A DNA stretch of 64,000 bases, taken from Angiostrongylus vasorum (lineage: Eukaryota > Nematoda > Chromadorea > Rhabditida > Metastrongylidae). The translations under genes were made by a program, and so were the position numbers. Positions 1-64,000 of the stretch are shown piece after piece. The stretch lies in contig JADANN010000234.1 in the NCBI GenBank assembly GCA_018806985.1, positions 49,770 to 113,769 on the forward strand. The letters run 5' to 3'. The notes under the pieces were generated by a model. The model ran no database searches. It was not told the DNA's origin and saw nothing but the letters and a program-made list of their open reading frames with translations. How positions within the stretch are numbered: position 1 is the stretch's first letter; the number at the start of each line of letters is the position of its first letter.

Positions 1-785
1 ACGTGCTCACTGATGAGTCCTTTGTGCCATTTAGGTGTAGAGTGCTTTCCAGCAGCATCCTCTACAGAAGAGACAAATGCAGTCTCACATAGCTCAAATT
101 CTGCAGTGGAGGCCGCAACGCAGAACAGTAAGGAATTTGCCAAACATGGGAACCACCGAGGACTCAAGAGAACACAGTGGAAAGCAAAATAGAATCAGGG
201 CGAATAAGGACGTTGAATTGAGAAAATAAAAAGGGACATAAAGCACAAAAATCCGGAATGAACCGCGAGTAGGAGTGCCCCTGTGACCACGCATGGTCTC
301 TTGTCGTCACAAATCGACTTCTTGACCTGAGTCAAGCACGTTTCTCACCCATGTAAGCTCTGTACGGCTGGTCTGCAATAATAACTGGAGGACTTATAAA
401 GAACAAAACGCTGAGTGTTTAAGAGAAGCTGTTTACTACGCGAATAGATTAAACACAACGCGTAGTTTTTTTATTTCACTTCCTATTATTTTCATGGAAG
501 GGTACTAAGTGAAATATGAGCACAGTGACGCTGAGATATTTCTACAAAACTTAGAGGCCAGGACAATCTCTCAGCATCACTGTGGTTGAATTCCACATAA
601 TACATTGGCATGAATAATAATAGGCTGTAAATAAAAAAGTCATGTATTGTGATATGGATTACAGCCTCAGCCTAACTGGGTTCAATGCAGATTTGTGCTC
701 CCCAGACCATTCCTGTTCATGGGTGATTGCTGATGGCACCTTCTGGGTAAAAAACTGGTTGAGAGAAAAGCACATCTAGAGTCTA
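1..785. other. Unassigned AT-rich sequence
   Basis: I see no supportable gene or RNA here. A short stretch near 548-580 (CTCAGCATCACTGTGG) resembles part of the SINE-like body at 8247-8263 and may be a small decayed fragment of it. Open frames are short and have no recognisable product. Confidence 0.4.
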
Positions 786-900
786 AATGGTGGAATGGGT
801 AAATAACACATGAGTTCCCGTAAACGGTAATGGAGGGTTCGAATCTAGCCTGCGGTGTGAGTTTTGCAAACATTTGTGTATTAAGTTTTATTTGCCGACT
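786..900 (+). repeat. SINE-like tRNA-derived head (copy S0)
   Basis: An A-box-like TGGTGGAATGGG (788-799) is followed about 37 bp later by a B-box-like GGTTCGAATCT (836-846). This is the internal RNA polymerase III promoter layout of tRNA-derived SINEs. Downstream, AGTTTTGCAAACATTTGTG resembles the body of the SINE-like copy at 8230 and of the foldback arms at 6444-6547. The right end cannot be placed. A chance tRNA-like match is possible. Confidence 0.35.
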
Positions 901-1424
901 TTGTAGAAGTGTGGGACTGAGTGGATTGGATATCAGTTTGATTATTCCGTGCTCTGAAGTAAGAATAATCCGCCAAAATATCAGATATTGTGGATCAATA
1001 ATTGATCTAATAACAGCCTCGTGCTTGCTCATCAAGAAAGCAGTGAAACAGGCAGTATTATGACCTCATCGTGAGTTTTTCTCCCAACTCATCAAAAGTG
1101 CAGGTGATTGAAAGCTATAAATAAGGAGAAGCATTTTAAACACAAGTGAGTCGATAGCAGATCTACGTAGCTTTTTCTTCGACCTCCCATTCAGTCGTGC
1201 TTGGTAAACTCACGAAAGATCTTGCGACCACATGGAAGACTGTGGAAGAAAGAGTTGCTGAAATACTTCAAAATGGATGTCTATCCGTGCTATATTAGGA
1301 ACGCGACTGCTTCCATGTCGTTCACTTCTCATCGCATTGAAGAAAGCAGTACTGCTACGACGAGAGGCGACGAGTAGGGTGTTATAAGGCAAAATAAATG
1401 CACTACGACTGTGAATGCTTAGTG
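901..1424. other. Unassigned sequence
   Basis: I see nothing that can be assigned. It may include the uncertain tail of the SINE-like element to the left. Open frames are short and frequently interrupted. Confidence 0.35.
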
Positions 1425-1800
1425 ATATTAATGCCGTTCCGTACGGGCAGCGAGGTAGTCCGACGGCAACCGTACCCACCAAGTCCCTCATCCATCAGGG
1501 AAAGGGAAATTAGTACCAAAATTTTTGGAGTTCAGCTGACTTCATCTGGCCCAAAAATGAGGAGGCAGGCTGTAGGAAAGATAAAAGGAGGTCCCAGCAC
1601 AGTTACCTCGGGATTCCGGAGAGAATCAACTCTACAATCACTCGACGAGATTGGTAACGAAGATCAAAAATTCTTCAATCGGCAGAGAAGCTCACGCGCA
1701 AACTAGAAGGTCTTCGTAGAATACGGATACGAGTAAACGAATCGGATTCAATGAATGAGGGATATGCACAACGTGTGACGTCGGGTCGTGTAAAAATAAA
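1425..1800 (+). repeat. Diverged SINE-like dispersed repeat (copy S1)
   Basis: The segment from about 1605 to 1745 aligns by eye with 4620-4765: a CTCGGGATTCCGG start, then CTTCAATCGGCAG, then ACGAATCGGAT matching ACGAATCGAAT. The tRNA-type head is poorly preserved. Both ends are approximate. It belongs to the same family as the copies at 4450, 5775-6085 and 8140. Confidence 0.45.
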
Positions 1801-3019
1801 AAAGACAAACAGACAGTCCAATGACAGCCTAGTGGTCCAAACAATAAAAATAAACAATACGTGACAGAAAAAATCACTTAATAATTAAAATAAAAAAATA
1901 AAGTAATAGGAGTTTGGTCCTTACTAGAAGTAGGCAAGGAAAATAGAGGTTTTGTGCAAAGATTGTTAGTTCTGCGCAAGAGATGTAAATTGCTTATGAG
2001 TATCGAAACACTCTGATAAAATCTCGTCGGTGATTTGTCATCCTATCATGGCGAGAAGTATCGCGAGGCATAGGACTTCGATGCTGAGGAACAGCAAAGG
2101 AGATGTTTTTTTCGCGTTCCGCACAGGAAACAGTCTATGTGGTTCGTATAATTTTCGAAAGCAACAGCTTCTCCCTAATACGAGGGGTAAAAAGGCTTCA
2201 TGCGACAAAGAAGGTCATTAAAAAAGGAAGTGAATTGTGTTCAAGGCATATCGCCGACGTACTTTCCAGTAAAATTTGTGAGTGAGCGTACGCAATGTGG
2301 ATGCTTGCTGTGCACATATTTTGATCCAAGGGAGATCAATAGGGCTTTTTCATCAGTATCCGGTGTTTCCCCATAGTTGAGGAAAATTAAGACGCAAAGT
2401 GGATGATATCCGTGTCGATCAAAAGCTTCGTGGACAATCTTGCATTGTATCTGCCCTCACATTAGTTCTATGCAAAGCCTGAGGGTTACCGTTAGCATAA
2501 TTTTCAAAGCACGTTCCTTTCACTCTAAAAACCGAATTGAAGACTGTCATATTTGTCTCCACTTTTTTAATCTGTGCTGCAAACTGCAGTCTGTAATAAA
2601 AATATTCTTAAGACGGTAGCTTTCCCTTGCTGTGTGCCAGAGTAAACTCCACTTTTTGGTGAAAAGAATGTGTTTGTAATCTAGGTGCATACCTTTGTTT
2701 GGCTTCACTTTTGGCGCTACCTGATTATTCCAATTATGGATACTTTTACGAACAGTGTCTACTGGTGGAAGAGTCTTATAAGACGATTTCGATTTTCTTT
2801 CCAACTTTCTACTTAGAACTGTCTTACACGAAAGTCGTCTGCGTTTTTTTATTCACGTATTAGTTTTGTCACTCATTTCCTACGAATTTTAATCTGCCGT
2901 CATGTCGCGCTAAATTTCTTTGCCGATGCACAAACGAAAAAGCAAAGGTTCTCTATAATGATAAAACTTTCGTCTACTGTTCGTACTTGTGACTAGTGTT
3001 GTGACAATGGTTAGAGGTG
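1801..3019. other. Unassigned sequence
   Basis: No gene is supportable. A minus-strand open frame of 85 codons (2547-2804) is basic and free of low complexity, but it shows no motif or partner exon that I recognise and is left uncalled. The rest is AT-rich. Confidence 0.35.
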
Positions 3020-3240
3020 CGCTTCAATACACATCAGTCCAATCCCACGCTCCCGGCTCACCAAGCCTTCCATGCTTCCGGGTTCGGCAAATGGGTGCCA
3101 GGGCTCTCTTGGAGGATAGCAACTCCGACTCGAAGCATCGATAGCTCACCGCGAGTAATTTTATGGGGCAGACATGCATTGAAACGCTTCTAGCGATACT
3201 TTGTGGAGTCGAATACATGACACATCCTTCAGGGAGTGAT
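3020..3240 (-). repeat. Dispersed repeat R2 (copy a)
   Basis: Read on the minus strand, this matches 20190-20400. Both share a run beginning GAGGGATGxGTCATG or its close variant, then GCTATCCTCCMAGAGA, then CCATTTGCC or CCAATTTGCC, then GGAAGGCTTGG. Five copies in this window, in both orientations, show that it is an interspersed repeat. I do not recognise a coding function or the element class. Confidence 0.55.
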
Positions 3241-4449
3241 CGATGCTGAAAGATTTATCCTTTTTACTGTTCGCTATTACATCAAAATATTCGTGTGCTT
3301 AGTTTGCTGAGATGCATCGTGATATTATTTTGTATCTATGAGGTAACACGGGTTTGTTGCAATTCCCTTATTTAGTTATTGTTTCGGCGTCTATGGCTCT
3401 TAAAAGATGCGATGAATCGAGTCGGATGTCCATAGTGGTTCTTCCTCATGACGTGACCCTTAAGAGTCGTATCGAACCGAATCTGGTGCAGGCGGAGATT
3501 CACAAAGAAGAACATATGGCATACATGTTGTCATATTCTAAAAATTTGCGAGACGTTGCACACCCTTTTGGTTTTTACCGCTTTCTCGTTAGTTAACACT
3601 CCATCCAGTAGTGGTATTGTCCACAGCACAAAAATAGTTCATCAAGTGCTTTAGCTTACGAGTGTTTCTAGTGCTTAGGCGGCGGATGAAGCATGCAAGC
3701 CATATCTAATCGGGTAATGCACATGGGAGAACTATTGTATTATGGTCACCTTTGGAATAGTCGTCTCGACGAAAAACCATCACTTAATTGGAGATCATTA
3801 CTCAAGCAGCGAATGGGACGTAAAATCCATATCGAGGAACCGAAGAAAACGTTTTTATAAACCAGTAGAAAGGAAACACAGTTCATGTAGAAAAACCTGG
3901 TATGCGAAGAGAACTAGCATTAATGGACGGATGGTCAGTTACGTAGGCGTCTAGTTATGACAACAAAAGTGTATGAGCGGCTTTCGCACAGTTTCAACAC
4001 ACCACTGATGAATTGAAGTGCTTAAAATTAGTCTGCTTTATTTTAGCACTTTCTTACTCCCTTTTTACGCTGTCCTTGATCGACTGGCGCGACACTGCAA
4101 CCGCGTAGGATCATCGTTAAAATGCTCGAGAGAAATGTTGAGATAACCAAACAACAGACTTGTCAAAATACAATACAGTGCCAAAGACATCACTCGAAAC
4201 GCGACGACTTGATCACACATCGTAATTTTTTAGACTCTGAGGTGAACACTACTTTTTCAGTCATTTCATAGGAATGATCTGAAATTCCGCAATCATCGAG
4301 TAAATCGCGTCAGCACAGCACGTGCAAACTGCCTTTGTTGTTTTGTTTCATTGGCACCGGAGACACTGAGTGAATTCCGCTCGCACAAGGTGCGCGAAGA
4401 GCTACGTAATTTTGGTACAAATCTCTTTTCTATTATGCAGGACAGAAGA
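3241..4449. other. Unassigned sequence
   Basis: No recognisable gene, RNA or repeat. Short open frames, for example an 80-codon one at 3354-3596 on the plus strand, have no identifiable family or splice context. Confidence 0.35.
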
Positions 4450-4830
4450 TAACCAGGGATAGATGGCACACTGGTAGTGAAGTCGACCATTACGAACACG
4501 GTGCTGGCTCGATTCCCCTCAGGCTCACGAAAGCTCATCCCTCTGAGGTTGGGAAATTGGCACAAAACTTGTCCGGGAAAAAATCACACTGCAATGAAAT
4601 TGGGAAGGCTGCAGCCCGGCTATCTCAGGACTCCGGTGAGAAACGACTCGACCAGCATTCTACGACATTCAAGATGAAAAGAAAATCTTCAATCAGCAGC
4701 CGAAGCCACATGCAAAGTTTGGAAAAACCTTGGTAGATGATGGATGCGGTTAAACGAATCGAATGTGAGAAGTGCTGAGATCCGCGCACTAAACATGAAG
4801 ACGGATCGTATAAAACACAACCAAAAAAAA
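4450..4830 (+). repeat. SINE-like repeat with tRNA-type head (copy S2)
   Basis: The head contains an A-box-like TGGCACACTGG (4464-4474) and a B-box-like GGCTCGATTCC (4506-4516), spaced as in a tRNA gene. The body then shares CTCAGGACTCCGG, CGACTCGACCAGCATTC, TCTTCAATCAGCAGC and GAAGTGCTGAGATCCGCGC with other copies at about 1600, 5775-6085 and 8260-8420. It is best read as an old tRNA-derived SINE. The 3' end is approximate. Confidence 0.55.
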
Positions 4831-5259
4831 GTTAAAAGAAGATAGCCACGGGCAGCTGAATATCCTGGTGGTAACAGAAAGATGCTAAACTGGTTGCACT
4901 TATCTACTAGTGTGACTTTAATAAAGGATAAATGGAAATCGTGCATGGCTTGTACAACAAAGTGATTGTGGGCTATTTAAACAGTCAATAAAATATTCTT
5001 AGTGTAACCAACGTAAAACATCTGGACCATACCGGATCAAACAAATGGGCCTGTGTTTTGGAGAATTTGAGTCATTCATGATACCTATATTAAAGTTCCA
5101 CCTGCCCTCTCGCACACCTTTCTTTATGGCACCTTTTGTACTAAATCCTGATTCTTGTTACGTTGATGCTGCATCAGCGTAGCCCAAAGAACTCTTTAAC
5201 AAATGAGGATTAAGATAAAAACTACTAAAACAAATCTGTACAATCTCAATGTGCCGTTG
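4831..5259. other. Unassigned sequence
   Basis: Nothing supportable is seen in this AT-rich stretch. Confidence 0.35.
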
Positions 5260-5774
5260 CAGACAGCGACTTTCCTAGTTACTGTACCAGGGATACATGC
5301 AAAGACACAGATTGCCGATGGTGATGGAGCATACCGTTGTTCCCTGCTGTATTTTCACGTTTACATAGTCCCGTCATCACTTCTCCTTCCAACGGTTTAC
5401 CACCCCATCGTGGGTGGGAGGTGTTCCTGGGTATGGGGCCTGCGAAGTACAGCGAGGGATCCATCCCCAAGCAGGGTCTCCCAAGCTGAAAAGGAGTCCG
5501 GCGTTTTCAGCAAGAAGCCCAGCTAAGAGTAAACCAATACCAGGATCTACCACCGTCGTGGTATCAAACTAGTCGCTTGGTGGCAAATCCCTCTCTGATC
5601 GACAAGGGCGACGACTTCCTGTGATGGTAACTACCTGGGGTGGACTTTGCCCAGGCTAACCTCGGGACTTGAGGGAAACACAATGGCTAAACCATCAAAA
5701 CTCCAGAAAAATGGAGATTATGCTGGGGCTTGCACAACCACTGACGACTGGCTGTCCAAATGTCCAAGTAAGCA
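5260..5774 (+). repeat. GC-richer block, possible retroelement 5' untranslated remnant
   Basis: This block is richer in G and C than its surroundings and contains phrases such as CCTGGGTATGGGGCC, GATCGACAAGGGCGACGAC and CCTGGGGTGGACTTTGCCC. They resemble my memory of the 5' untranslated part of hookworm RTE elements. No second copy exists in this window to prove the link, so the assignment is tentative. No open frame is convincing. Confidence 0.3.
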
Positions 5775-6085
5775 AGTTATCACTTCTACTGTGCGGCTCC
5801 CTAGCATTTTCTTGCATCCGAGTCGTTTTCCTTGCATTCATCTTCCACATTCATCTTCGAACATTTCACCCGTTCTTTAGGCTGCTGGTTGAGAATTGCT
5901 CCTTTTTTACGAACGTCGTCGAATGCTGATCGAGTCAATTCTTCTTGAAATCTTGAAGAGATAACAGGGCTAAGGGGTTCCCACCTGGATTGTAGTAAAG
6001 CGTTAGGACGGAGTTCGAACTATTACCTTTGCTTCCTGATCGACTGCATCACTTACCACTGCGCTATTTCAGTCCCTGCACCGAA
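5775..6085 (-). repeat. SINE-like repeat with well-preserved tRNA-type head (copy S3)
   Basis: On the minus strand the head has an A box TAGCGCAGTGG and a B box GTTCGAACTCC (about 6012-6022). The body that follows shares ATTGACTCGAYCARCATTC, a CAACCAGCAGCC-like run and a GATGAATGCRAGGAMAACGA-like run with the plus-strand copy at 8270-8390. The shared body in opposite orientation supports a mobile SINE over a degraded tRNA gene. The acceptor stem does not pair, so it is not a functional tRNA. Confidence 0.6.
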
Positions 6086-6443
6086 GTAATTACTAATTAC
6101 ATAGAAATGATTGTCAATGCTGCATTCGTATTTTTCGAAGTTTTGTTTATTGTGAAAACTGGTCGTTCAGAAAGTGTGCATTCATGAAACTGCTTGCACA
6201 CAGTGTTTTTTGTAAACACCACAGGTTCTCAGTAGTAGTTCTAACATTTATTCACTGCCCTTGTAAACACAGTGTTCGAAAGAGAATTACTTTCCAGTTC
6301 ACAATTTTTACCATTGTGCCGAGCCAATCTGAGCAGAAATGTTTTCTTTGCTAAGCATACTTGTTGGGATGCTCTAAGCAGATTTCACAGCTGTGTTCTC
6401 AACTTGTGGCACTTTGCTACTTCTTCTCAGAAAACAAATAGTT
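6086..6443. other. Unassigned sequence
   Basis: No recognisable feature. This AT-rich sequence leads into the foldback on its right. Confidence 0.35.
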
Positions 6444-6547
6444 GAGATATTTGCAAAACTCTGGACCAGCAGGTGCCTATGGAAAGGACAATAGCGCGTT
6501 CGTTCCCCACCATAGGCACCTGCGGTCCAGAGTTTTGCAAATATCTC
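6444..6547. repeat. Foldback inverted repeat
   Basis: The left arm (6444-6482, starting GAGATATTTGCAAAACTCTG) and the right arm (6510-6547) are reverse complements over 38 bp with a single unpaired A in the left arm. A 27-nt loop (6483-6509) separates them. The arm sequence AGTTTTGCAAATATCTCAGC closely matches the SINE-like body at about 8231-8250. The foldback therefore looks like two inverted fragments of that repeat, or a small MITE-like element. I see no target-site duplication with confidence. Confidence 0.8.
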
Positions 6548-8139
6548 AGCTTCGTTGAAGTTATATTTCGCAATATACCCTGCCATCAAAAAAGAGTAGG
6601 CAGTAGGCAAAAAGGTTAAAATTGTGATTACAACAAATAGTTTTTGTTTTCATCGCCCAATCGCTATTCTCGAAAGACGAAACGAACTACATGTGTAGAA
6701 GGAACGTTACAAAAGTGAAACCAGTATCAAAACGAAGCCTCCTGCAACTTCGTAGAATAGTTAACCTTGTTTGAATAGGTGGAAGTATACTTGCAATAAC
6801 GTAATCTACGAAGAAATAAAGTCAAAATACCTAGGATATTGAGGAGACGAAGAAATACACATGCCATTTTGTTATCTGCTGGTTCTCTTGAAATTTGAAA
6901 TATAGCATGCGTTCTGGTCATTTCCATCAACAAACAGTTTCCCTTCGTTTTAGTTCCGGATTATTTATTATTTAGACGAATTGTTTGGAAAGAAAGCTCC
7001 ATAAGAAATGAACAACATAATTATGCTTTTTGTGGATTTTGAGGTCACAGTTAGGCATAGGGATACAGATTCGCTACTGCTGACACTTCGGCTGTTCACT
7101 ATTCAGTCTCTTCTCTTCGACTCGCCTAGAAGGACTTTCCTGTTCTTCATTCACATACCAGTCAGATGAGTGTTTCTCTCAATCAGAACTTGAGCCAAAC
7201 ATGTACGTGTATGCTGATTGTATCTAGATGTATATCGTTTGACACGAATGATGTTCCCAAATATCATCAACGTCGTAGTAATGTCGTCTCTACCTTTTCA
7301 TTTCACTATATTGTATCCATTCGTCTGTGTTGGCCTTCCAGTTGCCTCTTCAGCGCCCACTAGGCGATCTACTTGCCGAGTCCTATTCCACTCATACTAA
7401 AGGTCTCAATTAAAGAAACTGCTATTCCTCTGAAGTAAGCTTTATTCAGCGATTGTACACTATCTTTCTTTTTTTCTTCTAATTCACAAATAGATCCCAA
7501 ATATCATGGACAGAGATTTCATAACAATGTACGGATTCTCTGCATCAAAGGTGTCAAACAACTCTAGATTAACTGTCAATGAGGACCTAGTAGTCGTCAT
7601 GCACGAAGTTCATCGAGCATAGCTGACCTGATCAGTGCCACCTACCTCCTCAGCAAGAAATCAGATTCTTCATGCTACATCACGATGTCAACTCAGATTG
7701 ATTCTTCGTATTAGTTCTCGATAAGACCAAATAAAACAGAAAAGCAGCAACATATTTGTTTACTTAGCACTTATGTCGTCCCCTACATGTGTCAAACACA
7801 AATGCGCCATATGTCGAAATGTAGCTCGTTCTGCCACAAATAACTCACATATTATTAAGTCTTTTTCCAAGAAATTTTTGAGCACAGAAAACTGTTAACT
7901 AGTGCATAGTAATACAGTGTATATATTTCCACGATATTCTGAAACAGTTCCTATAAATTTTCAAACCATTGTGTCGTTACTCGTCTATCCATTGTAAACC
8001 TCTCCTCGACTCTTAAGTTCATAGTAAATTTCTATGCGAGTTTGATCGCCGCCCGGAAGGTTTCCTCAAATCCACGTCCGAACGCCTTTGCCGAGCTAGC
8101 TCTAAGCTGATGGCAGCGATACGTAGAAACCCAGCTGAA
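6548..8139. other. Unassigned sequence
   Basis: No gene or repeat is recognised over about 1.6 kb. Short open frames at 6727-6933 and 7166-7400 have no family resemblance and no good nematode splice context. Confidence 0.35.
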
Positions 8140-8430
8140 AGAAACGCAAAGCAAGGGCTCCGTGGTGCAAAGTGTAGTACGCGAGCCGCCGGAAAGGGTA
8201 ATCGTGGTTCGACCTGGCCCGGCATCCAAGTTTTGCGAATATCTCAGCATCGTTGTGGCCATCTCTAAAATTTCAAGGACAATTGACTCGACCAACAGAC
8301 ATCCATAAAGACGAAAGCCTCGAGCAACAGGTGAAACAACATTGTTCGAAGACCATCGTAGACGATGAATGCGAGGACAACGAATAGAACGCAAGAAGTG
8401 CTGAAATCTGCGCGGTATAAATGATAACAG
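8140..8430 (+). repeat. SINE-like repeat (copy S4)
   Basis: A degraded tRNA-type head ends at a B-box-like GGTTCGACCTGG (8207-8218). The body continues with AAGTTTTGCGAATATCTCAG, CAATTGACTCGACCAACAG and GAAGTGCTGAAATCTGCGCG. It matches copy S3 (minus strand, 5775-6085) and the tail of copy S2 (about 4735-4790), and its middle matches the arms of the foldback at 6444-6547. This is the copy that ties the family together. Confidence 0.55.
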
Positions 8431-9297
8431 GCCAACTAAAAGAAAAGATAATCAGAAGTAGTCAAATACAACAAATCAATGCTTTATAATGCACATCAAC
8501 TGGTTGCGAATAGTATTTGTCACAGTGACAATCTTCACAATGACACAGTAGCACTAATCGCTCATTGATATATTGCCCGTAGGTAAGAAGACCTAAAAAA
8601 AAACTCATAACAGTGAAAAAGAGATAACAGGATTCAACAGAAAAAGTTGAGATTCTCAAAAAAATTACACATTTAAATTCAAAGCTGAGGAATTAGAAAA
8701 TAAGATAGCAAAGTTAAGCGCAAGCCTAGGATTTAGGCTGTTGGTCAATCGGTGTGATAAACTTCGAATCTTCTGGGAATAGCTCAGCAGCTCGAAGATA
8801 TAATAGTTTATGTGTTTGCTTAACTGTTACTTCTGCAAGAGCTAGCAATCTCCCCAATCCCTGAAGGTATTGATGGAATAAATGGTTAACGGAACATCTT
8901 CATTACCATTATAAATGATGTTGAGAACGGTGTAGCTTCAGGTGCTCGCTTTTCATTTAACGCTAGTGTCGAAATACATTTCGCCGCTGCAGGGGATAGA
9001 AATTTGTGAGCGAATGAAATGAAAGCTCTTTAAAACAAAGTAAAATTCTTAGTTGTGGCTCATTTAAACACAACATACCCAGCGACAAGGTCGTTTTCAA
9101 CAGCTCTTGCTCTACGAGTAGCGAAGCCTAAACCTCAATGCTCAAAAAATTAAAACGAACAGAAATGGAATCTATAAGTACCTGAATAGAATTCGGCAAA
9201 GAGAAATTTCCACAGAACCGTGACATGAAATCAACAGATGTAATTTGGTCGAGACTGGTCTTGAGGCTTTTAATTATAAGTTCCTATAAGTTATAAG
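8431..9297. other. Unassigned sequence
   Basis: I see nothing supportable. The right edge is where recognisable RTE retrotransposon sequence stops (about 9298). Confidence 0.35.
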
Positions 9298-11689
9298 TCT
9301 TCCTGCAGTAGGTTTGGCATCCCTGAGGAGTCCAGTCACTAACGGCTCTTGTTCAACGGCTGCCATTCATACGCATTACGTGTCCGGCCCACCATATTTT
9401 CGACCGTTTGGCGTACAGAACGGCATCTTTGATCTCTGATCGTTGACGGAGGTCGGAGCTTCGGATCGCTTCCCTTACTTGCGTGACACAGGATACTCCT
9501 AGCATCGTCCTTTCGGTTGCGCGTTCAATAACGCTGAGTGGTTTTTCATCCTGTTAACGCAGCGACCAAGTTTCTGACGCATACGTTAACGCAGGAAGTA
9601 GCATTGTGTCAAAAAGGTGGGCACGGAGTCGGACGTTCTTTGTTCTTCTCACTACATCCTCGATGCTCTTGAAAGCTCCCCCATGCCGCTCGTTTCATTC
9701 CGCTCAAACTCTGGAGCTAAGTCGTTTATCAAATTGGTTTCGCGACCTAGATATACATAACTGGAGCATTCGGAGATGTTCTTTCCGTTGAGCGTGAATG
9801 GGGCATATGAAACCAACTCGTTCCTCATAAACATCTTTTTGTGATACTTTAGTAAAGAGACCAATCTTTCCACAGGCTTTGTCAAAGTCGGACAGCATTC
9901 GTTCCGCTTGGCTAACGTTTGATGTTATAAGAACGATGTCACCAGCAAAGCGAAGATTGTGTAATTGCCGACCATCAGTTTTCACACCCAACATTATCTT
10001 GTTCCAATGTTCGCACGACGTTCTCGAGGGTGGCGGTAAATAATTTTGGCGAGGTGGTATCGCCTTGCCTAACTCCTCTTTTGACGTCAATGTTAATACC
10101 GTTGTGTGTTTACGAGGGCTGGCGGAAGGTTCTTCAGGTGTTCTGGTCATATCTTGTCCGGACTTGGTGATGTTCGATTTTTCACCGACGAAATAGCACA
10201 TCAGATTTCGGAAGCGAGAACCGTTGGTACGACACATCCATCCTACTCTATTACATGTGAGTGCAGGAGGTAGTGGCTATTGAAGAGATCCGGGTATTAA
10301 GCATGAATGATTTCCTCCATTACCCTTCTAAAAGCTGAAACTGTTCCGTATGGGCGTCTAAATGCAATCATAATGGTTTTGTATTTGGCCTTTCTTCAGA
10401 GGGCCTTGCCAATTCTTTTTCCCAGCGTCTGCATCTTCGATGATAACTGCTGCTGTTCTTTCCTCAAGAATTTCTTTTATTGCCTGACTGCATTGTTTTA
10501 CAAGTTCGGTCGTTAGTTCGCGGTTGACTGCAGCTCGTGTGATTCCACGCCGTCGTATCAGCTCGAGTGTTTGTGGAGACAGACGTCTCTTGGTAACTTT
10601 CGAGCTCTTAGCTTCCATCGCGCTAACGTGAAGATGTTGAATGAGCCGATCGCATTCCTCGTCGATGTTATCGACAACGGCATCTTCCCAACAGCCGACT
10701 AATGAACTGAACAAGTCCCAGTTTATAGTGGATTTGGACATCGTTTTTCGAATTTAGCAGCTTTTTTCTCTTTTTCGCGAGAAATAAAATCTTGCACGAA
10801 GAAGGCGATGGTCTGATCCCATGTAGAAATTTGGGGGCATCAGCGACATCGGTAAGACAAAACCTTCGGTTTACTGTGATGTGGTCTATTTCGTTATCGT
10901 ACTTTCCTTTGGGAGATCCCACGTCCAGCGTTGAGGGTGGGGCTTCCGGAATTGCGAGTGGTCATGGTTGGTTTTTGGTCGACATGGTAAGCTCAGAGAG
11001 CCGCTCACTGTGATCGTTCCACTCTAATCTGTGGGTCCAAATGTGACGTTCTTCAGGCGTTCTTATTGGTCCATTCTTGGCGGGAAAATCTCCAATGATG
11101 ACCTTGAAGAATGTATGGTCTTCTAGAATTTCTCTAAGTTCATATAGAACGCTTCGACTTCTTCTTCGTCAGAGTTTGATGTCGGCTCATAAACGACGAA
11201 GGCTGTCAAAGCCTGTATTGATCCGCATCTTTTTTAACCGCAAACATCCGATTCGGCTTGTTGGTTGTTCGAATGAATCGATGTTCATGGACAAACTCGT
11301 GTTGACGAGAACGACGATGCTGCCGACTCCTCTACTGTCGCATGTTCCGGTGAACAGTTATTCTCTGGTGTCATAGACGATATTCAATGGGTGACGTCGT
11401 CTCGTCTCGGGCAGGCCGATGACATCGTACCTTATCCTTCTTGCTTGCATGATCAAGTCTTCTATCGAAGGCTCCGAAGCAAATGTGCGTGCATTGCACC
11501 TACAGACCGTCACCTTAGTTCTTTGCGATTTAGGCAGCTTTGAATGGCCCTGAGATTTTAGCAGCCGCTCCGTAATCGTCCTACCCTAAACGCTGCCGAA
11601 TCGGGGTCTCTTTCGGGGTCTGAAGAAATGAGCCCGTTTCTTTTTATTGTGTTGAGTATTTTGAATTCCACGTATATCTTGCTTGCTCT
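9298..11689 (-). pseudogene. RTE-clade non-LTR retrotransposon, decayed copy A
   Basis: Reading on the minus strand, the order is AP-type endonuclease (about 11510-10750), linker, reverse transcriptase and C-terminal region (to about 9298). Endonuclease landmarks are [30 protein letters not shown] and NEIDHITVNRRFCLTDVAD. RT landmarks are INIDVKRGVRQGD, DGRQLHNLRFAGDIVLIT and LRAHLF. These retroelements copy themselves by target-primed reverse transcription. This copy is dead. Frameshifts break every domain, and the catalytic FADD box reads FAGD. An internal deletion near 10100 joins the linker phrase HLKNLPPALVNT to INIDVKRG, removing the RT fingers and the first catalytic motif. The 3' end is missing. 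The clade assignment is by recognition and I am fairly sure of it. Confidence 0.85.
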
Positions 11690-12148
11690 AAGGACTCTTT
11701 GAGCATCACAACTTTCTTCGACGCTTTTCGTGAAGAACCTTTGACCATCGGGTCTGTTGCCTTCCTGCAGTGCGTTTGCCACCTGATGAATTCAGTTGCT
11801 AACGGTTCCCGTACATCGGTTGTCGTTTGTTCGCATTACGCGTCCGGCTCACCTTATCTTTGTCTGTTTGGCGTACAGAACGGCATATTAATTTTTGATC
11901 ATTGATTGATAGTTGGGATCGTTGATCACAGTTCGGAGCTCAAGAATCCCTTCCCTTACTTGTGTGAAACAGGGATGCTCATTACATCGTCCTTTCGACT
12001 GCGCGTGCTATAACATTCTGTGATCTTCTATTCTGCTCACTCTGAGACCAGGATTCTCACAGATGCTCTTGAAAGCTCAGCAGGCCTCTCACTTCCTACT
12101 GCTCAACTGTGGAGCTAAGTGATTCATCATGTTGATTGAGGTCAGTGT
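11690..12148 (-). pseudogene. RTE retrotransposon C-terminal fragment A2
   Basis: On the minus strand this encodes broken pieces of the region after the RT catalytic core. They run from a LAPQLSSRK-like phrase near 12120, through an EGI/LRQRS-like stretch near 11940, to DGQRFFTKSVEESCDAQRV near 11700. It lies directly upstream, in the sense direction, of copy A. A single open frame (11558-11782) runs across the join between this 3' fragment and the 5' part of copy A. The last 30 or so residues and the 3' untranslated region of the element are missing at the join. Confidence 0.7.
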
Positions 12149-13204
12149 GGGGTTATCCATGATAACAACTGAGTGATGCAATCAAGTTGCATCACAGAAT
12201 TTAGCGGAAAGGTTCTCACCATATTGTGGGCATCGTTGATTTCTTTGTACAATTAGAGGAACACGACTGTGCAAACATTGATAGCCAGTAAGGATGATGA
12301 GGAGGCAACCGCCATGAAGTTCTCCGTGGATCGTCCTTGTTCCATGAAAATCTATGGCACTTCGTTTCACAACGTGTGAAAACACATGAACGCACAAAAT
12401 GTATACATTAATTCTACAAATTTCTTTACAATAGCAGCAAATGGGGCTGGTGTATGAGGCAAGAAAGAAAAACAGCTCTGAACGAGTGGAACCGAAGACA
12501 TTGCACTAAAAGCTTGTTTCGTCGACAGAATGCTGACGAACTGGCGAATTCAAATAACGATGCTGGTTCTGTGCCTACAATGGCAGCGGTAGTAGGCGAT
12601 CCATAGTTCTGACGTGCTCCATTCCTTCGCAATGTTGTCATTGCTGTGAACATCAATACAAATAGTCACAAATATGCAGGCATTTTTTTCCTACTTGAGT
12701 TCAGCCTGTTACGTCGTCATGAACAGGTCATTTGACTTATCGAAGCAATCACTGTTGCCAAGCTATTGAATCCTAGCCGTATAGCGGTAATCCCATCTCC
12801 GATCCACAAAGACATACGAGTGTCAATGATGAAGACCTTGGAATTCTCTATTTCCTGGTTACCTCGGGAAACCAAGGTATACTACGCCCGCCTGGCCCTC
12901 ATAGTGGACTAAAGACGAAATATCTTCAAACTGCGGCTGAATTTACCACACATCACCATAAAGACTTCCCACATACGCCGACGACAAGGAAACTAGAGAA
13001 GGAATTCGCTGCAGATCCACGCTATTTGAAGACAAGTCTAACTACTAAGCAAAGTTTCTTTCCATTGCAGTGATTACAGGATGACAGTGGTTTCTAGAAA
13101 AGATTTTTCAGTCATTTCGTTGTCGTAAGCGCAAACCCTTGTAAATTTGTCTGAAATGGTAACCAATTAAGCTTTTCACTAGGCATTTCAACTAGGAATT
13201 TCTC
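12149..13204. other. Unassigned sequence
   Basis: No gene, RNA or repeat is recognised. Open frames at 12182-12397 and 12426-12656 on the minus strand are short and unrecognised. Confidence 0.35.
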
Positions 13205-13360
13205 AGGCACTTTGACCTTACACCTGGCGCACTGGGCCCTCCACCATCTCGGAGTCAGGAAATTGGTGGCCGACTAGTTTAGGAGGATAAAAGCACTGAC
13301 CTGATACATCGATGGACGACAGCAAGTCACAGATATGGATTCAAACACCTCTACAATGAC
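13205..13360 (-). repeat. Dispersed repeat R2 (copy b, diverged)
   Basis: On the minus strand, TATCAGGTCAGTGCTTTTAT then CCTCC, CCACCAATTTCC and ATGGTGGAGGG line up with the core of R2 at 20270-20330 (TATCGAGCCGGTGCTGCTAT, CCTCC, ACCAATTTGCC, GTGGAGGG). It is the most diverged of the five copies and its ends are approximate. Confidence 0.4.
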
Positions 13361-13856
13361 ATGAATGGAGACGAATGCACGGCGCACCCATCAAGATTGG
13401 CCAATGCCAAAGACTTCATCTCTTATTCTTTTTTTGATAAGCTTACACGAGGTTGATAAACAGTTTTGCTCGGCTAACGTTTCGACGTCTTCGTCTTCGT
13501 CAGAGCCGGCGATCCGAGTCGATATATCTTCTATTCTTCAACATTGTGTATCTCCTTAATGCTTTACTGCCTCATCGGTGAAATTTCTGCATTCCGTCCT
13601 TAGGTGTCGATTGCGATTTACAGTGAAAACAATCATTTCCTGGAAGAACCACCCGAGTTCTACATTTCTATACGATATAGTTATCTTATGCCAGAAAAGA
13701 ACACTATGTAAGTGCATGCGTTAAAAACAAGTAGTGTTACACTAGAAATGTAAAGCTGCGTGTCCGTTGAACGAGCGAAACCAAGTAGAAAGCTCTGGCG
13801 ACGAGTAGAGGGATTTACTGGGAGCTCCGTTTAAGACACTTGGCGATTAATGGAAC
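13361..13856. other. Mostly unassigned; contains a small structured motif
   Basis: The only notable part is 13471-13508 on the minus strand. There a CGGCT/AGCCG stem encloses CTGACGA, a GACG-AAGA-CGTC hairpin and GAAAC, in that order. This partly resembles the core of a hammerhead ribozyme but lacks a convincing third stem and cleavage triplet. The remainder has no recognisable feature. Confidence 0.35.
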
Positions 13857-14073
13857 TTCACCTGTATCACCTGTCGCCTGCTGATCGTCGAGTGACTAGA
13901 GCGGGTGCCAGTAAATATTCCATTGCTCACTATCGTATACAAGGATGGCCCAGTTCTCGTCGCGTTGTAGACTCGTTGAGCGTCAAATCTTTCTCCTTGG
14001 GTTTTCATGGAGAACTCTGAAAATGGGGTCGGTGATCTTCCTGCGGTACGTTGGACATCCCTGATTAATGGAA
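13857..14073 (-). pseudogene. RTE retrotransposon 3'-end fragment D
   Basis: Only the extreme 3' end of the element is present. It covers the last codons around the final W-rich segment and then a short tail, AGGTGATACAGGTG, at about 13857-13872 read on the minus strand. The same arrangement, with the tail AAGTGATACAAGTGATAT, ends copy C at about 18140. Severe 5' truncation is typical of target-primed reverse transcription. Confidence 0.65.
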
Positions 14074-14724
14074 TGATATGTCATAAACCAAAAATATAAA
14101 GAATAATGCGTCCAACCTTGATTAACCGCTTAGGAGTGCCCTGTGCTCCCCACGCCGCTGAACATCGCAGAGGTGATTGCACGCATATTTGGTTTATGCA
14201 ACGACTTTTGGGTGTTTAACGATATATCAGCTCATCATTTTTATCCTCGCAGACATGTCTTCTACCACTTTGTCGACTCGGAGAGATGAAGGGTTTGGTT
14301 CAGTCACGGTGAGGAGTCGAATAAACGATCATGTGCGTATTGCACGGCACCTCTGCGACATTTCCATTTCGAGTCATGTGACAATATGTACGTTAGTGGA
14401 GAAACTAAGCATTTTTTTAGAATTAAGCTCGATGTGCCGATCGAATTTCAATCACAGCGCCCTAGGATGAATGTGAATATTAGCACTTATTGTTTGACAG
14501 TTTTCATATATTTCTACAATGTGGTGTCTTTTTTCTCTCGAAAAACGCACTTATCAACACATTTCCGACACTACGTATTGACTCCAATTCGAATGCGTCT
14601 AAAAACACTAATACGGCCCTTCTGCTTCAAACAGACATGTCTCAGCCCAGAGTGGATTTTACCAAGTTAATCAAGGAACCTTCGAATTTTACAGACCTTT
14701 GCTAGCAAGATCTACGCTCTTTGA
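14074..14724. other. Unassigned sequence with one exon-like stretch
   Basis: A stretch at 14253-14308 is preceded by TCCTCGCAG and followed by GTGAGG, and reads MSSTTLSTRRDEGFGSVT from an ATG at 14255. It could be a small exon, but no partner exons or family are recognisable. I do not call a gene. Confidence 0.2.
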
Positions 14725-15005
14725 CTATGCCACGTGTTCTGACTTTCTGGAGCCCTTTTTTTTCCTGGTTGTCCGTTCGATCCAGCGCCCCATGATGACC
14801 AGCCTCCACTTCCACCCGAGGTTGGCAACCGAATTAAAGGCTTGTCTGAGAGGATAGCATCATTGGATCGATACATCGGCTTGATGCCACCGCGTGTCAT
14901 TGTGAAAGCCAGATATGCATTTAATCACCTCCAACGATGCTTAGTGAAGTCAGATGCATGGTGCATCCCTCAGGGACTGAGCAGTGCCGAATGCTTCAGC
15001 GTTTT
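14725..15005 (-). repeat. Dispersed repeat R2 (copy c)
   Basis: On the minus strand, TCCCTGAGGGATGCACCATG, AAGCATCGTTGGAGGTGATT and GATGCTATCCTCTCAGA follow in the same order and spacing as in the plus-strand copy at 20185-20300. The 3' part (14725-14800) departs from the other copies. No coding role is recognised. Confidence 0.55.
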
Positions 15006-15779
15006 ATCTTTTATTAATTCTCTGCTTGTGATTTTCAAATTCCAGAAAGTAGGGTTACTTATTCATGGATTAAATTTTCAACCCAGTCGTGGTCTTCAAA
15101 CTACAAATAAGATCGGTTGCTAAGAAATACGTGAACTTTTTATTGATTTTACGAAAAAGCAGAAACATCCAGACGATAAAAACCAAGCACTAATGAAACG
15201 CCTGCATACTTTTTTTGTTACAAACAACTCCTTGTAAATACCAAGCGAGTTTAGATTTGTCACAGAACTCTGGAATGCTCAAAACGTTCTCCTACGCTAG
15301 AACCTCTCCATGGTCAACGACACTACTGGTAACAAGTAGTAGCAAACGTCCGAAAAACTACTTTTCCCAAACATTGGACGTAAAATGTCTGTACATTAGC
15401 ACTCTTTGTTTAGGTTCCAAAAATCCACTTGGCCCATCAACACCAAATGTAACACTGTGACACCGGAACAGATTAACAACCAATTAGTTTAAAGCATTCA
15501 CCTAGATATGAATTGAAATCCTTCTGGATAATGGAATAAGACGCAAATTCAACGAACTACGTGATACAACACCGTATATCGCGCGGATCTCTGCTGCGCT
15601 CGTCATGCACAAAGGTCTTCAGATTAGTGTGCGAGTTCGGCTGCCAGGCAGTACCCTATAACCTACACTCATGTCGTTCGTTGGATGCTGGTCGGGCCGA
15701 TTTTCCCGAATCCTAGAGATTTCTGCTACACAGTTCTCAGGTCTTCACCAAAAACAATCACCAAGGTGGAAAACAAAGG
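15006..15779. other. Unassigned sequence
   Basis: No supportable gene or repeat. The 81-codon plus-strand open frame at 15215-15460 has no recognisable family. Confidence 0.35.
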
Positions 15780-15900
15780 GTACCCCTCACAGAGAAAACT
15801 GATACCAATTTTTTCTACCTCACATGGATGACAGGTTTGGTTGGCAAGCGCTGTTGGTGTGCACACCATCGAGGGCAATCGCGTCGCCCCGATAAGAGTT
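15780..15900 (+). repeat. Dispersed repeat R2 (copy d, partial)
   Basis: CAGAGAAAACTGATACCAAT, CTACCTCACATGGATG and AGGTTTGGTTGGC correspond to CAGAGAAGTCTGATACCAAT, CTACCGTGGAGGGATG and AGGCTTGGCGGC at 20288-20342. Only the 3' half of the repeat is recognisable. Confidence 0.45.
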
Positions 15901-18139
15901 GTTGAGTTTACTTAAATAGGAAGCACATCTTTGCAAATCCTTATCTCACTAAACCCATTTCGTAACAGTACGAGATAAGGAAAAAACGTGTACAATTGCT
16001 GACAGCTTTACACCATCATATCCCATACAAAGGCTCGGTTTTTACTACAAGTCGTCTATAATTCCTAATAAAAGAGAAAGCCGTAATACAGCAGCGCAAA
16101 GAATGCCAAATAAATTATGGTGAACAAACTTCGATCATCCGAATTTTTGAAAAATCAAGGTCTGCTCTACTTACATGGATTTTAACAGATTAAGCAAAGG
16201 TTAAAAAACGAAATTATTACTAAGATATCTAGAGTTTTCTAAAAGAACAAAAAACCTAGTTAAGTGTCGAATTCGCGATAGCAGCCACTTCTCTCTCGTA
16301 GAAAGTACTCGCCGGTGACATAGCAAATGCCAATGAAGTCACGAAGTGCCCACGATCACCATATAGATAGAATGGGAGACGAATCCCTTCAGCACATTCC
16401 TAAACCCACATGTTTAGCTTTTCTAAGCCTTAATAACCAACTTATTAACTGCCTTTTGATTAATAGATCTTAACAAGCTCCTAAACGCAGGTTTCTTCTT
16501 CCTCATATGTGATGTACAAAGTGCAGGATAGTTTGATGCGACAATATAAAATAAACAAAAGTACCTGCATGGCATGCGGCTTCAGCGTGTGCAGACGTTT
16601 GTCCATATTGACTTTCCTTAGTCACGGCTTTTTCCATGTGCAATCCATCAGTATTCCTGCCGGTGTTGATGCTTAAATTATTGAACAACTTGTTCCTACT
16701 CTTTGTTGCAGGAATAGACTGTTGATGAAGTTTTTTCATTAACGATGATTTCAGTTGAACAGGTGATTCTAAATGCAAACCGATGTGTAGATGTTTTGTT
16801 CTTGTCGCAGTATTTCATGTCTGTTATAGGGAAAACACACAAAATACGTGCTGCTTAATATCTTGCTTAGTCGTGGTTTATTACGTGTACCGCGCACGTT
16901 TGTGTTCTCTTTTTATAGATCGTGGAGGCGTTTCACGTGGACAATACCTCTTGTTGCCCTTCCGTCGTGCTTTTAGGACATTATTGCGGTCTCAAAGGAC
17001 TTCTGGTGATACAGGTTGGAGCCTTCGACTTAAGTAGGGCAGACGAAATGTCCAAAAAGCCCAGAGTTCCAACGCTTTTCCAACGGCGGGGTTAAATTTA
17101 TCAAATTCTCAGTGTTCTCACGAGAAATGTGAAATTTCTACCTATTCCAAAATCAATTCGATTACTGAAGAGAAGCTTTTTGACCTATCAATATGGGTTT
17201 GGTTCCACTGCGGAACTGTCTCAAAAGCGCGAAAAATCGCGCTGTGTGAGAAAGAGACCACAGAGTTTTTCTGTTCATTTGAGACGCTTGGAAAAGGCAC
17301 CGTTCTGTTTTATTGAGCGCTACACTTTGGAACATTAAGAAAAAGTGCATTCGTTGTTAGAACAAGTTTATTTCATTTCAGTGGGGTTCACTTCTTATTT
17401 GCCATTGTGCGGTTGTCCATGAATTCTAGGGAAAAATTCTGAATCTAAGGGAAAGCAAGTTCACGTGATCAACGCCTTCTGAAATTTGACGTATGACCGT
17501 TGTTTGCGTTATATGTTACATAAAATAAACACAATTCTTCAATGATTAGAAGATTTGTTGATTAGAGGACTTAAAAAGACTCTCTGAAGATGTAATTTTA
17601 AGTTTTTTCCTCTGGATTCATATTCTTATAGACTGAAATTTGCATTTCGGAATTTTTTCAACGCAAGCGTGGCAGAAAGGAAGAACTTCAAACAAAATGA
17701 AATAACGTATGTTTAGCTGCTTCGCTATTCAAAGAATGACGTTCGGTGAAGAAAGGAAAAGATGGATTTGTTGACTTTAAACGGTCCAGATTTCACCATG
17801 CTAAAGTAATAAAGCCTGTAGGAACACTGCGTATTTTTTTGGCTTTAAGTGAAAAACTGCATTTGTTTTCGAGCCTCTTACGTCGCACTATGACAATAGC
17901 CACTAAAATCGTATAGGTAGATTAAATGGGGGTTAGCTTGGTGGGATAGATGTGTTCCATTGTCTATTATCAGCACGCTTTCTTTGTTTACATGTATCTA
18001 TGAGTTCCTACCAAAAATATTTGTTCTTGCTTACCAGTGTTAAGTCTGCGCTGTGCACTCGGCTACATCAAGAATCGCTAGAGATGAATGACGCATATTC
18101 AGTTTGGAGTGGGTCTCAGCCAGGGTATACATAAATATA
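15901..18139. other. Unassigned sequence
   Basis: More than 2 kb of AT-rich sequence with short open frames in all directions. I recognise no family, RNA or repeat. The right border is the 3' tail of RTE copy C. Confidence 0.35.
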
Positions 18140-19636
18140 TCACTTGTATCACTTGCAGTCCCGTTGGTCGTCGAGTGACCTGAGTGGAAGCCAGTAAATC
18201 TTCCACTTTTTCCCTTTCGTGTACAAGAGTAGCCCAGTGGCTTCTGCTCACTCTAGAGCTCTTTTAAGCATCATATCTTTATTCCAGGCTCTTCGTGAAG
18301 AACTCTGACCACCGGATCGGTGGTCTTCCTGCAGTGCCTTTGACATCGCCGAGAAATCCGGTCACTGACTGTTCTTGTCCATCGGTTGTCATTCATATAC
18401 ATTACGTGTCCTTCCCACCTTATTTTCGACTGTTTGGCGAACAGAACGGCATCTTTGATTCCTGATCGTTGACGCAGGTCTGCGCTTCGGATCCCTTCAC
18501 TTAGTTGCGTGACACGGGATACTCCTAGCATCGTTCTTCCGATCGCGCGTTCAATAACGCTGAGTGATTATTCATCCTATTTAAGCAGCGACCAGGCTTC
18601 TGACGCATTGTTAGGACAGGAAGTACCGTTGGGTCGAAAAAGGTGCCCACAGAGTCGGGTGTTCCTTGACCTCCTTCACTACATCCTTGATGCTCTTGAA
18701 AGCTCCCCTAAGCCGCTCGCTTCCTCCTGCTCAACTCTAGAGCTAACTCGTTCATGATATTGATTTTCCCGACCTAGAGAGATATAACTGGAGCATCCGG
18801 AGATATTCGTTCCGTTGAGCGTGAATGGGGCATACGAAACCAATACGTTCTTCATGAACATCGTTTTTGTGATATCTGGTCGAAGACCAATCTTTCCATA
18901 GGCTTTATCAAAGTCGGCAAGCATTCGTTCCGCTTGGCTAATGTTTGGTGTTATAAGGACAATGTCATCAGGAAAGCGAAGATGGTGTAACTGCCGGCCA
19001 TCGACTTTCACTCCCATATTATCCCATTCCAATGTTCGCATGCCGTTCTGGAGGGTGGCGGCAAATAATTTTGGAGAGATGGTATCGCTTTGCCTAATCA
19101 ATCTTAATATCGTTGTAGAATGGTGATATCTTGGCTGTGAAATTTTTGAACAGCTCACAAAGAATCTTTGCGTGATGAGTGGGAACTCACTGACTGTCAA
19201 TGGCGTCAATGACTGCTTCTATCTCATTTGAGTCAAAGGCCTTCTCTAAATCGATGAATGTGAGACAGAGCGGTCTTTTGTGCTTTCGCGACACTTCAAT
19301 GAACCTTGTTATCGTGTGGATGTGGTCCATTGTAGTAAAATCTTTTGAAAACGCTGCTTGCTCACATGGCTGTCCTTCGTCCAGTGCTCTGTCAATCCTG
19401 TTTAAGATGACGCGAGTGAAAAGTTTGTAGACGGCAGACGGCATGCAGATTGAGGAGTAGTTGCCGATATCATGGAGGTCACCCTTCTTGAACAATAACA
19501 CGGTCTTGCTGGTCTTCCACTGAGTAGGAACATTGCTTTCAGACAGGGTAACGTGTGAAGAGCCGAGCCAGTGTGTTTACGAGGACTGGCGGAATTTTCT
19601 TCAGGTGCCGGTAAATTTGTTCGTGTCACCACCCAG
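18140..19636 (-). pseudogene. RTE-clade retrotransposon, 5'-truncated copy C
   Basis: This minus-strand copy starts in the linker before the RT (near 19630) and continues to the genuine 3' end (about 18140). RT landmarks in order are LLFKKGDLHDIGNY, YKLFTRVILNRIDRALDEGQ, CLTFIDLEKAFDS (first catalytic Asp present), SDTISPKLFAATLQNGMRTL and GRQLHHLRFPDDIVLIT. In the last, the usual FADD box reads FPDD with both Asp retained. The C-terminal region contains KIRWEGHVMYMNDNRWTRTV. Frameshifts at about 19200, 18690 and 19480 separate these blocks and there is no endonuclease, so it is dead. The 3' tail AAGTGATACAAGTGATAT is shared in type with fragment D. Confidence 0.85.
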
Positions 19637-19831
19637 TGTCTAGCTGTTTGACAATAGCGTTACTAAAGATAAAATATATGACGAATAATATAGGTCCACG
19701 AAACAACTTAGCAGTGCTTGGATAGCCATGCTTCGAAGTCAAGGCAAGAAATTAAGGGATATAATGTAGGTTTAGATGTAGCACATTTTTTGGAGGTATG
19801 AGTGCTGAACCACAGATATCTCTCACATGAG

Positions 19832-19985
19832 GGATCCCGATAGCCGGCTAGTCGCGAGGCTACGTGACGCAACCGAAGGTGCCGGATAGGTGGTTAACCG
19901 CGGACCAAAAGCGACCTTGCTTCCCTGAGACGCAGGTGGATCCAGGGGATGGATTCCCCTGTTTCTGCTGCGCCAAATGGTCGGT
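19832..19985 (+). repeat. Direct repeat R3 (left copy)
   Basis: AGCCGGCTAGTCGCGAGGCT, CGCGGACCAAAAGCGACCTT, CAGGTGGATCCAGGGGATGG and TTTCTGCTGCGCC recur with modest divergence at 20527-20668. The same sense orientation and the proximity of RTE copy B suggest the 5' untranslated part of an RTE element, but this is inference. Confidence 0.6.
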
Positions 19986-20164
19986 CTCAGTTAACCATCA
20001 TGTTGTAGGAGAGAACGATTAGCGTATGCTGGCACAGAATGACAGCTCAATACCGACGATGGCTTGCTGGGTGGCAAGATGAAGAGCATCTAGGGGTCGT
20101 ACAGCTTAGCTGATGCTGAAAAATGTTTTTACAACTTATTTTGTTTCCACTCCAAAGAAAAAAA

Positions 20165-20420
20165 ATAAAGCTTTCGGCATTGATCAATCCATGAGGGATG
20201 CGTCATGCGTTCGACTTCATTGAGCATCGTTTGGAGATGATTAACTAAATGCCCTACCGAAGTATCGAGCCGGTGCTGCTATCCTCCCAGAGAAGTCTGA
20301 TACCAATTTGCCTACCGTGGAGGGATGGAAGGCTTGGCGGCCATGAGCGCAGTGATCAACTCCACGTGCCTGTTGCAGGGCGCATCCGACCAGTGCGCCA
20401 AACGCTTCCCTTGTTTCTAC
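20165..20420 (+). repeat. Dispersed repeat R2 (copy e, best preserved)
   Basis: The copy runs from TTCGGCATTGATCAATCCAT to about TGTTGCAGGGCGCATCCG. It is the reference for the other four copies. It sits between the two R3 direct repeats. One frame reads RSIEPVLLSSQRSLIPICLPW, but the five copies do not keep a common frame, so coding is doubtful. Confidence 0.6.
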
Positions 20421-20524
20421 TTTATAATAGTTATTGTGAGTCTAAGTACTAGTGGGCTCACCTTGTTAACATTTGCTTAACTGCTTCTTTATTGGTCATG
20501 TTCCTTTAAATTAAGGCAGCTTGT

Positions 20525-20670
20525 ACAGCCGGCTGGTCGCAAGGCTACGTCGCGCGTCCCCAGGTGGCGGATAGAGGGTTAATCGCGGACCAAAAGTGAC
20601 CTTTTCTTCCCTGAGATGCAGATGGATTCAGGGGATGGACTCTCTATTTCTGCTGCGCCCATTTGGCACA
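20525..20670 (+). repeat. Direct repeat R3 (right copy)
   Basis: This matches 19832-19985 by eye over about 145 bp, including TCGCGGACCAAAAGTGACCT and TTTCTGCTGCGCCCATTTGG. It lies about 230 bp upstream of the first recognisable coding sequence of RTE copy B and may be its 5' leader. Confidence 0.6.
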
Positions 20671-20899
20671 TTCTTTCCGTATTCGCTAGGCGTATTCATG
20701 CATACGCGTGTAAGTGCATTCTCGCTTACGCGGATTGTATTCTACTAGTCAATTCGGCCAAAAGCCTGCAATCAAATGACAGGGAACTATGTGAGGCGGC
20801 TATGAGTCGCACCTCCAACAAATAAGCTCCATGTCCACTCTGGGAGAGTCTGGCAAGCTATTCGTGAGTATACCCAGCCCCCCATGTTCAGAGCACAGC

Positions 20900-21950
20900 A
20901 AGCTATACGTGGTTATCAAAAAGCTAAAAACAGTAAAAAGAAAAGGGCCTCATTCCCCTGAACCCCGAAAGAGGCACCATTTCGCAGCGTTAGGTAGGAC
21001 GAATAGGGACAGGCTGCTAAAATCTCAGGGCTACTGGAAGCTGCCTGTATTATAAAGAACCAAGATGACGATCTATGCCTACAATGCTCGTACACTTCCA
21101 TCCGAGTACTCCATAGAAGACTTGCTAATGCAAGCAAGAAGGATAAGGTACGACGTCATCGGCCTGACCGAGACGAGACGACGCCACCCATTGAACCGGA
21201 GAAGAACTGTTCCTCGGAATATGCGACAGTAGAGAAGTCGGCGTCGTCGGCGTTCTCGTCAACACGAGTTTGTCCATGAGCATCGATTCATTCGAACAAC
21301 CAACAAGCCGAGTCGGATGTTTGCGGTTAAAAAGATGCGGATCAATACAGGGCTTTGACAGCCTTCGTCGTTTATGAGCCGACATCAAACTCTGACGAAG
21401 AAGAAGTCGAAGCGTTCTATATGAACTTAGAGAAATTCTAGAAGACCATACATTCTTTAAGGTCATCATTGGAGATTTTCCCGCCAAGAATGGACCAATA
21501 AGAACGCCTGAAGAACGTCACATTGGGACCCACAGATTAGAATGGAATGATTACAGTGAGCGGCTCTCTGAGCTTACCATGTCGACAAAACCAACCATGA
21601 CCACTCGCAGTTCTGGAAGCCCCACCCTCAACGCTGGACGTGGGTCTCCCAAAGGAAAGTACGATAATGAAATAGACCACATCACAGTAAATCGAAGGTT
21701 TTGTCTTACCGATGTCGCTGACGCCCCCAAAATTCTACATGGGATCAGAACATCGCCTTCTTCGTGCAAGATTTTATTTCTCGCGAAAAAAGAGAAAAAG
21801 CTGCTAAATTCGAAAAACGATGTCCAAATCCACTACAAACTGGGGACTTGATCAGTTCATTAGTCGGCTGTTGGGAAGATGCCTTTGTTGATAACATCGA
21901 TGAGGAATGCGATCGGGCTCATTCAACATCTTCACGTTAGCGCGACGGAA
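20900..21950 (+). pseudogene. RTE retrotransposon endonuclease region, copy B, cut by the satellite
   Basis: This plus-strand copy carries the start of the RTE protein and its AP-type endonuclease, which nicks DNA to prime reverse transcription. Landmarks are [44 protein letters not shown] and KYDNEIDHITVNRRFCLTDV, then DNIDEECDR of the linker. It is broken. Frameshifts occur around 21185 and 21750, where the SDH-type catalytic box is replaced by a shifted frame reading GIRTSPSS. The copy stops in the linker at 21950 and satellite begins at the next base. Parts are almost identical to copy A and share lesions with it (for example FPAKNGP, and AAATTCTAGAAGACC where a longer sequence is expected). 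Confidence 0.85.
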
Positions 21951-22090
21951 GGCTCGATTTCCTGTCCTCGACATGCTTTTGCGGTGAATGGAATGGAAAG
22001 CACGGATTAGACATGTACTGGTAGTTGTATATTTCACACTGAAATAGGTCAGACTATCAGTGTTCTGACAAATGAGGACGATTAACGATT
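21951..22090 (+). repeat. First, truncated monomer at the left edge of the array
   Basis: The first monomer starts inside the B box (GGCTCGATTTCC). It lacks the A box and anticodon arm but has the rest of the unit. It follows directly after RTE linker sequence (GTTAGCGCGACGGAA). The junction therefore lies within about 10 bp of 21951. Confidence 0.8.
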
Positions 22091-24001
22091 GGCCCAAGTA
22101 GCATAGTGGTTAGTCCTCCAGGTTGTGGTCGTGGCGACACGGGTTCGATTCCTGTCCTCGACATGCTTTTGCGGTGAATGGAATGGAAAGCACGGATTAG
22201 ACGTGTACTGGTAGTTGTATATTTCACACTGAAATGGTTGAGACGGCAGTGTTCTGATAAATGAGGATCGATTAACGATTGGCCCAAGTAGTACAGTGCT
22301 TAGTCCTCCAGGTTGTGGTCGTGGCGACCCAGGCTCGATTCCTGCCTGGGCATTCTTTCGCCGTGAGTAGAATGGAAAGCACGGATTAGACATGTATAGG
22401 TAGTTGTATATTTCACAAGGAAACAGGTCAGACTTCAGTGTTCTGACAAATGAGGACGATTAACGATTGGCCCAAGTAGCATAGTGGTTAGTCCTCCAGG
22501 TTGTGGTCGTGGCGACACGGGTTCGATTCCTGTCCTCGACATGCTTTTCGCGGTGAATGGAATGGAAAGCACGGATTAGACATGTACTGGTAGTTGTATA
22601 TTTCACACTGAAACAGGTCGAGACTTCAGTGTTCTGACAAATGAGGACGATTAACGATTGGCCCAAGTAGCATAGTGGTTAGTCCTCCAGGTTGTGGTCG
22701 TGGCGACCCAGGCTCGATTCCTGTCCTCGGGCATGCTTTTCGCCGTGAATAGAATGGAAAGCACGGATTAGACATGTACTGGTAGTTGTATATTTCACAC
22801 TGAAATAGGTCGAGACGTCAGTGTTCTGATAAATGAGGATCGATTAACGATTGGCCCAAGTAGTACAGTGGTTAGTCCTCCAGGTTGTGGTCGTGGCGAC
22901 ACGGGTTCGATTCCTGTCCTCGACATGCTTTTGCGGTGAATGGAATGGAAAGCACGGATTAGACATGTACTGGTAGTTGTATATTTCACACTGAAATAGG
23001 TCGAGACGTCAGTGTTCTGACAAATGAGGATCGATTAACGATTGGCCCAAGTAGTATAGTGGTTAGTCCTCCAGGTTGTGGTCGTGGCGACCCAGGCTCG
23101 ATTCCTGTCCTCGACATTCTTTTCGCCGTGAATGGAATGGAAAGCACGGATTAGACATGTACTGGTAGTTGTATATTTCACACGGAAACAGGTCAGACTT
23201 CAGTGTTCTGACAAATGAGGACGATTAACGATTGGCCCAAGTAGCATAGTGGTTAGTCCTCCAGGTTGTGGTCGTGGCGACACGGGTTCGATTCCTGTCC
23301 TCGACATGCTTTTGCGGTGAATGGAATGGAAAGCACGGATTAGACATGTACTGGTAGTTGTATATTTCACACTGAAATAGGTTGAGACGTCAGTGTTCTG
23401 ACAAATGAGGATCGATTAACGATTGGCCCAAGTAGCATAGTGGTTAGTCCTCCAGGTTGTGGTCGTGGCGACACGGGCTCGATTCCTGTCCTCGACATGC
23501 TTTTGCGGTGAATGGAATGGAAAGCACGGATTAGACATGTACTGGTAGTTGTATATTTCACACTGAAATAGGTCAGACGTCAGTGTTCTGACAAATGAGG
23601 ATCGATTAACGATTGGCCCAAGTAGTACAGTGGTTAGTCCTCCAGGTTGTGGTCGTGGCGACACGGGCTCGATTCCTGTCCTCGACATGCTTTTCGCGGT
23701 GAATGGAATGGAAAGCACGGATTAGACATGTACTGGTAGTTGTATATTTCACACGGAAACAGGTCAGACTTCAGTGTTCTGACAAATGAGGACGATTAAC
23801 GATTGGCCCAAGTAGCATAGTGGTTAGTCCTCCAGGTTGTGGTCGTGGCGACACGGGCTCGATTCCTGTCCTCGACATGCTTTTGCGGTGAATGGAATGG
23901 AAAGCACGGATTAGACATGTACTGGTAGTTGTATATTTCACACGGAAACAGGTCAGACTTCAGTGTTCTGACAAATGAGGACGATTAACGATTGGCCCAA
24001 G

Positions 24002-24012
24002 TAGCATAGTGG
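24002..24012 (+). promoter_or_regulatory. Representative pol III A box
   Basis: TAGCATAGTGG matches the tRNA A-box pattern TRGCNNARYNGG. It recurs in most units of domains I-III. Many units of domain IV read TAGTACAGTGC, losing the second G. Confidence 0.6.
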
Positions 24013-24044
24013 TTAGTCCTCCAGGTTGTGGTCGTGGCGACACG

Positions 24045-24055
24045 GGTTCGATTCC
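24045..24055 (+). promoter_or_regulatory. Representative pol III B box
   Basis: GGTTCGATTCC is a perfect tRNA B box, 33 bp after the A box as in a normal intron-less tRNA gene. Array variants are GGTTCGACTCC (domain II) and GGCTCGATTCC (common in domains I and IV). Confidence 0.65.
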
Positions 24056-24069
24056 TGTCCTCGACATGC

Positions 24070-24073
24070 TTTT
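24070..24073 (+). terminator. Representative pol III T4 terminator
   Basis: TTTT lies 4 nt past the tRNA-like 3' end (ACATGCTTTTGCGG). Four T residues are the minimal animal pol III stop. Units with TTCTTTCGCC have only three T residues and may read into the spacer. Confidence 0.45.
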
Positions 24074-27000
24074 GCGGTGAATGGAATGGAAAGCACGGAT
24101 TAGACATGTACTGGTAGTTGTATATTTCACACTGAAACAGGTCGAGACGTCAGTGTTCTGATAAATGAGGATCGATTAACGATTGGCCCAAGTAGTACAG
24201 TGGTTAGTCCTCCAGGTTGTGGTCGTGGCGACACAGGCTCGATTCCTGTCCTCGACATGCTTTTCGCGGTGAATGGAATGGAAAGCACGGATTAGACATG
24301 TACTAGGTAGTTGTATATTTCACACGGAAACAGGTCAGACTTCAGTGTTCTGACAAATGAGGACGATTAACGATTGGCCCAAGTAGCATAGTGGTTAGTC
24401 CTCCAGGTTGTGGTCGTGGCGACACGGGTTCGATTCCTGTCCTCGACATGCTTTTGCGGTGAATGGAATGGAAAGCACGGATTAGACATGTACTGGTAGT
24501 TGTATATTTCACACTGAAACAGGTCAGACGTCAGTGTTCTGACAAATGAGGACGATTAACGATTGGCCCAAGTAGCATAGTGGTTAGTCCTCCAGGTTGT
24601 GGTCGTGGCGACACGGGTTCGATTCCTGTCCTCGACATGCTTTTGCGGTGAATGGAATGGAAAGCACGGATTAGACATGTACTGGTAGTTGTATATTTCA
24701 CACGGAAACAGGTCAGACTTCAGTGTTCTGACAAATGAGGACGATTAACGATTGGCCCAAGTAGCATAGTGGTTAGTCCTCCAGGTTGTGGTCGTGGCGA
24801 CACGGGTTCGATTCCTGTCCTCGACATGCTTTTGCGGTGAATGGAATGGAAAGCACGGATTAGACATGTACTGGTAGTTGTATATTTCACACTGAAACAG
24901 GTCGAGACGTCAGTGTTCTGACAAATGAGGACGATTAACGATTGGCCCAAGTAGTACAGTGGTTAGTCCTCCAGGTTGTGGTCGTGGCGACACGGGTTCG
25001 ATTCCTGTCCTCGACATGCTTTTCGCGGTGAATGGAATGGAAAGCACGGATTAGACATGTACTGGTAGTTGTATATTTCACACGGAAACAGGTCAGACTT
25101 CAGTGTTCTGACAAATGAGGACGATTAACGATTGGCCCAAGTAGCATAGTGGTTAGTCCTCCAGGTTGTGGTCGTGGCGACACGGGCTCGATTCCTGTCC
25201 TCGACATGCTTTTCGCGGTGAATGGAATGGAAAGCACGGATTAGACATGTACTGGTAGTTGTATATTTCACACTGAAACAGGTCAGACTTCAGTGTTCTG
25301 ACAAATGAGGACGATTAACGATTGGCCCAAGTAGCATAGTGGTTAGTCCTCCAGGTTGTGGTCGTGGCGACACGGGCTCGATTCCTGTCCTCGACATGCT
25401 TTTCGCGGTGAATGGAATGGAAAGCACGGATTAGACATGTACTAGGTAGTTGTATATTTCACACGGAAACAGGTCAGACTTCAGTGTTCTGACAAATGAG
25501 GACGATTAACGATTGGCCCAAGTAGCATAGTGGTTAGTCCTCCAGGTTGTGGTCGTGGCGACACGGGTTCGATTCCTGTCCTCGACATGCTTTTGCGGTG
25601 AATGGAATGGAAAGCACGGATTAGACGTGTACTGGTAGTTGTATATTTCACACTGAAATAGGTCGAGACGTCAGTGTTCTGACAAATGAGGATCGATTAA
25701 CGATTGGCCCAAGTAGCACAGTGGTTAGTCCTCCAGGTTGTGGTCGTGGCGACCCAGGCTCGATTCCTGTCCTGGGCATTCTTTCGCCGTGAGTAGAATG
25801 GAAAGCACGGATTAGACATGTACTAGGTAGTTGTATATTTCACAAGGAAACAGGTCAGACTTCAGTGTTCTGACAAATGAGGACGATTAACGATTGGCCC
25901 AAGTAGCATAGTGGTTAGTCCTCCAGGTTGTGGTCGTGGCGACACGGGTTCGATTCCTGTCCTCGACATGCTTTTGCGGTGAATGGAATGGAAAGCACGG
26001 ATTAGACATGTACTGGTAGTTGTATATTTCACACGGAAACAGGTCAGACTTCAGTGTTCTGACAAATGAGGACGATTAACGATTGGCCCAAGTAGCATAG
26101 TGGTTAGTCCTCCAGGTTGTGGTCGTGGCGACACGGGTTCGATTCCTGTCCTCGACATGCTTTTGCGGTGAATGGAATGGAAAGCACGGATTAGACATGT
26201 ACTGGTAGTTGTATATTTCACACTGAAACAGGTCAGACTTCAGTGTTCTGACAAATGAGGACGATTAACGATTGGCCCAAGTAGCATAGTGGTTAGTCCT
26301 CCAGGTTGTGGTCGTGGCGACACGGGTTCGATTCCTGTCCTCGACATGCTTTTCGCGGTGAATAGAATGGAAAGCACGGATTAGACATGTACTGGTAGTT
26401 GTATATTTCACACGGAAACAGGTCAGACTTCAGTGTTCTGACAAATGAGGACGATTAACGATTGGCCCAAGTAGCATAGTGGTTAGTCCTCCAGGTTGTG
26501 GTCGTGGCGACACGGGTTCGACTCCTGTCCTCGACATGCTTTTGCGGTGAATGGAATGGAAAGCACGGATTAGACATGTACTGGTAGTTGTATATTTCAC
26601 ACTGAAACAGGTCAGACGTCAGTGTTCTGACAAATGAGGACGATTAACGATTGGCCCAAGTAGTACAGTGGTTAGTCCTCCAGGTTGTGGTCGTGGCGAC
26701 ACGGGTTCGATTCCTGTCCTCGACATGCTTTTGCGGTGAATGGAATGGAAAGCACGGATTAGACATGTACTGGTAGTTGTATATTTCACACGGAAACAGG
26801 TCAGACTTCAGTGTTCTGACAAATGAGGACGATTAACGATTGGCCCAAGTAGCATAGTGGTTAGTCCTCCAGGTTGTGGTCGTGGCGACACGGGTTCGAC
26901 TCCTGTCCTCGACATGCTTTTGCGGTGAATGGAATGGAAAGCACGGATTAGACATGTACTGGTAGTTGTATATTTCACACGGAAACAGGTCAGACTTCAG

Positions 27001-27499
27001 TGTTCTGACAAATGAGGACGATTAACGATTGGCCCAAGTAGCATAGTGGTTAGTCCTCCAGGTTGTGGTCGTGGCGACACGGGTTCGATTCCTGTCCTCG
27101 ACATGCTTTTGCGGTGAATGGAATGGAAAGCACGGATTAGACATGTACTGGTAGTTGTATATTTCACACTGAAACAGGTCAGACGTCAGTGTTCTGACAA
27201 ATGAGGACGATTAACGATTGGCCCAAGTAGCATAGTGGTTAGTCCTCCAGGTTGTGGTCGTGGCGACACGGGTTCGATTCCTGTCCTCGACATGCTTTTG
27301 CGGTGAATGGAATGGAAAGCACGGATTAGACATGTACTGGTAGTTGTATATTTCACACGGAAACAGGTCAGACTTCAGTGTTCTGACAAATGAGGACGAT
27401 TAACGATTGGCCCAAGTAGCATAGTGGTTAGTCCTCCAGGTTGTGGTCGTGGCGACACGGGTTCGACTCCTGTCCTCGACATGCTTTTGCGGTGAATGG

Positions 27500-30400
27500 A
27501 ATGGAAAGCACGGATTAGACATGTACTGTTAGTTGTATATTTCACACGGAAACAGGTCAGACTTCAGTGTTCTGACAAATGAGGACGATTAACGATTGGC
27601 CCAAGTAGCATAGTGGTTAGTCCTCCAGGTTGTGGTCGTGGCGACACGGGTTCGATTCCTGTCCTCGACATGCTTTTGCGGTGAATGGAATGGAAAGCAC
27701 GGATTAGACATGTACTGTTAGTTGTATATTTCACACGGAAACAGGTCAGACTTCAGTGTTCTGACAAATGAGGACGATTAACGATTGGCCCAAGTAGCAT
27801 AGTGGTTAGTCCTCCAGGTTGTGGTCGTGGCGACACGGGTTCGACTCCTGTCCTCGACATGCTTTTGCGGTGAATGGAATGGAAAGCACGGATTAGACAT
27901 GTACTGGTAGTTGTATATTTCACACTGAAACAGGTCAGACGTCAGTGTTCTGACAAATGAGGACGATTAACGATTGGCCCAAGTAGCATAGTGGTTAGTC
28001 CTCCAGGTTGTGGTCGTGGCGACACGGGTTCGACTCCTGTCCTCGACATGCTTTTGCGGTGAATGGAACGGAAAGCACGGATTAGACATGTACTGTTAGT
28101 TGTATATTTCACACGGAAACAGGTCAGACTTCAGTGTTCTGACAAATGAGGACGATTAACGATTGGCCCAAGTAGCATAGTGGTTAGTCCTCCAGGTTGT
28201 GGTCGTGGCGACACGGGTTCGACTCCTGTCCTCGACATGCTTTTGCGGTGAATGGAACGGAAAGCACGGATTAGACATGTACTGTTAGTTGTATATTTCA
28301 CACTGAAACAGGTCAAACGTCAATGATTCTGACAAATTGAGGATGATTAACGATTGGCCCAAGTAGCATAGTGGTTAGTCCTCCAGGTTGTGGTCGTGGC
28401 GACACGGGTTCGACTCCTGTCCTCGACATGCTTTTGCGGTGAATGGAACGGAAAGCACGGATTAGACATGTACTGTTAGTTGTATATTTCACACTGAAAC
28501 AGGTCAGACTTCAGTGTTCTGACAAATGAGGACGATTAACGATTGGCCCAAGTAGCATAGTGGTTAGTCCTCCAGGTTGTGGTCGTGGCGACACGGGTTC
28601 GACTCCTGTCCTCGACATGCTTTTGCGGTGAATGGAACGGAAAGCACGGATTAGACATGTACTGTTAGTTGTATATTTCACACGGAAACAGGTCAGACTT
28701 CAGTGTTCTGACAAATGAGGACGATTAACGATTGGCCCAAGTAGCATAGTGGTTAGTCCTCCAGGTTGTGGTCGTGGCGACACGGGTTCGACTCCTGTCC
28801 TCGACATGCTTTTGCGGTGAATGGAACGGAAAGCACGGATTAGACATGTACTGTTAGTTGTATATTTCACACGGAAACAGGTCAGACGTCAGTGTTCTGA
28901 CAAATGAGGACGATTAACGATTGGCCCAAGTAGCATAGTGGTTAGTCCTCCAGGTTGTGGTCGTGGCGACACGGGTTCGACTCCTGTCCTCGACATGCTT
29001 TTGCGGTGAATGGAACGGAAAGCACGGATTAGACATGTACTGTTAGTTGTATATTTCACACTGAAACAGGTCAGACGTCAGTGATTCTGACAATTGAGGA
29101 TGATTAACGATTGGCCCAAGTAGTACAGTGGTTAGTCCTCCAGGTTGTGGTCGTGGCGACACGGGTTCGACTCCTGTCCTCGACATGCTTTTGCGGTGAA
29201 TGGAACGGAAAGCACGGATTAGACATGTACTGTTAGTTGTATATTTCACACTGAAACAGGTCAGACGTCAGTGTTCTGACAAATGAGGACGATTAACGAT
29301 TGGCCCAAGTAGCATAGTGGTTAGTCCTCCAGGTTGTGGTCGTGGCGACACGGGTTCGACTCCTGTCCTCGACATGCTTTTGCGGTGAATGGAATGGAAA
29401 GCACGGATTAGACATGTACTGTTAGTTGTATATTTCACACGGAAACAGGTCAGACTTCAGTGTTCTGACAAATGAGGACGATTAACGATTGGCCCAAGTA
29501 GCATAGTGGTTAGTCCTCCAGGTTGTGGTCGTGGCGACACGGGTTCGACTCCTGTCCTCGACATGCTTTTGCGGTGAATGGAACGGAAAGCACGGATTAG
29601 ACATGTACTGTTAGTTGTATATTTCACACGGAAACAGGTCAGACTTCAGTGTTCTGACAAATGAGGACGATTAACGATTGGCCCAAGTAGCATAGTGGTT
29701 AGTCCTCCAGGTTGTGGTCGTGGCGACACGGGTTCGACTCCTGTCCTCGACATGCTTTTGCGGTGAATGGAACGGAAAGCACGGATTAGACATGTACTGT
29801 TAGTTGTATATTTCACACTGAAACAGGTCAGACTTCAGTGTTCTGACAAATGAGGACGATTAACGATTGGCCCAAGTAGCATAGTGGTTAGTCCTCCAGG
29901 TTGTGGTCGTGGCGACACGGGTTCGACTCCTGTCCTCGACATGCTTTTGCGGTGAATGGAACGGAAAGCACGGATTAGACATGTACTGTTAGTTGTATAT
30001 TTCACACGGAAACAGGTCAGACTTCAGTGTTCTGACAAATGAGGACGATTAACGATTGGCCCAAGTAGCATAGTGGTTAGTCCTCCAGGTTGTGGTCGTG
30101 GCGACACGGGTTCGACTCCTGTCCTCGACATGCTTTTGCGGTGAATGGAATGGAAAGCACGGATTAGACATGTACTGGTAGTTGTATATTTCACACTGAA
30201 ACAGGTCAGACGTCAGTGATTCTGACAAATGAGGACGATTAACGATTGGCCCAAGTAGCATAGTGGTTAGTCCTCCAGGTTGTGGTCGTGGCGACACGGG
30301 TTCGACTCCTGTCCTCGACATGCTTTTGCGGTGAATGGAATGGAAAGCACGGATTAGACATGTACTGGTAGTTGTATATTTCACACGGAAACAGGTCAGA

Positions 30401-33400
30401 CTTCAGTGTTCTGACAAATGAGGACGATTAACGATTGGCCCAAGTAGCATAGTGGTTAGTCCTCCAGGTTGTGGTCGTGGCGACACGGGTTCGACTCCTG
30501 TCCTCGACATGCTTTTGCGGTGAATGGAACGGAAAGCACGGATTAGACATGTACTGGTAGTTGTATATTTCACACGGAAACAGGTCAGACTTCAGTGTTC
30601 TGACAAATGAGGACGATTAACGATTGGCCCAAGTAGCATAGTGGTTAGTCCTCCAGGTTGTGGTCGTGGCGACACGGGTTCGATTCCTGTCCTCGACATG
30701 CTTTTGCGGTGAATGGAATGGAAAGCACGGATTAGACATGTACTGGTAGTTGTATATTTCACACTGAAACAGGTCAGACGTCAGTGTTCTGATAAATGAG
30801 GACGATTAACGATTGGCCCAAGTAGCATAGTGGTTAGTCCTCCAGGTTGTGGTCGTGGCGACACGGGCTCGATTCCTGTCCTCGACATGCTTTTCGCGGT
30901 GAATGGAATGGAAAGCACGGATTAGACATGTACTGGTAGTTGTATATTTCACACTGAAACAGGTCAGACTTCAGTGTTCTGACAAATGAGGACGATTAAC
31001 GATTGGCCCAAGTAGCATAGTGGTTAGTCCTCCAGGTTGTGGTCGTGGCGACACGGGTTCGATTCCTGTCCTCGACATGCTTTTGCGGTGAATGGAATGG
31101 AAAGCACGGATTAGACATGTACTGGTAGTTGTATATTTCACACTGAAATAGGTCGAGACGTCAGTGTTCTGATAAATGAGGATCGATTAACGATTGGCCC
31201 AAGTAGCATAGTGGTTAGTCCTCCAGGTTGTGGTCGTGGCGACACAGGCTCGATTCCTGTCCTCGACATGCTTTTCGCGGTGAATGGAATGGAAAGCACG
31301 GATTAGACATGTACTAGGTAGTTGTATATTTCACACGGAAACAGGTCAGACTTCAGTGTTCTGACAAATGAGGACGATTAACGATTGGCCCAAGTAGCAT
31401 AGTGGTTAGTCCTCCAGGTTGTGGTCGTGGCGACACGGGTTCGATTCCTGTCCTCGACATGCTTTTCGCGGTGAATGGAATGGAAAGCACGGATTAGACA
31501 TGTACTGGTAGTTGTATATTTCACACTGAAATAGGTCGAGACGTCAGTGTTCTGACAAATGAGGATCGATTAACGATTGGCCCAAGTAGCATAGTGGTTA
31601 GTCCTCCAGGTTGTGGTCGTGGCGACACGGGCTCGATTCCTGTCCTCGACATGCTTTCGCGGTGAATGGAATGGAAAGCACGGATTAGACATGTACTGTT
31701 AGTTGTATATTTCACACGGAAACAGGTCAGACTTCAGTGTTCTGACAAATGAGGACGATTAACGATTGGCCCAAGTAGCATAGTGGTTAGTCCTCCAGGT
31801 TGTGGTCGTGGCGACACGGGTTCGACTCCTGTCCTCGACATGCTTTTGCGGTGAATGGAATGGAAAGCACGGATTAGACATGTACTGGTAGTTGTATATT
31901 TCACACGGAAACAGGTCAGACTTCAGTGTTCTGACAAATGAGGACGATTAACGATTGGCCCAAGTAGCATAGTGGTTAGTCCTCCAGGTTGTGGTCGTGG
32001 CGACACGGGTTCGATTCCTGTCCTCGACATGCTTTTGCGGTGAATGGAATGGAAAGCACGGATTAGACATGTACTGGTAGTTGTATATTTCACACTGAAA
32101 CAGGTCAGACGTCAGTGTTCTGACAAATGAGGACGATTAACGATTGGCCCAAGTAGCATAGTGGTTAGTCCTCCAGGTTGTGGTCGTGGCGACACGGGTT
32201 CGATTCCTGTCCTCGACATGCTTTTCGCGGTGAATGGAATGGAAAGCACGGATTAGACATGTACTGTTAGTTGTATATTTCACACGGAAACAGGTCAGAC
32301 TTCAGTGTTCTGACAAATGAGGACGATTAACGATTGGCCCAAGTAGCATAGTGGTTAGTCCTCCAGGTTGTGGTCGTGGCGACACGGGTTCGACTCCTGT
32401 CCTCGACATGCTTTTGCGGTGAATGGAATGGAAAGCACGGATTAGACATGTACTGTTAGTTGTATATTTCACACGGAAACAGGTCAGACTTCAGTGTTCT
32501 GACAAATGAGGACGATTAACGATTGGCCCAAGTAGCATAGTGGTTAGTCCTCCAGGTTGTGGTCGTGGCGACACGGGTTCGACTCCTGTCCTCGACATGC
32601 TTTTGCGGTGAATGGAACGGAAAGCACGGATTAGACATGTACTGTTAGTTGTATATTTCACACGGAAACAGGTCAGACTTCAGTGTTCTGACAAATGAGG
32701 ACGATTAACGATTGGCCCAAGTAGCATAGTGGTTAGTCCTCCAGGTTGTGGTCGTGGCGACACGGGTTCGACTCCTGTCCTCGACATGCTTTTGCGGTGA
32801 ATGGAACGGAAAGCACGGATTAGACATGTACTGTTAGTTGTATATTTCACACTGAAACAGGTCAAACGTCAATGATTCTGACAAAATTGAGGATGATTAA
32901 CGATTGGCCCAAGTAGCACAGTGGTTAGTCCTCCAGGTTGTGGTCGTGGCGACACGGGTTCGACTCCTGTCCTCGACATGCTTTTGCGGTGAATGGAACG
33001 GAAAGCACGGATTAGACATGTACTGTTAGTTGTATATTTCACACGGAAACAGGTCAGACTTCAGTGTTCTGACAAATGAGGACGATTAACGATTGGCCCA
33101 AGTAGCATAGTGGTTAGTCCTCCAGGTTGTGGTCGTGGCGACACGGGTTCGACTCCTGTCCTCGACATGCTTTTGCGGTGAATGGAACGGAAAGCACGGA
33201 TTAGACATGTACTGTTAGTTGTATATTTCACACTGAAACAGGTCAGACGTCAATGATTCTGACAATTGAGGATGATTAACGATTGGCCCAAGTAGTACAG
33301 TGGTTAGTCCTCCAGGTTGTGGTCGTGGCGACACGGGTTCGACTCCTGTCCTCGACATGCTTTTGCGGTGAATGGAACGGAAAGCACGGATTAGACATGT

Positions 33401-35500
33401 ACTGTTAGTTGTATATTTCACACTGAAACAGGTCAGACGTCAGTGATTCTGACAAATTGAGGACGATTAACGATTGGCCCAAGTAGCATAGTGGTTAGTC
33501 CTCCAGGTTGTGGTCGTGGCGACACGGGCTCGACTCCTGTCCTCGACATGCTTTTGCGGTGAATGGAACGGAAAGCACGGATTAGACATGTACTGTTAGT
33601 TGTATATTTCACACGGAAACAGGTCAGACTTCAGTGTTCTGACAAATGAGGACGATTAACGATTGGCCCAAGTAGCATAGTGGTTAGTCCTCCAGGTTGT
33701 GGTCGTGGCGACACGGGTTCGACTCCTGTCCTCGACATGCTTTTGCGGTGAATGGAACGGAAAGCACGGATTAGACATGTACTGTTAGTTGTATATTTCA
33801 CACTGAAACAGGTCAGACGTCAGTGATTCTGACAATTGAGGACGATTAACGATTGGCCCAAGTAGCATAGTGGTTAGTCCTCCAGGTTGTGGTCGTGGCG
33901 ACACGGGTTCGACTCCTGTCCTCGACATGCTTTTGCGGTGAATGGAACGGAAAGCACGGATTAGACATGTACTGTTAGTTGTATATTTCACACTGAAACA
34001 GGTCAGACGTCAGTGTTCTGACAAATGAGGACGATTAACGATTGGCCCAAGTAGCATAGTGGTTAGTCCTCCAGGTTGTGGTCGTGGCGACACGGGTTCG
34101 ATTCCTGTCCTCGACATGCTTTTCGCGGTGAATGGAATGGAAAGCACGGATTAGACATGTACTGTTAGTTGTATATTTCACACGGAAACAGGTCAGACTT
34201 CAGTGTTCTGACAAATGAGGACGATTAACGATTGGCCCAAGTAGCATAGTGGTTAGTCCTCCAGGTTGTGGTCGTGGCGACACGGGTTCGACTCCTGTCC
34301 TCGACATGCTTTTGCGGTGAATGGAACGGAAAGCACGGATTAGACATGTACTGTTAGTTGTATATTTCACACTGAAACAGGTCAGACTTCAGTGTTCTGA
34401 CAAATGAGGACGATTAACGATTGGCCCAAGTAGCATAGTGGTTAGTCCTCCAGGTTGTGGTCGTGGCGACACGGGTTCGACTCCTGTCCTCGACATGCTT
34501 TTGCGGTGAATGGAACGGAAAGCACGGATTAGACATGTACTGTTAGTTGTATATTTCACACGGAAACAGGTCAGACTTCAGTGTTCTGACAAATGAGGAC
34601 GATTAACGATTGGCCCAAGTAGCATAGTGGTTAGTCCTCCAGGTTGTGGTCGTGGCGACACGGGTTCGACTCCTGTCCTCGACATGCTTTTGCGGTGAAT
34701 GGAACGGAAAGCACGGATTAGACATGTACTGTTAGTTGTATATTTCACACGGAAACAGGTCAGACTTCAGTGTTCTGACAAATGAGGACGATTAACGATT
34801 GGCCCAAGTAGCATAGTGGTTAGTCCTCCAGGTTGTGGTCGTGGCGACACGGGTTCGACTCCTGTCCTCGACATGCTTTTGCGGTGAATGGAACGGAAAG
34901 CACGGATTAGACATGTACTGTTAGTTGTATATTTCACACGGAAACAGGTCAGACTTCAGTGTTCTGACAAATGAGGACGATTAACGATTGGCCCAAGTAG
35001 CATAGTGGTTAGTCCTCCAGGTTGTGGTCGTGGCGACACGGGTTCGACTCCTGTCCTCGACATGCTTTTGCGGTGAATGGAACGGAAAGCACGGATTAGA
35101 CATGTACTGTTAGTTGTATATTTCACACTGAAACAGGTCAGACTTCAGTGTTCTGACAAATGAGGACGATTAACGATTGGCCCAAGTAGCATAGTGGTTA
35201 GTCCTCCAGGTTGTGGTCGTGGCGACACGGGTTCGATTCCTGTCCTCGACATGCTTTTGCGGTGAATGGAATGGAAAGCACGGATTAGACATGTACTGGT
35301 AGTTGTATATTTCACACTGAAACAGGTCAGACGTCAGTGATTCTGACAATTGAGGATGATTAACGATTGGCCCAAGTAGCATAGTGGTTAGTCCTCCAGG
35401 TTGTGGTCGTGGCGACACGGGTTCGACTCCTGTCCTCGACATGCTTTTGCGGTGAATGGAACGGAAAGCACGGATTAGACATGTACTGGTAGTTGTATAT
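27500..35500 (+). repeat. Satellite domain II
   Basis: The domain is marked by a shared set of variants: GTACTGTTAG in place of GTACTGGTAG, GGTTCGACTCC in the B box, and GGAACGG in place of GGAATGG. Units near 28312, 29081, 32861 and 33240 also carry extended spacers (CARTGATTCTGACAA with TTGAGG). The variant GACTCC first appears near 26517 and persists to about 36185, so the borders are gradients. Confidence 0.7.
28100..30400 (+). repeat. Duplicated block inside domain II (left copy)
   Basis: Diagnostic units recur to the right in the same order. The GTCAAACGTC spacer at 28312 recurs at 32861 (offset 4549, 24 monomers). The CAATTGAGGATG spacer at 29091 recurs at 33263 (offset 4172, 22 monomers). 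The changing offset indicates gain or loss of monomers after the duplication. Confidence 0.6.
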
Positions 35501-35510
35501 TTCACACTGA
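32650..35510 (+). repeat. Duplicated block inside domain II (right copy)
   Basis: This is the counterpart of 28100-30400. A third shared landmark, a GTCAGTGATTCTGAC spacer between two GGTAG-type units, lies near 30205 and again near 35330 (offset about 5125, 27 monomers). Confidence 0.55.
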
Positions 35511-38500
35511 AACAGGTCAGACGTCAGTGTTCTGACAAATGAGGACGATTAACGATTGGCCCAAGTAGCATAGTGGTTAGTCCTCCAGGTTGTGGTCGTG
35601 GCGACACGGGTTCGACTCCTGTCCTCGACATGCTTTTGCGGTGAATGGAATGGAAAGCACGGATTAGACATGTACTGGTAGTTGTATATTTCACACTGAA
35701 ACAGGTCAGACGTCAGTGTTCTGATAAAATTGAGGATGATTAACGATTGGCCCAAGTAGTACAGTGGTTAGTCCTCCAGGTTGTGGTCGTGGCGACACGG
35801 GTTCGATTCCTGTCCTCGACATGCTTTTGCGGTGAATGGAATGGAAAGCACGGATTAGACATGTACTGGTAGTTGTATATTTCACACGGAAACAGGTCAG
35901 ACTTCAGTGTTCTGACAAATGAGGACGATTAACGATTGGCCCAAGTAGCATAGTGGTTAGTCCTCCAGGTTGTGGTCGTGGCGACACGGGTTCGATTCCT
36001 GTCCTCGACATGCTTTTGCGGTGAATGGAATGGAAAGCACGGATTAGACATGTACTGGTAGTTGTATATTTCACACTGAAACAGGTCGAGACGTCAGTGT
36101 TCTGACAAATGAGGACGATTAACGATTGGCCCAAGTAGCACAGTGGTTAGTCCTCCAGGTTGTGGTCGTGGCGACACGGGCTCGACTCCTGTCCTCGACA
36201 TGCTTTTGCGGTGAATGGAATGGAAAGCACGGATTAGACATGTACTGGTAGTTGTATATTTCACACGGAAACAGGTCAGACTTCAGTGTTCTGACAAATG
36301 AGGACGATTAACGATTGGCCCAAGTAGCATAGTGGTTAGTCCTCCAGGTTGTGGTCGTGGCGACACGGGTTCGATTCCTGTCCTCGACATGCTTTTGCGG
36401 TGAATGGAATGGAAAGCACGGATTAGACATGTACTGGTAGTTGTATATTTCACACTGAAACAGGTCGAGACGTCAGTGTTCTGATAAATGAGGATCGATT
36501 AACGATTGGCCCAAGTAGTACAGTGGTTAGTCCTCCAGGTTGTGGTCGTGGCGACACGGGCTCGATTCCTGTCCTCGACATGCTTTTGCGGTGAATGGAA
36601 TGGAAAGCACGGATTAGACATGTACTGGTAGTTGTATATTTCACACGGAAACAGGTCAGACTTCAGTGTTCTGACAAATGAGGACGATTAACGATTGGCC
36701 CAAGTAGCATAGTGGTTAGTCCTCCAGGTTGTGGTCGTGGCGACACGGGTTCGATTCCTGTCCTCGACATGCTTTTGCGGTGAATGGAATGGAAAGCACG
36801 GATTAGACATGTACTGGTAGTTGTATATTTCACACTGAAATAGGTCGAGACGTCAGTGTTCTGATAAATGAGGATCGATTAACGATTGGCCCAAGTAGTA
36901 CAGTGGTTAGTCCTCCAGGTTGTGGTCGTGGCGACACGGGTTCGATTCCTGTCCTCGACATGCTTTTGCGGTGAATGGAATGGAAAGCACGGATTAGACA
37001 TGTACTGGTAGTTGTATATTTCACACTGAAACAGGTCGAGACGTCAGTGTTCTGACAAATGAGGATCGATTAACGATTGGCCCAAGTAGTACAGTGGTTA
37101 GTCCTCCAGGTTGTGGTCGTGGCGACACGGGTTCGATTCCTGTCCTCGACATGCTTTTGCGGTGAATGGAATGGAAAGCACGGATTAGACATGTACTGGT
37201 AGTTGTATATTTCACACGGAAACAGGTCAGACTTCAGTGTTCTGACAAATGAGGACGATTAACGATTGGCCCAAGTAGCATAGTGGTTAGTCCTCCAGGT
37301 TGTGGTCGTGGCGACACGGGTTCGATTCCTGTCCTCGACATGCTTTTGCGGTGAATGGAATGGAAAGCACGGATTAGACATGTACTGGTAGTTGTATATT
37401 TCACACGGAAACAGGTCAGACTTCAGTGTTCTGACAAATGAGGACGATTAACGATTGGCCCAAGTAGTACAGTGGTTAGTCCTCCAGGTTGTGGTCGTGG
37501 CGACACGGGTTCGATTCCTGTCCTCGACATGCTTTTGCGGTGAATGGAATGGAAAGCACGGATTAGACATGTACTGGTAGTTGTATATTTCACACGGAAA
37601 CAGGTCAGACTTCAGTGTTCTGACAAATGAGGACGATTAACGATTGGCCCAAGTAGCATAGTGGTTAGTCCTCCAGGTTGTGGTCGTGGCGACACGGGTT
37701 CGATTCCTGTCCTCGACATGCTTTTGCGGTGAATGGAATGGAAAGCACGGATTAGACATGTACTGGTAGTTGTATATTTCACACTGAAATAGGTCGAGAC
37801 GTCAGTGTTCTGATAAATGAGGATCGATTAACGATTGGCCCAAGTAGTACAGTGGTTAGTCCTCCAGGTTGTGGTCGTGGCGACACGGGTTCGATTCCTG
37901 TCCTCGACATGCTTTTGCGGTGAATGGAATGGAAAGCACGGATTAGACATGTACTGGTAGTTGTATATTTCACACTGAAATAGGTCGAGACGTCAGTGTT
38001 CTGACAAATGAGGATCGATTAACGATTGGCCCAAGTAGCACAGTGGTTAGTCCTCCAGGTTGTGGTCGTGGCGACACGGGTTCGATTCCTGTCCTCGACA
38101 TGCTTTTGCGGTGAATGGAATGGAAAGCACGGATTAGACATGTACTGGTAGTTGTATATTTCACACTGAAATAGGGTCAGACGTCAGTGTTCTGATAAAT
38201 GAGGATCGATTAACGATTGGCCCAAGTAGTACAGTGGTTAGTCCTCCAGGTTGTGGTCGTGGCGACACGGGTTCGATTCCTGTCCTCGACATGCTTTTGC
38301 GGTGAATGGAATGGAAAGCACGGATTAGACATGTACTGGTAGTTGTATATTTCACACTGAAATGGTTGAGACGGCAGTGTTCTGATAAATGAGGATCATT
38401 AACGATTGGCCCAAGTAGTACAGTGGTTAGTCCTCCAGGTTGTGGTCGTGGCGACACGGGTTCGATTCCTGTCCTCGACATGCTTTTGCGGTGAATGGAA

Positions 38501-39400
38501 TGGAAAGCACGGATTAGACATGTACTGGTAGTTGTATATTTCACACTGAAACAGGTCGAGACGTCAGTGTTCTGACAAATGAGGATCGATTAACGATTGG
38601 CCCAAGTAGTACAGTGGTTAGTCCTCCAGGTTGTGGTCGTGGCGACACGGGTTCGATTCCTGTCCTCGACATGCTTTTGCGGTGAATGGAATGGAAAGCA
38701 CGGATTTAGACGTGTACTGGTAGTTGTATATTTCACACTGAAATGGTTGAGACGGCAGTGTTCTGATAAATGAGGATCGATTAACGATTGGCCCAAGTAG
38801 TACAGTGGTTAGTCCTCCAGGTTGTGGTCGTGGCGACACGGGTTCGATTCCTGTCCTCGACATGCTTTTGCGGTGAATGGAATGGAAAGCACGGATTAGA
38901 CATGTACTGGTAGTTGTATATTTCACACGGAAACAGGTCAGACTTCAGTGTTCTGACAAATGAGGACGATTAACGATTGGCCCAAGTAGCACAGTGGTTA
39001 GTCCTCCAGGTTGTGGTCGTGGCGACACGGGTTCGATTCCCTGTCCTCGACATGCTTTTGCGGTGAATGGAATGGAAAGCACGGATTAGACGTGTACTGG
39101 TAGTTGTATATTTCACACTGAAATGGTTGAGACGGCAGTGTTCTGATAAATGAGGATCATTAACGATTGGCCCAAGTAGTACAGTGGTTAGTCCTCCAGG
39201 TTGTGGTCGTGGCGACACGGGTTCGATTCCTGTCCTCGACATGCTTTTGCGGTGAATGGAATGGAAAGCACGGATTAGACATGTACTGGTAGTTGTATAT
39301 TTCACACTGAAATAGGTTGAGACGGCAGTGTTCTGATAAATGAGGATCATTAACGATTGGCCCAAGTAGTACAGTGGTTAGTCCTCCAGGTTGTGGTCGT
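35500..39400 (+). repeat. Satellite domain III
   Basis: Units return to GTACTGGTAG and GGTTCGATTCC with GGAATGG. The spacer gradually shifts from X and Y types to the TGAAATGGTTGAGACGGCAG type (M) that dominates the next domain; the first M units here are near 38360 and 38740. The domain is a transition zone. Confidence 0.6.
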
Positions 39401-42400
39401 GGCGACACGGGCTCGATTCCTGTCCTGGGACATTCTTTCGCCGTGAATGGAATGGAAAGCACGGATTAGACATGTACTAGGTAGTTGTATATTTCACACG
39501 GAAACAGGTCAGACTTCAGTGTTCTGACAAATGAGGACGATTAACGATTGGCCCAAGTAGCATAGTGGTTAGTCCTCCAGGTTGTGGTCGTGGCGACACG
39601 GGTTCGATTCCCTGTCCTCGACATGCTTTTGCGGTGAATGGAATGGAAAGCACGGATTAGACGTGTACTGGTAGTTGTATATTTCACACTGAAATGGTTG
39701 AGACGGCAGTGTTCTGATAAATGAGGACTCGATTAACGATTGGCCCAAGTAGTACAGTGCTTAGTCCTCCAGGTTGTGGTCGTGGCGACACTGGCTCGAT
39801 TCCTGTCCTCGACATGCTTTTTGCGGTGAATGGAATGGAAAGCACGGATTAGACATGTACTAGGTAGTTGTATATTTCACACTGAAATGGTTGAGACGGC
39901 AGTGTTCTGATAAATGAGGATCATTAACGATTGGCCCAAGTAGTACAGTGCTTAGTCCTCCAGGTTGTGGTCGTGGCGACACGGGTTCGATTCCTGTCGT
40001 CGACATGCTTTTTGCGGTGAATGGAACGGAAAGCGGGGTTTAGACGTGTACTGGTAGTTGTATATTTCACACTGAAATGGTTGAGACGGCAGTGTTCTGA
40101 TAAATGAGGATCATTAACGATTGGCCCAAGTAGTACAGTGGTTAGTCCTCCAGGTTGTGGTCGTGGCGACCCAGGCTCGATTCCTGCCTGGGCATTCTTT
40201 CGCCGTGAGTAGAATGGAAAGCACGGATTAGACATGTACTGGTAGTTGTATATTTCACACGGAAACAGGTCGAGACTTCAGTGTTCTGACAAATGAGGAC
40301 GATTAACGATTGGCCCAAGTAGCATAGTGGTTAGTCCTCCAGGTTGTGGTCGTGGCGACACGGGTTCGATTCCTGTCCTCGACATGCTTTTCGCGGTGAA
40401 TGGAATGGAAAGCACGGATTAGACGTGTACTGGTAGTTGTATATTTCACACTGAAATGGTTGAGACGGCAGTGTTCTGATAAATGAGGATCATTAACGAT
40501 TGGCCCAAGTAGTACAGTGGTTAGTCCTCCAGGTTGTGGTCGTGGCGACACGGGCTCGATTCCTGTCCTCGACATGCTTTTGCGGTGAATGGAATGGAAA
40601 GCACGGATTAGACGTGTACTGGTAGTTGTATATTTCACACTGAAATGGTTGAGACGGCAGTGTTCTGATAAATGAGGATCATTAACGATTGGCCCAAGTA
40701 GTACAGTGCTTAGTCCTCCAGGTTGTGGTCGTGGCGAAACTGGCTCGATTCCTATCCTCGATATGCTTTTGCGGTGAATGGAATGGAAAGCACGGATTAG
40801 ACATGTATAGGTAGTTGAATATTTCACACTGAAATGGTTGAGACGGCAGTGTTCTGATAAATGAGGATCATTAACGATTGGCCCAAGTAGTACAGTGCTT
40901 AGTCCTCCAGGTTGTGGTCGTGGCGACACGGGTTCGATTCCTGTCCTCGACATGCTTTTGCGGTGAATGGAATGGAAAGCACGGATTAGACATGTACTGG
41001 TAGTTGTATATTTCACACTGAAATGGTTGAGACGGCAGTGTTCTGATAAATGAGGATCATTAACGATTGGCCCAAGTAGTACAGTGCTTAGTCCTCCAGG
41101 TTGTGGTCGTGGCGACACAGGCTCGATTCCCTGTCCTCGGGCATGCTTTTGCGGTGAATGGAATGGAAAGCACGGATTAGACATGTACTAGGTAGTTGTA
41201 TATTTCACACTGAAATGGTTGAGACGGCAGTGTTCTGATAAATGAGGATCGATTAACGATTGGCCCAAGTAGTACAGTGCTTAGTCCTCCAGGTTGTGGT
41301 CGTGGCGACACGGGCTCGATTCCTGTCCTCGACATGCTTTTGCGGTGAATGGAATGGAAAGCACGGATTAGACATGTACTGGTAGTTGTATATTTCACAC
41401 TGAAATGGTTGAGACGGCAGTGTTCTGATAAATGAGGATCATTAACGATTGGCCCAAGTAGTACAGTGCTTAGTCCTCCAGGTTGTGGTCGTGGCGACAC
41501 GGGCTCGATTCCTGTCCTCGACATGCTTTTTGCGGTGAATGGAATGGAAAGCACGGATTAGACATGTACTAGGTAGTTGTATATTTCACACTGAAATGGT
41601 TGAGACGGCAGTGTTCTGATAAATGAGGATCATTAACGATTGGCCCAAGTAGTACAGTGCTTAGTCCTCCAGGTTGTGGTCGTGGCGACACGGGTTCGAT
41701 TCCTGTCCTCGACATGCTTTTCGCGGTGAATGGAATGGAAAGCACGGATTAGACGTGTACTGGTAGTTGTATATTTCACACTGAAATGGTTGAGACGGCA
41801 GTGTTCTGATAAATGAGGATCATTAACGATTGGCCCAAGTAGTACAGTGCTTAGTCCTCCAGGTTGTGGTCGTGGCGACACGGGCTCGATTCCTGTCCTC
41901 GACATGCTTTTGCGGTGAATGGAATGGAAAGCACGGATTAGACATGTACTAGGTAGTTGTATATTTCACACTGAAATGGTTGAGACGGCAGTGTTCTGAT
42001 AAATGAGGATCATTAACGATTGGCCCAAGTAGTACAGTGCTTAGTCCTCCAGGTTGTGGTCGTGGCGACACGGGCTCGATTCCTGTCCTCGACATGCTTT
42101 TGCGGTGAATGGAATGGAAAGCACGGATTAGACATGTACTGGTAGTTGTATATTTCACACTGAAATGGTTGAGACGGCAGTGTTCTGATAAATGAGGATC
42201 ATTAACGATTGGCCCAAGTAGTACAGTGCTTAGTCCTCCAGGTTGTGGTCGTGGCGACACGGGCTCGATTCCTGTCCTCGACATGCTTTTGCGGTGAATG
42301 GAATGGAAAGCACGGATTAGACGTGTACTGGTAGTTGTATATTTCACACTGAAATGGTTGAGACGGCAGTGTTCTGATAAATGAGGATCATTAACGATTG

Positions 42401-42778
42401 GCCCAAGTAGTACAGTGCTTAGTCCTCCAGGTTGTGGTCGTGGCGACCCAGGCTCGATTCCTGCCTGGGCATTCTTTCGCCGTGAGTAGAATGGAAAGCA
42501 CGGATTAGACATGTACTAGGTAGTTGTATATTTCACACGGAAACAGGTCAGACTTCAGTGTTCTGACAAATGAGGACGATTAACGATTGGCCCAAGTAGC
42601 ATAGTGGTTAGTCCTCCAGGTTGTGGTCGTGGCGACACGGGTTCGATTCCTGCCTGGGCATTCTTTCGCCGTGAATAGAATGGAAAGCACGGATTAGACA
42701 TGTACTAGGTAGTTGTATATTTCACACGGAAACAGGTCAGACTTCAGTGTTCTGACAAATGAGGACGATTAACGATTG

Positions 42779-42850
42779 GCCCAAGTAGCATAGTGGTTAG
42801 TCCTCCAGGTTGTGGTCGTGGCGACACGGGTTCGATTCCTGCCCTGGGCA
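42779..42850 (+). tRNA. Best-folding tRNA-His(GUG)-like unit (1 of 3)
   Basis: This unit combines an intact A box (TAGCATAGTGG), an intact B box (GGTTCGATTCC), the 3' end CCCTGGGCA and a following TTTT. With G1 at 42779 and A73 at 42850 the acceptor pairs 6 of 7 (only A6-C67 fails), the T stem 4 of 5, the anticodon stem 4 of 5 and the D stem 3 of 4. Of all units I examined, this combination is closest to a real histidine tRNA gene. It could be a relic of the founder or a chance recombinant of the two 3'-end haplotypes. Confidence 0.45.
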
Positions 42851-45800
42851 TTCTTTTCGCCGTGAATAGAATGGAAAGCACGGATTAGACGTGTACTGGT
42901 AGTTGTATATTTCACACTGAAATGGTTGAGACGGCAGTGTTCTGATAAATGAGGATCATTAACGATTTACCGATTGGCCCAAGTAGTACAGTGCTTAGTC
43001 CTCCAGGTTGTGGTCGTGGCGACACTGGCTCGATTCCTATCCTCGATATGCTTTTGCGGTGAATGGAATGGAAAGCACGGATTAGACATGTACTAGGTAG
43101 TTGTATATTTCACACTGAAATGGTTGAGACGGCAGTGTTCTGATAAATGAGGATCATTAACGATTGGCCCAAGTAGTACAGTGCTTAGTCCTCCAGGTTG
43201 TGGTCGTGGCGACACGGGTTCGATTCCTGTCGTCGACATGCTTTTGCGGTGAATGGAATGGAAAGCACGGATTTAGACGTGTACTGGTAGTTGTATATTT
43301 CACACTGAAATGGTTGAGACGGCAGTGTTCTGATAAATGAGGATCATTAACGATTGGCCCAAGTAGTACAGTGGTTAGTCCTCCAGGTTGTGGTCGTGGC
43401 GACCCAGGCTCGATTCCTGCCTGGGCATTCTTTCGCCGTGAGTAGAATGGAAAGCACGGATTAGACGTGTACTGGTAGTTGTATATTTCACACTGAAATG
43501 GTTGAGACGGCAGTGTTCTGATAAATGAGGATCATTAACGATTGGCCCAAGTAGTACAGTGCTTAGTCCTCCAGGTTGTGGTCGTGGCGACACGGGTTCG
43601 ATTCCTGTCCTCGACATGCTTTTGCGGTGAATGGAATGGAAAGCACGGATTAGACATGTACTGGTAGTTGTATATTTCACACTGAAATGGTTGAGACGGC
43701 AGTGTTCTGATAAATGAGGATCATTAACGATTGGCCCAAGTAGTACAGTGCTTAGTCCTCCAGGTTGTGGTCGTGGCGACACGGGCTCGATTCCTGCCTG
43801 GGCATTCTTTTCGCCGTGAATAGAATGGAAAGCACGGATTAGACGTGTACTGGTAGTTGTATATTTCACACTGAAATGGTTGAGACGGCAGTGTTCTGAT
43901 AAATGAGGATCATTAACGATTGGCCCAAGTAGTACAGTGCTTAGTCCTCCAGGTTGTGGTCGTGGCGACACGGGTTCGATTCCTGTCCTCGACATGCTTT
44001 TGCGGTGAATGGAATGGAAAGCACGGATTAGACATGTACTGGTAGTTGTATATTTCACACTGAAATGGTTGAGACGGCAGTGTTCTGATAAATGAGGATC
44101 ATTAACGACGATTGGCCCAAGTAGTACAGTGCTTAGTCCTCCAGGTTGTGGTCGTGGCGACACTGGCTCGATTCCTATCCTCGATATGCTTTTGCGGTGA
44201 ATGGAATGGAAAGCACGGATTAGACATGTACTAGGTAGTTGTATATTTCACACTGAAATGGTTGAGACGGCAGTGTTCTGATAAATGAGGATCATTAACG
44301 ATTGGCCCAAGTAGTACAGTGCTTAGTCCTCCAGGTTGTGGTCGTGGCGACACGGGTTCGATTCCTGTCGTCGACATGCTTTTTGCGGTGAATGGAACGG
44401 AAAGCGCGGGTTTAGACGTGTACTGGTAGTTGTATATTTCACACTGAAATGGTTGAGACGGCAGTGTTCTGATAAATGAGGATCATTAACGATTGGCCCA
44501 AGTAGTACAGTGGTTAGTCCTCCAGGTTGTGGTCGTGGCGACCCAGGCTCGATTCCCTGCCTGGGCATTCTTTCGCCGTGAGTAGAATGGAAAGCACGGA
44601 TTAGACGTGTACTGGTAGTTGTATATTTCACACTGAAATGGTTGAGACGGCAGTGTTCTGATAAATGAGGATCATTAACGATTGGCCCAAGTAGTACAGT
44701 GCTTAGTCCTCCAGGTTGTGGTCGTGGCGACACGGGTTCGATTCCTGTCGTCGACATGCTTTTTGCGGTGAATGGAATGGAAAGCGCGGATTAGACGTGT
44801 ACTGGTAGTTGTATATTTCACACTGAAATGGTTGAGACGGCAGTGTTCTGATAAATGAGGATCATTAACGATTGGCCCAAGTAGTACAGTGCTTAGTCCT
44901 CCAGGTTGTGGTCGTGGCGACACAGGCTCGATTCCTGCCTGGGCATTCTTTTCGCCGTGAATAGAATGGAAAGCACGGATTAGACGTGTACTGGTAGTTG
45001 TATATTTCACACTGAAATGGTTGAGACGGCAGTGTTCTGATAAATCAGGATCATTAACGATTGGCCCAAGTAGCATAGTGGTTAGTCCTCCAGGTTGTGG
45101 TCGTGGCGACACGGGTTCGATTCCTGTCGTCGACATGCTTTTGCGGTGAATGGAATGGAAAGCGGGTCTTAGACGTGTACTGGTAGTTGTATATTTCACA
45201 CTGAAATGGTTGAGACGGCAGTGTTCTGATAAATGAGGATCATTAACGATTGGCCCAAGTAGTACAGTGGTTAGTCCTCCAGGTTGTGGTCGTGGCGACC
45301 CAGGCTCGATTCCTGCCTGGGCATTCTTTCGCCGTGAGTAGAATGGAAAGCACGGATTAGACGTGTACTGGTAGTTGTATATTTCACACTGAAATGGTTG
45401 AGACGGCAGTGTTCTGATAAATGAGGATCATTAACGATTGGCCCAAGTAGTACAGTGGTTAGTCCTCCAGGTTGTGGTCGTGGCGACACGGGCTCGATTC
45501 CTGTCCTCGACATGCTTTTGCGGTGAATGGAATGGAAAGCACGGATTAGACATGTACTGGTAGTTGTATATTTCACACTGAAATGGTTGAGACGGCAGTG
45601 TTCTGATAAATGAGGATCATTAACGATTGGCCCAAGTAGTACAGTGCTTAGTCCTCCAGGTTGTGGTCGTGGCGACACTGGCTCGATTCCTGTCCTCGAC
45701 ATGCTTTTGCGGTGAATGGAATGGAAAGCACGGATTAGACATGTACTGGTAGTTGTATATTTCACACTGAAATGGTTGAGACGGCAGTGTTCTGATAAAT

Positions 45801-46574
45801 GAGGATCATTAACGATTGGCCCAAGTAGTACAGTGCTTAGTCCTCCAGGTTGTGGTCGTGGCGACACGGGTTCGATTCCTGTCGTCGACATGCTTTTGCG
45901 GTGAATGGAACGGAAAGCGGGGTTTAGACGTGTACTGGTAGTTGTATATTTCACACTGAAATGGTTGAGACGGCAGTGTTCTGATAAATGAGGATCATTA
46001 ACGATTGGCCCAAGTAGTACAGTGGTTAGTCCTCCAGGTTGTGGTCGTGGCGACCCAGGCTCGATTCCTGCCTGGGCATTCTTTTCGCCGTGAGTAGAAT
46101 GGAAAGCACGGATTAGACGTGTACTGGTAGTTGTATATTTCACACTGAAATGGTTGAGACGGCAGTGTTCTGATAAATGAGGATCATTAACGATTGGCCC
46201 AAGTAGTACAGTGCTTAGTCCTCCAGGTTGTGGTCGTGGCGACACGGGTTCGATTCCTGTCGTCGACATGCTTTTGCGGTGAATGGAATGGAAAGCACGG
46301 ATTAGACGTGTACTGGTAGTTGTATATTTCACACTGAAATGGTTGAGACGGCAGTGTTCTGATAAATGAGGATCATTAACGATTGGCCCAAGTAGTACAG
46401 TGCTTAGTCCTCCAGGTTGTGGTCGTGGCGACCCAGGCTCGATTCCTGCCTGGGCATTCTTTCGCCGTGAGTAGAATGGAAAGCACGGATTAGACATGTA
46501 CTAGGTAGTTGTATATTTCACACGGAAACAGGTCAGACTTCAGTGTTCTGACAAATGAGGACGATTAACGATTG

Positions 46575-46646
46575 GCCCAAGTAGCATAGTGGTTAGTCCT
46601 CCAGGTTGTGGTCGTGGCGACACGGGTTCGATTCCTGCCCTGGGCA
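46575..46646 (+). tRNA. Best-folding tRNA-His(GUG)-like unit (2 of 3)
   Basis: It has the same combination as the unit at 42779: A box TAGCATAGTGG, B box GGTTCGATTCC, end CCTGCCCTGGGCA, then TTCTTTTCGCC. It recurs 380 bp downstream at 46955, so a two-monomer block has been duplicated here. Confidence 0.4.
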
Positions 46647-46954
46647 TTCTTTTCGCCGTGAATAGAATGGAAAGCACGGATTAGACGTGTACTGGTAGTT
46701 GTATATTTCACACTGAAATGGTTGAGACGGCAGTGTTCTGATAAATGAGGATCGATTAACGATTGGCCCAAGTAGTACAGTGCTTAGTCCTCCAGGTTGT
46801 GGTCGTGGCGACACGGGCTCGATTCCTGCCTGGGCATTCTTTCGCCGTGAATAGAATGGAAAGCACGGATTAGACATGTACTAGGTAGTTGTATATTTCA
46901 CACGGAAACAGGTCAGACTTCAGTGTTCTGACAAATGAGGACGATTAACGATTG

Positions 46955-47026
46955 GCCCAAGTAGCATAGTGGTTAGTCCTCCAGGTTGTGGTCGTGGCGA
47001 CACGGGTTCGATTCCTGCCCTGGGCA
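46955..47026 (+). tRNA. Best-folding tRNA-His(GUG)-like unit (3 of 3)
   Basis: This appears identical in its tRNA-like part to 46575-46646 and lies exactly two monomers (380 bp) downstream. Stem pairing is as described for 42779-42850. Confidence 0.4.
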
Positions 47027-50000
47027 TTCTTTTCGCCGTGAATAGAATGGAAAGCACGGATTAGACGTGTACTGGTAGTTGTATATTTCACACTGAAATG
47101 GTTGAGACGGCAGTGTTCTGATAAATGAGGATCGATTAACGATTGGCCCAAGTAGTACAGTGCTTAGTCCTCCAGGTTGTGGTCGTGGCGACACAGGCTC
47201 GATTCCTGTCCTCGACATGCTTTTGCGGTGAATGGAATGGAAAGCACGGATTAGACATGTATAGGTAGTTGTATATTTCACACTGAAATGGTTGAGACGG
47301 CAGTGTTCTGATAAATGAGGATCATTAACGATTGGCCCAAGTAGTACAGTGCTTAGTCCTCCAGGTTGTGGTCGTGGCGACACGGGTTCGATTCCTGTCC
47401 TCGACATGCTTTTGCGGTGAATGGAATGGAAAGCACGGATTAGACATGTACTGGTAGTTGTATATTTCACACTGAAATGGTTGAGACGGCAGTGTTCTGA
47501 TAAATGAGGATCATTAACGATTGGCCCAAGTAGTACAGTGCTTAGTCCTCCAGGTTGTGGTCGTGGCGACCCAGGCTCGATTCCTGCCTGGGCATTCTTT
47601 CGCCGTGAGTAGAATGGAAAGCACGGATTAGACGTGTACTGGTAGTTGTATATTTCACACTGAAATGGTTGAGACGGCAGTGTTCTGATAAATGAGGATC
47701 ATTAACGATTGGCCCAAGTAGTACAGTGCTTAGTCCTCCAGGTTGTGGTCGTGGCGACACGGGTTCGATTCCCTGTCCTCGACATGCTTTTGCGGTGAAT
47801 GGAATGGAAAGCACGGATTAGACATGTACTGGTAGTTGTATATTTCACACTGAAATGGTTGAGACGGCAGTGTTCTGATAAATGAGGATCGATTAACGAT
47901 TGGCCCAAGTAGCATAGTGGTTAGTCCTCCAGGTTGTGGTCGTGGCGACCCAGGCTCGATTCCTGCCTGGGCATTCTTTCGCCGTGAATAGAATGGAAAG
48001 CACGGATTAGACATGTACTAGGTAGTTGTATATTTCACACGGAAACAGGTCAGACTTCAGTGTTCTGACAAATGAGGACGATTAACGATTGGCCCAAGTA
48101 GCATAGTGGTTAGTCCTCCAGGTTGTGGTCGTGGCGACACGGGTTCGATTCCTGCCTGGGCATTCTTTTCGCCGTGAATAGAATGGAAAGCACGGATTAG
48201 ACGTGTACTGGTAGTTGTATATTTCACACTGAAATGGTTGAGACGGCAGTGTTCTGATAAATGAGGATCATTAACGATTTACCGATTGGCCCAAGTAGTA
48301 CAGTGCTTAGTCCTCCAGGTTGTGGTCGTGGCGACACTGGCTCGATTCCTGTCCTCGACATGCTTTTGCGGTGAATGGAATGGAAAGCACGGATTAGACA
48401 TGTATAGGTAGTTGTATATTTCACACTGAAATGGTTGAGACGGCAGTGTTCTGATAAATGAGGATCATTAACGATTGGCCCAAGTAGTACAGTGCTTAGT
48501 CCTCCAGGTTGTGGTCGTGGCGACACGGGTTCGATTCCTGTCCTCGACATGCTTTTGCGGTGAATGGAATGGAAAGCGCGGATTTAGACGTGTACTGGTA
48601 GTTGTATATTTCACACTGAAATGGTTGAGACGGCAGTGTTCTGATAAATGAGGATCATTAACGATTGGCCCAAGTAGTACAGTGGTTAGTCCTCCAGGTT
48701 GTGGTCGTGGCGACCCAGGCTCGATTCCTGCCTGGGCATTCTTTCGCCGTGAGTAGAATGGAAAGCACGGATTAGACGTGTACTGGTAGTTGTATATTTC
48801 ACACTGAAATGGTTGAGACGGCAGTGTTCTGATAAATGAGGATCATTAACGATTGGCCCAAGTAGTACAGTGCTTAGTCCTCCAGGTTGTGGTCGTGGCG
48901 ACACGGGCTCGATTCCTGTCCTCGACATGCTTTTGCGGTGAATGGAATGGAAAGCACGGATTAGACATGTACTAGGTAGTTGTATATTTCACACTGAAAT
49001 GGTTGAGACGGCAGTGTTCTGATAAATGAGGATCATTAACGATTGGCCCAAGTAGTACAGTGCTTAGTCCTCCAGGTTGTGGTCGTGGCGACCCAGGCTC
49101 GATTCCTGTCCTCGGGCATTCTTTTCGCCGTGAATAGAATGGAAAGCACGGATTAGACATGTATAGGTAGTTGTATATTTCACAAGGAAACAGGTCAGAC
49201 TTCAGTGTTCTGACAAATGAGGACGATTAACGATTGGCCCAAGTAGCATAGTGCTTAGTCCTCCAGGTTGTGGTCGTGGCGACCCAGGCTCGATTCCTGC
49301 CTGGGCATTCTTTCGCCGTGAGTAGAATGGAAAGCACGGATTAGACATGTATAGGTAGTTGTATATTTCACAAGGAAACAGGTCAGACTTCAGTGTTCTG
49401 ACAAATGAGGACGATTAACGATTGGCCCAAGTAGCATAGTGCTTAGTCCTCCAGGTTGTGGTCGTGGCGACACGGGTTCGATTCCTGCCTGGGCATTCTT
49501 TCGCCGTGAATAGAATGGAAAGCACGGATTAGACGTGTACTGGTAGTTGTATATTTCACACTGAAATGGTTGAGACGGCAGTGTTCTGATAAATGAGGAT
49601 CGATTAACGATTGGCCCAAGTAGTACAGTGCTTAGTCCTCCAGGTTGTGGTCGTGGCGACACGGGCTCGATTCCTGTCCTCGACATGCTTTTGCGGTGAA
49701 TGGAATGGAAAGCACGGATTAGACATGTACTAGGTAGTTGTATATTTCACACGGAAACAGGTCAGACTTCAGTGTTCTGACAAATGAGGACGATTAACGA
49801 TTGGCCCAAGTAGCATAGTGGTTAGTCCTCCAGGTTGTGGTCGTGGCGACACGGGTTCGATTCCTGCCTGGGCATTCTTTCGCCGTGAATAGAATGGAAA
49901 GCACGGATTAGACGTGTACTGGTAGTTGTATATTTCACACTGAAATGGTTGAGACGGCAGTGTTCTGATAAATGAGGATCGATTAACGATTGGCCCAAGT

Positions 50001-53000
50001 AGTACAGTGCTTAGTCCTCCAGGTTGTGGTCGTGGCGACACGGGCTCGATTCCTGTCCTCGACATGCTTTTGCGGTGAATGGAATGGAAAGCACGGATTA
50101 GACATGTACTAGGTAGTTGTATATTTCACACTGAAATGGTTGAGACGGCAGTGTTCTGATAAATGAGGATCGATTAACGATTGGCCCAAGTAGTACAGTG
50201 CTTAGTCCTCCAGGTTGTGGTCGTGGCGACACGGGTTCGATTCCTGTCCTCGACATGCTTTTCGCGGTGAATGGAATGGAAAGCACGGATTAGACGTGTA
50301 CTGGTAGTTGTATATTTCACACTGAAATGGTTGAGACGGCAGTGTTCTGATAAATGAGGATCATTAACGATTGGCCCAAGTAGTACAGTGCTTAGTCCTC
50401 CAGGTTGTGGTCGTGGCGACACGGGCTCGATTCCTGTCCTCGACATGCTTTTCGCGGTGAATGGAATGGAAAGCACGGATTAGACGTGTACTGGTAGTTG
50501 TATATTTCACACTGAAATGGTTGAGACGGCAGTGTTCTGATAAATGAGGATCGATTAACGATTGGCCCAAGTAGTACAGTGCTTAGTCCTCCAGGTTGTG
50601 GTCGTGGCGACACAGGCTCGATTCCTGCCTGGGCATTCTTTCGCCGTGAATAGAATGGAAAGCACGGATTAGACATGTACTAGGTAGTTGTATATTTCAC
50701 ACGGAAACAGGTCAGACTTCAGTGTTCTGACAAATGAGGACGATTAACGATTGGCCCAAGTAGCATAGTGGTTAGTCCTCCAGGTTGTGGTCGTGGCGAC
50801 ACGGGTTCGATTCCCTGTCCTCGGGCATGCTTTTCGCCGTGAATAGAATGGAAAGCACGGATTAGACGTGTACTGGTAGTTGTATATTTCACACTGAAAT
50901 GGTTGAGACGGCAGTGTTCTGATAAATGAGGATCATTAACGATTTAACGATTGGCCCAAGTAGTACAGTGCTTAGTCCTCCAGGTTGTGGTCGTGGCGAC
51001 ACAGGCTCGATTCCTGTCCTCGACATGCTTTTCGCGGTGAATGGAATGGAAAGCACGGATTAGACATGTACTAGGTAGTTGTATATTTCACACTGAAATG
51101 GTTGAGACGGCAGTGTTCTGATAAATGAGGATCATTAACGATTGGCCCAAGTAGTACAGTGCTTAGTCCTCCAGGTTGTGGTCGTGGCGACACGGGCTCG
51201 ATTCCTGTCCTCGACATGCTTTTGCGGTGAATGGAATGGAAAGCACGGATTAGACATGTACTAGGTAGTTGTATATTTCACACTGAAATGGTTGAGACGG
51301 CAGTGTTCTGATAAATGAGGATCGATTAACGATTGGCCCAAGTAGTACAGTGCTTAGTCCTCCAGGTTGTGGTCGTGGCGACCCAGGCTCGATTCCTGCC
51401 TGGGCATTCTTTCGCCGTGAATAGAATGGAAAGCACGGATTAGACGTGTACTGGTAGTTGTATATTTCACACTGAAATGGTTGAGACGGCAGTGTTCTGA
51501 TAAATGAGGATCATTAACGATTGGCCCAAGTAGTACAGTGCTTAGTCCTCCAGGTTGTGGTCGTGGCGACACGGGCTCGATTCCTGTCCTCGACATGCTT
51601 TTGCGGTGAATGGAATGGAAAGCACGGATTAGACATGTACTGGTAGTTGTATATTTCACACTGAAATGGTTGAGACGGCAGTGTTCTGATAAATGAGGAT
51701 CGATTAACGATTGGCCCAAGTAGTACAGTGCTTAGTCCTCCAGGTTGTGGTCGTGGCGACACGGGCTCGATTCCTGCCTGGGCATTCTTTCGCCGTGAAT
51801 AGAATGGAAAGCACGGATTAGACATGTATAGGTAGTTGTATATTTCACAAGGAAACAGGTCAGACTTCAGTGTTCTGACAAATGAGGACGATTAACGATT
51901 GGCCCAAGTAGCATAGTGGTTAGTCCTCCAGGTTGTGGTCGTGGCGACACGGGTTCGATTCCTGCCTGGGCATTCTTTCGCCGTGAATAGAATGGAAAGC
52001 ACGGATTAGACGTGTACTGGTAGTTGTATATTTCACACTGAAATGGTTGAGACGGCAGTGTTCTGATAAATGAGGATCATTAACGATTTAACGATTGGCC
52101 CAAGTAGTACAGTGCTTAGTCCTCCAGGTTGTGGTCGTGGCGAAACTGGCTCGATTCCTATCCTCGATATGCTTTTGCGGTGAATGGAATGGAAAGCACG
52201 GATTAGACATGTATAGGTAGTTGTATATTTCACACTGAAATGGTTGAGACGGCAGTGTTCTGATAAATGAGGATCATTAACGATTGGCCCAAGTAGTACA
52301 GTGCTTAGTCCTCCAGGTTGTGGTCGTGGCGACACGGGTTCGATTCCTGTCGTCGACATGCTTTTGCGGTGAATGGAATGGAAAGCACGGATTAGACGTG
52401 TACTGGTAGTTGTATATTTCACACTGAAATGGTTGAGACGGCAGTGTTCTGATAAATGAGGATCATTAACGATTGGCCCAAGTAGTACAGTGGTTAGTCC
52501 TCCAGGTTGTGGTCGTGGCGACCCAGGCTCGATTCCTGCCTGGGCATTCTTTCGCCGTGAGTAGAATGGAAAGCACGGATTAGACATGTACTAGGTAGTT
52601 GTATATTTCACACTGAAATGGTTGAGACGGCAGTGTTCTGATAAATGAGGATCATTAACGATTGGCCCAAGTAGTACAGTGCTTAGTCCTCCAGGTTGTG
52701 GTCGTGGCGACACGGGTTCGATTCCTGTCCTCGACATGCTTTTGCGGTGAATGGAATGGAAAGCACGGATTAGACGTGTACTGGTAGTTGTATATTTCAC
52801 ACTGAAATGGTTGAGACGGCAGTGTTCTGATAAATGAGGATCGATTAACGATTGGCCCAAGTAGTACAGTGCTTAGTCCTCCAGGTTGTGGTCGTGGCGA
52901 CACAGGCTCGATTCCTGCCTGGGCATTCTTTTCGCCGTGAATAGAATGGAAAGCACGGATTAGACATGTATAGGTAGTTGTATATTTCACAAGGAAACAG

Positions 53001-56000
53001 GTCAGACTTCAGTGTTCTGACAAATGAGGACGATTAACGATTGGCCCAAGTAGCATAGTGGTTAGTCCTCCAGGTTGTGGTCGTGGCGACCCAGGCTCGA
53101 TTCCTGCCTGGGCATTCTTTCGCCGTGAGTAGAATGGAAAGCACGGATTAGACATGTATAGGTAGTTGTATATTTCACAAGGAAACAGGTCAGACTTCAG
53201 TGTTCTGACAAATGAGGACGATTAACGATTGGCCCAAGTAGCATAGTGGTTAGTCCTCCAGGTTGTGGTCGTGGCGACACGGGTTCGATTCCTGCCTGGG
53301 CATTCTTTCGCCGTGAATAGAATGGAAAGCACGGATTAGACGTGTACTGGTAGTTGTATATTTCACACTGAAATGGTTGAGACGGCAGTGTTCTGATAAA
53401 TGAGGATCGATTAACGATTGGCCCAAGTAGTACAGTGCTTAGTCCTCCAGGTTGTGGTCGTGGCGACACAGGCTCGATTCCTGTCCTCGACATGCTTTTG
53501 CGGTGAATGGAATGGAAAGCACGGATTAGACATGTATAGGTAGTTGTATATTTCACACGGAAACAGGTCGAGACTTCAGTGTTCTGACAAATGAGGACGA
53601 TTAACGATTGGCCCAAGTAGCATAGTGGTTAGTCCTCCAGGTTGTGGTCGTGGCGACACGGGTTCGATTCCTGCCTGGGCATTCTTTCGCCGTGAATAGA
53701 ATGGAAAGCACGGATTAGACGTGTACTGGTAGTTGTATATTTCACACTGAAATGGTTGAGACGGCAGTGTTCTGATAAATGAGGATCATTAACGATTTAC
53801 GATTGGCCCAAGTAGTACAGTGCTTAGTCCTCCAGGTTGTGGTCGTGGCGACACGGGCTCGATTCCTGTCCTCGACATGCTTTTGCGGTGAATGGAATGG
53901 AAAGCACGGATTAGACATGTACTAGGTAGTTGTATATTTCACACTGAAATGGTTGAGACGGCAGTGTTCTGATAAATGAGGATCGATTAACGATTGGCCC
54001 AAGTAGTACAGTGCTTAGTCCTCCAGGTTGTGGTCGTGGCGACACGGGCTCGATTCCTGTCCTCGACATGCTTTTGCGGTGAATGGAATGGAAAGCACGG
54101 ATTAGACATGTACTAGGTAGTTGTATATTTCACACTGAAATGGTTGAGACGGCAGTGTTCTGATAAATGAGGATCATTAACGATTGGCCCAAGTAGTACA
54201 GTGCTTAGTCCTCCAGGTTGTGGTCGTGGCGACACAGGCTCGATTCCTGTCCTCGACATGCTTTTGCGGTGAATGGAATGGAAAGCACGGATTAGACATG
54301 TATAGGTAGTTGTATATTTCACAAGGAAACAGGTCGAGACTTCAGTGTTCTGACAAATGAGGATCGATTAACGATTGGCCCAAGTAGCACAGTGCTTAGT
54401 CCTCCAGGTTGTGGTCGTGGCGACCCAGGCTCGATTCCTGCCTGGGCATTCTTTCGCCGTGAGTAGAATGGAAAGCACGGATTAGACATGTATAGGTAGT
54501 TGTATATTTCACAAGGAAACAGGTCAGACTTCAGTGTTCTGACAAATGAGGACGATTAACGATTGGCCCAAGTAGCATAGTGCTTAGTCCTCCAGGTTGT
54601 GGTCGTGGCGACACGGGTTCGATTCCTGCCTGGGCATTCTTTCGCCGTGAATAGAATGGAAAGCACGGATTAGACGTGTACTGGTAGTTGTATATTTCAC
54701 ACTGAAATGGTTGAGACGGCAGTGTTCTGATAAATGAGGATCGATTAACGATTGGCCCAAGTAGTACAGTGCTTAGTCCTCCAGGTTGTGGTCGTGGCGA
54801 CACAGGCTCGATTCCTGTCCTGGGCATTCTTTCGCCGTGAATAGAATGGAAAGCACGGATTAGACATGTACTAGGTAGTTGTATATTTCACACTGAAATG
54901 GTTGAGACGGCAGTGTTCTGATAAATGAGGATCGATTAACGATTGGCCCAAGTAGTACAGTGCTTAGTCCTCCAGGTTGTGGTCGTGGCGACACGGGTTC
55001 GATTCCTGTCCTCGACATGCTTTTGCGGTGAATGGAATGGAAAGCACGGATTAGACGTGTACTAGGTAGTTGTATATTTCACACTGAAATGGTTGAGACG
55101 GCAGTGTTCTGATAAATGAGGATCATTAACGATTGGCCCAAGTAGTACAGTGGTTAGTCCTCCAGGTTGTGGTCGTGGCGACCCAGGCTCGATTCCTGCC
55201 TGGGCATTCTTTCGCCGTGAGTAGAATGGAAAGCACGGATTAGACATGTACTGGTAGTTGTATATTTCACACTGAAATGGTTGAGACGGCAGTGTTCTGA
55301 TAAATGAGGATCGATTAACGATTGGCCCAAGTAGTACAGTGCTTAGTCCTCCAGGTTGTGGTCGTGGCGACACGGGCTCGATTCCTGTCCTCGACATGCT
55401 TTTGCGGTGAATGGAATGGAAAGCACGGATTAGACGTGTACTAGGTAGTTGTATATTTCACACTGAAATGGTTGAGACGGCAGTGTTCTGATAAATGAGG
55501 ATCATTAACGATTGGCCCAAGTAGTACAGTGCTTAGTCCTCCAGGTTGTGGTCGTGGCGACCCAGGCTCGATTCCTGTCCTGGGCATTCTTTTCGCCGTG
55601 AGTAGAATGGAAAGCACGGATTAGACATGTATAGGTAGTTGTATATTTCACAAGGAAACAGGTCAGACTTCAGTGTTCTGACAAATGAGGACGATTAACG
55701 ATTGGCCCAAGTAGCATAGTGGTTAGTCCTCCAGGTTGTGGTCGTGGCGACCCAGGCTCGATTCCTGCCTGGGCATTCTTTCGCCGTGAGTAGAATGGAA
55801 AGCACGGATTAGACATGTATAGGTAGTTGTATATTTCACAAGGAAACAGGTCAGACTTCAGTGTTCTGACAAATGAGGACGATTAACGATTGGCCCAAGT
55901 AGCATAGTGGTTAGTCCTCCAGGTTGTGGTCGTGGCGACCCAGGCTCGATTCCTGCCTGGGCATTCTTTTCGCCGTGAATAGAATGGAAAGCACGGATTA

Positions 56001-59000
56001 GACGTGTACTGGTAGTTGTATATTTCACACTGAAATGGTTGAGACGGCAGTGTTCTGATAAATGAGGATCGATTAACGATTGGCCCAAGTAGTACAGTGC
56101 TTAGTCCTCCAGGTTGTGGTCGTGGCGACACGGGCTCGATTCCTGTCCTCGGGCATTCTTTCGCCGTGAATAGAATGGAAAGCACGGATTAGACATGTAT
56201 AGGTAGTTGTATATTTCACAAGGAAACAGGTCAGACTTCAGTGTTCTGACAAATGAGGACGATTAACGATTGGCCCAAGTAGCATAGTGGTTAGTCCTCC
56301 AGGTTGTGGTCGTGGCGACACGGGTTCGATTCCTGCCTGGGCATTCTTTCGCCGTGAATAGAATGGAAAGCACGGATTAGACGTGTACTGGTAGTTGTAT
56401 ATTTCACACTGAAATGGTTGAGACGGCAGTGTTCTGATAAATGAGGATCATTAACGATTTAACGATTGGCCCAAGTAGTACAGTGCTTAGTCCTCCAGGT
56501 TGTGGTCGTGGCGACACTGGCTCGATTCCTATCCTCGATATGCTTTTGCGGTGAATGGAATGGAAAGCACGGATTAGACATGTATAGGTAGTTGTATATT
56601 TCACACTGAAATGGTTGAGACGGCAGTGTTCTGATAAATGAGGATCATTAACGATTGGCCCAAGTAGTACAGTGCTTAGTCCTCCAGGTTGTGGTCGTGG
56701 CGACACGGGTTCGATTCCTGTCGTCGACATGCTTTTCGCGGTGAATGGAATGGAAAGCACGGATTAGACGTGTACTGGTAGTTGTATATTTCACACTGAA
56801 ATGGTTGAGACGGCAGTGTTCTGATAAATGAGGATCGATTAACGATTGGCCCAAGTAGTACAGTGGTTAGTCCTCCAGGTTGTGGTCGTGGCGACACGGG
56901 CTCGATTCCTGTCCTCGACATGCTTTTCGCGGTGAATGGAATGGAAAGCACGGATTAGACGTGTACTGGTAGTTGTATATTTCACACTGAAATGGTTGAG
57001 ACGGCAGTGTTCTGATAAATGAGGATCATTAACGATTGGCCCAAGTAGTACAGTGCTTAGTCCTCCAGGTTGTGGTCGTGGCGACCCAGGCTCGATTCCT
57101 GTCCTGGGCATTCTTTCGCCGTGAGTAGAATGGAAAGCACGGATTAGACATGTACTAGGTAGTTGTATATTTCACACGGAAACAGGTCGAGACTTCAGTG
57201 TTCTGACAAATGAGGACTGATTAACGATTGGCCCAAGTAGCATAGTGGTTAGTCCTCCAGGTTGTGGTCGTGGCGACACGGGTTCGATTCCTGCCTGGGC
57301 ATTCTTTCGCCGTGAGTAGAATGGAAAGCACGGATTAGACATGTACTAGGTAGTTGTATATTTCACAAGGAAACAGGTCAGACTTCAGTGTTCTGACAAA
57401 TGAGGACGATTAACGATTGGCCCAAGTAGCATAGTGGTTAGTCCTCCAGGTTGTGGTCGTGGCGACACGGGTTCGATTCCTGTCGTCGACATGCTTTTGC
57501 GGTGAATGGAATGGAAAGCACGGGTATTAGACGTGTACTGGTAGTTGTATATTTCACACTGAAATGGTTGAGACGGCAGTGTTCTGATAAATGAGGATCA
57601 TTAACGATTTAACGATTGGCCCAAGTAGTACAGTGCTTAGTCCTCCAGGTTGTGGTCGTGGCGAAACTGGCTCGATTCCTATCCTCGATATGCTTTTGCG
57701 GTGAATGGAATGGAAAGCACGGATTAGACATGTATAGGTAGTTGAATATTTCACACTGAAATGGTTGAGACGGCAGTGTTCTGATAAATGAGGATCATTA
57801 ACGATTGGCCCAAGTAGTACAGTGCTTAGTCCTCCAGGTTGTGGTCGTGGCGACACGGGTTCGATTCCTGTCGTCGACATGCTTTTGCGGTGAATGGAAT
57901 GGAAAGCGCGGATTAGACGTGTACTGGTAGTTGTATATTTCACACTGAAATGGTTGAGACGGCAGTGTTCTGATAAATGAGGATCATTAACGATTGGCCC
58001 AAGTAGTACAGTGGTTAGTCCTCCAGGTTGTGGTCGTGGCGACCCAGGCTCGATTCCTGCCTGGGCATTCTTTCGCCGTGAGTAGAATGGAAAGCACGGA
58101 TTAGACATGTATAGGTAGTTGTATATTTCACAAGGAAACAGGTCAGACTTCAGTGTTCTGACAAATGAGGACGATTAACGATTGGCCCAAGTAGCATAGT
58201 GGTTAGTCCTCCAGGTTGTGGTCGTGGCGACACAGGCTCGATTCCTGCCTGGGCATTCTTTCGCCGTGAGTAGAATGGAAAGCACGGATTAGACGTGTAC
58301 TGGTAGTTGTATATTTCACACTGAAATGGTTGAGACGGCAGTGTTCTGATAAATGAGGATCGATTAACGATTGGCCCAAGTAGTACAGTGCTTAGTCCTC
58401 CAGGTTGTGGTCGTGGCGACACGGGCTCGATTCCTGTCCTCGACATGCTTTTCGCGGTGAATGGAATGGAAAGCACGGATTAGACATGTACTAGGTAGTT
58501 GTATATTTCACAAGGAAACAGGTCAGACTTCAGTGTTCTGACAAATGAGGACGATTAACGATTGGCCCAAGTAGCATAGTGGTTAGTCCTCCAGGTTGTG
58601 GTCGTGGCGACACGGGTTCGATTCCTGCCTGGGCATTCTTTTCGCCGTGAATAGAATGGAAAGCACGGATTAGACGTGTACTGGTAGTTGTATATTTCAC
58701 ACTGAAATGGTTGAGACGGCAGTGTTCTGATAAATGAGGATCATTAACGATTTAACGATTGGCCCAAGTAGTACAGTGCTTAGTCCTCCAGGTTGTGGTC
58801 GTGGCGAAACTGGCTCGATTCCTATCCTCGATATGCTTTTGCGGTGAATGGAATGGAAAGCACGGATTAGACATGTATAGGTAGTTGTATATTTCACACT
58901 GAAATGGTTGAGACGGCAGTGTTCTGATAAATGAGGATCATTAACGATTGGCCCAAGTAGTACAGTGCTTAGTCCTCCAGGTTGTGGTCGTGGCGACACG

Positions 59001-62000
59001 GGTTCGATTCCCTGTCCTCGACATGCTTTTGCGGTGAATGGAATGGAAAGCACGGATTAGACGTGTACTGGTAGTTGTATATTTCACACTGAAATGGTTG
59101 AGACGGCAGTGTTCTGATAAATGAGGATCATTAACGATTGGCCCAAGTAGTACAGTGGTTAGTCCTCCAGGTTGTGGTCGTGGCGACCCAGGCTCGATTC
59201 CTGCCTGGGCATTCTTTTCGCCGTGAGTAGAATGGAAAGCACGGATTAGACATGTACTAGGTAGTTGTATATTTCACACTGAAATGGTTGAGACGGCAGT
59301 GTTCTGATAAATGAGGATCATTAACGATTGGCCCAAGTAGTACAGTGCTTAGTCCTCCAGGTTGTGGTCGTGGCGACACGGGTTCGATTCCTGTCCTCGA
59401 CATGCTTTTGCGGTGAATGGAATGGAAAGCACGGATTAGACGTGTACTGGTAGTTGTATATTTCACACTGAAATGGTTGAGACGGCAGTGTTCTGATAAA
59501 TGAGGATCGATTAACGATTGGCCCAAGTAGTACAGTGGTTAGTCCTCCAGGTTGTGGTCGTGGCGACCCAGGCTCGATTCCTGCCTGGGCATTCTTTTCG
59601 CCGTGAATAGAATGGAAAGCACGGATTAGACATGTACTAGGTAGTTGTATATTTCACAAGGAAACAGGTCAGACTTCAGTGTTCTGACAAATGAGGACGA
59701 TTAACGATTGGCCCAAGTAGCATAGTGCTTAGTCCTCCAGGTTGTGGTCGTGGCGACCCAGGCTCGATTCCTGCCTGGGCATTCTTTCGCCGTGAGTAGA
59801 ATGGAAAGCACGGATTAGACGTGTACTGGTAGTTGTATATTTCACACTGAAATGGTTGAGACGGCAGTGTTCTGATAAATGAGGATCGATTAACGATTGG
59901 CCCAAGTAGTACAGTGCTTAGTCCTCCAGGTTGTGGTCGTGGCGACACGGGTTCGATTCCCTGTCCTCGACATGCTTTTCGCCGTGAATAGAATGGAAAG
60001 CACGGATTAGACATGTACTAGGTAGTTGTATATTTCACACGGAAACAGGTCAGACTTCAGTGTTCTGACAAATGAGGACGATTAACGATTGGCCCAAGTA
60101 GCATAGTGGTTAGTCCTCCAGGTTGTGGTCGTGGCGACACGGGTTCGATTCCTGCCTGGGCATTCTTTCGCCGTGAATAGAATGGAAAGCACGGATTAGA
60201 CGTGTACTGGTAGTTGTATATTTCACACTGAAATGGTTGAGACGGCAGTGTTCTGATAAATGAGGATCATTAACGATTTAACGATTGGCCCAAGTAGTAC
60301 AGTGCTTAGTCCTCCAGGTTGTGGTCGTGGCGACACGGGCTCGATTCCTATCCTCGATATGCTTTTGCGGTGAATGGAATGGAAAGCACGGATTAGACAT
60401 GTATAGGTAGTTGTATATTTCACACTGAAATGGTTGAGACGGCAGTGTTCTGATAAATGAGGATCGATTAACGATTGGCCCAAGTAGTACAGTGCTTAGT
60501 CCTCCAGGTTGTGGTCGTGGCGACACGGGTTCGATTCCCTGTCGTCGACATGCTTTTGCGGTGAATGGAATGGAAAGCGCGGGTTTAGACGTGTACTGGT
60601 AGTTGTATATTTCACACTGAAATGGTTGAGACGGCAGTGTTCTGATAAATGAGGATCATTAACGATTGGCCCAAGTAGTACAGTGCTTAGTCCTCCAGGT
60701 TGTGGTCGTGGCGACCCAGGCTCGATTCCTGTCCTCGACATTCTTTTCGCCGTGAGTAGAATGGAAAGCACGGATTAGACATGTACTAGGTAGTTGTATA
60801 TTTCACACTGAAATGGTTGAGACGGCAGTGTTCTGATAAATGAGGATCATTAACGATTGGCCCAAGTAGTACAGTGCTTAGTCCTCCAGGTTGTGGTCGT
60901 GGCGACACGGGTTCGATTCCTGTCCTCGACATGCTTTTGCGGTGAATGGAATGGAAAGCACGGATTAGACGTGTACTGGTAGTTGTATATTTCACACTGA
61001 AATGGTTGAGACGGCAGTGTTCTGATAAATGAGGATCGATTAACGATTGGCCCAAGTAGTACAGTGGTTAGTCCTCCAGGTTGTGGTCGTGGCGACCCAG
61101 GCTCGATTCCCTGCCTGGGCATTCTTTCGCCGTGAGTAGAATGGAAAGCACGGATTAGACATGTATAGGTAGTTGTATATTTCACAAGGAAACAGGTCAG
61201 ACTTCAGTGTTCTGACAAATGAGGACGATTAACGATTGGCCCAAGTAGCATAGTGCTTAGTCCTCCAGGTTGTGGTCGTGGCGACCCAGGCTCGATTCCT
61301 GCCTGGGCATTCTTTCGCCGTGAGTAGAATGGAAAGCACGGATTAGACGTGTACTGGTAGTTGTATATTTCACACTGAAATGGTTGAGACGGCAGTGTTC
61401 TGATAAATGAGGATCGATTAACGATTGGCCCAAGTAGTACAGTGCTTAGTCCTCCAGGTTGTGGTCGTGGCGACACGGGCTCGATTCCTGTCCTCGACAT
61501 GCTTTTGCGGTGAATGGAATGGAAAGCACGGATTAGACATGTACTAGGTAGTTGTATATTTCACACGGAAACAGGTCAGACTTCAGTGTTCTGACAAATG
61601 AGGACGATTAACGATTGGCCCAAGTAGCATAGTGGTTAGTCCTCCAGGTTGTGGTCGTGGCGACACGGGTTCGATTCCTGCCTGGGCATTCTTTCGCCGT
61701 GAATAGAATGGAAAGCACGGATTAGACGTGTACTGGTAGTTGTATATTTCACACTGAAATGGTTGAGACGGCAGTGTTCTGATAAATGAGGATCATTAAC
61801 GATTTAACGATTGGCCCAAGTAGTACAGTGCTTAGTCCTCCAGGTTGTGGTCGTGGCGACACTGGCTCGATTCCTATCCTCGACATGCTTTTGCGGTGAA
61901 TGGAATGGAAAGCACGGATTAGACATGTATAGGTAGTTGTATATTTCACACTGAAATGGTTGAGACGGCAGTGTTCTGATAAATGAGGATCGATTAACGA

Positions 62001-64000
62001 TTGGCCCAAGTAGTACAGTGCTTAGTCCTCCAGGTTGTGGTCGTGGCGACACGGGTTCGATTCCTGTCGTCGACATGCTTTTCGCGGTGAATGGAATGGA
62101 AAGCACGGATTTAGACGTGTACTGGTAGTTGTATATTTCACACTGAAATGGTTGAGACGGCAGTGTTCTGATAAATGAGGATCGATTAACGATTGGCCCA
62201 AGTAGTACAGTGGTTAGTCCTCCAGGTTGTGGTCGTGGCGACCCAGGCTCGATTCCTGCCTGGGCATTCTTTTCGCCGTGAATAGAATGGAAAGCACGGA
62301 TTAGACATGTACTAGGTAGTTGTATATTTCACACGGAAACAGGTCAGACTTCAGTGTTCTGACAAATGAGGACGATTAACGATTGGCCCAAGTAGCATAG
62401 TGGTTAGTCCTCCAGGTTGTGGTCGTGGCGACCCAGGCTCGATTCCTGCCTGGGCATTCTTTCGCCGTGAGTAGAATGGAAAGCACGGATTAGACGTGTA
62501 CTGGTAGTTGTATATTTCACACTGAAATGGTTGAGACGGCAGTGTTCTGATAAATGAGGATCATTAACGATTGGCCCAAGTAGTACAGTGCTTAGTCCTC
62601 CAGGTTGTGGTCGTGGCGACACGGGTTCGATTCCTGTCCTCGACATGCTTTTGCGGTGAATGGAATGGAAAGCACGGATTAGACATGTACTGGTAGTTGT
62701 ATATTTCACACTGAAATAGGTTGAGACGGCAGTGTTCTGATAAATGAGGATCGATTAACGATTGGCCCAAGTAGTACAGTGGTTAGTCCTCCAGGTTGTG
62801 GTCGTGGCGACCCAGGCTCGATTCCTGCCTGGGCATTCTTTTCGCCGTGAGTAGAATGGAAAGCACGGATTAGACATGTATAGGTAGTTGTATATTTCAC
62901 AAGGAAACAGGTCAGACTTCAGTGTTCTGACAAATGAGGACGATTAACGATTGGCCCAAGTAGCATAGTGGTTAGTCCTCCAGGTTGTGGTCGTGGCGAC
63001 ACAGGCTCGATTCCTGCCTGGGCATTCTTTCGCCGTGAGTAGAATGGAAAGCACGGATTAGACGTGTACTGGTAGTTGTATATTTCACACTGAAATGGTT
63101 GAGACGGCAGTGTTCTGATAAATGAGGATCATTAACGATTGGCCCAAGTAGTACAGTGCTTAGTCCTCCAGGTTGTGGTCGTGGCGACACGGGTTCGATT
63201 CCTGTCCTCGACATGCTTTTGCGGTGAATGGAATGGAAAGCACGGATTAGACATGTACTAGGTAGTTGTATATTTCACACTGAAACAGGTTGAGACTGCA
63301 GTGTTCTGATAAATGAGGATCGATTAACGATTGGCCCAAGTAGCATAGTGGTTAGTCCTCCAGGTTGTGGTCGTGGCGACACAGGCTCGATTCCTGCCTG
63401 GGCATTCTTTCGCCGTGAGTAGAATGGAAAGCACGGATTAGACGTGTACTGGTAGTTGTATATTTCACACTGAAATGGTTGAGACGGCAGTGTTCTGATA
63501 AATGAGGATCGATTAACGATTGGCCCAAGTAGTACAGTGCTTAGTCCTCCAGGTTGTGGTCGTGGCGACACGGGCTCGATTCCTGTCCTCGACATGCTTT
63601 TGCGGTGAATGGAATGGAAAGCACGGATTAGACATGTATAGGTAGTTGTATATTTCACAAGGAAACAGGTCAGACTTCAGTGTTCTGACAAATGAGGACG
63701 ATTAACGATTGGCCCAAGTAGCATAGTGGTTAGTCCTCCAGGTTGTGGTCGTGGCGACCCAGGCTCGATTCCTGCCTGGGCATTCTTTCGCCGTGAGTAG
63801 AATGGAAAGCACGGATTAGACGTGTACTAGGTAGTTGTATATTTCACACTGAAATGGTTGAGACGGCAGTGTTCTGATAAATGAGGATCATTAACGATTG
63901 GCCCAAGTAGTACAGTGCTTAGTCCTCCAGGTTGTGGTCGTGGCGACACGGGTTCGATTCCTGTCCTCGACATGCTTTTGCCGTGAATGGAATGGAAAGC

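What the first reader, a model, noticed from the sequence alone, without database searches (positions are those of the whole stretch)
21951..64000. A 42-kb satellite whose monomer is an RNA polymerase III tRNA-His-like unit
Every ~190-bp monomer has an A box, a correctly spaced B box, a tRNA-shaped 72-nt segment with a GUG anticodon and usually a T4 run just downstream. About 220 such units in one orientation form either an extreme tRNA-like gene array or a satellite that arose from one. Known tandem tRNA arrays (Entamoeba arrays, the Xenopus tRNA cluster) have different unit designs. A nematode histidine-tRNA satellite is not something I know to be described.
Basis: partly seen in the sequence, partly recalled or inferred. 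Interest (0 to 1): 0.9.

Follow-up and report, generated by a model that had tools for sequence, protein, structure and literature searches.

The report
Decayed histidine-tRNA gene array, worm satellite
The 42-kb repeat looks like a dead offshoot of a histidine-tRNA gene array, in a roundworm genome where at least six kinds of tRNA gene are bunched into tandem arrays of their own, a layout described as unusual.

Summary
A head-to-tail array of ~189-bp units (221 copies) starts at 21952, where a retrotransposon-like fragment is cut off, and runs to 64000, which is also its contig's end. Every unit carries a tRNA-His-derived segment. Two changes to the interpretation. First, the array looks dead: 0 of 221 units have an intact cloverleaf (at most 18 of 21 pairs), and its tRNA part has diverged as fast as its spacer. 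It is also the most homogeneous array of its family. Second, the genome holds three more large His arrays (136, 80, 69 units) and two small clusters; 60 of these 295 units have 20-21 pairs, no indel and GTG, five of them all 21. Pattern searches found no stand-alone tRNA-His gene. Further patterns put Asp, Asn, Lys-CTT, Lys-TTT and Gly-GCC hits mainly in arrays of their own; of these only the Asp array was read. Most likely this strongylid nematode keeps many tRNA genes as satellite-like, separately homogenised arrays that decayed units can overrun; the window is one such. Transcription is untested. Entamoeba and Hydractinia are parallels; ten paper searches listed no nematode case.

The parts
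21952..64000 (+). tRNA-His-derived tandem array, ~189-bp unit, about 221 units, open at the right because the contig ends
   Evidence: TRF; segmentation; contig end
20901..21951 (+). retrotransposon-like fragment cut off by the array; 89% identical to the inverted copy at 10612-11679. The name rests on resemblance recalled from strongylid non-LTR elements and on reverse-transcriptase fragments elsewhere in the flank; the reading frame tested here (21399-21851) matched no Pfam family
   Evidence: self-alignment; inverted repeats; Pfam
22092..22163 (+). tRNA-like 72-nt segment of the first full unit, anticodon GTG
   Evidence: ARAGORN; sequence
22164..22281 (+). spacer of the first full unit, with a T4 run shortly after the tRNA-like 3' end
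   Evidence: sequence; T4 in 174 of 220 units
22092..41069 (+). left subdomain (units starting 22092-40881): 95 of 100 units keep G19 and 79 of 100 keep GGTTCGA; the first block of 20 is mixed for GGTTCGA (10 of 20)
41070..64000 (+). right subdomain (units starting 41070-63712): mosaic, G19 in 41 of 120 and GGTTCGA in 44 of 120
54755..54826 (+). best-scoring tRNA-like segment of the window (40.0 bits; intact copies elsewhere score 67.3)

Best explanation
The window array is a non-coding satellite descended from a tandem array of genuine tRNA-His genes. In this genome several tRNA species are kept as head-to-tail arrays of one isoacceptor each, with short units (one tRNA plus about 117 bp of spacer for His and 96 bp for Asp, read directly; hit steps of about 165, 211 and 235 bp for Lys-CTT, Asn and Gly). 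Unequal crossing-over and gene conversion homogenise each array on its own. Because a cell needs only some working copies, units with broken cloverleaves accumulate, and a broken unit can spread through a whole array as long as sister arrays keep enough good copies. The window shows the end state: a recently homogenised array of a defective unit. Shown: tRNA origin, sister arrays with the same unit, loss of pairing, array-by-array homogenisation, near-intact units in the sister arrays. Inferred: the recombination mechanism, relaxed selection as the reason, and that the sister arrays supply the cell's tRNA-His. Not tested: transcription of any copy.
For: An intact 72-nt tRNA-His (67.3 bits, 21 of 21 pairs) is identical at C274:254820-254891, C20:22481-22552 and C20:6941-7012. 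Five of 516 units have 21 of 21 pairs, no indel and GTG: C20 2/136, C272 1/80, C460 1/69, C274 1/8, C460b 0/2, window 0/221. With at least 20 pairs: 38/136, 15/80, 6/69, 1/8, 0/2, window 0/221. Counting pairs alone, 21 of 21 is reached by 3, 10, 3, 1, 0 and 0 units, so the no-indel rule is strict. The window consensus breaks five pairs: three acceptor, one D, one anticodon stem. Consensus divergence among C20, C272 and C460: tRNA 3-4 of 69-72 sites, spacer 14-17 of 117; window against each: tRNA 10-11 of 69-72, spacer 13-18 of 115. Private consensus changes: window 8 tRNA and 5 spacer, other three arrays pooled 4 and 15, Fisher P=0.030 (9 sites with a split that could not be assigned were left out). 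Nearest neighbour lies in the same array for 496 of 496 units of the four large arrays. The window is the most homogeneous: mean pairwise identity 0.941 against 0.892-0.911, singleton changes 0.22/kb against 1.1-4.7/kb. Other isoacceptors: Asp 31 of 36 pattern hits on C372 (168-bp unit); Lys-CTT 43, Asn 36 and Lys-TTT 11 of the 100 hits listed out of 136, on C443, C445 and C360; Gly-GCC 89 of the 100 listed out of 378, on C86. The same patterns read backwards gave 0, 10 and 4 hits. Single copies checked: Asn 66.6, Gly 66.5, Lys-TTT 59.9, Lys-CTT 46.8 bits; best Asp 55.6.
Against: The loss-of-constraint test is modest: P=0.030 on 32 changes from four consensus sequences; for the window alone tRNA against spacer gives P=0.083, and for the other three arrays pooled the lower tRNA rate gives P=0.15. 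Within each array the tRNA part is about as variable as the spacer or more so (pi 0.115 vs 0.073 in C20; 0.096 vs 0.094 in C272; 0.121 vs 0.098 in C460; 0.057 vs 0.059 in the window), so most units of the sister arrays look unconstrained too. In C20 only 70 of 136 units align with GTG at the anticodon, and its majority unit has a changed base just before the anticodon. A box, B box and T4 together occur in 33 of 135 C20, 67 of 74 C272 and 23 of 67 C460 units. No transcription data. Very low private variation with many site combinations in the window could partly reflect assembly polishing. C20 and C272 also touch contig ends.
Confidence: 0.8

Rival explanations
1. The window units are transcribed by RNA polymerase III into a non-tRNA RNA that has taken on a role of its own (a source of small RNAs, or a chromatin boundary), so the array is maintained for its internal promoter rather than for translation.
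For: A box, B box and a T4 run are all present in 85 of 220 units. None of the 8 consensus changes (listed) falls on the 17 fixed positions of the two boxes as I placed them.
Against: Missing those positions by chance has probability 0.10. Inside the array, changes in the boxes are common: G19 is lost in 84 of 220 units and T54 is changed in 97 of 220.
Confidence: 0.12
2. The array is an ordinary satellite in which a tRNA-like stretch was captured once; the other tRNA arrays are unrelated.
For: No window unit has an intact cloverleaf.
Against: The same ~190-bp unit, spacer included, occurs in C20, C272 and C460 with near-intact tRNA genes, and the Asp array has the same one-tRNA-per-unit layout.
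Confidence: 0.03
3. Assembly artefact: a small number of real units was inflated or scrambled during assembly and polishing.
For: Four contigs end inside the His array family (C234 right end, C272 both ends, C20 left end, C386 left end). Private variation in the window is very low.
Against: A His array (C460, 480548-493376 of 848942 bp) and the Lys-CTT hits (C443, 2.224-2.249 of 4.57 Mb) lie inside long contigs. 161 of 220 window units are distinct and the array has two subdomains.
Confidence: 0.05

Closest known systems
Entamoeba tRNA gene arrays (PMC2652664; abstract and passages seen)
   Same: Almost all tRNA genes in tandem arrays; homogenisation ascribed to concerted evolution; at least one single-gene His unit ([H-GTG], E. 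equi).
   Different: Units hold up to 5 tRNA genes, and in E. histolytica and E. dispar short tandem repeats. The authors saw no clear evidence of pseudogene copies; here most His units are decayed and the window array has no intact one.
Hydractinia ncRNA tandem arrays (PMC11067881; section 14 read)
   [quoted passage not shown] Here the spacer is about 117 nt (His) or 96 nt (Asp) and many copies are decayed. No dead array is mentioned in the section read.
Human 1q23.3 tRNA variable-number tandem repeat (PMC4041453; passages seen)
   Same: Tandem repeat with tRNA genes and copy-number variation.
   Different: 7.3-kb unit with five tRNA genes of different kinds, bound by CTCF; a single locus.
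Arabidopsis tRNA-Pro and Tyr-Tyr-Ser clusters (PMC12652284; passages seen)
   Same: Tandem single-isoacceptor cluster (27 tRNA-Pro genes).
   Different: A few clusters; most plant tRNA genes are dispersed (PMC10701932, abstract in the listing).

Membership tests
functional eukaryotic tRNA-His gene (window units) | cloverleaf with paired acceptor, D, anticodon and T stems | tested here: not met
   0 of 221 units with 21 of 21 pairs, maximum 18; best Rfam score 40.0 bits
functional eukaryotic tRNA-His gene (window units) | GTG anticodon | tested here: met
   221 of 221
functional eukaryotic tRNA-His gene (window units) | A box, B box and T4 terminator | tested here: inconclusive
   136, 123 and 174 of 220; all three in 85 of 220
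functional eukaryotic tRNA-His gene (window units) | transcription and aminoacylation | not testable with these tools
   no RNA data
tandem tRNA gene array (genome as a whole) | head-to-tail units with intact tRNA genes of one kind | tested here: met
   His arrays C20, C272, C460; Asp array piece L058 with 9 of 43 units at 21 of 21 pairs
tandem tRNA gene array (genome as a whole) | several isoacceptors organised this way | tested here: met
   His and Asp arrays read as sequence; Asn, Lys-CTT, Lys-TTT and Gly-GCC judged from same-strand hit spacing plus one copy each; the Lys-TTT unit length was not determined. Glu and other Gly anticodons were covered by the pattern but cannot be judged from its capped list
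tandem tRNA gene array (genome as a whole) | all or nearly all tRNA genes arrayed | not tested
   the Rfam tRNA search of the genome did not complete; pattern hits away from the arrays were also seen and not checked, e.g. Asp at C194, Gly at C1 and C85, Asn at C187 and C291
satellite DNA | long tandem array, homogenised, without coding capacity | tested here: met

The most novel reading that the evidence does not exclude
A nematode has moved essentially its whole nuclear tRNA gene set into isoacceptor-specific satellite arrays, with few or no stand-alone genes for some isoacceptors such as His; these arrays evolve as a birth-and-death factory in which non-functional tRNA satellites are continually spun off, so tRNA supply depends on array turnover rather than on single genes.
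Probability: 0.45. Interest if true: 0.85.

Novelty: new variant of a known kind. Interest (0 to 1): 0.7.

Why it matters
Tandem arrays of tRNA genes are called unusual outside Entamoeba (statement in PMC11067881). A strongylid nematode genome with at least six isoacceptors seen in arrays adds an animal lineage, and shows something that I did not see described for those cases: an array that has turned into a tRNA-derived satellite beside sister arrays that keep near-intact genes. That makes it possible to ask how essential multicopy genes survive satellite-style homogenisation, and how tRNA-derived satellites are born. It also warns that tRNA gene counts from such genomes mix genes with satellite copies.

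Tried and rejected
SINE-like dispersal: not supported. In what the searches listed, the unit away from the big arrays occurs as short tandem clusters (8 hits at C274, 2 at C460:415378) and as a 77-bp piece at the start of C386, not as scattered single copies (the list was capped, and one search scored 40 of 383 candidates). Hidden stand-alone tRNA-His genes: three patterns for anticodon stems not of the array type gave 4 distinct sites; ARAGORN finds no tRNA at three, and the fourth is a unit of the C460:415378 cluster. Another pattern gave one site, inside C272. A 31-mer with up to one mismatch hit 69 sites on C20, C272, C274 and C460; a relaxed array-type pattern hit 46 sites on C20, C272 and C460. 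A gap in pattern space remains, and unusual T loops would be missed. Exact search of viral contigs for the tRNA core: nothing; not a collection where a nematode is expected. Preserved promoter in the window: no significant signal. Shared flanks between arrays: of the matches over 150 bp, the 40 longest shown are 66-83% identical, which reads as old dispersed repeats rather than a recent shared duplication. Paper searches for a nematode or satellite precedent gave none in the titles, abstracts and passages that I saw; one search listed 40 of 68 hits, 10 of 32, 20 of 549. Two nematode genome papers were opened, with no relevant statement in the passages shown. A Drosophila paper speaks of expansions and contractions of tRNA tandem arrays, meaning clusters within about 300 tRNA genes (PMC7919458, passages).

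Full report
WHAT IS THERE. The window carries one tandem array from 21954 to 64000 (period 189, 221.2 copies, 93% matches). Segmentation gives 220 full units, all on the + strand, spaced 188-200 bp. To the left, a retrotransposon-like fragment aligns at 89% to an inverted copy at 10612-11679 and stops at 21951, so the array starts at 21952. The window ends where its contig ends (C234, 113769 bp), so the array is open on that side.

THE UNIT. A 72-nt tRNA-like segment with anticodon GTG (221 of 221 units) is followed by about 117 nt of spacer. ARAGORN accepts 131 as tRNA-His; Rfam's tRNA model accepts 72, best 40.0 bits. A box, B box and T4 occur in 136, 123 and 174 of 220 units, all three in 85. 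The cloverleaf is damaged: 0 of 221 units have all 21 stem pairs, the most is 18, and the consensus breaks three acceptor pairs, one D pair and one anticodon-stem pair. These units should not make a working tRNA (inference from structure).

THE FAMILY IN THE GENOME. The genome (279.9 Mb, 468 contigs) holds more arrays of the same unit: C20 from the contig start to 25769 (136 units), C272 38715-53485 plus 286 bp at its other end (80 units), C460 480548-493376 (69 units), and small clusters on C274 (8) and C460:415378 (2). C386 begins with 77 bp of the unit. Four contigs end inside array sequence, so true lengths are probably larger. Intact tRNA-His genes (67.3 bits) occur twice on C20 and once on C274; C272 and C460 have one copy each with 21 of 21 pairs, no indel and GTG. 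Units with 20-21 pairs, no indel and GTG: 38/136, 15/80, 6/69, 1/8 and 0/2, against 0/221 in the window. By pairs alone, 21 of 21 is reached by 3, 10, 3, 1, 0 and 0 units. Of 194 Rfam tRNA matches in 13 fetched stretches of these contigs, 150 are listed and 16 score 60 bits or more. Against the idea that C20 is a healthy gene array: only 70 of its 136 units align with GTG, and its majority unit has a changed base just before the anticodon.

NO STAND-ALONE tRNA-His FOUND. A 31-nt core with up to one mismatch hits only C20, C272, C274 and C460, 69 sites. Three relaxed patterns for other anticodon-stem types give 4 distinct sites; ARAGORN finds no tRNA at three of them and the fourth is a unit of the small C460 cluster. 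A relaxed array-type pattern hits 46 sites, all on C20, C272 or C460. This is pattern evidence, not a complete tRNA scan: the Rfam search of the whole genome did not complete.

OTHER tRNAs ARE ARRAYED TOO. A search for tRNA-Asp, meant as a positive control, put 31 of 36 hits on C372:451-34088. A 9.2-kb piece of it holds 43 ARAGORN tRNAs (42 Asp, 1 unassigned), mostly in 168-bp units; 9 of 43 have 21 of 21 pairs (55.6 bits), and 39 reach Rfam's gathering score, with a range down to 31.9 bits. A pattern for Asn, Lys-CTT and Lys-TTT gave 136 hits (10 for the pattern read backwards); of the 100 listed, 43 are Lys-CTT on C443 (smallest steps about 165 bp), 36 are Asn on C445 (211 bp) and 11 are Lys-TTT on C360 (unit length not determined). 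A Gly/Glu/Asp-type pattern gave 378 hits (4 backwards); of the 100 listed, 89 are Gly-GCC on C86 (235 bp); Glu and other Gly anticodons cannot be judged from this capped list. One copy each was read: Asn 66.6, Gly 66.5, Lys-TTT 59.9, Lys-CTT 46.8 bits; the Lys-CTT copy matched only the inner part of the model and ARAGORN did not call it. The DNA between the hits was read for His and Asp only. Hits away from the arrays exist and were not checked (Asp at C194; Gly at C1 and C85; Asn at C187 and C291).

HOW THE ARRAYS EVOLVE. For divergence I used 503 of the 516 units (neighbouring starts 170-215 bp apart). The nearest neighbour of a unit is in its own array in 496 of 496 cases for the four large arrays; in the small C274 cluster 3 of 6 are nearest to C272 units. 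This is the mark of concerted evolution. Between the consensus sequences of C20, C272 and C460 the tRNA part differs at 3-4 of 69-72 sites and the spacer at 14-17 of 117; between the window and each of them the tRNA part differs at 10-11 and the spacer at 13-18 of 115. Private changes split 4 tRNA and 15 spacer in the three arrays pooled, 8 and 5 in the window (Fisher P=0.030; 9 unassignable sites left out). I read this as the tRNA having stayed constrained on the other lineages and having lost constraint on the window lineage. The test is modest: the pooled tRNA-against-spacer comparison of the other three arrays alone gives P=0.15 and the window alone P=0.083, and inside every array the tRNA part is about as variable as the spacer or more so. 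Selection, if present, keeps some good copies, not each copy. The window is the most homogeneous array (0.941 mean identity, 0.22 singleton changes per kb, against 0.892-0.911 and 1.1-4.7), and has two subdomains with a switch near 41 kb.

ORGANISM. A reverse-transcriptase fragment of the left flank is closest (best hit 75% identity over 78% of the query) to Angiostrongylus cantonensis proteins; A. costaricensis, Necator, Haemonchus, Ancylostoma and Nippostrongylus also appear among the 120 of 622 hits listed. I read this as a strongylid, perhaps metastrongyloid, nematode; the species is not established.

MECHANISM. Shown: tRNA origin, sister arrays, decay, homogenisation. Inferred: unequal exchange or gene conversion spreads variants; because sister arrays carry enough good genes, an array can be overrun by a defective unit and continue as a satellite. 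Not shown: transcription.

COMPARISON. Entamoeba (PMC2652664, abstract and passages) has units of up to five tRNA genes and no clear pseudogene copies. [quoted passage not shown] The human 1q23.3 repeat (PMC4041453, passages) is a single locus with a 7.3-kb unit. PMC2888827 (passages) reports tDNA clusters of fifty and more members in Nematostella and teleosts. The ten paper searches turned up no nematode case in what was listed; the library lacks most subscription papers and all bioRxiv preprints.

The lists bear out six isoacceptors seen in arrays, four of them from hit spacing and one copy each, with Glu and other Gly anticodons undecided. The probability of the most novel reading was lowered from 0.50 to 0.45 for that reason.

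Noticed in passing
G000 contigs C372, C443, C445, C360, C86: Tandem arrays, one isoacceptor each, of tRNA-Asp, Lys-CTT, Asn, Lys-TTT and Gly-GCC hits, found while running a control for the His search.
   Followed up: partly
window 9297-11889, 18323-19576 and 20901-21951: Several pieces of a non-LTR-like retrotransposon in both orientations. Two fragments match reverse transcriptase (RVT_1) at 26.0 and 29.8 bits against a cut-off of 29.6; reading frames are short and broken.
   Followed up: partly
window 22092-64000: The array changes character near 41 kb: the left part is more uniform, the right part a mosaic of variants. Identity tends to be slightly higher at even unit steps (0.959, 0.955, 0.961, 0.960 at steps 2, 4, 6, 8 against 0.951, 0.954, 0.953, 0.957 at 1, 3, 5, 7), hinting at a weak two-unit repeat.
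   Followed up: partly
L038-L040 (C20:1-25769): ARAGORN calls some C20 units tRNA-Asp, Thr or Pro rather than His; the C20 majority unit carries a changed base just before the anticodon.
   Followed up: no
C272:47119-47899: Shortened unit steps of 143-159 bp inside the C272 His array.
   Followed up: no
L058 (C372:300-9500): The Asp array mixes 168-bp units with shortened units of 132-135 bp.
   Followed up: no
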